Part shown: piece after piece, positions 1-64,000 of the stretch
Position numbering within the stretch: position 1 is the first letter of the stretch
Layout of the letters: each line of letters begins with the position of its first letter
DNA from: Ostrinia nubilalis
Lineage: Eukaryota; Arthropoda; Insecta; Lepidoptera; Crambidae
NCBI RefSeq assembly: GCF_963855985.1
Contig: NC_087109.1
Location: forward strand, 9,568,001-9,632,000
Direction of reading: 5' to 3'
Length of the DNA: 64,000 nucleotides
Program-made: the position numbers and the translations under genes
Notes under the pieces: model-generated
What the model saw: the letters and a program-made list of their open reading frames with translations, nothing else
Database searches by the model: none
Told to the model about the DNA's origin: nothing

Positions 1-1510
1 AATGGGTTAATCCGGCACTTCCTACTTGAAACATTAGGTATATTTGTGTGAGCCAGTGTCTACTATGTTATTCAAAAGTTAGCACATAAAGCCCTGCAGC
101 CACATAAAAACCCAGACAGGCAGGACGAGAGAACATTTGGCCGGACACGTCCGTAAAAGCCAAACAGTGCGGTTAAAGCCGGACACCTGGCAACCCTAAA
201 CTTGTGTGCCTTAAAAGTTTGCATTCATGGCACATTAAAATGCAACTGACCTAAAAACTGGGACGCTCCGTGCGAATAGTGCAAACCTGTACAATATGTG
301 ATTTATATGTGCCGCAGTGAGTACACAGTACACACGAACTTACCTTTGCATAATTTAATTCGTGGATCTGTGCAGGAGTTTGGGACGTAGCATTTTTCAA
401 TGGACGACTGACGTTTTCATTCTCAATTAGTTTAAAAGTGTGATAGTTAAAATAAAATCTTTATTATATGAGCAATCAGAACATAATATGAACCTGCCGA
501 AACTTATTTGAACCTTAAGCTTTAAAAATTGACTACAAAATCTATTGAGAAAATTCAACATTAGGTTGGTAGTATCTAAGTATAGATTGTCGCACGTATT
601 TACAAACATTACTATGAGGTCTTACAGTGCGCGTGGACGCACAGGGTGACACACGAACCAATCACAGAGCTCTATACAACGCTGTGCGTTCGATTTGCTG
701 CTTCACTTAAGTAAGCATCGTTTGTGAATACGGGCGTGTGTCTGCACAGTAACCTCATGCACCACATATTCTCATTTGTTTGGTAAAAACTTTGGCTGTT
801 AGAGAAATCACTATGATATTTCTACTAATGTATTTTTTAAAGTTTACTTAACATTTGCCAAAAAATACATAAAGCAAATTAGACGGCCTCGTCTCTAACT
901 TGACAAAGTGACAGAGTAACAAAGCAACTAGCCAAATGTGTATGGTTCCATTAGTTCCATACAAAACGATTAGAAATATCTAGGTCAACTTTAGGTCGTC
1001 CAATAATGGTTAGCTACGAGTATCTCTTGCCAAACAGACATAACTTCACTGGAAAGTTTTCAGGGTTTCATACAAAGGGTGCCAACGGAACCCTATTTGT
1101 AAGACTTCGTCTGCATTTATCTGTTAATGCGTAATATCTTACTGTACTGTCGGTCGATATAATATCATGATGGCAAGTGAAATTAAAAATTTAGAGGCGT
1201 ACATAAAGCTATCAAATGATTTTTGTACCCTAAAATATCCTATGCCAAAAAATGAGAACAAATCTTTTCCCCAAATAAGGCGAAAGTTTAAACTACCTAT
1301 TTGTTTATTTCATTACACAAAACAATGGCCCTATAAGAACGAACCTTTAAACAACAAAGCCCTTCGAAACAGTCAATAACTATCTCAACTGCCAAAACAC
1401 GTATCGCCGTAATCTCCCGGGATAGTTGTACGCGATTCATTTCCTGAAAGCCGGACCTGTCATACGATACGGGATAGATGTGCGTGCCAAATTCTATATC
1501 GATTTCAGCT
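1..1510. other. Left flank, no gene recognised
   Basis: AT-rich, no exon-like block with conserved protein sequence. The stretch at about 130-200 ends in a 'ccggacacctggcaaccct' motif that recurs in similar form near 2270-2292, so both may be ends of one dispersed repeat. Short ORFs here show no recognisable protein and are treated as chance. Confidence 0.5.
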
Positions 1511-1525
1511 AGGGTTGCTCTAAAA

Positions 1526-1772
1526 CAGTGGTTCTTAACCTTTAAGTCACGAGGGACCATTTTACCAAATTTCTGTCTTGTCAGGGACCACATTTTTTTT
1601 TTCAAAATCCTGTGAAAGGGGAGGTCGATTTCTCGCCCACTGTGCGCCGTTTGCGTTGTGTTGACTCGACTCATCACGTCACGTCGCTTGTTTATTACGA
1701 TGTCTTCGTGGACCACTTGGAATGCCTCCAGGGACCACCAGTGGTCCGTGGACCACCGGTTAAGAACCACTG
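1526..1772. mobile_element. hAT-like non-autonomous element (247 bp) with 8-bp target duplication
   Basis: Starts with CAGTGGTTCTTAACC and ends with its inverted form GGTTAAGAACCACTG. It is flanked on both sides by the direct repeat CTCTAAAA (1518-1525 and 1773-1780), an 8-bp target duplication typical of hAT transposons. The inner part repeats 'agggaccac' motifs on both arms. No transposase is encoded. Confidence 0.85.
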
Positions 1773-1780
1773 CTCTAAAA

Positions 1781-3429
1781 TTTGGCCAGGACAAGACGCG
1801 TGAAAACCCTGGATTTTGGAGCCCCGAACTCAGATATGGGACTATTCCCATTTGTTGCCACCGCTGCAACTCCTGTGTAGCCAGGATCTATAGCTTGACC
1901 GCCAATAAAAACCCAACCAGTTAAGGTCAAGTTTGGACCCGCAACGAAATTAATCAGAAAAACTTAGGAAGAGATCGAAGAACTCGGATATGTCAACAGG
2001 TTTTTATAAACCTATCCAACGCAGGATAGGCGCAGACCATCGACTTGTAGTTGGTCGGGCTTTTAATCAGTATGTAGATGTATGAAAGTGCGCACATTAC
2101 ACCGATTTGGTATCGGCCGATTCTTCATAAAAATTAGAATCGGGCCCAACTGTCGGCCGACTAAAAGTCAGTGGTCTGCGCCTAGGCTTAGTCGCATCGC
2201 CATTGGCTTAAGACTTAATTTTTTTTATACCCGGACAACAAATGAAATCCCTCCCGGACGAATCACGGGAAACCCGGACGGTTGGCAACCCTATAATTTC
2301 AGCTAACAAAGGCGCGTAGACAAACGCCACTTCGCCGCTGTTAATGTACAGACAGACTGTACATTTTTATTGCAAAATATATCCTATTATAACTGAATAA
2401 GAGCCAAATTGTTTAGATTTATCTGCCTCTATACCGTCAACCGCATGAGTTTGTCTACTTGTGACTGATGAACTTTGTTACAAGGGTTTAAGGTTGATTT
2501 AGTAGGATAGGGTTTATGTGCTGCTGGGTGTACTAAATGTATTGTATTTGACTATTATTGATACTTTATGTTGTCATGTTCATCGTGACTTTGTTCTATA
2601 GCTCAAGTTTGACAATCTGCACGTGCTATAGTCTGGTCTGTGAGCACGTAGAATTTTGTCCAATGACCCCTAGCTACCCATCTTGGGGCTTTAACATATT
2701 AATGAATAAGGGTTCCTTGTCAGGACCTACGGAACCCTAAAAAGTACCCTGTTTTCCCGAGTTCTCTATGCCTTAACTCTTCTTAGGCTGACTTGCACCC
2801 AGCACCACCTAACTTTAACCATAATTATAACGATAACCGGTGTTTTTTGTATGGAGTTTGACAGACGTTTGTTGATGTGCAACCCAGCCTTAATTCTTTC
2901 TTGAGACGACAGTATATCAAGCTTGACACTGATAACTCGAGTAGTTGTAATAGGTATTATTTTGCAGCAACAATTTCTACTCAGATTTTCTCTGACTATC
3001 CATTGGTCTATCTAAGCCTGTGTACTTCTAATACTGAAACTGAATCATAACAACGTCATTAATGAAGGATGACGTAACATTCCCTTTTCCCCCGTCCACC
3101 AATAATAATGTGATATCACTGTCAGCTTCAATAATCAAAGAAAAATCAGCCCTTTTGTTATGTAATTCAGCTCATTGTTGCTTGCACGTGCTTTTCATAT
3201 TTTCATGTACTGGGTAAACTTGAACATGCCCAGCTATATTGTACCCTATCTCCGTTAAACAGGATTGCTTTTCCTTTGAGTTGCTCTAAGACTCTTCTAG
3301 CAATTATTATTTTGTAGCAGTAAACAAACCACTGGCTCAGTATCGTTGAAAACCAGTGTGTCTAATTTAATATACGCAAATTAGTACACAATGAAAATAT
3401 TGTTGATGTGACCATAGCAATGCCACGAA
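1781..3429. other. Gene-free stretch with repeat remnants
   Basis: No coding exon recognised. Positions about 2630-2700 carry a degraded end of the 'cctggtccgtgagcacgta' MITE family that is better preserved at 29857, 32681 and 33077. The rest is AT-rich sequence without clear structure. Confidence 0.45.
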
Positions 3430-3796
3430 TAGAGATGCTATATTGTCGATAGATCAAAATATTTATTGGATAAAATGTTAAGAAATTACATGAACAATTT
3501 TAGTAATTGGATGGCGTACAATATTATTATCAACAAAAATGAAATAAGTTTTTGTCAATAGTTTAAAACCATCGATATTGTTCGCTATCGATACACGTTG
3601 AAAATAGTGTAGCGTAACAACTGTCATGCCTTAATACTATTAATATCGATAATATTTCACTGCATGGCTCTCTACGCGATTCACAGGGATTGTCCATAAA
3701 GAAATTGGAATAGCTTTACCACTTTTTGAACTATCGATAGTTTTATCGACAACTATTGCCCGTCTATCGATAAAGAACTATCGAGCGGCATCACTA
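3430..3796. mobile_element. hAT-like element with CGATA subterminal repeats
   Basis: Ends TAGAGATGC and GCATCACTA are imperfect inverted repeats. Inside both ends are several copies of ATCGATA/TATCGAT, the kind of subterminal transposase-binding repeats seen in insect hAT elements. Flanking 8-mers gccacgaa and atctcgaa match only partly, so the target duplication has decayed or my ends are slightly off. No coding capacity. Confidence 0.55.
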
Positions 3797-4119
3797 ATCT
3801 CGAATAGTTAGAATGTCAGTTAGTGTATACGGAGTTGGCTCGGAGATGGAGTATGATCAGAATATCTCATTCGGAAAAAAATATGGAGCTTACTTCGCTG
3901 CTTTGTTCCGTTACAGGTTGGTGGGAAAAATTTGTGACTATTTCGGTGTCAGTACTGTCAGTGTACCAAAAAGGTCGTGTAGATGACGTCATCTTTTAGT
4001 TAGTAGGTCTGTGTCCTGACCATAGAGTAAGGAGTGAAAAACAGGTGTCAGTCATCCTTTGTATGAATGAAGGGGTAATCCCATTCTACTCAGCCAGAAC
4101 CACTCGGCCAATACTAAAA

Positions 4120-4270
4120 TACATCATCATTTTAGCCAAAGCACGTACACTGCTGGAAAAAGGCTATACAACGAACGGTCATGCGCTGCATGCAGGTACT
4201 TCTAGCGACCTTCCATGTCGTCGGTCCATAGTGTGAGGCCTGCCCATTGCGTATTACGGGTTTTCCGGGC
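4120..4270 (-). mobile_element. RTE-like LINE 3'-end fragment, degraded
   Basis: Contains a variant of the lepidopteran RTE terminus (cacgtacactgctggaaaaaggc) followed by the usual downstream blocks (ggtcatgcgctgcatgc, gtcggtcca, aggcctgccca). The coding sense is on the - strand. Two short similar blocks, near 4085 and 4385 (gccagaaccactcggccaatact type), flank it as direct repeats. Confidence 0.5.
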
Positions 4271-4443
4271 GTGACTGAATCCATATTTCTGTCCCATTCT
4301 AGGAGAGTGGGTTCGGTGACTATACTGTTAAGAATGAAACAGGTTTCAGTCATCAGAAGGGAAGAGTAAGGGCGGTCCCATATTCTCTGCCAGAACCATT
4401 CAGCCAGTACTAAATCCATATTATTATTTCTGTACGTTTCCAG

Positions 4444-4600
4444 GAGAGCGACGACGTGGTGCGTCCGGACGCGCGGCGGCGCTGCGGCGCGCGCCGTCCG
4501 ACTCGGACTGTTCTGGCGAAACCGCCTCGCTGTCCGCCGACAGCGGAGATCGAGCTGTCCGGCCGGTGCCGCCGCCCACCAGGATCACCAAGTCGCGCAG
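4444..4600 (+). CDS. ORP exon: Ser/Asp-rich region before the PH domain
   Basis: Acceptor 'gtttccag' and donor 'gtaagt'. The frame with two leading bases reads a basic stretch, then [18 protein letters not shown], then [14 protein letters not shown]; the last two bases complete a Ser codon with the exon at 6277. The alternative frames give Pro/Arg-rich ORFs without meaning. The 157-bp length is not a multiple of three, so including two copies of this exon would shift the frame. Earlier exons with the start codon must lie upstream, and I could not find them in this window. Confidence 0.7.
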
Positions 4601-7600
4601 GTAAGTCACAACTGCTTAACGATCCCCCCTCTAGTTTGGGAAAGAGATCACATGTCACAGCCTCACGATCCCCCGGTAATGTGAGGAAAAGAGAGCTCTC
4701 ACCCCTGCCTCTTCATTGTTGCTAGGTGGAATTATGTCTGCTCCGGCCTAAGACCCGCAGGTGAGACTCTCCCTCTAGTAAGAGTGAATAAAAGCTAGCC
4801 ACTCACGATCCGAAGAGAGAGACCTCGCACGCTACTGGCACGGTTCCCCCTTTAGTTAGAGAGAGTCGAGACATCGCTCACCACTGCCTCAGGATTCCCC
4901 TATAGTGTGATAGAGTTGTTGCCCTAGTTTCCGACAGTAGCATTTAGCAGCGGATTGTTCTGGTGAAACCGCCTCGCTGTCCGCCGACAGCGGCGATCGA
5001 GCTGTCCGGCCGGTGCCGCCGCCCACCAGGATCACTAAGTCGCGCAGGTAAGTCACAACTGCTTAACGATCCCCCCTCTAGTTTGAGCAAGAGATCACAT
5101 GTCACAGCCTCACGATCCCCCTGTAATGTAAGGAAAAGAGAGCTCTCACCTCTGCTTCTTCATCGCTGCTAGGTGGAATTATGTCTGCTCCGGCCTAAGA
5201 CCCGCAGGTGAGACCCTTCCTCTAGTAAGAGAGAATAAAAGCTAGCCACTCACGATCCGAAGAGAGAGACCTCTCACGCCACTGCTTCACGGTTCCCCCT
5301 CTAGTGAGAGAGAGACGAGACATCGCTCACCACTGCCTCAGGATTCCCCTCTAGTATGAGAGAGTTGTTGCCCTAGTTTCTGACAGTAGCATTTAGCAGT
5401 GGATTGTTCTGGTGAAACCGCCTCGCTGTCCGCCGACAGCGGCGATCGAGCTGTCCGGCCGGTGCCGCCGCCCACCAGGATCACCAAGTCGCGCAGGTAA
5501 GTCACAACTGCCTAACGATCCCCCCTTTAGTTTGAGAAAGAGATCACATGTCACAGCCTCATGATCCCCCTGTAATGTGAGGAAAAGAGAGCTCTCAGTA
5601 CTCTCACCTCTGCCTCTTCATCGTTGCTAGGTAGAATTATGTCTGCTCCGGCCTAAGACCCGAAGGTGACACCCTCCCTCTAGTAAGAGTGAATAAAAGC
5701 TAGCCACTCACGATCCGAAGAGAGAGACCTCGTACGCTACTGCCTCACGGTTCCTCCTTTAGTGAGAGAGAGACGAGACATCGCTCGCCACTGCCTCAGG
5801 ATTCCCCTCTAGTATGATAGAGTTGCTGCCTTAGTTCACGCCAGTAGCCTTTACCAGGGCTGTCCGCCCGGTGCCGCCGCCTATCAGGATCACCAAGTCC
5901 TGCAGGTGAGTTACAACAACTGCTTCACGATCTCTAGTGAGAAAGGCAGAGATCCCCCCTCAGGATCCCCCCTCTAGTTGGAGAGACCCGTGGCTATCTC
6001 AGTAGCCGCGCCGTCCAACCGAGAAACGTGGCTATTAGACACTTCCTTACTATCCCAGCTTAGCCTTCAATGAAACCCAACTAGTGAAGGTTAAGTAGTC
6101 CCGGGGGAAAGCTTCCTGTCTTGAAACCCAGGCATACATATACCCTGAACTTGTCTAAACCACTCATCAAATCTTACTGACAAACTCTTTCACTTGATGA
6201 CAGCTTACCGGATCAAGTCGGTACCTGAGATAGTTTTGACATTTTTAACTTAACAATTGAATATCTTTTTCCTCAGCCGTCGCCGTGGCAGCGAATGGGA
6301 GGTGCTTGAGGGCCTGAAGGACGGCCAGCGCTTCGAGAAGCGGCCGGACGTCTTCAACGGGTACCTGCATAAGAAGCGCAAATGGCCGCTCAAGGGATGG
6401 CACAAGGTAATTAATATTTGAAACCTTTGCTTAGAAGTAACTACCTATCATGCGTTGTCACCGATCTTTTTAAATACTGCATTCCTCGATTGGAAAAGCA
6501 ATAATTTCTTTTGTCTGTAATGTTCCGTTCGATCGTTGTTTTCCGCCAAATGACGTCCACTGCTGGACTAAGGTCTTCCCCAATGATTTCCACAACGAAA
6601 CAAAAACTCATAAGATAGACATAAAGGTTGCAAGAAGGCGCTGGATGCAGGCCACTTCTGACCAGCCAATCTGGAAGCCATTGGTGATAAGTACCTATTT
6701 TCAGCAGAAGACGAGCAGCACTTCATCGTCATCAAGCATCATCATCGTTTCAGCCACAGGTCGTCCTGAAATGATGATGATGGATACGTTTGCGATTAAA
6801 TGACACTCTTACATTTAACATTATAACACTGAAATCACAATGAAAATGTTTCTATAGTGCATTCGCATATTTTATATTAAAAAGGTCCTTAAAAAATTAA
6901 TACAATGTGTGAACAAGAAGTTAGTAACAAAACTATCTTTCTTTCTTCCAGCGTTTCTTCGTAGTAGACGGCGGTATACTAGTATACGCGCGGTCGCCAA
7001 CAGATGTCGCACGCGGCCGCCTGCACGGTTCCGTGGATGTGGGTCTCTCAGTGATTTCGGCCAAGGCGCGGCGCCGGCGCATCGATATAGACGCGGACGA
7101 GTTTATATACCACCTGCGTGCCAAGACGCAGGACGTCTTCCGGACTTGGTTGAGCGTGTTGAAAGCACACAGGTAAATGAGTCTTATTTTTAAGGTTATA
7201 AGGTCCAGTTTCCTTTGACACAATGGTGTGGCGCCGGCGCATCGATATAGACGCGGACGAGTTTATATACCACCTGCGTGCGAAGACGGAGGACGTCCGG
7301 ACTTGGCTCAGCGTTCTGAAGGCGCACAGGTGAAATAAACCTTCTGTCCAACACAATAAGGCACGAATTCTATTGGCTCAGTAGAAGCGGCGCCGGCGCA
7401 TAAACATAGACGATTATAGTAGTAGGGAATTTAGTGCAATGATTTGTATGGAGACCCCTCCACTTTGGTATAGAAGGCTCATTTTTGCAACAGTGGTTCT
7501 TTGGGTCCTCCTAAGTGGATTTCCGTCGGTAGACATCGGGAGCCCCCCCTGTGGTAGCAGGGGGAGGGGGGGCAAGTTTCCTTCTGCCGCGCTTCACTCT

Positions 7601-10600
7601 AAGGCCCATATCTTCAAAACTATGAGTATTAGGGCAAGTGTGGTATCATTTTCAGATAATTAAAGGATGGCGAATTCATTTCTAGTACAAACTTTTTGCC
7701 TTTTCATACAAAAAAATAGAAATATTGAGCAAAATTCACAAAAACCAAAAAGTATTTTTTTAAATAAACGTCGTTTACTTTTAAACCACTGAAGATAATT
7801 AAATAAAAAAATTATGTTCTGAAAGCTACATTTATCAGGATTATAAATATATACCATTGTATGGTACTTTCTTCGCAAAAAGTAGGTGAAAAAAATTTTT
7901 TCTTCAGGACACAGCGGCCGAATTTTATTGCGCATCGGAAAAAAAAATTATTTTAACCATGAATTCATACTATTTGGCTCATAAGCAAGTAAGGATTATT
8001 ATTTTAGAATTTATTTAGAGTTGCTGGCACATCAATCTACCATGATTAGTATTTTTTCTTCAATCGATTTTGAACTCTATGTGAGAGACATAAGGTTGAA
8101 AATAGCTTAAATACATTTTAATATTGAAAATATCATAAGAAGAAAGCACTAAATAAAAAAACTTGAATTTGTCTAATGATTATTATTATTTTAATTAATA
8201 CTTTTATTTCTAAATACTATTGTACCAGTGATTTAACGGAAAGGTAAATGTGAGGAAAATGGAGATTGACATTCATAGTACGGGAGATATTTTTAGCACA
8301 AAGGCTACGGCTGTGACCGTTTTAGTTGTTTTTTCAGACAGCACCAGCTTCTGCACTACTTCTTGCACTTGCATCTCATCATTTCCAGGCAAGCCTCGGC
8401 AGCTACGGGCAAATCGGTCCATGTAGGCTCCATGTTGCTATCAACCCTGGTCCACCCCCAACCAGTCGGGTAAAGGGAAGACTGAGTCGGTTGCTTGCAA
8501 TTGCAACTGATCCTATACGCGAACTCCTTAATATACTGCCAGTAGCCAATGCTGATACAAAGCTGTCTGGGTTATCTTATGTAGGGCCACACCTAAGCGT
8601 AGTCCACAGCGACCCATTAGGATCTTTATGCTTCCTTTTTTATTACCTATCATCCAAAAAAGTCCTGTCCATTAGGTGAATTAAGCATCTGAGTGAAAGT
8701 CACCTAATAGTCTTCTGAAGTTCTGATGCCGGATATGCTGACCCAAGCAGACCCATCCTTACAGTATTAAGTGTTTCATGGACCCCACATGTATTCCACA
8801 TGCTCGAAAGCTGTCTTCTGTAGTTAGGCCCATTTTGTGGGACATGTTGTTCGTTCCATAATGCCCAGTTTGCGTACCCGTAATTGCTTGGGCTTACCTT
8901 TTATTTCCGCTTAATATGAGTTTTCTTCATGACCTTGTATTTCCCTTTAGGAATGATTTGGAGAGGCTTATATCATTGGAGCTTTCCCATTCAGCCCTGT
9001 ACTTCTTGGATATAAGAACAGGGGTGTAAAAAACTCAATATTTACATCCTGAGCCGCAGCCAGGCAGCATTCAAGCAAAGCCATCGCCTCAGTAAACGTT
9101 GAGATCTTAAAGATAAACAAACTCGGAAGGCATGACAAAGTGTCCCTGATGTGGGATACCTGGACATACACGGATCGAATGCAATGAGAGAGCCGACAGT
9201 TTAGCGAGACAAGGGTCAGAGACCATACCTATTGGGTCAGAACTGATAGTACCTTTATCTAAAAGCATACCTCATGCCATATTATGGCCATGGCTGTGGC
9301 TCAGGATGTAAATATTGCGTTTTTTACGCCCCTGTTCTTTAGTGCACACATAATTTATAGCGCAGAATTCAGCTTGAAATACTGAAGCAAACCTCCTTAT
9401 GCGTTCACAGTGTTCGAAGTGTTTCAGTAGACGCCCGTTCCCGTTAAAAAGGCCATCTTGGAGCTGTCAGTAAACCAGATTAGGCTGTTATGTTGGGATT
9501 TTGGTCCTCTTTTCGTCGTCTCTTGTTCCTTAGGATTTTTTCAAGTTATTCAAAATTTTGTATATCAAGGGCTTCGCGTATAGGATCAGTTGCAAACAAA
9601 CGACTCAGTTTTCCCTTTACCCGACTCCTTTATCCTAGTTGGGGGTGGACCAGAGTCGATAGCAACATGGAGCCTATATGGACCGATTTGCCCGTAGCTG
9701 CCAAAGCTTGCCTGGAAATGGTAAGATGTGAGTGCAAAAAATAGTGCTGATGAAGCTGGTGCTGTCTGAAAAAACAACTAAAATGATCACAACCGTAGCC
9801 TTTGTGCTAAAATATATGCCGTACTATGATTGTCAATCCTCATTTTCCTCACACTTACCTTTCCATTAAATCATTGTACAATAGTATGCAGAAATAAAAG
9901 TATTAATTAAAATAATAATAATCATTAGACATTTAGACAAATTCAAGTTCTTTATTTAGTGCTTTCTTCTTATGATATTTTCAATATTAAAATGTATTTA
10001 AGCTATTTACAACCTTATGTCTCTCACATAGAGTTCAAAATCAAAAATACTAATCATGGTAGATTGATGTGCCAGCAACTCTAAATAAATTCTAAAATAA
10101 TAATCCTTACTTGCTTATGAACCAAATAGTATGAATACATGGATAAAATAAATATTTTTTTCCGATGCGCAATAAAATTCGGCCGCTGTGTCCTGAAGAA
10201 AAAATTTTTTTCACCTACTTTTTGCGAAAAAAGTACCATACAATGGTATATATTTATAATCCTGATAAATGTAGCTTTCAGGACATATTTTTTTTATTAG
10301 ATTATCTCCAGTGGTTTAAAAGTAAACGACGTTTATTTAAAAAAATACTTTTTGGTTTTTGTGAATTTTGCTCAATATTTCTATTTTTTTGTATGAAAAG
10401 GCAAAAAGTTTGTTCTAAAAATGAATTCGCCATCCTTTAATTATCTGAAAACGATACCACACTTGCCCTAATATTCATAGTTTTGAAGATATAGGCCTTA
10501 GAGTGAAGCGCGGCAGAAGGAAACTTGCCCCCCCTCCCCCTGCTACCACAGGGGGGGCTACCGATGTCTACCGACGGAAATCCACTCAGGAGCACCCAAA

Positions 10601-13600
10601 GAACGACTGTTGCAAAAATGAGCCTTCTATACCAAAGTGGAGGGGTTCTTGCACTAAATTCCCTACTATAGGTTCATATACCACCAGCGCGCTAAGAGGC
10701 TCAGCGTGCGGAAGGCGCACAGGTAAATGAGTCTTATTTTGAAGGTGGTAAAATCCTATAAACGATTATAGGTTCATATACCATCAGCGCGCTAAGAGGC
10801 TCAGCGTGCGGAAGGCGCACAGGTAAATGAGTCTTATTTCTTACGCGATAAGATTCAGATTCCTCTGTCGTAATGGTGTGGCGCCGGCGCATCGATATAG
10901 ACGCCGACGAGTTCATATACCACCTGCGTGCCAAGACGCAGGACGTCTTCCGGACTTGGCTGAGCGTGCTGAAGGCGCACAGGTAAAATAAACCTTCTGT
11001 CTAAAGTCATAAGATCCACATTCGTCTGTCGCCAATGCACGGCGCCGGCGCATCGATATAGACGCGTATAAGTTCATATACCACCAGCGCGCTAAGAGGC
11101 TCAGCGTGCTGTAAGCGCACAGGTAAATAACCCTTCTATCCAACGTCATTAGGTCTACATTCGTCTGTAGCAAATGATGTGGCGCCGGCGCATCGATATA
11201 GACGCGGACGAGTTTATATACCACCTGCGTGCCAAGACGCAGGACGTCTTCCGGACTTGGCTGAGCGTGCTGAAGACGCACAGGTAAATGTGTCTTATCT
11301 CTAACGCAATAAGGTCCAGATTCCTTAGACACATGAAAGCGGCGCCGGCGCATCGATATAAACGCAGAACGTATTCCGCACTTAGCTCAGCTTGAAAGCT
11401 CACAAGTAATTGAGTCTTCTGTTTGGCGACATAAGGTCGACATTGGTACGACACAACACTCTGATGTTTTTTGCACTAGGCTACAAGGGACCACATTCCT
11501 TTGACACAGTAAAAGCGGCGCCGACGACTCAACATAGACGAACACTTATACCACCTATCAAGGGATGTGTGAAAATTAACAGCTAAATGAGCCTCTGATG
11601 CGATAAGGTCCACTTTTATTTAGTTCTTTCAATGATTTTTTCCCTCCAACCAGTATAGAGTCTTATTGTACCCCAATAAAGTCCAAAATAAGTCCACAAC
11701 AGCAACAACCACCAGCTAAAAGGTCAACATTGTTCTAGACTGTACCGACAGCATCTGTTAACGTTTGGTGCGCGGGAGTCGGTGCCAAAGATCCACGCGC
11801 CTTTAGAGGACCTACCTCCCACAGAGACCTCCTCCCGTAAGTGTAAACATAGTTCAGTGTGCTTACCAGGAGTTTACGTTAGGTGTGCTCGCTAGCGACT
11901 GCCTAAGAAATAAGTCTTACAGCAACTTGGCCCGCTTTTGCTTGGTCCACGGGCCAAGTCACCGGATTCAATGTTTAAAATACACTTAGGCACTTAATAT
12001 GCAAGGAGTAGAGTAGGTTTTTGTTGATTTGGTGTTTAATTTATCAATAAAACATTGAAGGTGGCCCAGTTGCCTGAAGAAAAAATATTTAAAAATTTAA
12101 AACAGCAACCTGGACCATGAACCAAGCTAAAAGTGGGCCAAGGCACTGAAAGACTAAAAAAATTACATTAAATGTATGAAAGATTGTACAGCGCCCCTAG
12201 CGGCTACTTTCAAGAACTAAAATCTTCATAGCTCGCTAGCGAGCACACCTAACGTAAACTCATGGTGAGCACACAGTATGTTATGGTTTCGATAGCATAG
12301 TGTGATTGGTAGGCCAAGCATGCGTGCTTGAGAGTTCCTTGGTAGAATGTGGTGGTATTTTGAACAGCTCCTCACTGATTTTGTAAAAGAATCACTGATA
12401 CTTATATTCTACTTACTTACGCTTAACTGGGTCAGCGCCTGAAATATGTGGGTGGATGATGGAGGGGTGATTTTGACATATTTTTGCGTGACAGAGCATA
12501 CAAATCTGAAGTCTCGCTGGCGTTTGACCGTCACAAAAACACCCTCCCGTGCCACTTCCATACCTCAGGCACTAACTGAGCTAAACGCTAGATCTATAGT
12601 AACTAAAAACTGTTCAAAGTATCCACACATGTTTTGAATGAACTTAGTCATGAATGCGTTTGCTCTCTATTTCATCTTCTATCACTTTCTTAGGCACATC
12701 CCGTATAAGTTTCGCAACTTCTACCTTGACTTCCACCGAAGATGCCCATGTACCCGAATCCAGCAATTCCCCTTCATCCCAAACTCCGAAACAAGAATAT
12801 TCAGTTAAAAACCACCCCTTGAAGAACCCTTTCCAGTGGCATTTCCAAAATAAAGAAAGAAAGCTAGTGTTCTTCAACTTCCAAAGGCGATTTAACGCTG
12901 TCGAAAAGTTCAGTGACCCACATCACTATAACCGTAGTCTATGCTCTATGAATTGCTTCACGAGATTGAACCTTAATGACGTTCGCGTGAAAAATGTTTC
13001 CGGCAGCACAAATGCTGAAAAACAGATGCATATCACGGACTTGGAATCAAACTCTCACAATATATGCACGTGTGCGAAAAAGGTAAAACTTATCAAAAAG
13101 ACAGAGACAAAAGATAGCAAAAAGAAAGCCTATACAGATACTACTGGACCAGCTACTACTTATTACTTTTTCTCGCGAAAAAAACGCAATACTTCAAACT
13201 CCCTAACAGAACCTCCAATGAAGAAGAGCAAAAAGTGCACTAACCTAGTAAAATACAAAAATATGGTCGATGAGCCGAAACTCAAAGAACCTTTAAGCAA
13301 ATGTTTGTTGCTCAAGAAACATAGAGCAAAGAGTCCTAACAAGGATATTAACCAACTCTTCCATCGCGGTGTAGGCGGTGACGTCATTCCCAAAGAACAC
13401 AATCAAGTACAAGCTGTTGAAGATAAAGAACATAAATCACTACAAGATCTAATGTCAGTGTCAGAATATGACAAAATAACTGAACACCTTATGATTTCAC
13501 TATTCGAAAATCATAAAATCACACGCAATTCTAATAACAACGAAGTCAAATACTACATTAGTCAAGTCGTGAAAGAATTGTACAATGTCAAATTCAGTCA

Positions 13601-16600
13601 AACTGATGTTCATCCAGTAAAAATGTTGTTCAGATCACTGTTGGAGTATTGGCTGAAAAATACAAGCGGCGAACAATTCAAAGAGGCGATGAAACGTGTC
13701 AAATCAGTACATAAACCATCAAATAGGCATTTTACACAAGATAAAATTTTGTCCAGTTTTCTTCTGCAAAATGCTACAAAGCAAACTCAGTTCCACGGTG
13801 TGAGTGACTTCATAAACGACTATGAAGTCGCAGATCAAATGCCTACTAAAGCACCCAAATCTAATCTACCCAAACCAAAACTAGAAAAGAAAGCTATAAG
13901 ATGCCACAGTCCTAAACGAGACACAGAAAGTTTCGAAAAAGAGCGGCGAATACAAGAACTTGAAAGAATTCTTAAGAACACAGTATACGTGTGCGAAACA
14001 GTGCGCAGTAATCAAAGTAGAGAAAAAGACATTAAAATAACCAAAAGACTCATAGACAACCTTGAAAAACTATCTAAAAGATCTGGCTTGAACAATTTAA
14101 ACGAAGGTCTGGACAAATCGAATTCTTCATCAGAACTGCCTAAAATACAAGAAACTATTAATCACCTTATTAGTGAAACGTCAATGCCACCGGATGTTGC
14201 TAAAGAACTTTTAAATGCTTATTTAAGCGTACTCCTAAATGAAAGTAGTAAGAGTATGACACACAGCAGTTCGCAATCGAGTGATGATAAAAAGTGCAAC
14301 AAAAACGTACCTCCTATGTGCGAAGTCCAAACAGAATCAGTCCAAAGGAAAATATCCAAAAATATCACCACTACCAACTTTGGGGACAATGCCAATCAAC
14401 TGAGTAATACTGCAGATCCTGGAGAACAGTACCTAAAAGATATTCTTGATAAAATCACAACTATATTTTCCAAAGTCGGTAAAGGCGATCCTAAAAACTT
14501 TGATAATAACGATAAATCAACAGGAGACAAAAATAACGTACCCAAAGATGAATTAGGAAGACCAGTAAAAGAGTATCATGGGAAAAATCTTATACGTGAA
14601 AATTATGATGAAAATTCTGTCGTTATAGACCTGTCCAAGTACGATTTGGAGCACATATCGATGTTCAGTGATCCGTCACTTAAAGGAATGATGTCTATAA
14701 CGATAAAACTAAAAGAAAAACCACCAAATTTTGGAGAATCCCAACGCCATCTTAGTTTGAAATTTTGCAATGAAAGTAAAAATTTAACGCCGCAAACACA
14801 TTCCGACGATTGGTTGCAGAATTTGGATAACAACTCTTTGAAGAAAATCTTCGAACCAATCGATGTAAGCTATAAACAAAACTTGTATGACTACGATCCA
14901 AATTGTCCTAAAGACATGATTGAGCTGAAGCCCTACATTAGTAGTAGCAACGCATCATCTAGACCTTACTGTCATATTGTTCATGAAAGCGAACATTCTA
15001 TTGATCTATCTTTCCAAAGCAGTAACTTCTTCAAAAAAGACTATCCTGAAGACAACGAAGACACATCTTGTTATATCGTTTCTTCTTTCAAGAAGAATAC
15101 TGTTTCGACCCCGTTACAAAAGAAGAAGAAAGTACATTTAAAGCATAGTAATGGTTTGGTTCTGGGGCCTCAGATTCGTTCCCCAATTCAGTCTTCAAGC
15201 ACCAAATACCCTGAAGAATACTCGGTGTTTGAACAGCCCACTCCTAAAGTAATAGATGAAAAGTTCATCCTACTACTGTTAGAAAACCTCACTCTTCTTT
15301 CCAAGAATCTTCCAAGTCTGTATAAAGACCTTAATGCTTTGTTTTTAAAGCTTAAAAAGAAGCACGAAAAAGTCGTTCGCAATGGATGCAATATCCAAGG
15401 ATTGAGTCTGTTAGGTCGCATATACAATGACGATTTCAAACCAAATGACCGTGGAACTCAATTTGATGAAGCTGAATTCAACGAAACAATGAATAATCCT
15501 CCTAAAACTCAAGACGTATCTGTGAAGACTTCTGATATTTTACTAACCATGAAAAATCTTACTGATGAATCTCTTAGCACAACTGTTTTGAAGAATGATA
15601 TCAAAACTGAAGAAGTCCAGACAGAAAAGGTACAAGAGACAAACGAAGTGAAGCTAAAAATATCAATTTCGCACATAGGATTTTCTAAAGAGCATTTAGG
15701 TAGGAAATCCAAATCTTTACAAAATATGCCGAATCAAAAGGTCACGACTGAACAAGCTGTATCCTGTCCAGTATGGCCTAAAAAGGTATCAACCAAAGAA
15801 TGTGCGATGAGTACAATAATCAAAACTATTTTGGATCCTCCTGAACCGAAATTTTCGATTGCGCCGGCGAAGAATTTCGAAAATGTCCAACTGGTGACCA
15901 TTGAGAGGGACTTCCCAAAAATATCTAACAGGAATGCTGTGCTCTGTGTTAGAAAAGAGTTGGTGAAAGGCATGACTGCCTTGTCGCCGTCGGTAAGGGT
16001 TTCTACGCAGTCGCAGACAGACAAAATAATATTGAGACACAGTAAAGATGTAAAAGCGAACGAATACAATGCGTGCAATGAGTTTAAAGTGTACCACGTG
16101 TTTTTGGGCGCGAAGGAACCGCTGCAGAAATCAAATTCGATGATGGATTCGTTGTCTGTGACGAGAGAGCAGAGTGACGATTTGAAAACGATATATCGAT
16201 GCAACAGCGAGCCTTCCTTTTGTTCTGGTTAGACTTTCCAAATAAATAGTCTAGTTTCAATCGTAAAAATAGTATTTTGTTCTGGTTAGATTAAATGATA
16301 GTCTGTAAATGTCAAAATTCTATGATTAGCTGTTAGACCTTAGACAGTCCTAAATAGGTAGAAGGGTTCTTTGTTAAAGGAGTAGCATTTTAAATCTGTT
16401 TTTGATTTTCGTAGGATTATACTTGTAGTACCTATAGATAGAGTTTTAGTAAGTTATTCATTAGTAGGAAATAGTATTCATTAGTAGGAAATAGTTTTGA
16501 TTTAATATTCGAGGTGTGGTTTCTCTTTAATATTAGATTATGAGAATAGGGGTTACTGTCGATTCGCCATACTTTACGAAATTCCATATATTGTAAGTAA

Positions 16601-19600
16601 TATACAGGGTGTTAGGTAAATGGGTATATGAGCCGACACGAGCCCATGTTAACATGTTCATATAAATGGTATGGTGAAGTCAGAAAATTGATATCTTCAT
16701 TTTAAAAAAATTAATTTTCATACAAATCGGATTTTATAAAATGTATTTTGTATGAAAATTAAAAAAAATAAAATGATGATATCAAATTTCTGACTTCACC
16801 ATACCATTTATATGACCATGTTAACATGGGCTAGTGTCGGCTCATATACCCATTAACCTAACACCCTGTAGACTTTACAAATGCTTTTTTTCGTGACGTA
16901 GCGATTCCGTGGCAAATCGGCAATAACCCATTTATAGAACTGTGTTTTTTTTTCTTCTAGAATTGACCCCCATTTGAATGCATGAGATTTTCCTTCCCAA
17001 AAAGCTTGTGAGATTAACTTTTTGCTGCTAGAAAATTAAGTATTTTTGTGAATGTTGATTCACAAGCTTTTTGCCGTAAAACTCAACCGAAAATGTTTTT
17101 CATGTTTCTATTGGGTTTTGAAATACCCCCTTTGGTTTGTTGCTCATGCACATTTATTTGAGTGCTATGGACTTTTTTTATCAATTAATAAGAGACTTAT
17201 TAACTTTACAAAAGGGCGTAAAAAGCGCATATTGCAGAAAAAAACTTTTTCTATGAATTTACATTTCTGACTGGCTAACTTCTATCTTAAAAACAAAATT
17301 CAATACGGGATAGTAGTCTCTTGCTTAGTAACTACAGCAACTTAAAACTGTTAAACAACAGACAAATGTAACACCTTCGCGTTGCTTCTCAGCACTGGCC
17401 CCATTTATCGTCCTGAAGCAGTGGTAGGGTTAATACTGGGACGTGTAAAAGTGCTTTTTAAAAGATTTAAAAGGCTATTTGCAAAAATCAGTTTCAAGAC
17501 AAGCCCTGACGGTCTTGATGTACGCTGAGCGGGTGCCTTTTTGTCAGAGGGGCACAAGCAGTTCTGTCCACTTGTGTATTTCTCTCTCTATGTATCTATG
17601 TCTTGCTTGTATACCTTTCTTTCAAATAAAAAGTTCTCTATTCTATTCAAAAATAATGAGTTTTATGAGTCAAAAGCATCAAAAGTCCATAGCCCTCCTG
17701 CTCGCTACATGTGTTTCATTGTAGGGCTGGTTAGCCCCACCTCGCCGCCCCTTCGGGGGCCCCAAGCTGGCTTCGTGTCTGGCACCCCTGGCGGTCGGCT
17801 GGCTAGCTGGATCATAGGTATGGATGGATGAGTAAAATGCTATTCTAAGGCCCGATTTCCACTAAAGCAGAGCGGTGCGGAGAAGAGTCGAGCCGTCAAT
17901 TGTTTCTATAGAATTTGTGGCGCGGAGATTTTATTCAAAACACTTGCGCATTGCTCCGCCTTGGTAAAAACCGGGACTAAAATTGGATAGTTGACATTGA
18001 CCAATAATTCAAGACAACATCTGTAAAAGAACTCAAAATTCTGAAAACCCAGTCAAAGGTGGAATTGTGTAAAGAAATCGTTATCATTTGACAGTTAACG
18101 AGTTAAACGCTTTGTTTAACTGACTTTATCGTACGTTATGAACTGTCAAATGATTATGATTGCTTTACACAATTCCACCTCTGGTCTCAATTACAAATAA
18201 ATTAAGATTTTTTAGGTTTGACATATTTATGTCAATTGTCATACATTTGGACATCGCTTTTTGATAGTTCATAAAAAGCATGTGAATTGCTTGGTGGTGT
18301 CAACTACCCTATTGTTATTAGATAATTATTTAATTTACGTATGCAAGCTTCCCTGACCCTTTATTTAGTAATTGCCAGATTTCATTAATAAACATGCATT
18401 TGCGCTTACCAGTTGGCGCCATTGACGATTGACAGAACCTAACTCTACAGTGGCGCCATCCTGGTGAATGCAAGTGCGATAGTCCCACCGCTTCAGCGCT
18501 CACCAGTTGGCGCCACTGTCTTAGCCTGTAGCACGTATCAGGGCCTTTCTACAGTAGCGCCAACTGGTGAGCCCAAACATTCTTGTCATTCTTTTAGCAA
18601 AAGATTTTTGGTCCCTATTATACATTGCGATTTTCTTATGAGTTTATAACCAAATAGCCAAGATCAAGGTGGACAGATGACCTAATAAATGATGCAAGAA
18701 GCCGCTAGGTGGCCAAATTAGAAACCATTGATATGCCTGCCTATGTTCAGAAGTTGACTTCCTATTGGGAAAATAATGAAGATGATAATGAAATAAAATA
18801 AATAGTTACTTCTGTTGGCTGTCTCAAATGCCAAGTCCTAAAATGAAGTCATGAAAATATACTACAAACTACAAAGCAATACGTTGATCTCACGATTCCA
18901 ACATATTATCAACCATATTTAGCCAAGATTTGGCTTGTAAATAACATCAAATACCATTTCAGAATCGGGCGGCCCCCTCGAGAATGCGTCCCGAGAGCTG
19001 GGTCAAGCGCAGCTGTCCGTGCAGCAGCTGCAGCGGCTGCTGGAAGCGCTGGAGTTGCAGCAGCAGGTCCACCATGACACTGATGTAAGTAAGAATAGAG
19101 CATAATAGAGATGTTTCCTGGGTATAAAAGCAAGAGTTTGAATTATTCCTGTTTTCACCATCATTACCTATTTTTTAAGTGACCCCTACAAAAACAAAAT
19201 TCCTGTTATGTGTTACCACAGGGGTCACTTAAAAGTTAGGGATTGATGGTGAAAACGGGCATTAGTCCGTCAGTTAACTTATCAAAAAATACTCGACACG
19301 TATGTTTCACTCTTTCAAACTAATGATAATTGAAAGAAATAAAGGGCGCCAAAGTTCAAAAGAGGTGGGCCGTGACGTTAAGGCGTGTTTAAAAGTGTAG
19401 CTCTTTGTGACGTAACGCGGAACTTCCAACAGCAAGTGACAATTTGTGGCTAGCTAAAAATCCTTCAGCCCGCTTAACTGTTTAATGTAATGTAACAGTT
19501 TCAAATAAGGTTATTCTGTTAATTCAGGTAATTCTATTAATTTTCCAGATGCAATTGATAGCCAAAGTCGAAGTTGATGTTTTATAGCCGTGCAATAAGA

Positions 19601-22600
19601 AGATGCATTTCTGTTCGTTCTGTAAATATCAATTACTTTTATAAGTATTTAGTTGTTCTGTATTCGGTAATGGGTTGCCTTTGTACCATCCTACTAACTT
19701 ACGTATCGGCATACGAGTATAAACATGACAAGTATGACTGTAGTGTATGATTTTAGTTAAATAATAAAAATAAAATAGAAACCCTCACGCCAAATGACGT
19801 CTTATCATATTGTAGGTTAGATTCACTTATTGTATGCGTACATAGAACGTTCTTTCCAACCTAACGTAGAGTATTATAAATTAACATGTAGAAATAGATA
19901 GGTACCTAACTCAGCACTTGCCAAATGTTTTTCTCGAAGAGCTTAAGATCAAAATTTGAATTGAAAGTACTTCGTTCGTTCGTTTCAGCCGAAAGACGTA
20001 CACTGCTGGACAAAGGCCTCCCCCAAGGATTTCCACAAAGACCGGTCCTGCGCCGCTCCTCCCGCGACCTTCACCAGATCATCGGTCCACCTAGTGGGAG
20101 GCCTGCCCACGCTACGTCTTCCAGTTCGTGGTCGCCACTCAAGAACTTTCCTGCCCCAGCGGCCGTCAGCTCTACGAGCTATGTGCCCTGCCCACTGTAA
20201 AAAATACTACTTATTTTATATCTGCAACGAGGAAGCTCTTGGCCTGCATCTCACCTGATCTAAAGCGAGATTAGTTCAAACAAATAAAGCCATTTTTTAT
20301 TTGATTTGACTCAAGTTTCCATCTTTTTCTCTTAGGTATCGCTGGAGGGCGCCTCACCAAACGTCAAGAAAGACCGCCGCAAGTTCGGCCTCCGCAAGAA
20401 GAAATCCAACAGCAAGTGTGCGTCCGTCGAACTAGCCCCGCCACATATAGACCCGTCCAGCTCGCATATGGTATGTATTACCACCTAAATCATCATCTTC
20501 ACCCCATTTAGGCAACCAGTTCACTGCTGGAGAGAGAGAGCGCCACAGAGCAAAGACCGAGTGAATGACGCGCGATGAACAAACGAACCCACTAAAGTAC
20601 GACCAACGAGAAGCGATACCAAATGTAAACAAACCCAATGTCATGGTCATTTGGAATAGCAGGGGTTTGACTTTGACATATTTTGGCGGGAGAACTAGAC
20701 ATTACGACAAATACACAAGATGGGAAGAGACAGAATAGATTGTCAGTTCGACAGTCGAATCGACCTTTTGTATTGCTGCTAGTTGGCCGTACTTTAGTGG
20801 TGTGCCATCTGTTATAGACACCATGTAATGCAACAGAACGGTGTTGTGGACTGTGTCTGTCCATAGACACGGAGTTGGATAACGGAGCGGAGAAAGTATG
20901 CGATGAAGAGTTGCGGAGTTTGTTTTCCCAAACGTGGAACTAGGCCGCGGGCACGCGGCGTGTCATTTTTGGCGGCGGGTTTTATACTACTTCAGAGCAT
21001 GACACATGCTGAGCGGTGGCCATTTTTGGTTCTAACTACTTTGTACTTACATATCTGTGTGTGTTTTTTTTAAGTTGGAACCAAAATGTTTTTCTTTCTT
21101 TCTTGTTTTGCTCCGCTCCGCTAGCTCGCAACGCCTTATCCATTGAAATGTGTATTTTTACCTCTCTCCCCTATTGTGAATAGGAATTACTAGGTATTCA
21201 TCTGTCGTGTCCAGTGTGCTTAATGCGAGTTTACATTGAACGTCTTCGCTAGCGAGTGCATCAAAAAACCTATGAAGATTTTAGTTCATGAAAGTATCCG
21301 CTAGGGACGCTGTACACACGGCCACACTGTTAACTATCCATTTCCGTTTTTGCTCTTGCTCTCATCAAATGGTGATTCTTTGCGATAGAACGAGATGACA
21401 TGACAGGCAATGGGTAGTTAACACTGTTGCCGATAGTACAATCTGTCATACATTTTATGAATTTTTTTACGCAGTCGCTAGCGATGACGTTTGGTGTAAA
21501 CTCGCACTATGCACACAGTTGGGAATAAGCCGAGTTTTGTCATAAAAAGCGTGAATAATAGTGTCACCTGCCATAGTTAAATATGTTTTATTTTTAATTC
21601 TTTTATTTCCCACAGGCCCTCTCAGCTCTAACCGCCCCGCCTTCCCCCGGGGGCGGAGCGTCATCCGTGCCCAACTCGGCCGCCTCGCTGCCGATCGGTA
21701 AGCGACCTTATTGCATACACATACGACTCTTTTTACTCTGTCTCGTCTCTGTTAGTCGTGGAAGTGTTAGATCTTTTTGCTGACGAGCTCTGTGGTTTAT
21801 ATTTTTAAGTTACTTTTAGCCCCCTTACTTATTAAAAGTTACACACAGGCCCAGAACAGACGGTGAAACGCAACTGCAACGAAACTGCAACTTACTGATG
21901 ATTCTGATGAATGAAACTGAAACTGAAAGTTTCAAACTGGTCGCGTCATGTGTGGTCTCTCAACGGACGCTATGGCAGAAACTTAGATGCAACTCAAAAG
22001 TAACCAGCAGTTGCAGTTTCGTTGCAGTTGCGTTTCACCGTCTGTTCTGGGCCTTATTGAACACTAAAAACCCGGTCGAGTTAACTGCGCATCTGGCAGC
22101 AGTGACGTCACAATGACGCTCTGGTACGGAAAGGGGCGAAGTGGGAAGGAGAGTCGCATTCCAGCGAGGTGGGCACTCAGCTCAATCGGGTTGTACTTTA
22201 AAATGACATTTCAATACTAAACGTCACTTTAATCGAGTTTTCAACACGCGTGTAACTTTTATTAGGCTGGTTTTAGTGTCACGCGGACTGTCAGTGCGGA
22301 TCGCTCCTCACAGCCGATCTGTATGAACTGCTAGGGAGCGGAGCGGTTCCTCCGGACCGCATTACTCTAAAACGCTCCCTAGAAGTTCATACAGATTGGC
22401 CGTGCGGAGCGGGTCCGCACCGGACGGTCCGCGTGACACTAAAACCAGCCTTAGTAAGTGTATAAAATGTATGTTCCTTTAAAGCAATTTGATCTTAATT
22501 TAATCGTTCCAAATTGGGAACGTTTTTAACCGACTTCATTAAATAGAGGTTTTACTATGTTCAATTGTCCTTATAATGTTAATGAATAACAGAACTCGTT

Positions 22601-25600
22601 GGCAATGTAAATAGTTTCCCAAATCTTTATTTATGATTTTATATACACAATAAAATAAAAATAAATAAATAGATAAAATAATTCGATGTGTAGTAAAACA
22701 ATAGCAAAGCACAAAATTTCATTGCACTGAAATGTTTTAGATGTCTTGACCTAGATTAAATGTTAGACGTTTTATTGTGTATATGACTACAATTTATTAT
22801 TTTCTTTATAGTAATCGTGAAAATAAGAAATACCCACGTCCAAAGAAAGAAATATTCGGAAAAATAACTGAAGACATGTACATATTTTGTTACAAATCAT
22901 GTATTTTTTATTTATTTTTTGTTGAGAAAAAAATATTTAACGTTTTTATGATGTGAATATAAATAAAGTATTTTAAAATAATTATGTCTTGTCAAGGATT
23001 CTACGAAATTGGTAAGTTGTGAATGCGCATACAGCATGGCGGCATCACAGATTAACAATGAACAAAATGGCGTCGATGAATGTCAATGTCGTTGGCGTAA
23101 CTACGTTTTAAAAACCCATTTATTTGTACATAGAATTACATATTCTTTGACGTTTCTGATAAGGCTGGCTGGCTCCATACTTTGCATTGGACCCAATGTT
23201 GGTCCCAACGCAACTCCACCAACAATTGAGAATGTTACTAGGTATGCAAAATCACTTGAAACCTATGTTACAGTTAGGCTTTTACATTTACAAATACATT
23301 AGTTTTTATTTCATTCAAAAATACCCAGTAGTTATGATTTTATAGGCATTCAAAGTTCGCATAAATATTGAGTGCCGCCGACGGTCACGTGACCCCGCGT
23401 GACGTACATTCACAGTATCCGCTCACTATAAAACGGATATAAACATACTTAAATACATTTTTTTTTGTAAATACAAACTTATTATACATATTAACACCCA
23501 GACCCATCACAGAAATTAAAATTGAACCAAACCCAAACTTGATGCGATTGTGTCGTTTTATTGCGAATTACCCTCCAGCTCCATCATTAGACCCTGATTA
23601 GAATTAAAGATATAGAATTAAAGTACTCGTCAATACAAAACGAACGAACCCAAACTCGATGGATTTAAGTCGTTTTATTATAGAGTTCCTATGGCCACCT
23701 TCCAGCTCCATCATCAGATCAGCTCCATGTCATCATAATATTGCATGGTCATCCAAATCACATGTGTTTGCGAAATTTCAGCTTAATCGGTTGCCTGGAA
23801 GTGGGTCTTAATTCAGCTTGCAAGATTCCACCCATACAAATATGAGCCAGTCACTGTAATATGACGTCACGCGCATAAAATGGCGGGCCGGCCGCCGCCC
23901 GCACTTTTAAAATTCAATATCTTGGAAACTAATTGACGTATCGAAATAATTCTTTCACGTGTATTTTTTTATTTTTAACAGAGAATACAGAAAGCTTAAA
24001 AACAAACCCCAAAATGGGTTATTCCGTATTCGACCCACGACAACTCAACCCACTCATTATTTTTCCTCACTCAACCCAATTTTGTTCCTTACTCTACCCA
24101 CAACAAAATTTTAATTTTATGTTCCTTATTCACCCCAAAAACATTCCTAGCTCAACCCATTTTAAAACCACTTAAAAAATATAAGATTTTTATGTACGGT
24201 CAGAATAAAAATATATTTTTTAGAAATTTAAGCTCAGTTAACTTTTGTGTTAAGATCGTTCTATTAAATAAAACTGCAGGAATTCTGATACATTAATATA
24301 TTTGAAAAACGTTTTTCACAAAAAGACACAAATCAAATAATGACTAATTAGAATCTACTATAAATCCACGATAAATCTACTTTAAATCAAACGACTGTGA
24401 TTTTTTATTAAATCAGTATAACCAAGCGATGGCGTATAATTTTTTTATCAGTTCATCAAATAACTAACTTTATTATTATTACTAAAGACAAGTTATAACT
24501 TACTATTTACTTATTATAACACATAAAAAGATAGAGCTGTGGTTTCCTGAATTTAATTTAAAAAATGTAACTTGAATTTATTCTTTAACGTTTACTCTCT
24601 AATCCAGCAACTCAATTCGTTTCGTAGTCTTTAAAATGTCTAGTTACGCCAACGATTATTTAAAACACTGTGCACGATAGTAATGCTAAGATGGCATGTC
24701 TGTCTCGCTACTGTAGCTTGCTATGGACAATGTCGTGCTTCAACATATGTCTACGTTTCAGAACTGATACGTTCCCAATCATGAATAAGTTTTGTTTTCG
24801 ATTATTTGTTACTTGATCACTTCAAGCCCGGAAAATCGAGAATTCGAAACACAATAGATATAATCAATTGTTACGCAGTCATATACTACCACTTGGGGTT
24901 TGAGGAATATTACGCCATCTGTAGTCATAAAAATGAAATAATATTGACACTATTAAAATTCCATAAGGCTTTTAAGAGATGAGTTAAAAGGCATCCATCT
25001 GGGCAATAGTCCATAGATTGCATTTCCACACCTGATGTAAGATTAATATAAGAGAAAACCATATTCATCATCAAAATAATTAAAAAAAAATTGTAATTGT
25101 GAATTATCATAGCACAAGTTATAATAAACTATTTTAGAACTCATTCAAAAGATAAGTAAGTAACAAAATAATCGAAAACAATGATTTACGATTGGAAATC
25201 AAAATTCTGACTCATCCTGTACAGTACAAAGTTCAATCGAAATTCGATAGATGGCGCTAATTGCTAGTTTAGAATATTTTGGGGTCCAACAAAATGCTCT
25301 ATTCTTTTTTTAAGCAATGATATGCAAAAAATAGGTCATAATAAATATTTGTTGGGTCCTGACATAAATAAATATAATATCAATGTTATAAAAACCACAC
25401 AAATCTAATTGTTTCTTTCTCGTTTTGCATTCCAGCATTTCTTTCAACATTTCTGGCCTCTACTTTAGTTCGTAAGATTGATTTTTTATTTTTGTATTAC
25501 TTGAATCCCTTACCTACTCGACACATTCACCATTGTATATAAAAGCATCGCTATATTATATACAGCTTCAGTTGTATAATCACGTTATACATAAACCACG

Positions 25601-28600
25601 AATGTTATGGCAGCGGATAGATAGTTCCATTTTATTTGTTGATTGGAAAGAAATGCGTGCTTCTGTTTCAAACCTTACGATTCAGACATAAAATTCACAT
25701 TCCATTGGCGAAATCATTTTTGTTTGGTTGTAAATTGTACGTGTCATTAGAATATACTTGTAACTAAAGAAAAAAGGACAGGGATCAGATAGGGATGTTA
25801 ACTTTTTTTTATTTTAGTCGTTTTGATTTTCAAGGTTCATATCTCCCAACGGTTTAAAAAATATATATATACCAAAAACACACAAAAATACAATAAAAAG
25901 TCGCTGCCATTTCTCGTTCTACTTTTTTTTATGAGACAGGAGGCAAAATGCATGCTGCTAAAAGCAAGCTAAAATGTCTGCTTTGGGAATGATCTATGAC
26001 AGCACATCAAGCTAAAAATTGATACTTATGCAATCGTAAAAGGCGCTATTTTGCAATGAAATGTTGAGTCTGATGAGCTTTCGACTAAAAACAAGCATCA
26101 AATACTTATGCTTTCACCGCTCTCACATTTTTCGTAAAAATATTACTACTTATTTTTTAATATTCTACTGAATAGGGAGGTCTGGTCAGAAATCTTTAAC
26201 AAATACAGGTAATATTTTAATGATACCTATCCGCGTATCGCGTTAAAAACTGTTTAAATTAATTCAATAACAGAAAGTTTTACGCAAATACTTTTAAAAA
26301 TACTACCAATTACTTTTTAAATCATTTTATCATAAGTTTACGACCTCATAACTACGTTTAAAAGTTGTTTATAATTTAAACCTGAAATAAGCAAAACAAG
26401 GAACTAAATTGCTATCACAGTATGAGTAATAGTAGGTACCTGCTAGCAATAGCTATGTTATTCGACCTTGTGATCTGTCAGCTGTTATCAGTTATCACAT
26501 CATCTTATCACAGTCTAGAATATACAGATCTCCGTAATCTCAATGATACTAAGACCTGATCATTGGAAAATTAACCTTATACCTTTCGAATTAAGATTAG
26601 TAAATCCGTGCTACTAAAATCCGTTACGCTATACTAATCTATTGTTTTACAAGACCAATACTTCAAGAATCCAAAGAATAGGCTAAATTGAACCTTATTG
26701 TTGATATATTTAGAGTTGATTTCACAATACAGGCGTAACTCCCTTGATACGATGCATAATTTGAATTATTCATAAGATGAAACAGTTTCATTGCAATGCT
26801 GTTAAGAAATAGACTGTGTCTACATTTTTTCGTGTGTTTAGTTTTGTGTGCATCTCTTTCTATTATAATTAATTAGACAGAGAAGATAAACTTAAAATTG
26901 TTGTGATTTGACAGATTTTGCTCCAGTTTTTTAATTAAAAACAGTTAAAAATGACGAGTGATAGTGGTGGGGTAATGTTTTTTGTTATGAAGACAGTGTG
27001 CCAATACATATTCAAAGTGTTGAGGGAGTGCGAAGTTGAAGCAAGATGTGAGTTCTTCATTATATTATACATTGTCTTAGAGCATAATGATATACCTACC
27101 CTGAATCTAGACTCTGTATTTTGGGGCTGTTGCATACTATCTGTCAGGAATACAATATACTTGATTTATATCGGGTTGTTTAAAAGAGGTTGATCTTACT
27201 CAGAATGCAGGAATATTATGAATAATATCTATACTCGTATTACAAAGAATGTAAGTCCATCTAATCTTTGATTAATCTGAAATATGATTAAGCTTAATTC
27301 TTCCAGAAAGAATAGCAAGCAATACGGATTTTACCAAATGATTTGTACCATTTGTACAGCGTTTTCTGGTAAAGTAAAATTTTTCGTATTTTTCAACAGT
27401 AGAATTTGTCGCAGTCACAAAAATATAATTACACGTTTATTAGTAACTAGATACAAATTAGATTTATACATGTATTTAACAAATTACAAATTATGTAGAT
27501 ATTCACTTTACTTGCGTTGTGTACTTATAATATACCTCTGCATTTGCTAACACTTAGCACATTTTTTAAAGAAATTCAGTATTTTGAAACTGTTATTTAC
27601 CACGAGTAGCACTGTATTTTATTTTAATTTAATCATTTTACTCTATAATCTTACGTATTTGTACACTTAAAACTTAAATACACTCATCGTCAAATAAATC
27701 GCACCTCCCGCGACAAGCACTTTGAAACGTATGCATCCCCACTTCCCACCAATATTGGCACCATTTAAAAGCCTAGTTCTAAACTTCATTTCATTAAAGG
27801 AAAGGTTTTTACCTTAAAAATGTGTCTTTAGAAGGATCCAGAGTCACTTCTTCAAAAAATAGGTAGTTACGTTTGAGCCAACTTTTATGGCAATAAAACT
27901 GTTAAGTTGGGATTAATCGCTATCCATCTGTTAAAGAGGACACGTGTAATCATTATTTGGTTTTATAACCATAAAATTTGGTCTAATTGATCCCAGAGGT
28001 GAGCCCAAAGTGAGGTCTTCTTTAAAGTCACATTTATGGTATATGTTAATCTTTTATTAAGAAATTAAATGTGTTTTTCTTTAAGGATATTTATTGGGCT
28101 TTCAAATAACACCAATATTGTCGGGGTACCATGATTGTGTCAGAAGAAAATCTTTAAAGTTCGCGTCGCGGAAGGTGCGGTTTATTTGATGTTGAGTGTA
28201 GTAGAGATTATAATGTCAATGTATTTAACAAAATGAGTACAGTTGTCATCAAAGTAGTTAATCTACCATGATTTTAGTTATAATATAGGTTTGAACCTGG
28301 TGCTGACTGTAGTAATACTAAAATTTCTGTTATCTTATCTCCAGGGCTGATTTTGCTACATAAAAACATCTCTTCAGCCAAAATAGCGATAAATCCAATA
28401 AACATTAGTCGCTGAAATATAAAAATGTGATATACGACTATTATATTATTACTACTAAGACTTGCAAGGCTACCAGGCAAAATAATTATTTCGGTACCTA
28501 TACAGGGTGTTAGGTAAATGGGTATATGAGCCGGCACTAGCCCATGTTAACATGGGCATATAAATGGTATGGTGAAGTCAGAAATTTGATATCATCATTT

Positions 28601-31600
28601 TATTTTTTTAAATTTTCATACAAAATTAATTTTATAAAATCAGATTTGTATGAAAATTAACATAATTAAAATGAAGATATCAATTTTCTGACTTCACCAT
28701 ACCATTTATATGCCCATGTTAACATGGGCTAGTGTCGGCTCATATACCCATTTACCTAACACCCTGTATAAGTGTTGAAAAGCGAAGTAAATTTAGAATA
28801 CACTAATTTTCTATCAACCATGTATCTATCACAATACCGTACGTAGATAAGTTCAGCAATCATCTCATTCTCTCAATGCATGTTTTGGTTTTATTCTTCA
28901 TAAACTTTATTTTATTTAATGTATTATTATAATCTAAAAAATAAAAATAATAATAAATTCACAGTTCGTACAGTCTACTGTCTATTTTATGTATTCAAAA
29001 TTGTCTATCTACGAGTATACATATTGGCATAGAAGTAACCCAACCAAAGAATACAATAGGGTAGTTGATATCGCCAGTCAATTAACATACTAACTTTTTA
29101 AGAGCTGTCAAAAATGTCAAAGCCATTAAAAAATCTGATTTACAGGAAAAATATTCTGTTTTCAGGAATAGAAATACCCTATGTGTTTGGTTTAAAAAAA
29201 AGTTCGTTTTCTCCTTTAGAATTTGATGGCAAAGACATGTGTATTGTAACCACAAATCAAATCAATTTATTTGTGAAAATGTCAACAATAAGTCTATATG
29301 TGTGTGTCAAGTCAACGGTGTCAATTACCCTTGTTTCTACACCCTATCCTACTTAGCCTGACTGGTAAAAAAACTGTCACTGTCAATTCGGACCATATAA
29401 AGACAACTAAATATTTCCATAGCATGTGCAGCAGCGAGACCTCAGTCCCTCCCAGGGGCGGAGGCCTTAGGGACCGGCGGGGGTGCAGGTGGTCCAGCCT
29501 CTATTACCAGTCTGACCCCCGATCATCAGCTAAGGGAAGACTTTACGGTGTTGGCCAAAGATCTGGTGGCTAGCTTGAAGGGGATTGTGTCTACTTTGGT
29601 AAGTGAAACGAAACTATTTCTATGTATATTTACGGAACTATTCCAACTTTTGTTGGACTCCTATGTAGCTAGAATCTACAACTGAACCACTAACAAAAAC
29701 CTAAGCTGAAACCCAAAATGAAACTATACAATATTGGGAGCCTTACCATTCTGACCCCCGACCATCAGCTGAGGGAAGACTTTACGGTGTTGGCTAAAGA
29801 TCTGGTGGCTAGTTTGAAGGGGATTGTGTCCACTTTGGTAAGTGAAAAAATGTAACTAAAGCCTGGTCCGTGAGCACGTAGAATTTTGTCCAATGACCCC
29901 CAAGCTACCCATCCTTATCGCTCGCGCGTAATTATGTTGCTGTCGCGCTCGCACTCTCACTGTGGGCGCGCGTCGCACAGTCGCCAGGCTGGACCAGGAC
30001 CAGGCTTTACACAACATCGGGGACCTTAAAGGCCGACGGTGGTGTGGGGGGTACAGCCTCTATTACTAGTCCTCGATCAGACTTGGGTGACGTTTCATCC
30101 AAGGAAATTTCATCCGAGGATAAATAAAATTGTCTGTGTTTCAAATTGTTAGGTGTCACTGATTCAGAACTATAAAAATTAAGCCTTAATAGTCAATCAT
30201 TACGTCACAAATTCGTATGCTTGTGATCCTGAAACAGTACTGATTCAAAACTATCAAAACTGAGCCCTAAACCCTTAATCCTTACGACACATATTCGTAT
30301 CATCCAGGTGTGCGAGCGAGGCAGACTGCGTGCGGCGATGGACGCGGCTGAGACGACCGCAGCGCCGCCAGGGGCGGTGGTGGCAGCTCTCAGAACTAAC
30401 CTGACCTCGGCGCTGCAGCAGAACTCGGGTGAGACACGAGTTTTGTGGCTCTAAAACTTCAACAGCTCATCAGACTATACATTTTCGTTGAACAATAGTA
30501 TTTATTACAAACGCCACAAGATCCACTGTATTACACTTGATATGCTCTCGTCCGGAGAGTTTAAGTTTACCTAGCTGTATAAGATGCCACAAAGTTAATC
30601 TAGCTGTGTTGTCCTCTGTCTATACTACAGTCAGGGTCAAATAGTTCGGTGACACCCAAAGTAGCCAAAAAGTTGATAGCACAACTTTATTTCAATGAGG
30701 GCTATCGTTTTAGCGCTCACCAGTTAGCGCCACTGTAGAGTAAGGTCCTGTCACTTGCTAGTCGCGAAGACAGTGGCACCAACTTGTGAGCGCGAAAGTG
30801 ATAGGAGGACTATCGCATTTGCACTCATCAAGATGGCGCCACTGTAGAGTAAGGTCCTGTTAATCGCCGGGGGTGCCAACTGTTAAGTATAAAAACGATA
30901 GCCCTCATTGGAACAAAGACGTGTTGCGAACTCTTTGGCCACTTTGAGTGTCACGAACTATTTGACGCTGAGATATTGCTCATTATAATGCCGGTTGCAG
31001 ACCAAGAGCTAAGCTAAGTTAGTTTCGTTTAGCTCGCATAGCTGACGCAGTTTCCCATAGTCGTGTGTAGACTGAAAACTATGCCAATTCTATGGGAAAC
31101 TGCGTCAGCTATGCGAGCTAAACGAAACTAACTTAGCTTAGCTCTTGGTCTGCAACCCGCATAAGGCTACCTGTCCATCTATGAGCGGAGCGAAGATTTT
31201 TGCATCTATTGCTGGCTCACCTCTCCGCCACTTCCACCGTTATGCTCTATAGACAGGCATTTTTTCGTCCATCAGCGGACTGTCATAGACTAAAATGATT
31301 TTGTAAATGCTTTGTAAATAATGAATCCGCGTGACCCTGGCATGGGTGCGTAAATAATGACGTGCGAAGTTTTGTGCGCAGAGCTGCGGTCCCGCCTGTC
31401 GCGCATCCACGACGCGTCGGATATCGCTGAAATATCGTCCATGGGCAACAACTCCGAGCCGGTGAGTTTATTGATCTTTTAACTAACTTCGAAAACGGAG
31501 TGTAACAACACCACATTAAAAATATATCAAGACTACTAGCGCCATGATGCCGTAGTTACCACTGTGCTTCAAGATCCACTGTGCTTGTTGTAATCATCAT

Positions 31601-34600
31601 TGTTTAGGAAGTAATTACAACGCTCACCACTAGATGGCGCTAGGGTGGAAGCTGCATCGCGATGTGAAAGTACAGGAGTAACTTTATCAATCAATTTATT
31701 GACTAAACAATTTTAATCATGGCTATCTTCTACGATGGACTATAAAGTTATTATGTAATAGGTGCTATTAGTATTAAGACGGGACCATCGTTTCGTTTTT
31801 TCCCTTGCCCTCAACGGGTAAACAGTTCCAAAACCTGCGACTGATATTGAATTCACAATCCTCATTGATGGGGCATTGTGAAGAAAATTCAAATCATGTT
31901 CTTTATTACTATGTAGGCCCTTTTCAGGTCACCTTAACAGGAATTACACGAAACGTTCACAATCTCCCATTGATGGGGCGAGTGGTATAACCCTATGAGA
32001 AACAATCGAGATAAGCGGAATAACCTCAAATAATTTTGAGGGTAGTTGTATAATACCAGCTCGTCTCATGCTTCCCTACCCTCAACAGGTGAACAGACAG
32101 TTCCAGCAGTCTCTAAGCTACAGCTCCTCCTGTGTCTCCGCTTCCGAGTTCTTTGACGCGGAGGAGCATGACGAGGACCTGAAGCCTACGGAAATACTCG
32201 CTGCTGATGAGGTATGCCAAATACAAATACAAAAAGACAAGGCACTTAAGTTCAAAATACAATGACAAAAGGCCTTTATGAAGAGTTATAATATTTACCC
32301 GACTGCGCCAAAAGGAGGGTTATTGATATAATACTCTGGTAAATCCAAAATCAGTTATCACACGTCTCTAAAGGTTACTTGGCCGAGTCTTAGCTGTTTT
32401 ACGAAAACATTCAGCGGTTAATATACAGCCCTCTAGACAAGTGACAAAACGTGACAGGCACAACCCGATCCAGCTAACTGCGCACCACGCTGGAATGCGA
32501 CTCCCTCGCACTCCCCGCGTTCGTCCCATGCGTACCAGAGCTTCATGTGACGTCACGGCTGCCAGGTACGCAGTTAACTCGACCGGGTTGTAAAATTTTG
32601 AAACATGTTAGTTACTTCGCTACGTGAAGTAATTTCGAAGTTATTGTAACTTGTCTATGATCCGTTATTCAGACTCGATCTAAAGCCTGGTCCGTGAGCA
32701 CGTACAATCCCGTCCAATGACCCCAAGCTACCCATCCTTATCGCTCGCGCGTAATTATATTGCTGTCGCGACTGTGCGACGTGCGCCCGCAGTGAGTGTG
32801 CGAGCGCGACAGCAACATAATTACGTGCGAGCAACAAGGATGGGCAGTCATTGGACGGGATTCTACGTGCTCATGGACCAGGCTTTAGCGATATTAATCT
32901 ATTTTATCGATATCTCCACAGGCCGGCGTGATCGAGCTGGATGGAGATTCGTCATCAGAGGCCGGCTCGCTCAGCAGCGAAGAAGGATCGGCAAGCTCCG
33001 ACAACTCAGACGGTGCGAGTGAGTTGCTTTGCGTGTCGTGGCTTACTCTTTAAATCTAGTCAGCTGTATATCTACCTAAAGCCTGGTCCGTGAGCACGTA
33101 GAATTTTGTCCAATGACCCAAAGCTACCCATCCTTATCGCTCGCGCGTAATTATGTTGTTGTCGCGCTCGCACACTCACTGCGGGCGCCCGTCGCACAGT
33201 CGCGACAGCAATATAATTACGCGCAAGCGATAAGGATGGGTAGCTTGGGGTCATTGGACAAAATTCTACGTGCTCACGGACCAGGCTTTACCCATATATT
33301 CTACCCTACAGACACAGGCAGTTCAGGTATTGGATCGCTGGGTGGAATCATTAGATGTCGATCGATTTAGTTGATTTAAGAAGTTTCCTGAATGTACAAA
33401 ATATGATTATTGTGCAGCTTTAGTTCATTGATGTATTGAGCCAATGAATAGTGATGCTTCACTTAGGACTTAATGCAATGAGAAGTTTTGTAGCGTGATT
33501 TTTACATTTATTCCAACCAACTGTTTAAATAAGTCATATATGACCAGATCTGGCTAGAACGCGCCTGTCAATGGGTGCGTTTGGCGGAAAAAGCGCTTAA
33601 TGGCGATAGCTGTAAGCACTGTCACTGCTAAAAAAATGAATGAAACACGTCACGCTTTCAAGCGCTTTTTTCAGCGCTTCCAAGCGCTTTTTTCAGCCAA
33701 ACGCACCCAATGGCTTCGATATGTTTCAGCTACTCTACTCAACTACATGTATTATTACTGATGTCAAATCCCTTATAAAGGGTTACTAACTCGAATTTTC
33801 TCTTCCACAGTGCTGTCAGCAGAACAAGTGACCCTCCGCCTGAACCAGAACGGCATCGAGCCGCGGGCCCCTTGCTGGGCGCGCCGCACCTGCCTGCCCT
33901 GCCCGCGCCCCACCCCCGGGGGCCCCTCGCTATGGAACCTGCTGTACAAGAACATTGGGAAGGATCTGAGTCAGATCTCTATGCCAGTCACTATAAATGA
34001 GCCCTTGAACATGCTACAGGTAAGGAATATGCTACAGGTATGTGACGTCACTGGGGCCCCGGGGCCCGCGCCCCACGCCCGGGGGCCCCTCGCTGTGGAA
34101 CCTGCTGTACAAGAACATTGGCAAGGATCTGAGTCAGATCTCCATGCCGGTGACCATCAACGAGCCACTTAATATGCTACAGGTAAAAAAAAAAGAAAAA
34201 TAAAGTGATGGTAGTGGGGCCCCGGGGCCCCCACCCCACGCCCGGGGGGCCCTCGCTATGGAACCTGCTGTACAAGAACATTGGGAAGGATCTGAGTCAG
34301 ATCTCCATGCCGGTGACCATCAATGAGCCACTTAATATGCTACAGGTATGTAGTCACTGGGGCCCCGGGGCCCGCGCCCCACGCCCGGGGGCCCCTCGCT
34401 GTGGAACCTGCTGTACAAGAACATTGGCAAGGATCTTAGTCAGATCTCCATGCCGGTGACTATCAACGAGCCACTTAATATGCTGCAGGTATGTAAGATG
34501 TTACAGATATGTGACGTCACTGGGGCGCCGGGGCCCCTGCCTGCCCTGCCCATGACCCACGCCCGGGGGCCCCTCGCTATGGAACCTGCTGTACAAGAAC

Positions 34601-37600
34601 ATTGGGAAGGATCTTAGTCAGATCTCCATGCCGGTCACTATCAACGAGCCACTTAATATGCTACAGGTAAAAAAAAAAGAAAAAAAAGTGATGGTAGTGG
34701 GGCCCCGGGGCCCCCGCCCCACGCCCGGGGGCCTCTCGCTATGGAACCTGCTGTACAAGAACATTGGGAAGGATCAGATCTCCATGCCGGTCACTATCAA
34801 CGAGCCACTTAATATGCTACAGGTAAGGAATATGCTACATGTATGTGACGTCACTAGAGCCCCGGGGCCCCCCCTGCCTGCCCTGCCCGCGCCCCACGCC
34901 CGGGGGCCCCTCGCTGTGGAACCTGCTGTACAAGAACATTGGGAAAGACCTTAGTCAGATCTCCATGCCGGTCACTATCAACGAGCCACTTAATATGCTA
35001 CAGGTAAAAAAAAAAAGAAAAAAAAGTGATGGTAGTGGGGCCCCGGGACCCCCACCCCACGCCCGGGGGGCCCTCGCTATTGAACCTGCTCTACAAGAAT
35101 ATTGGGAAAGATCTTAGTCAGATCTCCATGCCGGTCACTATCAACGAGCCCCTGAATATGCTACAGGTAAGTAACGTGTTACAGATAAGTGACGTCACTG
35201 ACGTACTTGCCCTGCCCGCGCCCCACGCCCGGGGGCCCCTCGCTATGGAACCTGCTGTACAAGAACATTGGGAAGGATCTCAGTCAGATCTCCATGCCGG
35301 TCACTATCAACGAGCCACTTAATATGCTTCAGGTAAAAAAATAAATAAAAAAAAGTGATGGTAGTGGGGCCCCGGGGCCCCTGCCTGCCCTGCCCGCGCC
35401 CCACCCCAGGGGGCCCCTCGCTATGGAACCTGCTGTACAAGAACATTGGCAAGGATCTCAGTCAGATCTCCATGCCGGTGACCATCAACGAGCCCCTTAA
35501 TATGCTGCAGGTAAGTGATGGCAGTGGGGCCCCTGCCTGCCCTGCCCACGCCCCACGCCCGGGGGCCCCTCGCTATGGAACCTGCTGTACAAGAATTAAT
35601 ATTGGGAAAGACCTTAGTCAAATATCCATGCCGGTGACCATCAACGAGCCACTTAATATGCTCCAGGTATGTTAAGTCATCGGGGCCCCGCACTATGACG
35701 TTACTAGGGCCCCAGGGCCCCACGCTCTGGAACCCTCTGTACAAGAACATTGGGAAAGACCTCAGCCAGATCTCCATTCCGGTCACCAACAATGAGCCTC
35801 TGAACATGCTACAGGTATGTGACGTCACTGGAGCCGCGGGCCCCTTGCTGGGCGCGCCGCACCTGCCTGCCCTGCCCGCGCCCCACGCCCGGGGGCCCCT
35901 CGCTGTGGAACCTGCTATACAAGAATATTGGGAAAGATCTGAGTCAGATCTCCAAGCCGGTGACCATCAACGAGCCCCTGAATATGCTACAGGTAAGTAA
36001 GATGTTACAGATATGTGACGTCACTGGGGCCCGGGGCCCCTGCCGGCCCTGCCCGTGCCCCACGCCTGGGGGCCCCTCGCTATGGAACCTGCTGTACAAG
36101 AACATTGGCAAGGATCTGAGTCAGATCTCTATGCCGGTGACTATCAACGAGCCCCTGAATATGCTACAGGTAAAAAAAAAGAAAAAAAAAGTGATGGTAG
36201 TGGGGCCCCGGGGCCCCCACCCCACGCGTGGGGGCCCCTCACTGTGGAACCTGCTGTACAAGAACATTGGGAAGGATCTTAGTCAGATCTCCATGCCGGT
36301 GACCATCAACGAGCCTTTGAATATGCTACAGGTATGTAGGCAGTGGGGCCACGGGGCCCCTGCCTGCCCTGCCCGCGCCCTACCCCAGGGGGCCCCTCGC
36401 TATGGAACCTGCTGTACAAGAATATTGGCAAGGATCTGAGTCAGATCTCCATGCCGGTGACCATCAACGAGCCTTTGAATATGCTACAGGTATGTGACGT
36501 CACTGGGGCCCTACCTGCCCTGCCCGCGCCCCACGCCCGGGGGCCCCTCGCTGTGGAACCTGCTGTACAAGAACATTGGGAAGGATCTCAGTCAGATCTC
36601 CATGCCGGTGACCATCAACGAGCCTCTAAATATGCTCCAGGTAAAAAAAGAAAAAAAAAGAAAAGTGATGGTAGTGGGGCCTCGGGGCCCCCACCCCATG
36701 CCCGGGGGCCCCTCGCTATGGAACCTGCTGTACAAGAACATTGGCAAAGACCTTAGTCAGATCTCCATGCCGGTCACTATCAACGAGCCACTTAATATGC
36801 TACAGGTAAAAAAAAAGAAAAAAAAGTGATGGTAGTGGGGCCCCGGGGCCCCCACCCCACGCCCGGGGGCCCCTCGCTATGGAACCTGCTGTACAAGAAC
36901 ATTGGCAAGGATCTGAGTCAGATCTCCATGCCGGTGACCATCAACGAGCCCCTTAATATGCTACAGGTATGTGACGTCATTGGGGCGCTGCGTGCCCTGC
37001 CCGCGCCCCACGCCCGGGGGCCCCTCGCTATGGAACCTGCTGTACAAGAATTAATATTGGGAAAGACCTTAGTCAAATATCCATGCCGGTGACCATCAAC
37101 GAGCCACTTAATATGCTCCAGGTATGTAAAGTCATCGGGGCCCCGCACTATGACGTTACTAGGGCCCCAGGGCCCCACGCTCTGGAACCCTCTGTACAAG
37201 AACATTGGGAAAGACCTCAGCCAGATCTCCATTCCGGTCACCAACAATGAGCCTCTGAACATGCTACAGGTATGTGACGTCACTGGAGCCGCGGGCCCCT
37301 TGCTGGGCGCGCCGCACCTGCCTGCCCTACCCGCGCCCCACCCCCGGGGGCCCCTCGCTATGGAACCTGCTGTACAAGAACATTGGCAAGGATCTGAGTC
37401 AGATCTCCATGCCGGTGACCATCAACGAGCCACTTAATATGCTGCAGGTATGTATGTAGTCACTGGGGCCCCGGGGCCCCGAACCACGCCTGGGGGCCCC
37501 TCGCTATGGAACCTGCTGTACAAGAATATTGGGAAAGATCTGAATCAGATCTCCATGCCGGTCACTATCAACGAGCCCCTGAATATGCTACAGGTAAGTA

Positions 37601-40600
37601 AGATGTTACAGATATGTGACGTCACTGGGGCGCCGGGGCCCCTGCCTGCCCTGCCCACGACCCACGCCCGGGGGCCCCTCGCTATGGAACCTGCTGTACA
37701 AGAACATTGGCAAAGACCTTAGTCAGATCTCCATGCCGGTTACTATCAACGAGCCTCTGAATATGCTGCAGGTGAGTGATGGCAGCGGGGCCCCTCGCTA
37801 TGGAACCTGCTGTACAAGAACATTGGGAAGGATCTTAGTTAGATCTCCATGCCGGTGACGAGGTAAGCAAGATGTTACAGGCAAGTGACGTCACTGGGGG
37901 CTCCAGGGCCCCTGCTTGCCGTGCCCGCGCCCCACGCCCGGGGGCCCCTCGCTATGGAACCTGCTGTACAAGAACATTGGCAAAGATCTGAGTCAGATCT
38001 CCATGCCAGTGACCATCAACGAGCCCCTGAATATGCTACAGGTAAGCAAGAAGCCCTTGAATATGCTACAGGTAAGCAACATGTTAATAAGTGACGTCAC
38101 TGGGGCCCCGCCACACGCCCGGGGGGCCATCGCTCTGGAACCTGCTGTACAAGAACATTGGGAAAGACCTTAGTCAGATCTCCATGCCGGTGACCATCAA
38201 CGAGCCACTTAATATGCTCCAGGTAAGTGATGGCGGGAAGTACCTGGATGCAAGCGGCGCAGGACCGGTCTTTGTGGAAATCCTTGGGGGAGGCCTTTGT
38301 CCAGCAGTGGACGTCTTTCGGCTGAAACGACGAAGTGATGGCAGTGGGGCCCCAAGGCCCCTGCCTGCCCTGCCCGCGCCCCACCCCAGGGGCCCCTCGC
38401 TATGGAACCTGCTATACAAGAACAATGGCAAGGATCTCAGTCTCGAATTATTTATTATTAAAATCTCTTTCATCTAATTCACACCTGGCCGATTACTATA
38501 ATGTCATAGACCATGAAAATTCTTAGAATTTTTTACCTCTTTATCTTGCTTAGCAAGGACTTACAAAATCGCAACACGATTCTTAAATAATATTTTTTGT
38601 TCCAGCGACTGTGCGAAGAACTAGAATACTCTGAACTGCTGGACGCAGCAGCGGAATGCAAGAACGCAGTGGAACGCATAGCACTCATCGCGGCGTTCGC
38701 TGTGAGCGCGTACGCGTCGTCCGCCCACCGCGCCGCCAGCAAGCCTTTCAACCCGCTGCTGGCCGAGACTTACGAGTGCGTGAGGGACGACAAGGGCTTC
38801 CGGTTCATCGCCGAGCAGGTCAGTTTGTTCGTCATCATCATCACCAGTGTATATCAATCCTAGATGCAGGTCCGGAATGCAGGAACGCAGCAGCAAGGTG
38901 AAAGAATCCAGCAGCGGAATAAAAGAACGCAGCAGAGGAATGCTAGACGCAGCAGCGGAATATTAGATGCAGCAGTGGAATGCTAGACACAGCAGAAGAA
39001 TGCTAGACGCAGCAGAAGGATGCTAGACGCAGCAGAAGGATGCTAGACGCAGCAGAAGGATGCTAGACGCAGCAGAAGGATGCTAGACGCAGCAGAAGGA
39101 TGCTAGACGCAGCAGAAGGATGCTAGACGCAGCAGAAGGATGCTAGACGCAGCAGAAGGATGCTAGACGCAGCAGAAGGATGCTAGACGCAGCAGAAGGA
39201 TGCTAGACGCAGCAGCGGAATGTTAGCCGTAGCAGTGCAATGCTAGACGCAGCAGCGGAATCCAAGAACGCAGCTGCGGAATCTAAGAACGTAGCAGCGG
39301 AAAGCAAGATAGCAGCTACAGAGTGCAAGAACGCAGTGGAACGCATAGCACTCATCGCGGCGTTCGCTGTGAGCGCGTACGCGTCGTCCGCCCACCGCGC
39401 CGCCAGCAAGCCTTTCAACCCGCTGCTGGCGGAGACTTACGAGTGCGTGAGGGACGACAAGGGCTTCCGGTTCATCGCTGAGCAGGTCAGTTTGTTCGTC
39501 ATCATCATCCTGGTGATGTATATTAATCCTAGATGCAGGTCCGGAATGCAGGAATGCAGCAGCAGTATGAAAGAAGGCAGCAGCAGAACGATAGGCGCAG
39601 CAGAAGAATGCTAAACACAGCAGAAGAATAGATAAATGCAGCAGCGGAAGGAAAGAACGCAGCAGCGGAAAGTAAAAACGCAGCAGCAGAATGAAATAAC
39701 GCAGCAGTGGAATGCTAGACATAGCAATAGAATGCTAGACGCAGCAGCAGAATGAATAAAAGCAGCAGCGAGGTGAAAGAATCCAGCTACAGAATGCTAG
39801 ATGCAGCAGCGGAATGCTATACGCAGCAGCGGAATGAAAGAACGCAGCAGCGGAATGCTAGACGCAGCAGCAGAATGAAAAAACGCAGCAGCAAGGTGAA
39901 AGAATCCAGCAGCGGAATGCTAGACGCAGCAGCGGAATCCAAGAACGCAGCAGCGGAATCTAAGAACGCAACAGCGGAATGTAAGAACGCAGTAGCGAAA
40001 TGCTAAACGCATCAGCAGAATACTAGAACATAGCAGCGGAAAGCAAGATAGCAGCTACAGAATGCAAGAACGCAGTGGAACGCATAGCACTCATCGCAGC
40101 GTTCGCTGTGAGCGCGTACGCGTCGTCCGCCCACCGCGCCGCCAGCAAGCCTTTCAACCCGCTGCTGGCCGAGACTTACGAGTGCGTGAGGGACGACAAG
40201 GGCTTCCGGTTCATCGCTGAGCAGGTCAGTTTGTTCATCATTATCATCACCAGTGTATATTAATCTTAGATGCAGCTGCGGAATGCAGGAATGCAGCAGC
40301 AGTATGAAAAAAAGAAAGCAGTGGAACGCTAGACGCAGCAGTGGAATGCTAGACGCAGCAGAGGAAAGTAAAAACGCAGCAGCAGAATGAATGAACGCAG
40401 CAGAGGAATGCTAGAGGCAGCAGCAGAATGAATAAAAGCAGCAGCGAGGTGAAAGAATCCAGCTACAGAATGCTAGATGCAGCAGCGGAATGCTATACGC
40501 AGCAGCGGAATGAAAGAACGCAGCAGCGAAATACTAGACGCAGCAGCAGAATGAAAGAACGCAGCAGCGAAATACTAGACTCAGCAGCGAAATACTAGAC

Positions 40601-43600
40601 GCAGCAGCGGAATGCTAGACAGCAGAAGAAAGCTAGACACAGCAAAGGAATCCAAGAACGCAGCAGCGGAATCCAAAAACGCAGCAGCGGAATCTAAGAA
40701 CGCAACAGCAGAATGTAAGAACGCAGTAGCGAAATGCTAAACGCATCAGCAGAATACTAGAACATAGCAGCGGAAAGCAAGATAGCAGCTACAGAGTGCA
40801 ATAACGCAGTGGAACGCATAGCACTCATCGCGGCGTTCGCTGTGAGCGCGTACGCGTCGTCCGCCCACCGCGCCGCCAGCAAGCCTTTCAACCCGCTGCT
40901 GGCGGAGACTTACGAGTGCGTGAGGGACGACAAGGGCTTCCGGTTCATCGCCGAGCAGGTCAGTTTGTCATTTTACCCTTTACCCCACTGTTGGACATAG
41001 ATTTCACAACTTCTTCTTCGTCGCTACACTCTTGCCAGAGTGGTCGTGGTCGTCACTCCAGGTCCAGTGGCAAGCCTCACAATCTGTCGCCATTCCTCCC
41101 ACACTGCAGCCTTTCTTGTACACTCGTGGAGTCGACCATTGAGTGCGGTTTTGACCCGGTCAGTCCAGCGCATGGGTGCAGCAGACTTCATAACACAGGA
41201 GCGAAATGGATGAACGTAGGAGCAGAATTGAAGAACGCAGCAGCGGAATGCTTGACGCAGCAGCGGAATGCTAGACCCAGCAGCGGAATGCTAGACCCAG
41301 CAGCGGAATGCTAGACGCAGCAGCGTAATGTAAGAACGCAGCAGCGAAATGTTAGACAGTAGCGGAATGCTAGACGTAGCAGCGGAATGCTAGACGCAGC
41401 AGCGGAATGCCAGACGCAGCAGCGGAATGCTTAACGCAGCAGCGGAATCCAAGAACGCAGCAGCGGAATGCTAGACGCAGCAGAGGAATGCTAAACGCAG
41501 CAGCAGAATGCTAGGCGCAGCAGAGGAATGCAAGAACGCAGTGGAACGCATAGCATTGATCGCAGCGTTCGCTGTGAGCGCGTACGCGTCGTCCGCCCAC
41601 CGCGCCGCCAGCAAGCCTTTCAACCCGCTGCTGGCGGAGACTTACGAGTGCGTGAGGGACGACAAGGGCTTCCGGTTCATCGCTGAGCAGGTCAGTTGTT
41701 CATTTTACCCTTTATTAGTCCACTGTTGGACATAGATTTCATAACTTCTTCGTCGCTACACTCTTGCCAGAGTGGTCGTGGTCGTCACTCCAGGTCCAGT
41801 GGCAAGCCTCACAATCCGTCGCCATTCCTCCCACACTGCAGCCTTTCTTGTACACTCGTGGAGTGGACCATTAAATGCCGTTTTGAACTGGTCAGTCCAG
41901 CGCATGGGTACAGCAGACTTCATTCATAACACAGCAGCGAAATGAATGATATAGCAGCAAAATTCAAGAACGCAGCAGTGGAATGCTAGACGTAGCAGCG
42001 GAATGCTAGACACAGGAGTGACCTGCTAGATGCAGCAACGGAATAAAAAAACGCGGGATAAATATGCAGCAGTGGAAAACAGGAACGCAGTAGCGGAATG
42101 CAAGAACGCAGTAACGGATGCTAGACACATTCTGCTGCTGCGTAATAGCAGCAGCCGAAGGCTATTCGCGCTCGGGTTACTTTTTGTCACCGTGACAGTA
42201 TATCTTTCTCTTTTACACTTTTATAAAGAGAAAAGGAGACGTAGTACATACGAGTAATCTTATGTCGGTGAACTTCAAGCAATAGCTCACACTTATTACG
42301 TGTCATGTAAGCTATAAATTACTGTATTTGATTTAAAAAGAGGCTGACCAAGGTGACTGATTTTCTTCCGCCACTTCTTCTCAGCACCAGCCCATATGTT
42401 GTCCCGAAGTGGTGGTAGGGCAAGCTATACACCACAAAATTTTTATCACCGAAAAAAAAAATTCTGGGTAATGAGTTATTGATCCTATTTATGCAAAAAA
42501 AAAAGTTAAATAAAGTTACTCAAAATTTCATCCCAAAATTGGTAATTTATGGGCACACGCGTCGCTAGCACTATTTACGTAAGATAATGTAACATTTATT
42601 AGAACTCAAAATTACTTGAAGTTAGCTAAGTTACTGTAATGTAATAATAACACTGGAAGCGTGGTCGAGGCGTGAGCGAGACAGACAGATCGGGGCAATA
42701 TGCGAGCGCGTACGACTACTTTAGCGAGCAGCGGAGTGACCCAGCTGTGACGCGTAAAATGCGGACTAAAGAAAATTTAACAAAAAAAATTAACTTTATG
42801 AAAAACATTTCTTTTTCTTTTGCTTTAAATTTTTCACACGTTTCTACATAACCTGTTAAATTTTTTTCGGTGATAAAAATGTAGTGGTGTATTTGGGACG
42901 TGGGAAAGGGCCTATGTACTGAATAAACTGTTTTATTTTTTATTTGTAATACCTTATGGTGAATTGCCCAGGTGTCCCACCACCCGCCGATATCGGCCTG
43001 CCACGCGGAGTCGCCACGATGGTGTTTCTGGCAGGAAGCGCGGATCAAGACCAAGTTCTGGGGCAAGTCCATGGAGTTCCAGCCGACTGGCCGCGTGCAC
43101 GTGCGTCTGATCACTACTGGCGACCACTACAGCTGGAATAAGGTAATAATCAACTTCTGGCAGGACGCGCGGATCGAGACCAAGTTCTGGGGCAAGTCCA
43201 TGGAGTTCCAGCCGACTGGCCGAGTGCACGTGCGTCTGATCACTACCGGAGACCACTACAGCTGGAATAAGGTAATAATCAACTTCTGGTAAGAGGCGCG
43301 GATCGAGACCAAGTTCTGGGGCAAGTCCATGGAGTTCCAGCCTACTGGCCGCGTGCACGTGCGTCTGATCACTACTGGCGACCACTACAGCTGGAATAAG
43401 GTAATCAACTACAGGCAGGAGGCACGGATCAAGACCAAGTTCTGGGGCAAGTCCATGGAGTTCCAGCCGACTGGCCGCGTGCACGTGCGACTGATCACTA
43501 CCGGAAACCACTACAGCTGGAATAAGGTAATAATCAACTTCTGGTAAGAGGCGCGGATCGAGACCAAGTTCTGGGGCAAGTCCATGGAGTTCCAGCCGAC

Positions 43601-46600
43601 TGGCCGCGTGCACGTGCGACTGATCACCACTGGCAACCACTACAGCTGGAATGAGGAGACCACTACAGCTGGAATAAGGTAATAATCAACTTCTGGCAGG
43701 AGGCGCGAATTAAGACCAAGTTCTGGGGCAAGTCTATGGAGTTCGACTAGCCGAGTGCACGTGCGTCTGATCACTACTGGCGACCACTACAGCTGGAATG
43801 AGGAGACCACTACAGCTGGAATAAGGTAATAATCTACTTCTGGTAGGAGGCGCGGATCGAGACCAAGTTCTAGGGCAAGTCCATGGAGTTCCAGCCGACT
43901 GGCCGCCTGCACGTGCGTCTGATCACTACCGGAGACCACTACAGCTGGAATAAGGTAATAATAATAATTATTATAAAACTTTATTGCACAATAAGATGGT
44001 ACAAAAGGTGGACTTAATGCTATTTAAGCATTCTCAGCCAGTCGACCCCTGGGTTATGCAGAAAGCTGTGAGTGCGAAGGTAGAGGTAGAAGGGTAGAAG
44101 TTAAAATTGAAGTTAAATGTAATAATCAACTTCTGGTAAGAGGCGCGGATCGAGACCAAGTTCTGGGGAAAGTCCATGGAGTTCCAGCCGACTGGCCGCG
44201 TGCACGTGCGTCTGATCACTACCGGAGACCACTACAGCTGGAATAAGGTAATAATCAGCTTCTGGCAGGAAGCGCGGATCGAGACCAAGTTCTGGGGCAA
44301 GTCCATAGAGTTCCACTGGCCGAGTGCACGTGTGCCTGATTACTACCGGAGACCACTACAGCTGGAATAAGGTAATAATCAACTTCTGGTAAGAGGCGCG
44401 GATCGAGTCCAAGTTCTGGGGCAAGTCCATGGAGTTCCACCCGGAGACCACTACAGCTGGAATAAGGTATTTTAAACTTATCATCATCAACATTTCAGCC
44501 ACAAGGCGTCCACTGCTGAACATCTCCCCCAATGATTTCCAGATTGGCTGGTTGGTAGTGGGCAGGCCTCCTACTAGGTGGACCGACGATCTGGTAAAGG
44601 TCGCGGGAAGAGCCTGGATGCGGGCAGCGCAGGACCGTGCATTGAGGAAATCCTTGGAGGAGGCCTTTTTCCAGCAGTGGACGTCATTTACTGAAACGAA
44701 CGAACGAAGTGGCCTGCATCCAGAGCTTTTCTGCTACCTTTATGAGGTCGTGTATTTAATACATATACAATATACTATACTAGTATACTACTTTTAAACT
44801 CGCTTGGAATCGATTAAATGTGTAGTTATTGATTAATGTCTATCGTATGAGTCGGGTAGACTCCACGCAACAGCTACAGGCAACGTGCCTGCAAGGTGGT
44901 TTCTATGTCTTTCTTTACCTTCAGACGACGTGTCGCTAACTATAGATGGTATTTCATGAATCCAGTAGTCAAGAAGTCATCTGCTGTCCGTAACTTATTA
45001 TCATCATCAGGTCATTTAGGCTAAGAACTCACGGCGCGATTTTCACCCGCGCCCGCGCCGTTTGTGGAATTGCGATTTTATTTCAAAACTCACGGGAGTG
45101 GTTATTTGCGTGGTTATTCTAAGAACTCACGGCGCGATTTTAAATCGCGCCGCGTGCTAAGTCACTGGTACAAAATGGTCGCCCGCCGATCGGGCGGTTT
45201 ATGCGCGGGCGAAAACTGCCGAACGGGACCCGATTACAAACGCGCCCGCTGCGGGCGAAAACCGCGTCGTGAGTTGTGCATTAGTTTTTACATAAGTATC
45301 TGCATTCTACAGAAGCTGCGGGCGCGGGTGAAAATCGCGCCATGAGTTATTAGCCTTAGTCTCCACTGCAAGAACACGATCCTATCCAATTACAATAGTG
45401 TGGCATTGAAGTTTAAATAAATACTTTTCATTAGGTCACAACGTGCGTGCACAATCTGTTCGGAGGTCAGCGTTGGGTGGACCAGTACGGAGACATGCAT
45501 ATAACTTGCCACGGCACTGACATCTCGTGCAAACTCAACTTTATCAAGGTAAGTTTGTTTTTACATGCTTTTAACTGATCAAATATTGTAATGAATAGCT
45601 GCGTTTGGCCGATAATAGCACTTGTTAGAAATTGTTATCAAAATGGCGATCGCAATGGCAACCGCCGAAACTATAGATGACCCACGCTGAACTGTCCCAC
45701 CAAACTCAATAACAGGGGGCGCTACCATCGTTCAACTATATGGTTTCCAACAGCAAAAATCGGAACCAGCGATCCAGTATTGATGGTGGCGCCCCACTGT
45801 CAATGTATTTTGGAACTATAGGATGTTTTCGGAGACGGTTTGCTAAACTTTAAAAGTGACGTTTTCCCATACATTTTTTTAACAGTGACAGCACTTACCG
45901 CTAAAAGGACGCCATTTTGCTTCCTAGTGCTAGCTAGCGCTATTTTTCGCCAAACGCCTCCAATGACAGGATAAATAGAAATACAGATTTGTTTAGCTTT
46001 GAGATGATCGTAGATTAGTTTTGGGAATAGTTTAATCATACTGCAAAATTACGCAAATTCATTGTGAAGCTTACAAATTGAGCTCCCGTACTGAATATTT
46101 TTTAATTTGTTTTTGCTTATTCGGAAGACAATCCCTGGTCTTAGCTATTCCCTGTGGTGTCCCACAAGGAAGTGCTTGTAGGTACCTGTTCAATTATGGG
46201 ATGACCGCAGAAAACTCAGAAACGTTCTTGGTTTTATTTAGCACCCAAGACACACACTCGTAGTAGTAGGAACACCCTGAGTTTTTAACTAATTACAAAG
46301 CAAGTTTGCTTAATTTGGAACTTTATGGCGCAGTGCAAAATGTCCAAGTCAATTTAATTTTTTATGTTCCAGGCTAGTTCCTGGTCCAGCACCAGACACG
46401 AAGTCCGCGGTTGCGTGACTGGCAATGGCACACGGCTTCGCTTGCAAGGGAGGTGGTCAGAAGCCCTATACGCCGGGGAACCACCGGCGGCCCGGTGTCT
46501 TTGGAGGCCTGGTAAGCTTCTCTACAATGATTATATTTGCATCTATATTTGGTTAAGAGACTAATTGGGTGAATAATAAGGGATTAATTTGTATTTTATG

Positions 46601-49600
46601 TATTTGTACTTTTACTGTATTTGACGAATATGTTCCTTCGAAGAATATATTCCCTTGGCGTATATGTTCCATCTCGACGAATATTATCCAATTCGTCGTA
46701 TGTTCCTACTTGACGAAAATTGTGCCTATTCGACAAATAGAGTTCTTATTCAACGTATGTTCCTGCTCGACGTGTAAACTATACAACTTGTGTGTACCGA
46801 TTCAACGAAAATGTTCCGGTTCGACGAAAATGTTCCAATTAGACGTCAATGTTCTAATTCGCCCCAATTCGACGAACATGTTCCATCCACTTCGATGAAA
46901 ATGTTCCAACTCGACGAAAATGTTCCAATTTGCCCCGTATGTTCCAGGCGCGATGCCGCCGGAACACGAGCTGTACTACGGGTTCACGCGGTTTGCGATG
47001 GAGCTAAATGAGATGGAGCCTGGCATGCGGCAGTTGCTTCCCCACACTGATACTCGGCTCAGGTATGATATACTATCAAGAAGTATTTTATTTGCGTAAG
47101 AAAATAAAGAAAAGAAACGGCACAAAGTCTGATTAATATTTTGAATGACGTGTTGTGTCATCTTGACACATCAGATTTGAATTGATTTCATACATTAGAG
47201 TGTTGTGTCGTGGCGTGATGACTTCTGACGTGTCACATAATGTATGAAACCGATTCCGATCTGTGTAACGACAAAACACGTCAGACAAATATAAAACCTG
47301 CTTATTAAAATTTTCATCAAATGTATCAATCCATGTATCTATGCAGAGTAGAGTAATGTAACTCCCACTCTTTATGCCGTAAAAGGAGACTAAACAATAA
47401 AAAAGCCAACATCAGACATCTCTAACACCAATTAATGAACGCCCCCTATCCGCGCGCAAATAGCTCTTTGCGCTTATGACTTCGCGCAAGTGGACCAGAA
47501 TCCCAGTTAGGCACTACCTTACTAGAAACCTGATATTAATTTTTGTTTTTATATCCAGGCCAGACCAGCGAGCGTTAGAAGAAGGCGACGTCGACGCGGC
47601 GGAACAATACAAGCACTCGCTGGAACAAAGTCAGCGCGAACGACGCCGCGGCGTTCCCGAGCACACGCCCGCTTGGTTCCGGTGAGTCTCTGCTCTGTGG
47701 TGACGTAGACGCGGCGGAACAATACAAGCACTCGCTGGAACAAAGTCAGCGCGAGCGACGCCGCGGCGTGCCCGAGCACACGCCCGCTTGGTTCCGGTGA
47801 GTCTCTGCTCTATAGTGACGTAGACGCGGCGGAACAATACAAGCACTCGCTGGAACAGAGTCAGCCCGAGCACACGCCCGCTTGGTTCCGGTGAGTCTCT
47901 GCTCTATAGTGACGTAGACGCGGCGGGACAATACAAGCACTCGCTGGAACAGAGTCAGCCCGAGCACACGCCCGCTTCGTTCCGGTGAGTCTCTGCTCTA
48001 TAGTGACGTAGACGCGGCGGAACAATACAAGCACTCGCTGGAACAGAGTCAGCCCGAGCACACGCCCGCTTCGTTCCGGTGAGTCTCTGCTCTGTGGTGA
48101 CGAAGACGCGGCGGAACAATACAAGCACTCGCTGGAACAGAGTCAGCGCGAGCACACGCCCGCTTGGTTCCGGTGAGTCTCTAGCTGTGGTGACGTAGAC
48201 GCGGCGGGACAATACAAGCACTCGCTGGAACAGAGTCAGCCCGAGCACACGCCCGCTTGGTTCCGGTGAGTCTCTAGCTGTGGTGACGTAGACGCGGCGG
48301 GACAATACAAGCACTCGCTGGAACAGAGTCAGCGCGAGCACACGCCCGCTTGGTTCCAGTGAGTCTCTAGCTGTGGTGACGTAGACGCGGCGGGACAATA
48401 CAAGCACTCGCTGGAACAGAGTCAGCCCGAGCACACGCCCGCTTGGTTCTGGTGAGTCTCTGCTCTGTGTTGACGTAGACGCGGCGGGACAATACAAGCA
48501 CTCGCTGGAACAGAGTCAGCCCGAGCACACGCCCGCTTGGTTCCGGTGAGTCTCTAGATGTGTGGTGACGTAGACGCGACGGAACAATACAAGCACTCGC
48601 TGGAACAAAGTCAGCGCGAACGACGCCGCGGCGTGCCCGAGCACACGCCCGCTTGGTTCCGGTGAGTCTCTAGATGTGTGGTGACGTAGACGCGACGGAA
48701 CAATACAAGCACTCGCTGGAACAAAGTCAGCGCGAACGACGCCGCGGCGTGCCCGAGCACACGCCCGCTTGGTTCCGGTGAGTCTCTAGATGTGTGGTGA
48801 CGTAGACGCGACGGAACAATACAAGCACTCGCTGGAACAAAGCCAGCCCGAGCACACCCCCCTTGGTTCCGGTGAGTCTCTGCTCTATGGTGACGTAGAC
48901 GCGGCGGAACAATACAAGCACTCGCTGGAACAGAGTCAGCCCGAGCACACGCCCGCTTGGTTCCGGTGAGTCTCTGCTCTGTGGTGACGTAGACGCGGCG
49001 GAACAATACAAGCACTCGCTGGAACAGAGTCAGCCCGAGCACACGCCCGCTTGGTTCCGGTGAGTCTCTTGCTGTGGTGACGTAGACGCGGCGGAACAAT
49101 ACAAGCACTCGCTGGAACAGAGTCAGCCCGAGCACACGCCCGCTTGGTTCCGGTGAGTCTCTAGATGTGTAGTGACGTAGACGCGGCGGAACAATACAAG
49201 CACTCGCTGGAACAAAGTCAGCACACACCCGCTTGGTTCCGGTGAGTCTCTGCTCTGTGACTGAGCACGCGGCGAGCGTCCGGAGTGACGTAAACGCGGC
49301 AGGACATACAAAAGCTGGTGTTTAGCAAATAAAAGCTAAAGCACACGTAGCGTTGCGGCGCCGCACCGCAAGGATTTCGCGTGTGCCCGCCACAGATTTT
49401 TCTATGTAAGACTACGACTCCGGCTTCACACCGCTGCCGCAACGCATCCTGTACGTTGGCTTATTAACTGTCGTCTTTTAATAAAATGGAGTATCTTTAA
49501 CCATAAAAATAAAACATTTACAATATTAATATGCTATTATGTCCGTTTAGCAAACGCGTGGAGAACGGCGAAGAGACGTGGGTGTTTACTGGTGAATACT

Positions 49601-49653
49601 GGAAGGCGCGCGAGGCGGGCTTCGCCGACGACGCCGCGCCGAGGATATGGTGA
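4444..49653 (+). CDS. Oxysterol-binding-protein-related protein, ORP3/6/7 type (19 exons seen, 5' end missing)
   Basis: Joined exons: 4444-4600, 6277-6406, 6952-7172, 18963-19084, 20336-20470, 21616-21697, 29456-29598, 30308-30428, 31382-31461, 32089-32211, 32922-33018, 33811-34019, 38606-38818, 42972-43142, 45435-45548, 46373-46511, 46948-47062, 47559-47681, 49551-49653. All have GT donors and AG acceptors. Reading phases match at every junction except 7172/18963, where an exon is missing. Order: Ser-rich N-terminal part, PH domain, coiled-coil-like linker, FFAT motif, ORD domain. Known for the family: ORPs exchange lipids such as PI4P, sterol or phosphatidylcholine at ER contact sites; the PH domain binds phosphoinositides and the FFAT binds VAP in the ER. 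The PH-domain wording ([20 protein letters not shown]) and the EFFDAEE motif point to the ORP3/6/7 group rather than OSBP, ORP9 or ORP5/8. The gene is odd in that eight exons are followed by tandem copies of their own 3' ends. Confidence 0.9.
4930..5910 (+). repeat. Three tandem copies of the 4444-4600 exon with intron (about 450-bp unit)
   Basis: Exon-derived copies end at donors 5047, 5496 and 5905 (cgcag|gtaagt, cgcag|gtaagt, tgcag|gtgagt). They repeat the original donor at 4600 with spacing 447, 449 and 409 bp. Copies 2 and 3 begin after 'catttagcag' and lack the first part of the exon; the fourth is shorter and diverged. The entry phase of copies 2 and 3 (two bases) equals that of the first exon. 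The intronic part (for example ctctagt, aaagctagccactcacgatc) is repeated as well. Confidence 0.85.
6277..6406 (+). CDS. ORP exon: start of PH domain
   Basis: Acceptor 'tcctcag', donor 'gtaatt'. Encodes [11 protein letters not shown], then [18 protein letters not shown]: the first beta strands and the basic loop of a PH domain, in the form typical of ORP3/6/7. The Lys/Arg cluster is the expected phosphoinositide-binding side. Ends in phase 0. Confidence 0.9.
6530..6790 (-). mobile_element. RTE-like LINE 3'-end fragment, rearranged
   Basis: Begins with the inverted RTE terminus (ccgccaaatgacgtccactg, ctggactaaggtcttcccc) and continues with blocks also seen at 44540 (gatgcaggcc, gaccagccaatctggaa). 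The pieces are rearranged and no ORF remains. It lies in the short intron between the two PH-domain exons. Confidence 0.6.
6952..7172 (+). CDS. ORP exon: rest of PH domain
   Basis: Acceptor 'tttcttccag', donor 'gtaaat'. Reads [20 protein letters not shown], then [18 protein letters not shown] and [18 protein letters not shown], ending [10 protein letters not shown]. The final Trp is the invariant tryptophan of the PH C-terminal helix. Ends with two bases of the last codon (ag). The next recognised exon (18963) needs a one-base carry-over, so an unseen exon is implied. The 3' half of this exon is repeated downstream (7225-11600). Confidence 0.9.
7225..7410 (+). repeat. PH-exon tail copies, first block
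   Basis: Positions about 7229-7329 repeat the last about 100 bases of the PH exon (from ggcgccggcgcatcgatata to gcgcacag) with donor gtgaaa. A remnant (gcggcgccggcgcataaaca) follows at about 7388. The copies begin in mid-exon, and the 7229 copy has no AG directly before it. The block is cut by the palindromic element at 7420. Confidence 0.8.
7420..10668. mobile_element. 3.25-kb palindromic (foldback) element carrying degraded LINE sequence
   Basis: Ends TAGTAGGGAATTTAGTGCAA and its exact inverted form, flanked by the triplet TAG on both sides (7417-7419, 10669-10671). The arms (about 7420-8525 and 9575-10668) are long inverted copies with point differences. The inner ends carry a decayed non-LTR polymerase. 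The + strand at 8335-8470 and the - strand at 9777-9640 both read a TAPAS-AL type segment. The centre has RNase-H-like remnants (WFTDSSK on - near 9480-9460; IFTS-A and LMWDTWT on + near 9035-9170). It looks like two inverted copies of one element with joined RNase H ends. It interrupts the PH-exon-tail array. Confidence 0.75.
10672..11600 (+). repeat. PH-exon tail copies, second block (about 7 units)
   Basis: Units of about 60-160 bp end at donors 10722, 10822, 10982, 11122 and 11283 (cacag|gtaaa type), with two decayed units near 11340-11407 and 11515-11585. The unit at 10880-10982 and that at 11182-11283 keep the whole [15 protein letters not shown] to LSVLKAHR reading. Others carry an alternative middle (ccaccagcgcgctaagaggc). 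Most copies lack an AG acceptor, so they offer splice donors without a usable exon start. Confidence 0.8.
11855..12285. mobile_element. Inverted-repeat element, copy 1 of a family also at 21210
   Basis: Left end has cagtgtgctt, agtttacgttaggtgtgct and cgctagcga; right end has cgctagcgagcacacctaac, gtaaactcatggtgagcaca. The same layout (gtgtgctta, gagtttac, cgctagcga, and inverted) recurs at 21210-21521. No ORF. The exact ends are approximate. Confidence 0.55.
12286..12653. other. Upstream region of the nested gene
   Basis: No exon identified. If the nested gene has its own promoter it should be here or further upstream, but I see no convincing core promoter motif. A candidate splice acceptor (cactttcttag, ending 12693) just inside the ORF allows for an upstream exon. 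Confidence 0.35.
12654..16232 (+). CDS. Nested single-exon gene, 1192-codon protein of unknown function
   Basis: Long uninterrupted ORF inside the ORP intron between 7172 and 18963, same strand. I do not recognise the protein. It is rich in Lys, Ser, Asn and Asp, with basic Lys clusters in the first 230 residues (for example [17 protein letters not shown]) and many predicted-disordered stretches. A helical Leu-rich segment lies around residues 875-910 ([20 protein letters not shown]). Several [VS]QT[DE] tetrapeptides (CEVQTES, SQTDVHP, EVQTEKV, SQSQTDK) resemble LC8-type or similar linear motifs, but this is only suggestive. No signal peptide or membrane segment. Its codon content is AT-richer than the ORP exons. 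The first ATG is used here; an AG at 12693 could instead be a splice acceptor, so the N-terminal dozen residues are uncertain. An AATAAA at 16241 follows the stop closely. Confidence 0.75.
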   Translation: MRLLSISSSITFLGTSRISFATSTLTSTEDAHVPESSNSPSSQTPKQEYSVKNHPLKNPFQWHFQNKERKLVFFNFQRRFNAVEKFSDPHHYNRSLCSMNCFTRLNLNDVRVKNVSGSTNAEKQMHITDLESNSHNICTCAKKVKLIKKTETKDSKKKAYTDTTGPATTYYFFSRKKRNTSNSLTEPPMKKSKKCTNLVKYKNMVDEPKLKEPLSKCLLLKKHRAKSPNKDINQLFHRGVGGDVIPKEHNQVQAVEDKEHKSLQDLMSVSEYDKITEHLMISLFENHKITRNSNNNEVKYYISQVVKELYNVKFSQTDVHPVKMLFRSLLEYWLKNTSGEQFKEAMKRVKSVHKPSNRHFTQDKILSSFLLQNATKQTQFHGVSDFINDYEVADQMPTKAPKSNLPKPKLEKKAIRCHSPKRDTESFEKERRIQELERILKNTVYVCETVRSNQSREKDIKITKRLIDNLEKLSKRSGLNNLNEGLDKSNSSSELPKIQETINHLISETSMPPDVAKELLNAYLSVLLNESSKSMTHSSSQSSDDKKCNKNVPPMCEVQTESVQRKISKNITTTNFGDNANQLSNTADPGEQYLKDILDKITTIFSKVGKGDPKNFDNNDKSTGDKNNVPKDELGRPVKEYHGKNLIRENYDENSVVIDLSKYDLEHISMFSDPSLKGMMSITIKLKEKPPNFGESQRHLSLKFCNESKNLTPQTHSDDWLQNLDNNSLKKIFEPIDVSYKQNLYDYDPNCPKDMIELKPYISSSNASSRPYCHIVHESEHSIDLSFQSSNFFKKDYPEDNEDTSCYIVSSFKKNTVSTPLQKKKKVHLKHSNGLVLGPQIRSPIQSSSTKYPEEYSVFEQPTPKVIDEKFILLLLENLTLLSKNLPSLYKDLNALFLKLKKKHEKVVRNGCNIQGLSLLGRIYNDDFKPNDRGTQFDEAEFNETMNNPPKTQDVSVKTSDILLTMKNLTDESLSTTVLKNDIKTEEVQTEKVQETNEVKLKISISHIGFSKEHLGRKSKSLQNMPNQKVTTEQAVSCPVWPKKVSTKECAMSTIIKTILDPPEPKFSIAPAKNFENVQLVTIERDFPKISNRNAVLCVRKELVKGMTALSPSVRVSTQSQTDKIILRHSKDVKANEYNACNEFKVYHVFLGAKEPLQKSNSMMDSLSVTREQSDDLKTIYRCNSEPSFCSG
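16241..16246 (+). terminator. Candidate polyadenylation signal of the nested gene
   Basis: AATAAA nine bases after the TAG stop at 16230-16232. This would give a very short 3' UTR, so a later signal may be used instead. A 16-base piece around the stop codon (ttttgttctggttaga) is repeated about 56 bases downstream. Confidence 0.4.
16605..16868. mobile_element. Palindromic MITE (264 bp), copy 1
   Basis: Nearly perfect palindrome starting CAGGGTGTTAGGTAAATGGG and ending with its inverse, flanked by TA on both sides (target duplication). Same family and same length (264 bp) as 28503-28766. No coding capacity. TA duplication suggests mobilisation by a Tc1/mariner-type transposase. Confidence 0.85.
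16869..18050. other. Intronic stretch with a LINE-tail-like repeat
   Basis: No exon seen. Positions about 17390-17480 (cttctcagcactggcccc, cctgaagcagtggtaggg, tactgggacgtgtaaaagtg) resemble 42375-42430 and 42892-42915 and look like a common 3' end of a lepidopteran retroposon. Short ORFs around 17480-17830 have no recognisable product. Confidence 0.45.
18058..18182. mobile_element. Short palindromic element (about 125 bp)
   Basis: Begins aggtggaattgtgtaaag and ends ctttacacaattccacct; the inner arms (catttgacagtt / aactgtcaaatg) also pair. MITE-sized, no coding. Confidence 0.65.
18400..18595. repeat. Inverted 'caccagttggcgccactg' repeats, copy 1
   Basis: Contains accagttggcgccattg, cagtggcgccatcctggtg, caccagttggcgccactg and cagtagcgccaactggtgag in alternating orientation. 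The same motifs make up the core of the element at 30634-30970. Likely a MITE with internal duplication. Confidence 0.6.
18963..19084 (+). CDS. ORP exon: linker helix after PH domain
   Basis: Acceptor 'ccatttcag', donor 'gtaagt'. Reads [36 protein letters not shown]: a Gln/Leu-rich amphipathic helix, likely coiled coil. In position it matches the segment after the PH domain of ORP3-type proteins. It begins with two bases, which does not fit the two-base overhang of 7172, so an exon lies unseen between them. Ends in phase 0. Confidence 0.8.
19150..19262. repeat. Small inverted repeat (about 110 bp)
   Basis: Arms ttttcaccatcattacctat / agggattgatggtgaaaa with the inner pair aagtgacccct / aggggtcactt. 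Probably a MITE remnant. Confidence 0.55.
19978..20200 (-). mobile_element. RTE-like LINE 3' end
   Basis: Well-preserved terminus starting gtttcagccgaaagacgtac, then actgctggacaaaggcctcc and further blocks (ggtcctgcgccgct, ccagatcatcggtccaccta, gtgggaggcctgccca, gagctatgtgccctgcccac). Read on the - strand it is the C-terminal coding end of an RTE-clade endonuclease-reverse transcriptase, frameshifted. Lies in the intron between the exons at 18963 and 20336. Confidence 0.75.
20336..20470 (+). CDS. ORP exon: basic linker
   Basis: Acceptor 'tttttctcttag', donor 'gtatgt'; 45 codons in phase 0. Contains [17 protein letters not shown], a strongly basic patch, then an acidic/Pro segment ending HIDPSSSHM. 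No catalytic role known; the basic patch may help membrane contact (inference). Confidence 0.8.
20585..20805. repeat. Inverted repeat (about 215 bp)
   Basis: Arms ccactaaagtacgaccaacgag (near 20590) and gctagttggccgtactttagtgg (near 20780). MITE-like remnant; no coding. Confidence 0.45.
21210..21521. mobile_element. Inverted-repeat element, copy 2 of the 11855 family
   Basis: Left arm cagtgtgctta, gcgagtttacat, cgctagcgag; right arm cgctagcgatgacg, gtgtaaactcgca, gcacacag. The layout is like the 11855-12285 element. No coding. Confidence 0.6.
21616..21697 (+). CDS. ORP exon: short Ser/Pro linker
   Basis: Acceptor 'atttcccacag', donor 'gtaagc'. Reads [27 protein letters not shown], and gives one base (g) to the next codon. 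Supported mainly by phase agreement with its neighbours (phase 0 in, one base out) and GC-rich content in AT-rich surroundings. Low complexity, so less certain than the domain exons. Confidence 0.65.
21848..22054. mobile_element. Palindromic MITE (about 206 bp)
   Basis: Starts ggcccagaacagacggtgaa and ends with its inverse; the next arm blocks acgcaactgcaacgaaactg / cagtttcgttgcagttgcgt also pair. No coding. Confidence 0.75.
22068..22195. mobile_element. 'AACCCGGTCGAGTTAACTGC' MITE, copy 1
   Basis: Left end aacccggtcgagttaactgc, right end gctcaatcgggttgt (imperfect inverse), with inner gtgacgtcac. Same family as 32461-32592 and, more decayed, 59230-59340. It starts about 14 bp after the previous MITE. 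Confidence 0.6.
22265..22451. mobile_element. Palindromic MITE (about 187 bp)
   Basis: Begins ggctggttttagtgtcacgc and ends with its inverse; inner arms gatctgtatgaactgctagg / ctagaagttcatacagattg pair. No coding. Confidence 0.75.
22452..27660. other. Long AT-rich intron part, nothing recognised
   Basis: No exon of the ORP gene and no other gene seen. A few ORFs of 60-100 codons (for example 23009-23302, 26951-27193) lack homology I can recognise and have no splice context. Near 24000-24180 the phrase ctcaaccca / aacccact recurs several times between aaaatgggtta and taacccattttaaa-like ends, perhaps a degraded inverted-repeat element. Confidence 0.5.
27681..28198. mobile_element. Tc1/mariner-type non-autonomous element (518 bp)
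   Basis: Left end CACTCATCGTCAAATAAATC then GCACCTCCCGCGACAAGCAC; right end inverse (ggtgcggtttatttgatgtt, gagtg). TA on both sides (27679-27680 and 28199-28200). No ORF of transposase type. Arms of about 45 bp are diverged. Confidence 0.7.
28503..28766. mobile_element. Palindromic MITE (264 bp), copy 2
   Basis: Same family as 16605-16868: starts CAGGGTGTTAGGTAAATGGG, TA on both sides, exactly the same length. The arms of this copy are closer to perfect than in copy 1. Confidence 0.85.
29456..29598 (+). CDS. ORP exon: Gly-rich start, then amphipathic helix
   Basis: Acceptor 'tccctcccag', donor 'gtaagt'. With one base from the previous exon it reads [20 protein letters not shown], then [28 protein letters not shown]. 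The second half looks like a helix of the ORP linker. The phase (two bases in, zero out) fits both neighbours. The Gly-rich first part is the least certain; another AG six or more bases upstream is possible. Confidence 0.75.
29747..30090 (+). repeat. Copies of the 29456-29598 exon
   Basis: 29747-29837 repeats the last about 90 bases of the exon (from ctgacccccgaccatcagct to ccactttg) and its donor gtaagtgaaa. The differences I could compare are mostly silent (gatcat/gaccat, gccaaa/gctaaa, agcttg/agtttg, tctact/tccact), with one Leu codon kept as cta/ctg. A second piece at about 30023-30090 repeats the 5' part of the exon (gtacagcctctattactagt). The MITE at 29857 sits between them. Confidence 0.8.
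29857..30009. mobile_element. 'taaagcctggtccgtgagca' MITE, copy 1 (one arm damaged)
   Basis: Left arm taaagcctggtccgtgagca, then tccaatgacccccaagctac; right end ccaggcttta kept but most of the right arm lost. Related copies at 32681-32887 and 33077-33290 and a remnant near 2630. Confidence 0.75.
30308..30428 (+). CDS. ORP exon: linker helix
   Basis: Acceptor 'tcatccag', donor 'gtgaga'. Reads [40 protein letters not shown] (last codon partly in this exon). Phase 0 in, one base out, which matches the next exon at 31382. Confidence 0.8.
30634..30970. mobile_element. Palindromic element with internal 'caccagttggcgccactg' repeats
   Basis: Outer arms gtcaaatagttcggtgacac / gtgtcacgaactatttgacg, then aatgagggctatcgttttag / aaacgatagccctcattgg. 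The core contains two 'gcgccactgtagagtaaggtcctgt' type blocks, the same core as at 18400-18595. No coding. Confidence 0.7.
30991..31162. mobile_element. Palindromic MITE (about 170 bp)
   Basis: Almost perfect arms: gccggttgcagaccaagagc, taagctaagttagtttcgtt and their inverses at the right end (aacgaaactaacttagctta, gctcttggtctgcaacc). No coding. Confidence 0.8.
31382..31461 (+). CDS. ORP exon: short linker
   Basis: Acceptor 'tttgtgcgcag', donor 'gtgagt'. Completes a Glu codon and reads [26 protein letters not shown]. Two bases in, phase 0 out. Helical then polar. Confidence 0.75.
32089..32211 (+). CDS. ORP exon with FFAT motif (VAP/ER binding)
   Basis: Acceptor 'ctcaacag', donor 'gtatgc', 41 codons. 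Reads [48 protein letters not shown] is a canonical FFAT core (E-F-F-D-A-x-E) with acidic/Ser surroundings. In this family it docks the protein to VAP on the ER membrane. The preceding Ser-rich run is typical and may be phosphorylated (inference). This exon has no tandem copies. Confidence 0.9.
32461..32592. mobile_element. 'AACCCGGTCGAGTTAACTGC' MITE, copy 2
   Basis: Left end caacccgatccagctaactg, right end cgcagttaactcgaccgggt (inverse), with inner gtgacgtcac. About 130 bp. Related to 22068-22195. Confidence 0.65.
32681..32887. mobile_element. 'taaagcctggtccgtgagca' MITE, copy 2
   Basis: Complete palindrome of about 207 bp: taaagcctggtccgtgagca ... accaggcttta, inner arms cgcgcgtaattatattgctg / cagcaacataattacgtgcg. 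It ends only 34 bases before the next ORP exon, close to its acceptor. Confidence 0.85.
32922..33018 (+). CDS. ORP exon: acidic Ser-rich linker
   Basis: Acceptor 'tatctccacag', donor 'gtgagt'. Reads [32 protein letters not shown]. Phase 0 in, one base out. A highly acidic, probably disordered and phosphorylatable stretch between FFAT and ORD. Confidence 0.8.
33077..33290. mobile_element. 'taaagcctggtccgtgagca' MITE, copy 3
   Basis: Complete palindrome of about 214 bp, the best preserved copy. It lies about 60 bases after the previous exon's donor, so two copies of the family bracket the exon at 32922. Confidence 0.85.
33560..33712. repeat. Inverted repeat around 'aagcgctttttt' (about 145 bp)
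   Basis: Left gggtgcgtttggcggaaaaa, right ttcagccaaacgcaccc, with two direct copies of caagcgcttttttcagc. A looser version with gcgtttggcc / cgccaaacgc lies at 45600-45955. Confidence 0.5.
33811..34019 (+). CDS. ORP exon: start of ORD lipid-binding domain
   Basis: Acceptor 'ctcttccacag', donor 'gtaagg'. Together with one base from the previous exon it reads [20 protein letters not shown], a Cys/Pro-rich segment, then [33 protein letters not shown]. The last two pieces are the lid/first part of the ORD, matching the family pattern W-x-(I/L)-L ... IGK-(D/E)-LS-(K/Q)-I-(T/S)-MPV-x-(F/I)-NEPL. It is the only copy with a good polypyrimidine acceptor. About 27 further copies of its 3' part follow. 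Confidence 0.9.
34020..38445 (+). repeat. Tandem array: about 27 copies of the ORD first exon's 3' part
   Basis: Units of about 145-180 bp (mean about 165), each with the [20 protein letters not shown] to NEPLNMLQ coding block followed by a GT donor. Donor-side ends at 34182, 34345, 34488, 34666, 34822, 35003, 35166, 35332, 35510, 35666, 35814, 35992, 36169, 36331, 36489, 36640, 36805, 36966, 37121, 37269, 37447, 37593, 37771, 37862, 38041 and 38222, plus a truncated one near 38440. Many units have gtaaaaaaaaaagaaaa after the donor; others gtatgtgacgtcactgggg. Broken units: a 4-bp insertion giving a stop (35666, 37121), a stop in 37862, a 6-bp in-frame loss (34822). Most others encode the same protein. 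Confidence 0.92.
38235..38335 (+). mobile_element. RTE-like LINE 3' tail inserted in the array
   Basis: From gtacctggatgcaagcggcg to cagcagtggacgtctttcgg, gctgaaacga: the 3' terminal coding end of the RTE family in sense orientation. It splits the last units of the exon array. Confidence 0.7.
38606..38818 (+). CDS. ORP exon: ORD core ([11 protein letters not shown])
   Basis: Acceptor 'tttttgttccag', donor 'gtcagt', 71 codons in phase 0. Contains [65 protein letters not shown]. The PFNPLLxETYE block is a hallmark of the ORD, and the final EQ begins the OSBP fingerprint completed by VSHHPP in the next exon. The sequence gctggacgcagcagcggaat in this exon is the parent of the minisatellite downstream. 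Confidence 0.92.
38870..42160 (+). repeat. Array of exon copies plus 20-bp minisatellite derived from the exon
   Basis: Four long copies of the exon's last about 155 bases ([11 protein letters not shown] to FIAEQ with donor gtcagt) end at 39485, 40224, 40958 and 41690, spacing 667, 739, 734 and 732 bp. Between them are blocks of a 20-bp unit of the form tgctagacgcagcagcggaa, which differs from exon bases about 38637-38657 by one base (tgctgg to tgctag). At 39001-39200 ten units tgctagacgcagcagaagga are identical. Two copies of a retroposon-like piece (40967-41190, 41697-41925; cactgttggacatagattt) were duplicated along with the unit. Confidence 0.9.
42161..42960. other. Intron with repeat fragments
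   Basis: No exon. At 42175-42240 there is a cttttttgtcaccgtgacag-type inverted motif, also seen near 58735-58870. At 42375-42430 and 42890-42915 are pieces of the retroposon tail like 17390-17480, here split by about 450 bp whose ends (tatacaccacaaaatttttatcaccgaaa / tttcggtgataaaaatgtagtggtgta) are inverted repeats. That split marks an inserted element of about 460 bp at roughly 42427-42894. Confidence 0.55.
42427..42894. mobile_element. Inverted-repeat element inside a retroposon tail
   Basis: Left end tatacaccacaaaattttta, then tcaccgaaaaaaaaa; right end inverse (ttttttcggtgataaaaatg, tagtggtgta). The flanking halves of a retroposon tail (gtggtagggcaagc before, gggacgtgggaaagggccta after) are contiguous in related repeats. 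No coding capacity. Target duplication not resolved. Confidence 0.6.
42972..43142 (+). CDS. ORP exon: OSBP fingerprint VSHHPP
   Basis: Acceptor 'gaattgcccag', donor 'gtaata', 57 codons in phase 0. Begins [20 protein letters not shown], then [20 protein letters not shown] and [17 protein letters not shown]. With EQ from the previous exon this completes [11 protein letters not shown], the family signature; in known structures the two His contact the PI4P head group. FWGKSMEF is another conserved ORD block. Confidence 0.93.
43143..44470 (+). repeat. Tandem array: nine copies of the VSHHPP exon's 3' part
   Basis: Unit about 125-150 bp: gcgcggatcgagaccaagtt to agctggaataag, donor gtaataatcaacttctgg. 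Copies end at 43271, 43400, 43526, 43678, 43825, 43954, 44247, 44371 and 44466. The VSHHPPISA part is absent from all copies. Most retain [20 protein letters not shown]; the last three and those at 43678 and 43825 carry small deletions, an internal 'aatgaggagaccactacagctgg' mini-duplication or frameshifts. A retroposon fragment sits at 43966-44115. Confidence 0.9.
43966..44115. mobile_element. Retroposon fragment inside the VSHHPP array
   Basis: Starts attataaaactttattgcac, then gtacaaaaggtggacttaat, gcattctcagccagtcgacc and ends near aagttaaatg. This is a typical 3' end of a lepidopteran non-LTR repeat, inverted (poly(A)-side on the left). It interrupts the intronic 'gtaataat' of one unit. 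Confidence 0.6.
44485..44712 (+). mobile_element. RTE-like LINE 3' end, snap-back copy
   Basis: Starts with the inverted terminus (ttcagccacaaggcgtccac, tgctgaacatctcccccaat) and goes on in sense orientation: reading [42 protein letters not shown], ending aacgaacgaacga. The C-terminal coding end of an RTE-clade endonuclease-reverse transcriptase is clear; the short antisense start makes it a folded copy. Confidence 0.75.
45010..45357. mobile_element. Palindromic element around 'gcgcgattttcacccgcgcc'
   Basis: Left ggctaagaactcacggcgcg, attttcacccgcgcccgcg; right inverse gggcgcgggtgaaaatcgcg, ccatgagttattagcc. A second internal 'taagaactcacggcgcgatt' at about 45118 suggests an internal duplication. 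GC-rich inside AT-rich intron. No coding. Confidence 0.65.
45435..45548 (+). CDS. ORP exon: ORD ([16 protein letters not shown])
   Basis: Acceptor 'acttttcattag', donor 'gtaagt', 38 codons in phase 0. Reads [38 protein letters not shown]. The CVHN-(L/I)-x-x-G-x-x-W-(V/I)-(D/E)-xYG pattern is characteristic of the ORD beta barrel. No tandem copies. Confidence 0.92.
45600..45960. repeat. Loose inverted repeat, MITE-like
   Basis: Left ctgcgtttggccgataatag, right tagcgctatttttcgccaaac, with weak pairing inside. Resembles the element at 33560-33712. No coding. Confidence 0.35.
46120..46200 (+). pseudogene. Possible remnant of a LINE reverse transcriptase
   Basis: A short stretch reads [20 protein letters not shown], reminiscent of the GVPQGSxLGPxLF motif of non-LTR reverse transcriptases. 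The flanks do not extend the similarity convincingly, so this is tentative. Confidence 0.35.
46373..46511 (+). CDS. ORP exon: ORD
   Basis: Acceptor 'tttttatgttccag', donor 'gtaagc'. Reads [46 protein letters not shown]. The G-x-W-(S/T)-E-x-L-Y pattern is conserved in ORPs. Compared with vertebrate ORP3 the following insert is short. Phase 0 in, one base out. Confidence 0.9.
46615..46947 (+). repeat. Minisatellite of 'atgttccaattcgacgaaa' units ending at the splice acceptor
   Basis: About 15 irregular units of 18-24 bp combining atgttcca and ttcgacgaaa. The final unit, tatgttccag, is itself the acceptor of the exon at 46948. The acceptor of the preceding exon (46363-46372) is also tatgttccag. 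ORFs across this block are repeat artefacts. Confidence 0.8.
46948..47062 (+). CDS. ORP exon: ORD
   Basis: Acceptor 'tatgttccag', donor 'gtatga'. Completes a Gly codon and reads [37 protein letters not shown]. Conserved (Y/F)xFTxFAxELNE and LPxTDxRLR blocks of the ORD. Two bases in and two out. Confidence 0.92.
47559..47681 (+). CDS. ORP exon: ORD C-terminal helix
   Basis: Acceptor 'tttatatccag', donor 'gtgagt'. Reads (R)[40 protein letters not shown]. RPDxRALExGD is the conserved start of the ORD C-terminal helix; [10 protein letters not shown] matches LEExQRxxR of the family. One base in, two out. Followed by 16 tandem copies. Confidence 0.93.
47682..49245 (+). repeat. Tandem array: 16 copies of the ORD C-terminal exon tail
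   Basis: Unit gacgtagacgcggcggaaca to gcttggttccg, donor gtgagtctct. Two size classes: 115-116 bp (ends 47796, 48661, 48777) and 93-94 bp (ends 47890, 47984, 48078, 48172, 48265, 48358, 48451, 48545, 48871, 48965, 49059, 49152), plus 89 bp (49241). The short class lacks 21 bases, removing seven codons (RERRRGV) in frame. The start of the exon (PDQRALEEG) is not in any copy. Many short units have gaa to gga (Glu to Gly). Confidence 0.92.
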
Positions 49654-49670
49654 CTGTATCTTGCCATACA
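49551..49670 (+). CDS. ORP last coding exon and stop
   Basis: Acceptor 'tgtccgtttag'. Coding to the TGA at 49651-49653: [33 protein letters not shown]. WxFxGxYW is the conserved C-terminal ORD motif. The exon probably continues to a donor cac|gtaagt at 49670/49671, so the 3' UTR is spliced. The stop is less than 50 bases from that junction, so the transcript should not be a nonsense-decay target. Confidence 0.88.
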
Positions 49671-49687
49671 CGTAAGTGACTTTTTAC

Positions 49688-50380
49688 TAGAGATGAAACG
49701 GATATCCGGTAACTATCCGGTAGGCCGGATATCCGGCCTAAATTTACTATCCGGCCGGATACCGGATATTAAAAAACTACGACATTTTCCTATTAATAAA
49801 ATGAAATACATTAATCTTTGAGGTAAATATCAATAAAATGGCTTATAATAATGACTGCTTTTATTTAAAGTCCAAAAAGTTACAAAAGCCATATTAAGGC
49901 CTTTCAAAAAACTAATTTCTCTTTCTGGGCGTGAGTGAATAACTCTAATGACGAATACATAAATAATAAATATCTGTTAATGTCGAAATATTGCCAAATA
50001 AAAAAGGCGATCTTTTTTTCACTGATGGTCTGATGACATGATGCATGCAGTTCAGTCCGATTACGCAACGAGTAAACTAATTTAATTTTCGCTATTCAAT
50101 CACACACTCACGATAGCAACCGAAATCGCCCGAATTGATCTGCCCCCTAGAAAAGTGACAAAATTTGACATTCTATTCGGACGGATTCGATTTTAGAAAA
50201 GTGTGACTAGTCTAGTCTACTATCGCGTTCGAAGCACCTGTGCGGCGCTAAACTCGTCACGACATGCAACGAGACAATGGGACAACTATCCGGCCGCCGG
50301 ATATCCGGCTATCCGGCCTAGCAGCTGGCCGGATATCCGGTATCCGGTATCCGGCCAAACAACTATCCGTTTCATCTTTA
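49688..50380. mobile_element. hAT-like element (693 bp) with TATCCGG repeats
   Basis: Ends TAGAGATGAAACGGATA and inverse TATCCGTTTCATCTTTA; 8-bp target duplication CTTTTTAC (49680-49687, 50381-50388). Both subterminal regions carry many TATCCGG/CCGGATA repeats (likely transposase-binding sites). No transposase. It interrupts the first unit of the 3' UTR tail array. Confidence 0.9.
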
Positions 50381-50388
50381 CTTTTTAC

Positions 50389-50920
50389 TTAAAATTTTGT
50401 AAGTGGGAATTTATTTCCCACCATATGTTTACTTATTCCTTGTCTCAAGGTCCAAAAACAGTGCAGTTCTTGCCATACACATGAGTTGCTTTTACGCTTA
50501 AGTTTTGTAAGTGGGAAAGTATTTCCCACAAAATTTTTCACCTTATTCCCTTGTCTTGAAGTCCAAAAACAGTGCAGTTCTTGCCATTTATGTAATTTGC
50601 CTTATGAAATTTACCTAAGATTTTGTAGGTCTGATTATATTCCCACCATATTTTTTTACTTATTCCCTTGTCTCGAAGTCCAAAAACAGTGCAATTCTTG
50701 CCATACACGCGAGTTGCTTTTTTACTAAAGGTTTTTTAAGTGGGAATATATTTCCCATCGTATTTTTTTACTTATTGCCTTGTCTCAGGGTCCAAAAACA
50801 GTGCACTTCTTGACATACATGCGAGTTGCCTTTTTACTTAAGTTTCTTATTTTGTAGGTGGGTTCCCACCATATTTTTTTACATATTCCCTTGTCTCAGG
50901 GTTCAAAAAGAATACAAAGT
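50389..50920 (+). repeat. Tandem array: copies of the 3' UTR exon tail and intron start (about 110-bp unit)
   Basis: The block cttgccatacac|gtaagtgactttttac (49659-49687) recurs in altered form near 50471, 50579, 50695 and 50807, spaced 109-116 bp. It alternates with ttttgtaagtgggaa, tttcccacca and tccaaaaacagtgcagttct. Removing the hAT insertion restores the same spacing from the original. The donor itself is mutated in the copies (atgagt, gtaatt, gcgagt). Confidence 0.8.
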
Positions 50921-51079
50921 TTTCAAAAAAACTTTACTAAGACCTCACGCGGACATCTTTTGACAACTTGAAGTGATATTACACTGTTAATTTCATTTGT
51001 CTACACTTTTAACCCACCATAAATTTTGGAAAGTAAAAGATTTTTATTTTAATAACTAAATAAAATGTTTCATTTTCAG

Positions 51080-51200
51080 CGAATCCCGCAGTGCGAAGTG
51101 CTCTGCTAGTGGTTGTGTACGAATCGCTTCCCGCTTACATTAGAGCTTTACACGATTATAGCCTTTATTGTCAATAATCTTTATATTAGGACGTAAAAAA
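51080..51200 (+). other. Candidate 3' UTR last exon start
   Basis: A good acceptor (aaatgtttcattttcag) at 51079 would pair with the donor at 49671. I cannot set the end of this exon; several AATAAA-like signals follow downstream. Non-coding, inferred from splice signals only. Confidence 0.45.
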
Positions 51201-52463
51201 CGCGTTGGCGAACCGCCCCCTATCGGCTGAGAATTCCTTGACATAAAAAATCCAAACTCAGGTGAAAAAAAACGAATATTTAAAATTCTACTTTGTTTTA
51301 ATAACACGAAAGTATACAATCGGCCGGTAGAGGGCGTTTTGTGCAAGAACAGTTTTGCTTGATGTTAAGGCCTTGTCTTGAGAGAGATTACAAAATATAA
51401 TGTATTGTAACTGGTTATTTATTAACTGTAACTACAAAACGTATTACAGAAACTCGAAAACTCGATTCAATTTGGATGATGACTCGGTAATGACAGAAAT
51501 TTTATTTAGTGCCCTCACAGATAATAAAAAAATAATAGACACGTATTTTTTCTATTTTTTTACTAATTGAAATGCCGTTTGACGTCACTATTCTGTAAAA
51601 ATCGACACAAACGTGACGTCACACGAAATTTCAACTCGATGTAACAATAATATTATTCGATTATGAAAAAAAAGACGAAATACGTGTCCAATATTTTCTT
51701 ATTATCTGTCGAATGGACAAAAAAAATTGTCATCTTGAATCGAGTTTTGAACGTTTTGTACGAACTAGACGGATGAAAGAAATTTTAGAGAGTATTATAG
51801 TAAAATAAAATGGATTTAAGAACACAACCTATTCAAGAGAATAACCATTTATTTGATTGTTGATTAAGCTAGAAAGTAATAAGAATGAAATAATGTATAT
51901 TATTTCTTTTTCGACATCAGATGAAGTGAAGTATTGATTTTTAAGATCTCTCTCTATAACGAGCTATGTGCTAGGAAATGTAGGGTATGGTACTACTAAC
52001 AAAATGTATTATGTAAAATGGGAAATACACCAGAGTATTTGATTTTAATACCTTAATATACAGGACTCTGTTTAAAAATAATTGGCTTAAAATTTAAGCT
52101 CGTATATGAAACAGAACTCAAGACGTGATTCTAACTCAAGCAGTGATTAGCCCTGTGAAAAGAGGCAGGCTAAAAGAAACTTAATTATGTTTGAAATTGA
52201 GTCGAGTTTTGAACTTCTTTAAAACGCACCTAAGATTCGCAAATCGACATTTTGTTATACAAATCGGTGTGAAAGAGACAACACTCAATACTTTATGAAT
52301 CTATAATTATGAAGTTTTAAAGGTATTATAGTCAAATACTCTCGTTAAGTGCCCGCTTAAAATAAACGAAGTCGATTTATCAAATTGTTACGTAGAAAAA
52401 ATACGGTTTTGAAACTAACCCCTAGTACTAAGATACCGAGTTTTACTAGTTATTTTTCTTTTA
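51201..52463. other. 3' flank of the ORP gene, AT-rich
   Basis: No ORF of interest. May contain the rest of the ORP 3' UTR. Around 51480-51760 an inverted arrangement (gataataaaaaaataatagacacgta / cgtgtccaatattttcttattatc) suggests an inserted inverted-repeat element of about 200 bp. Confidence 0.4.
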
Positions 52464-52888
52464 AAGGTGCTCCCTCACTGTGAGCATTCGCGTGTAATGT
52501 AACCTTACAGATTCAAGCATTACATCATCAGGAGGAAAACCGACTATTACAGCGCACACCTTTTAATGATACAAAACGAGTATACATCAGTGAAGGAAGA
52601 AAACCGAGCATTACAATGCACCTTGTAATAATACAATGTGTAATATCTTGTTATAACTTAATACTATCAACAATGCGAATGCTCGTTTTGTAACGTAATG
52701 CTTCAAGTTGAATTCATAATGTTACATTACACGCAAATGCTCGTCAGGCAGTAAGCTAGTATTGTAATGCTAAAGTCGAATTTATAATATTACATTACGT
52801 ACGCGAATGCTCCCAGAGTGTTGTAATGCTCATAGTCGAACCTATGATGTTACATTACACGCGAATGCTCCCAGTGTGCGAGCACCTT
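52464..52888. mobile_element. MITE with 'gttacattacacgcgaatgctc' subterminal repeats
   Basis: Left end aaggtgctccctcactgtga, gcattcgcgtgtaatgtaac; right end inverse gttacattacacgcgaatgc, tcccagtgtgcgagcacctt. Two further gttacattac/gcgaatgctc blocks lie inside the right part. A faint relative (aaggtgcgctctaactgtta ... gcgagtgcacctt) is at 56480-56588. Confidence 0.7.
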
Positions 52889-54506
52889 AATAAAAACGTG
52901 TAAAGTGTTAGAGTAATGTGGCTGTGAGATATTTCCATTACGAAAAAGGATAGTTTCGATTTTTACGTGTTATTATTTTTTACTAATGTTTTGTTTTCAT
53001 CGCGATTCCTAACAATAATTACGTAGTTCTACGTAGCTCCATTTTTTAACTTTGAAATCAATTTCAGCAAAGCAGAGATTTTTAGAATCTGAACTTCCTT
53101 TGTTCTTTATAAGGCAGTGGGAATATACACTCGCGAGCAAAAGTATGGAATCACTTACATGAAGATGTTTCCACGCGATCTTGTGTACTAACGAATTTGT
53201 TAGTAACAAAAAAAGTAGCACCATTTTAAAGATTAAACTTTTAACTTGAAATTGATACCAAATTTATTTAAATCACATCAGTATTTAAAAAGATATCCCG
53301 GTTAATGTGAAGAAGTAAGGAAAAAGACATGTATCAACTCTTTGATACGTCTCGCGTTGCGGCCTATTTACTCCCATATAAAAGCACGTGTTTTCGGATT
53401 TTGCTTTCACACGTTGTTCTTTACACATCTCCGCTTCTTTTGACACTTTACCTGGGATTCTACACCTTCAGAAGTAGCACAAATCGTTGCACTATTGCAA
53501 GAAGAGCTCAGCCAGCGGGCTGTCGCACGTCAGCTCCACATAAGCCAGTCCTGGGTTTCAAAAGTTTTAAGACGCTTTCGGGAGACTGGTGGCTTTATCC
53601 CGAGACCAAGTTCTGAACAGCGCCGGTGCACATTGCAGAGGGATGACCGTTTTTTCACGTCAACCTCTCTATAAAATCGTCATTTGACTGGTATCGACGT
53701 CCAGCAAGAGCTCAGAAATGTTCGTAGGATAGCTGTTAGCAAGTGGACAGTTCGTCTAAGATATAAGCAATATAATTTGACTCCAAAAAGGCCTGCCACG
53801 GGCTCGAAGCTGACGGCAGGTCACCGATAAGCACGCTTTCAATTTGCTCGTACACATCTCGATGGGAAGTCGAGTAAGCCACCCCTTTATGCCACTGTTT
53901 CAGCGAACCAGCACTGCACAAATCTCTCCCCAGGCCGCCTATAGACCCGACCTCTTCGACTTCTGCACTGCAAACACAGTCTGCATTCATCGGAGAACAA
54001 AACTCGCCTCCATTACTCGCCTTCCCATCAAAATAAGTGCGAGCTAATTGAAAGCGCGCTAGTCGGTGACTTGCCGTCAGTTTCGAGCCTGTGGCAGACC
54101 TTTTTGAAGTCAAATTCTATTGCTCATATCTTAGACGAACTGTCCACTCGCTAACAGCTATCCTACGAACATTTCTGAGCTCTTGCTGGACGTCTATATC
54201 AGTCAAATAACGATTTCATAGAGAGTTTGACGTGAAAAAACGGTCATCCCTCTGCGATGTGCACCGGCGCTGTTCAGAACTTGGTCTCGGGATAAAGCCA
54301 CCAGTCTCCTGAAAGCGTCTTAAAACTTTAGAAACCCAAGACTGGCTTATGTGGAGCTGACGTGCGACAGCCCGCTGGCTGAGCCCTTCTTGCAATAGTG
54401 CAACGATTTGTGCTGCTTCTGAAGGTGTAGAATCCCAGGTAAAGTCTCAAAAGAAGCGGAGATGTGTAAGGATCAACGTGTGAAAGCAAAAATCCGAAAA
54501 CAAGTG

Positions 54507-55544
54507 AGGAGTGTCTATTCAAAAGGGGATATTTACATTTTTATTATTTATTAAACTGAGTATGCAGTCTTGTTCTTAGTGCTGAATACTCACTTTCGTC
54601 ACTTGAATCTTAATCAAAACGGGATATTCTCCCAAGTAAAGCAGCTTCAAATATGAGTGTTCATTTCAGAACAGGATATTTACACTTACAAAATTAAAAA
54701 AATAATAGTTATTTTTCATTTCATAACAAGAGAGGATATTTACAATACAAATATTTACACTATACCAATTAGCCGTCTCAAAATGGGATATTTACTTTTA
54801 CATAGTGTTTTATTTCCTTTAACTTTATGCTTTAGGATTTATTTTTAGACATTTTACTCTGTAGAACGGAACGCAAAATTAACGTAAAACGGAATCTATG
54901 TTGTGTGATTGTCTGACACCTGATATTGGACAAATCAGAGCCCCGATTACGGTAATTTTTAACGTCAACAATCCAGACACGCTTCTCGATTCTGCGATAC
55001 CATTGGTCGTTCAACAGCGTACGTCAGCTGTTTTGACCAATCGTATCGCAGAATCAGAAACGCGTCTGGATTGTAGACGTTATAAAAGTTACCGTAATCG
55101 GGGCTCAGGATTTGAATGTCTAATAATTAAAAAAATATAATTCTGTTTAGTAGCGTCTTTAATTTTGGTCGTTATTATTATTAAAAAAAAAGAATAATCT
55201 GTGTTTTATTATCATTTAAAATCTTGAGATGTACAATACAAAAGAGGATATTTACAAAATAGTAGGCTCAACTAAAGGGGATATTTACAGTAAGTACAGA
55301 ACAAAGGGGGATATTATAAAAGATCCGTGTCAAAAGAGGATATTATGATTTTTCTGAACTCTGTAACTTTAAATTAACAAGTCATATTTTTTGGCAAAAA
55401 GTGTAGTTAGAACACTGTAATGAAATAGTTTCATAACAGAAATAATGCTTTTCGGTAGATCTGTAAATATTTCCCATATAAGTTTTTCCCATTTTGTGAA
55501 AAATAAGATGGAATGTAGGTATCCCCTTTTGAAAAGACACTCCT
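54507..55544. mobile_element. Nested element with 'ggatatttac' subterminal repeats (1038 bp)
   Basis: Ends AGGAGTGTCTATTCAAAAGG and inverse (ccttttgaaaagacactcct), flanked by the direct repeat CAAGTG (54501-54506, 55545-55550). About ten copies of g(g/a)ggatatttac occur toward both ends. No transposase. In the uninterrupted left arm of the Tc1 element the target site is contiguous (gcacgtgttttcgg), proving later insertion. Confidence 0.85.
54940..55108. mobile_element. Palindrome inside the nested element (about 169 bp)
   Basis: Arms gccccgattacggtaatttt / aaagttaccgtaatcggggc and caatccagacacgcttctcg / aacgcgtctggattgtagac, then gattctgcgataccattggt / accaatcgtatcgcagaatc. Probably a third, MITE-type insertion or the element's own core. 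Confidence 0.7.
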
Positions 55545-55806
55545 CAAGTGCTTTTATAGGGGGTAAATAGGCCGCAACTCGCGACGTATCAAACAGTTGA
55601 TACATGTCTTTTTCCTTACTTCTTTACATCAGCCGGGATATCTTTTTAAATACTGATGTGATTTAAATGAATTTGGTATCAATTTAAAGTTAAAAGTTTA
55701 ATCTTTAAAATGGTGCCACTTTTTTTATTACTAACCAATTCGTTAGTTCACAAGATCGCGTGGAAACAACTTCATGTAAGTGATTCCATACTTTTGCTCG
55801 CAAGTG

Positions 55807-58170
55807 TAGTTCCCACCAAAAATAAATAAACAGACAAAAAAACATGAACACTCGATTAAAACGTGAAAAGAAACTGTCAAAAAAGGTTTTATAATACTTT
55901 CTATAAATCTCTGCTTTGCTAAAACCTGTACATCTACTTAAAAAAAAAAAAATTTTTTTTGTTGCTAAAAAAACGTTTGTGATAATTTGCAGTATTTTGA
56001 AGAAGTTACCATTTTTAAAAAGACGCTATAATACTGAAATTAATATGAAATTTAATAATATTCCGGGATGGTATTATTGTTTTTAACTAATTTCTCGATA
56101 ATTATAGTGGAAGACGTTTCTCGTCAATTATTTGATAAGATACGGGGAGGACTGTCGCCGTACCACGAATATGCACACATAGTAACTGACGTTAAAATAT
56201 AATTTATTTAAATTTGCACAGTTGCCTGTAGTCCTGCCTTATGTATCACAAAATTCTTGCAACTCATGAAGGCGAGTGAGCTTTACTTGTGTGTGTACGT
56301 GTACATTCACATAACGATAGTGTAATGTCTGTCAAAACTTTTGAAAAACAAACTGTAGCGAGCCACCACACATGTAAGAGTTAAAAACCCTCAAAAAACT
56401 CACTCGATATACTTATCCTATGAAGAAGCATTGAAGTTTTTCAATTATTATTATTTCAGACAACCACTATGATATTAAGGTGCGCTCTAACTGTTAGCAT
56501 TCACTTAAAATAATGTTTTATTAAAACTCAAAATTGAACCCTGCATTGTTACATTACATGGAAAATCCTTATGAAGCGAGTGCACCTTTTTTCATTTTGA
56601 CAGTAATATTCGTGGTACGGTCACAGCGAGTAATAAGCACGTGAATGTTGATATTGCACAATATTAATAACGAAATTGTTACTAAATTAACTTCGTGGCG
56701 TTATTAGACTACTAATTAGGTACTAGTGTACTCATCAAATAACAAAATTTAATAATTCCGAGTGGGAATAACTTATTATTTTTCTAATTTCGCCATAGCG
56801 TTGTAAAAAGACAAATTTTTGATTGAGATCAAAATTAAATTATTGATATATTTAACATTGCTATTTAACGCAATTTTAGGCAATGAATTTATTTTGTCTC
56901 TTTCTATCTTAAGTTGATTTGACTGTGGTGGAAAGAGGCAAAAAAAATAAAAAAAAAATAAAGCACTATTTCAGTTGTTATGAAGGTAGTAAAATATAGC
57001 TTGATATACATAACATAGCAAATTAAATCAATCAATTTATATTTATAAGAAGTATACACATCCATACTTAAATCTATTTTTTTTAGTTTAAGACAAGATG
57101 CAATGCTATGGCGAATATCAAATGAAATACTAAATAACATGTTTATTTCAATTGACAAAAAGACAAGGAAATGTTGACGAATGGATCTGATGATGTTTTA
57201 ATTTAAATGGTGCTGATTCGTGTTAAAGCAATGCGTTCTTTGCAAATCATATTGGCAAGTTACTTAATTATAAACCTTAATAATTACCTCAGAACCTATT
57301 CTTCCGCTAATGTTCGAGTGTAATCGGTACACGCTAAATTATCCATGAGTGCACACGCACACTACAATAATGACGCTCGGATTGCTCGGATCAAACTCCC
57401 CGCACCCCGCGCTTCCCTCGACCAAAAAGTGGTGGGGCGCGTCTTCGTGGATGAAACTATCTGTGTGTGTGCGAAGTTTTAAATGGTGTTAGCCTTAATA
57501 GAATGAATTTTCTGGTGCATAATAAGTAGAAGCATAAATAATAAAATAGTTTTAAACACACACTGTCACAAATTCCGTCATAAATATTTTTTTAAAACTT
57601 AAATGTGCTAAATATGATTTGCAAAGGAATGCGCTTGTTTTGTATAATAACCTCTATGACTCTCGCTTTTAGGTCGTGTTTCGGAGATGCTTACACTTAT
57701 GTAATATAACTCGTTCTCTACATAGGATATTCGATGTTGTTTCTAGTTCATGATAGGTACGTGTTAGGTGTTCTGTATATAAGGGAAAATTTTAATTGTT
57801 TTGGTCTGTTTTTTGTTTTTCGAGAACCGCAAAAAGTGTTTTTTATGTGTTATACCTTTTTTGATCGGTAATGTTTGATTAAATTGCTACATATTTTGTT
57901 AAATTAATTTTTATATTACCAAGGTTTTGATTATTATTTTCGTTGAATTATAAAATTATAATGTTTTAAAATCTGTGTCACTTGAAGAATAATTGACAAT
58001 AAATTAAAGATTTGTGTAAAAATATTGTTGTAAACTGTTGCACATTGAAATATTATACCGATTATTAAAATAGTATAAATTGCTGTACTTTCATTAATTA
58101 TTATATTGACGGCCGTAATGAAATTAAAATTATTGTTAACATATTTAGTGACGTAATTCGTGGATATTAT
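55807..58170. other. AT-rich intergenic stretch
   Basis: No gene recognised on either strand. Contains the weak MITE relative at 56480-56588. Only short chance ORFs. Confidence 0.5.
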
Positions 58171-58179
58171 TTATGTTTT

Positions 58180-58361
58180 ACTAGCTTTCCGCCCGCGGCT
58201 TCGCCCGCGTGGAATTTTGTCTGTCACAGAAAAACTTTATCGCGCGTGTCCCTGTTTCAAAAACCGGGATAAAAACTATCCTATGTTCTTTCCCGGGACT
58301 CAAACTATCTCTATGCCAAATTTCATCAAAATCGGTTGCGAGGTTTAAGCGGGAAAGCGTA

Positions 58362-58394
<33 letters not shown>

Positions 58395-58432
58395 GTTACT
58401 TTCGCATTTATAATATTAGTTGGGATTTTTGG
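58180..58432 (+). mobile_element. Interspersed retroposon-like repeat ending in (CAGA)n
   Basis: Typical insect repeat text: ctagctttccgcccgcggct, tcgcccgcgtgg, then cgggataaaaactatcctat, caaatttcatcaaaatcggt, gcgggaaagcgtaacagaca and a (CAGA)n microsatellite at about 58362-58392, ending gcatttataatattagt. Frequent in lepidopteran genomes. No coding. Confidence 0.75.
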
Positions 58433-59229
58433 CTTGTATCTTTATTCCAAGTATAAAAGACACAAAATTTGTTGTTATGTATTGTACTGTCGTTTATAAC
58501 TAAATACTTAATCCTTTGCTAGGCAGTGGTGCAGTTGCGAACCTCATTGCGTTGTCTTATGATCCAAAAACAATATAGAAATTGAACTACTTTTAAAAGC
58601 TTAACATTTTTAACTTCAGGCTTAGCTTAAATGATATGTTTTAATTTTAATGCTGCACTATTTCTAGTGTTAAATTGCAGCTAGCTTTTGACAACATTTA
58701 ACACAATATAACGACACCCGATTTCTTGAGAATCGACGGCTTTTGTCACCGTGACAGAATCTCTCTTTTTCTCTTTATAAAGGTGTAAAAGAAACAGATG
58801 TACTTACACTATCACGCACGGATAATACTGTTTCGGCAAAAAGTCACTTTTGTCTGTGATTTTGTCGCTGTGACAAAAGTCACGTGGCCCGCGATCACTT
58901 ACATTTTATTAATCTTGAACAGTTGTGATTCATCCAGCACTTGGATTATATCCAGTAAATGTAAAAAAAAATGTGCCTGTGGGTTTCATCTATTGAAAAA
59001 GAGTCACTTTTTAATTTGCTAATAGTAGACTGACACTACCAGTCAGTTGAGATACTTTTATGAACTGGAAGCTGTGACGTCGTCACAAGTCCGTGAATTC
59101 AATGACTACTTAATTCCCCAGTTACTGCACTGAGTTATTGAGTTAAACTTGAGCATGCTCATTTTCTACTTACGCCTATTTATATGGGCTTATGTTCATA
59201 TTTAAGTTTATGATGAGATCAAGCCAAAA
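58433..59229. other. Intergenic, MITE-like motif
   Basis: Around 58735-58875 the motifs ttttgtcaccgtgacagaat and ttttgtcgctgtgacaaaag are arranged as an inverted pair, similar to 42175-42240. Otherwise nothing recognised. Confidence 0.4.
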
Positions 59230-59340
59230 ATCCTCGAGTTAACTGCGCACCTGGTAGCCGTGACGTCACATCGACGCTCTGATACGAACGGGGCGAACGC
59301 GGGGAGGTGTGCGTATAAATGGGAGGGTTGTAAAAACCGA
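59230..59340. mobile_element. 'AACCCGGTCGAGTTAACTGC' MITE, decayed copy 3
   Basis: Shares ctcgagttaactgcgcacct, ggtagccgtgacgtcacatc, gacgctctgatacgaacggg with the copies at 22068 and 32461 and ends gggagggttgtaaaa. Confidence 0.5.
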
Positions 59341-61184
59341 ATTTTACAGCTAAATGAAAAATTAACTCCATGTTTATAGAAGCGTCTTTAAATTGTTAGG
59401 TAGTGTCAACTACGCCTTACGCAATTATGCAGCTGCCATATTGAAATTCTCCCGCTCTCTTAGCTCTATCTTAACCATTGTTACAACGTGCTTAAATAAT
59501 ATTATGTAAATAGTGAATAATTACAATTATTTGAGTAATCGTGGCTAGTGACAATCATTTACGGTTTTAGGGTTGCTAGAATAATATAGAAAATGTTTTG
59601 ACTAAATTATTGAGGTAACTAAAATGAAATTACATTTAAGTGTTACAGATCTTTTAATGCAATTTTGGACCTTAATTTAAAGATGGTGAGTACAAAACCC
59701 ATTGGGGTTATCCTTTATGTCTTGGTCGACGATTACTAAATTCGTCAATAGATTTTGAAGCTTAAAAGAAAGACATAAAGTTTAAAAGACCTTGTGTAGT
59801 TTTAAGTTGACCTGTTGGCGACCCCAAAATTAATTTTATATGTTATGATTATAACCTTTATATCGATTCATATTATTGTAAAATGTATTTTTTCAGTATT
59901 TTATTGTACTTAAACTGTATATTTTATCAAATAACTGCCATGTTATGGTCATACATTGCATCCATTTTCATTGAACAATACCTAGATCGTCTTGAATCTG
60001 GTAAATTAGAGAGGGAATTTAGTCTCCACTAGGCGTATGTCCTAGTGGAGACTAAATTTTACCTTACGATATTGACTATCGTAGATATTCACGTAAACTT
60101 TGAAGTATACAATTAAAAAGGATGCAATGCATGCGAATTATCACGAAGTTTACAAAAAATATAAAAATACATACGTATTGTGAATTTTTTCCATTACATT
60201 TAGATGTTATATTATTGTCCATCATCATTAGGGCTTTTTTATTGTAAATAATTTCAAATTTGTATGTGTAAGTGCCTTTTGTCCATCATTTTCGTTGTAA
60301 CAGAGCTACTTATAAAAGTTAATGTCACGAAATATACGCCAAATGCAAGTTTAATTTGTTTACATAAGAATATTGCTTTAAAATTCAACCCTTTTAAGCT
60401 TAAGTATCTAAAATGTCAAAACATTTAAATAATTAAACAAAATACATACACTTTTGTTTTTAATCTGGCTTTTTAATTGTAAAAATATGAAGTTATTTGA
60501 CTGGCTATTATAACACCCTTTTATAAATGCACACGAGTTTATAATAACAGTTTTAGCATGAAAGACGTAGCACATTTAGCAACCCGGAAAGGGATCGTAA
60601 CCGTATCAACTCGACAAGTATTCTTTTGTATGAATACTGCAACGCACACTTAAGTATCCGCTCCGTAACGTAAATGCCTCGCCTCGTGTTGATCCCTTTC
60701 CGAGTTGATAAGTCTGCTATGACCTTAAAGCTGGGTTGCACCATGTTACATTAACTAAAACAAACGTCAAAATTCAGTCAAACTCCATACAAAAACCGGT
60801 TATGGTTAGATAGTTACTGCTACAGGTATTCAAAGGAAAGGTGCTTGTATGATCCCATGAAGTGGCATGAGCTAGTAACCGTTATGGCGCAAGTACACTA
60901 TGCAGAAAATTGACCTAAACCACAGAATAAGTAATAGTACAGGTACAGAAGGATTACTCCGCAAGACGATTTAAATAAATGCGAGTCTTGCTACGACGCG
61001 ATACAGTGGAATTCAGCTCGCACAGCACAACGTACCTACAATTTTATTCACCTACAAGTTTTGTCTCTTTCTATCGCGTGCCTCTGAACTCTTCTTACGC
61101 TGTTAGGGTTGCTGTCTAGTGAAAAAATAATTAATCTACTTATTTGTAATGAGGTACGTATGTAGGTAAGTATGCATTCATTAT
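59341..61184. other. AT-rich intergenic stretch
   Basis: No gene recognised. A short perfect stem (atttagtctccactagg / cctagtggagactaaat) at 60018-60055 and an inverted pair (aacccggaaagggatc / gatccctttccgagtt) at about 60581-60708 are the only structures seen. Confidence 0.45.
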
Positions 61185-61250
61185 GGAAAACCTTGGGAGA
61201 GGCCTTTGTCCAGCAGTGGACGTCATTTGGCTGAAACGAACGAACGCATT
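61185..61250 (+). mobile_element. RTE-like LINE 3' terminus
   Basis: ggaaaaccttgggagaggcc, tttgtccagcagtggacgtc, atttggctgaaacgaacgaa: the last about 65 bases of the RTE family in sense orientation. A severely 5'-truncated insertion. Confidence 0.7.
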
Positions 61251-62120
61251 CTGAGCAGTAGTCATAGTAGGTTAGGTTCCTATACTATCCTAAGAATTAT
61301 TGATTACCTACATGGCCAACATACCTTTCAGCATCTTTGGGAAGCGAAAAAAAAAGATAAATCCGGTAGATTTCTTTTCGAATTTAAACACCCGAACGCC
61401 GCACAATATTTCTTTCTCTTTATGTCCATTTTTAAATAATACTTCGATCATAGAATTATAATCATACTACAACGCACGCCAGCGTCCTGACGGGCGCGCG
61501 CGTGACACTCGACTGATATAATACCCGCCGGCGGGGCGCTTCGCTGTAGGTAATTATCGGATGTACCGCGCGGAGTGAGCCAGGCCTGCCTAAACGAAGC
61601 GCTAGATCACACCGAACTAAGGGCGATACACGGATGGGGGATGAAAAAAGTAACCGAGATGGTGTTCACACTATTACGTCTCGGCCAATTTTCCGCATAG
61701 TGTACTTGCGCCATTAGAATCAACCCTTTTCCTTTGTGCGCGATATGAATAATTAGTATTATGTATTCAACTTTATACACTCGGGTGCAAATATAAATTG
61801 TTTGGCAATTTTCTCCCATTTAACCCTACAAAGTGATTCGCTGCGGCTTTTGTTATTTTTATTTCATAGCTCTTGATGAGGTATTAATAAATGAAAATCT
61901 ATTATACACGCGTTTTATTCCAAAGCAACGTAACCTAAAAATACCTTTCCCATTTCGTCTTGCATAAAATAATATACTTAACATACACAAAGAACACTTA
62001 TTTGTAAAGAAAGGAATCACAAGCTAAAGTTTCTAATATTAAATGGAACAACAATCATCATAAATCTTAGAAAAGTTACACAAAAACATTCCTTCACAGG
62101 TAAATGTACACGGAGAGCAT
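61251..62120. other. Intergenic before the LINE tail
   Basis: No gene recognised. The words ccgcaagac / cattatggcgcaagtaca near 60890 and cttgcgccattag / gcatagtgtact near 61690 form an inverted pair about 800 bp apart, possibly the two ends of a large MITE-type element (about 60890-61715). Confidence 0.35.
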
Positions 62121-63650
62121 ATTTTTTTTTTTTTTTTTTTTTTGCGCTCATCTGCAATCAGTCCCAAACTATAAGCAGATTTGTTCCATGCAGTTTTGAC
62201 ATGTTGAAGGAGCTCCCCAGCAGGATACTCCTCATTCACCATCTGTCACCAAGTATATCGTGGCGCTTCAGTCGTTTAGTGTAGCTGATGGTTGCCAACG
62301 CAGTAGCCAACTGATTTGGGTGATTTTCCAGTCGCGTTTTATATTTATTCCCTGTCAGCTTTAGCTCCTCCCTAACAGTTCTCATGCTCAGAGCTTCGTG
62401 GATTTCAGTGTTGGTAATGAACCATGGTGCATTTGAGATGGTTCTTAGGATGCCATTCTGCAGTCTCTGCACTATGTTTATGTTAGAGTCACTAGCACTT
62501 CCCCACAGCTGTGCGCCGTACATCCATATTGGTTTCAGGATCACTTTGTATATCAACAGTTTGTTGTCGATCGACAGTTTGGAGTTACGTGCCATTAGCC
62601 AGTAGATATTCCTAAACCGCATATTCAGCTCGTCTCTTTTTGTTTTGATGTGTTTTTTCCAGGTCAGCCTTTTGTCCAGATGCATACCGAGGTATCGAAC
62701 AGATTCACTCTGTGGCAATACATTGCCTCCCATTTTCACTGGAGCGCAGCTTCCCCTCCTTAATGTGAACGTGACATGCACGGATTTAGTTGTGCTGGCT
62801 TTTATTCTCCATTTCTGGATCCATTCGTCGACTTTGTCAAGGCTATTTTGCAAGACGGCGGATGCTGCAATTGGATCCTTGCTGCTTGCTAGGATTGCAG
62901 TGTCATCAGCAAATGTAGCCGTTGTTACATCTTGTGTTTCTGGGAGGTCAGCAGTGTAGATAGTATATAATACGGGGCCAAGCACAGATCCTTGTGGAAC
63001 TCCCGCCATTATATCTTTTATAACAGACAGTTCTCCGTCCTCTCTCACCTGGAAAATTCTGTTTGTGAGGTATGACTCCATCAATAGGTAAAAACTATGC
63101 GGTAGGTATGTTTTTATTTTGTAGAGGAGGCCTCTATGCCACACTTTATCAAAGGCTGCCTGGATATCCAAGAATACAGCGGAGCAGTATTCCTTTTTTT
63201 CGAAGGACTGTCTTATTCTATCACACACCCGATGCACCTGTTCTACCGTAGAGTGCTGCTGTCTAAAACCAAACTGGTGTTGAGGTATTGTTAGGTTTTC
63301 ATTGAGTATGGGTGATATTCTGCTCAGGAGGATCCTCTCAAACACTTTAGACAGCACAGGCAAGAGGCTTATGGGTCTGTACGACGAGGGGTCCTCCGGG
63401 GGCTTTCCCGGTTTGTGTATCATTGTTACTATTGATACCTTCCATAATCTGGGAAAATATTGTACTCGAAGCATACCGTTAAAGAGAACGACCAGGAAAA
63501 CCAATGCCTTCCTGGGGAGTTGCATGATAATTTCTTTTGTAATGAGATCGAATCCAGGGGCCTTTCTGTTTTGTAATCTGTATACGGTTCTCTTCAGTTC
63601 CCCAACTGTGACCGAGCTGAGAGCATATAACAAACAGGTATTCAAGTAGT
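62121..63650 (-). mobile_element. 5'-truncated Jockey-clade LINE with poly(A) tail
   Basis: On the - strand: reverse transcriptase ORF, about 90 bases of 3' UTR, then a 22-base A tract (T run at 62122-62143 on +). The element is cut at its 5' end at about 63,630, which is usual for target-primed insertion; the endonuclease and ORF1 are missing. The open reading frame and long A tail suggest a fairly young insertion. Confidence 0.85.
62236..63645 (-). CDS. LINE reverse transcriptase, Jockey clade (5'-truncated ORF2)
   Basis: 469 codons without a stop. Starts in the RT N-terminal region (NRKAPGFDLITKEI, residues 26-39). RT motifs in order: PGKPPEDPSSYRPISLLPVL (79-98), FGFRQQHST (125-133), catalytic VFLDIQAAFDKVWH (157-170), GVPQGSVLGPVLY (215-227), TFADDTAILA (244-253). 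The C-terminus runs RYLGMHLD, then a thumb/connection region and ends NHPNQLATALA, KRLKRHDILGDRW, with no RNase H, as in the Jockey clade. It lacks the endonuclease domain, so it cannot be a complete autonomous protein. The first Met is only the first ATG after the truncation, not a natural start. Confidence 0.9.
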   Translation of the reverse strand: MNTCLLYALSSVTVGELKRTVYRLQNRKAPGFDLITKEIIMQLPRKALVFLVVLFNGMLRVQYFPRLWKVSIVTMIHKPGKPPEDPSSYRPISLLPVLSKVFERILLSRISPILNENLTIPQHQFGFRQQHSTVEQVHRVCDRIRQSFEKKEYCSAVFLDIQAAFDKVWHRGLLYKIKTYLPHSFYLLMESYLTNRIFQVREDGELSVIKDIMAGVPQGSVLGPVLYTIYTADLPETQDVTTATFADDTAILASSKDPIAASAVLQNSLDKVDEWIQKWRIKASTTKSVHVTFTLRRGSCAPVKMGGNVLPQSESVRYLGMHLDKRLTWKKHIKTKRDELNMRFRNIYWLMARNSKLSIDNKLLIYKVILKPIWMYGAQLWGSASDSNINIVQRLQNGILRTISNAPWFITNTEIHEALSMRTVREELKLTGNKYKTRLENHPNQLATALATISYTKRLKRHDILGDRW

Positions 63651-63689
63651 ATCAGCCAATACATCCTTCGTCTCCTTCTTACACATTAC

Positions 63690-64000
63690 ATACACTATTG
63701 TCATCCCTGTCACTCATTGATGTCAATTATTTTCTGACTACCCTACAATCTCTGCTTTTATGCGCTCCTGGTACTTCGGGAACTGACGTTAATATTGCCA
63801 TCCCTGTCAGTCCTATACTTTGCGTTAGTGTTTTTGTCTCTTTCGTACTCATTGATGTCAATATATTTCCTGACTACCCTACAATCTCTTTGCTTTTATG
63901 GTACTTCGATGAATTTACGTTACTATGGCCATCCCTGTCATTCCTATTACTTTGCCTCAATATTTCCGTCTCTTTCGCACACATTGGCGTCAATGTTTCC
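63690..64000. repeat. Satellite-like tandem repeat at the right edge
   Basis: Three diverged units containing ccatccctgtca (63702, 63800, 63930), ctctttcg(t/c)ac, cattgatgtcaat and ctgactaccctacaatctct. Spacing about 98 and 130 bp, the first unit shortened. The array continues beyond the window. Confidence 0.7.

Follow-up and report, generated by a model that had tools for sequence, protein, structure and literature searches.

Within a 64,000-nucleotide window of the Ostrinia nubilalis genome (NC_087109.1, positions 9,568,001 to 9,632,000, forward strand; coordinates below are those of the window), seven exons of a single gene are each followed by tandem copies of their own 3' end, including the 5' splice site, and these copies evolve like coding sequence although they probably take no part in splicing or translation. 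This coding-like evolution of the copies is new here. The reading that we favor, to which we give a probability of roughly 0.46, is that sequence exchange between the copies and the exon, with selection acting in the exon, keeps the copies coding-like, and that the one-sided orientation of the arrays stems from what splicing tolerates. A word search of the open-access literature returned no description of arrays of exon tails with donors.

The gene is of the lepidopteran ORP3/6 type, and we found 21 coding exons in it. The exons that carry arrays or otherwise enter the argument, and the repeats themselves, are as follows.

4444..4600, + strand: exon A, donor GTAAGT
4504..5932, + strand: exon A tail-and-donor array, repeating from exon position +60; the tail and 3 copies (2 full, 1 partial), unit about 450 bp
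6952..7172, + strand: exon B
7060..11368, + strand: exon B tail-and-donor copies, repeating from +108 to +118; 11 copy pieces, of which 3-4 near full, at 7230-7334, 10880-10987, 11031-11128 and 11181-11290 plus fragments
29419..29598, + strand: exon C, 5' end approximate (29456 or further upstream)
29504..29847, + strand: exon C tail and donor, repeating from +48 counted from 29456; a single extra copy (29743-29847), 94% identical
30308..30427, + strand: exon without array
31378..31458, + strand: exon without array, ends approximate
33811..34019, + strand: exon E, where the ORD domain begins
33858..38442, + strand: exon E tail-and-donor array, repeating from +47 to +90; 27 copies, full or partial
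38606..38818, + strand: exon F
38637..42130, + strand: exon F array, repeating from +31; 4 full tail-and-donor copies (39312, 40051, 40785, 41509) with stretches of a 20-bp minisatellite between them
42972..43142, + strand: exon G
43026..44469, + strand: exon G tail-and-donor array, repeating from +54; 12 pieces, 8-9 near full (about 129 bp each), plus fragments
47559..47681, + strand: exon I
47584..49274, + strand: exon I tail-and-donor array, repeating from +25; 17 copies, full or partial, of 94-116 bp
49551..49654, + strand: exon J, the terminal coding exon, ending PRIW-stop
50382..50917, + strand: array of about 110-bp units lying 3' of the exon J stop and containing no copy of that exon

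The original prediction had named eight exons with arrays of their own tails, and self-blastn confirmed seven of them, with copy numbers in agreement. The eighth, the terminal exon at 49551, drops out: the repeat there begins about 730 bp downstream of the exon and holds no copy of it, with a match of only 8 nt to exon J and of 13-14 nt to the start of the 3'UTR. As had also been proposed, the arrays begin inside exons, cross the donor and lack an acceptor, and their unit sizes differ between exons, so that they look like separate events with one polarity. The minisatellite in the exon F array derives from an internal piece of that exon. Seven of the 20 non-terminal exons bear arrays and 13 do not (those at 6275, 11737, 17727, 18956, 20336, 21616, 30308, 31378, 32089, 32919, 45435, 46370 and 46944), among them the two, 32089 and 45435, that had been singled out as free of copies.

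The polarity of the arrays departs strongly from chance. Of the direct-repeat clusters in the gene, seven cross only a donor and none crosses only an acceptor; one is intronic (30697-30860) and one dispersed (29850-33297). A more sensitive search added a weak two-copy intron repeat at 30158-30300, ending 8 nt 5' of exon 30308. In our chance model, with 18 donors, 5.1% of randomly placed 150-bp units cross a donor alone (the two exons beyond that set would raise this slightly), and the excess of donor-crossing clusters has P = 7e-9 for seven of eight clusters and 3e-8 for seven of nine; exon-containing arrays may be detected more easily because they are conserved. The comparison of donor with acceptor, 7:0, has a one-sided P of 0.008. 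We consider tolerance by the splicing machinery the probable source of the polarity, with additional donors downstream doing no harm and additional acceptors upstream being harmful. With an array downstream, the first donor to be transcribed would be the real one, whereas an acceptor duplicated upstream of the exon would be reached ahead of the true one and splicing would fail.

Alternatively, amplification may be seeded at donors, through R-loops, polymerase pausing with bound U1 or transcription-replication conflict, and it would then be this process that sets the polarity. The proportion of clusters that cross a donor, seven of 8-9 against about 5% expected, and the scarcity of purely intronic arrays in the ORP3/6-type gene speak for such seeding, but it leaves the coding-like constraint of the copies unexplained, and two-copy repeats turn up often in the introns and intergenic parts of arbitrary DNA (10 in 90 kb); we regard it as a rather improbable source of the polarity. 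Donor-seeded amplification could operate alongside exchange.

The same layout recurs elsewhere in this genome. Arrays of tails with donors are present at four further ORP loci (the ORP loci analysed include those labelled C1, C17, C21 and C28), at seven exons of CCT, myosin and adaptin genes, chosen through a family search, and at a protease-like exon. The phenomenon had been presented as one of a single gene; these loci correct that view, and an effect specific to ORP genes or to one gene is ruled out. In 90 kb of arbitrary DNA we found 11 tandem clusters, of which the only large one is a tail-and-donor array and the other 10 consist of one two-copy pair each, in unannotated sequence. Repeats at random places in introns, named beforehand as an observation that would count against the pattern, are thus partly present, as two-copy pairs.

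Gene models from other species were compared as well. Repeated 10-mers occur in 3 of 12 lepidopteran ORP3 models and in 1 of 108 others (Salmo trutta P0038), and models from Plutella and Helicoverpa, which are predictions, contain repeated tails of exon F; the copies in the Plutella model share residues with the Plutella exon, at the protein level of a gene prediction. For ORP1/2, the 10 models taken as lepidopteran hold a repeat only in Heliothis P0121, where it is a two-exon block and not a tail, and the other 110 models show repeats in two from molluscs. An assembly artefact, for which it could be said that a single assembly was used, is hardly credible: copies differ mainly at synonymous sites, which an artefact would not produce, and in other moths, too, gene models hold repeated exon F tails.

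The copies look unable to act as exons. Among 89 copies, scored near their starts, 16 reach the median score of true acceptors, compared with 28% of 1000 random intron windows. Recursive splicing was rejected as an explanation, since acceptors are not enriched near the starts of copies and a final AG is missing from 2 of the 7 array exons (TTTG stands there in exon C, TCCG in exon I). An origin of the copies from partly spliced RNA seems unlikely as well: at the C17 and C21 ORP loci, full-length copies are preceded by simple repeat or degenerate intron, in which by eye there is no exon.

Nonetheless, the copies carry the signature of coding sequence. Pooling the copy pairs of the 13 arrays in which two or more copies could be used gives a divergence of 1.9% at first, 2.8% at second and 17.4% at third codon positions (342/18120, 518/18326 and 3177/18289 differences); pairs are not independent here, and array E dominates. 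The pattern is clear in 8 of the 13 arrays and absent or weak in four, namely I (4.1% at position 2 against 1.6% at position 3), C1.1, C17.1 and C28.1; the copies in C21.1 do not vary at all. Counted as distinct minor alleles, singletons number 23, 24 and 78 at the three positions and shared alleles 12, 7 and 48, so that the excess at third positions over one third is significant in both classes (P = 3e-11 and 2e-10). Singletons are relaxed relative to shared alleles only in array E (third positions 10/17 against 29/35, P = 0.09). Intron parts of the units differ between copies by 7.8-44.9% (A, B, F, G and I), and the high values may include misalignment. The peptide is the same in nearly all copies, with 13 stop codons in 3342 codons; a count of array G gives five in 306 codons, and a 21-bp in-frame deletion is common to 11 of the 14 usable copies of array I. 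Of 88 copies, selected to reach the donor, 84 retain its GT. Array C1.3, in which no copy passes the filter on 60% of length and presence of the donor, is absent from the codon, acceptor and divergence counts, and further clusters at the ORP loci for which an exon was wanting lie outside the codon counts (for example, in script coordinates, C17 19908-21407 and 21940-26117, C28 14835-15715 and 17631-18824, and C1 6769-7707 and 21357-21895).

The causes first put forward for the arrays (R-loop slippage, transcription-coupled repair and extra U1 sites) do not predict the kept frame and amino acids. In a related proposal the copies are selected as donor decoys, intronic U1 sites that guard against premature polyadenylation or tune splicing. 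The retention of GT, together with donors in array E that vary and remain donor-like, would suit such a role; the conservation of amino acids would go unexplained, and long intron in need of protection is scarce, because the introns following A, E, F, G and I measure just 163-965 bp without their arrays (about 163 bp for E). We think this very improbable. Direct conservation of the copies as alternative exons that are translated at certain stages or sites would account for the constraint by codon position and the kept donors and finds an echo in the Plutella and Helicoverpa models, yet those are predictions, the exon head is absent and acceptors are not enriched, the peptide is nearly uniform, array G contains stops and the spacers in array E are varied, and we hold it to be improbable.

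Exchange with the exon is the account that we prefer. Tandem duplications running from within an exon into the next intron, and so carrying the exon tail and 5' splice site, are retained in various genes of this moth. Copies and exon would then swap short tracts through gene conversion or unequal crossing-over, at a rate and in a direction that we infer, favoring both directions. Selection would see variants only while they are in the exon, where changes to amino acids, frame or donor would be purged and synonymous ones would stay; the copies would thus appear coding because their variants have passed selection there.

Observations bear on such exchange from both sides. In its favor, divergence in array E does not increase with distance along the array, and its copies are mosaic, with 102 of 136 site pairs failing the four-gamete test, as do 13 of the 27 pairs that lie within 15 bp. 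Some of these failures could stem from recurrent mutation where third positions are saturated. In 8 of the 13 arrays (B, F, G, C1.1, C1.2, C17.1, C17.2 and CCT2) the exon differs from the copies at third positions about as much as they differ from each other, as if it were an ordinary member of the pool. Against exchange, in the other five (A, E, I, C21.1 and C28.1) it lies farther out; over the final 44 bp of exon E, at least 6 sites separate it from every copy, while each copy is 0-3 from its nearest neighbor. The increase of divergence in larger arrays is also no more than slight (Spearman 0.44, P = 0.13).

We also simulated arrays in which selection acts on the exon position only and recorded the copy-copy ratio of nonsynonymous to synonymous change. 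Without participation of the exon this was 0.94-1.32. At N*g of 5-20, two-way exchange gave 0.08-0.27 (0.12-0.28 in a separate run) and one-way exchange from the exon 0.03-0.20 if the exon alone donated, or 0.11-0.58 with copy-copy exchange as well. In these models the pattern arises only if exchange includes the exon, and they allow either direction. One-way refresh, in which the exon writes copies into the array and nothing returns, so that the copies are recent images of a constrained exon, is accordingly compatible with the ratios, and some arrays look very young, such as that of myosin with its near-identical 203-bp units. However, at N*g of 20 synonymous divergence of copies under one-way refresh stays near exon diversity (0.10-0.19, expected 0.08), as opposed to 0.22 with 5 units and 0.49 with 15 under two-way exchange. 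The arrays differ by up to 22.8% at third positions, more than the synonymous diversity usual within a moth species, and the copies in array E carry many synonymous states not present in the exon. One-way refresh therefore seems to us unlikely, though it deserves serious weight.

If exchange with the exon is right, protein-like constraint in DNA is no proof of translation, as untranslated copies may acquire it through such exchange. Gene prediction would then be misled, as would scans of dN/dS and the calling of variants from short reads at exon ends. The arrays provide many sites at which conversion between exon and copies can be measured, and their polarity is a natural experiment on the splice-site duplications that animals tolerate. 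More speculatively, and with a low expectation that it holds, such spare exon tails may form across lepidopteran genomes a pool of templates that rewrites and checks exon ends, the arrays perhaps being kept for repair or purging; exon ends would then evolve like a small multigene family within one gene.

Parts of this arrangement have parallels. Tandem repeats evolve in concert through gene conversion and unequal crossing-over, and the mosaic copies here resemble them; we saw recombination or conversion among copies in array E only. What sets the arrays apart from such families is that a working exon supplies one member through its tail while the rest lie in the intron, so that constraint would reach sequence that itself has no function. 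The silent cassettes of pilin and VSG genes are partial, unexpressed copies beside one expressed copy, as here, except that they diversify a protein, whereas the present copies keep it the same. Recursive splice sites (ratchet points) are intronic donors, often AG|GT, and share with the arrays the presence of donors within introns; they differ in that AG|GT is not general here (exons C and I) and acceptors show no enrichment. Intronic minisatellites have a counterpart in the 20-bp repeat of array F, but the other units, of about 94-450 bp, start in the exon and stop past the donor. Tandem mutually exclusive exons, such as those of insect Dscam-type clusters and Mhc, are likewise exon copies within one gene whose unit takes in adjacent intron; they are whole exons, each with its own acceptor and a different protein version, while the copies described here have neither head nor 3' splice site and encode nearly the same peptide, with differences that are mostly synonymous outside I, C1.1, C17.1 and C28.1. 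A separate Mhc-like cluster (C10) is present in this genome.

The plus-strand gene of the window (C22:9568001-9632000, placed in the 495-Mb assembly) encodes an ORP3/6-type oxysterol-binding protein: with the joined exons as query it matched human ORP3 structures at E 1e-103, and its closest protein relatives are lepidopteran (Nymphalis io, Scirpophaga, Plutella, Zerene, Spodoptera). Guided by the Nymphalis protein we called 19 coding exons from 4444 to 49654, and four other lepidopteran proteins added two more at 30308 and 31378. The original prediction was that eight exons of this gene carry arrays, that is, tandem copies of the exon's tail (its 3' part) and donor in the following intron. 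Seven of these exons stood.

Array-bearing exons (own 3' part and donor copied into the following intron)
4444, plus strand, exon A
6952, plus strand, exon B
29456, plus strand, exon C
33811, plus strand, exon E
38606, plus strand, exon F
42972, plus strand, exon G
47559, plus strand, exon I

The eighth was ruled out, since 49551 is the gene's last coding exon and the sequence repeated at 50382-50917 is of other origin; this ~110-bp tandem array lies 3' of the stop codon and shares 13-14 nt with the start of the 3'UTR, and no more. The repeats do begin inside the exon and include some intron, as had been proposed, starting 25-118 nt in and reaching from ~10 nt (exon 29456) to ~350 nt (exon 4444) past the donor. 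The direct-repeat clusters within the gene comprise seven that cross a donor, none that crosses an acceptor, one intronic cluster and one dispersed repeat. Array-bearing exons are longer than array-free ones (7 versus 11 exons, P 0.003).

Other repeats were observed in the window. A weak two-copy intron repeat upstream of exon 30308 (30158-30300) ends 8 nt before the exon and leaves its start uncrossed. The dispersed repeat (29850-29984, 32680-32894, 33070-33297 and 2626-2682, inverted copies included) occurs in several introns and is possibly a transposable element. Within the intron copies of exon F, a 20-bp minisatellite (38873-42118) derived from an internal piece of the exon is a second amplification layer, and most copies of exon I (47584-49274) have a 21-bp in-frame deletion in common.

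The arrays are not the single-gene peculiarity they had been taken for. When the whole genome was searched with the ORP domain, other ORP loci gave repeated matches to one same domain segment, and tail arrays are present in the DNA of four of these loci (C1, C21, C17 and C28). At C17 and C21 the copies reach the exon's first base, yet without a working-looking acceptor. The C21 locus (C21:9365001-9395000) also contains a satellite-like unit of ~193 bp, which forms two distinct blocks and has no clear codon periodicity. As control families unrelated to ORP we took CCT chaperonins (68 matches), myosins (79) and adaptins (33), and in each of them certain exons are followed by additional matches with the same end as the exon match but a later start. 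Seven such exons, picked because the match tables hinted at tails, were read as DNA.

Control exons read
CCT2 on C7
Myosin on C27
Myosin on C18
CCT on C12
CCT on C16
CCT on C27
Adaptin on C5

All seven consist of exon tail plus donor with the head (the exon's 5' part) missing; one copy of the C12 CCT array has a frameshift. By eye, the four family match tables contained no head-only repeats; whole-exon repeats were present (adaptin on C2 and C21, the CCT last exon on C12, an Mhc-like set on C10), and adaptin on C16 and CCT on C30 were ambiguous. The C10 set (C10:1895670-1897021), four repeated matches to one myosin head domain segment, resembles the known Mhc mutually exclusive exons, a kind of exon that PMC6071210 derives from tandem duplications including adjacent intron. 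In the C27 myosin array (C27:2638501-2645500), most of the alignments offset by a multiple of 203 bp have 99.5-99.8% identity; it is a young example, suited to catching new copies.

Background repeats were sampled in 90 kb from arbitrary genome places. The sole large array there (C12:3003061-3005308, minus strand, ~16 units) has a complete copy with acceptor at its 5' end, followed by tail-plus-donor copies; its exon, ending ITATHCVHE, is presumably serine-protease-like. The remaining 10 clusters are each one unannotated two-copy pair. Three-base periodicity had P of at least 0.12 in the four scorable non-exon clusters and P of 0.02, no stronger, in the protease-like array itself.

The copies evolve like coding sequence. 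Compared with 25 of its copies, exon E shows 27/16/306 differences at codon positions 1/2/3; counted by codon, 305 are synonymous, 21 are nonsynonymous and 1 gives a stop. Between copies, divergence is 1.9, 2.8 and 17.4% at the three positions (13 arrays from six loci taken together, the pairs mostly from array E), so the coding-like signal is more than the exon's own constraint. Distinct variants number 23/24/78 (singletons) and 12/7/48 (shared), and with array E excluded the third position still holds 68/108 and 19/32, respectively. Positions 1 and 2 lie clearly below position 3 in 8 of the 13 arrays; the codon pattern is missing or weak in array I, which lacks the synonymous bias of the others, and in C1.1, C17.1 and C28.1 at the other ORP loci, while C21.1 has no variation. 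Where these units extend into intron, copy-copy divergence is 8-45%, and the GT donor is retained in 84 of 88 copies, these having been pre-selected to reach it. That the copies might themselves serve as exons was considered and judged unlikely: acceptors before them are no richer than in random intron, spacer lengths vary, and nearly all copies of a given exon have the same peptide.

Array E is mosaic, with 102 of 136 informative site pairs failing the four-gamete test, and similarity along it does not depend on distance. Exon-copy distance is about equal to copy-copy distance in 8 of the 13 arrays and greater in 5. In forward simulations with selection on the exon-position unit only, the copy-copy nonsynonymous/synonymous ratio was 0.94-1.32 without participation of the exon, 0.08-0.27 under two-way exchange (N*g 5-20) and 0.03-0.58 under one-way transfer from the exon. 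The real pooled ratio is ~0.14-0.30, and we therefore favour exchange of sequence between copies and exon, in which selection would act on the exon unit; both the two-way and the one-way form fit. That copies diverge so far at synonymous sites (22.8% in E) favours the two-way form, because simulated synonymous divergence then rises with copy number; across the real arrays the rise with array size is weak (Spearman 0.44, P 0.13). Three observations do not fit the exchange model: over its final 44 bp, exon E is at least 6 sites away from each of the copies, singletons are relaxed in array E only, and array I is without the codon pattern.

The tail-not-head polarity may be explained by commitment of splicing to the first donor and first acceptor transcribed, by which tails would be tolerated and heads would not. 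Selection of this kind accounts for the missing head arrays, but not for how few pure intron arrays the window gene has, unless those decay past recognition; a bias of array origin toward donors is left over, unexplained by selection.

Of the elements involved, tandem repeats, partial duplication of exons and concerted evolution have all been described before. Open-access literature was searched by words on the phenomenon and on co-transcriptional splicing; judged by titles and abstract openings, this returned no description of exon-tail-plus-donor arrays, and as far as these searches go a one-sided class of such arrays, spread over many genes and inheriting coding constraint, is undescribed. 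Among 12 lepidopteran ORP3 gene models (models rather than DNA), the exon F tail is repeated up to the exon end four times in Plutella xylostella and twice in Helicoverpa armigera, and another piece is repeated in Tuta absoluta; 1 of 108 non-lepidopteran ORP3 models (Salmo trutta) has repeats. The ORP1/2 tail is repeated in none of 10 lepidopteran models. In Heliothis virescens, roughly two exons of the ORP1/2 model recur as a second block, through either a duplication of assembly or prediction or a real one.
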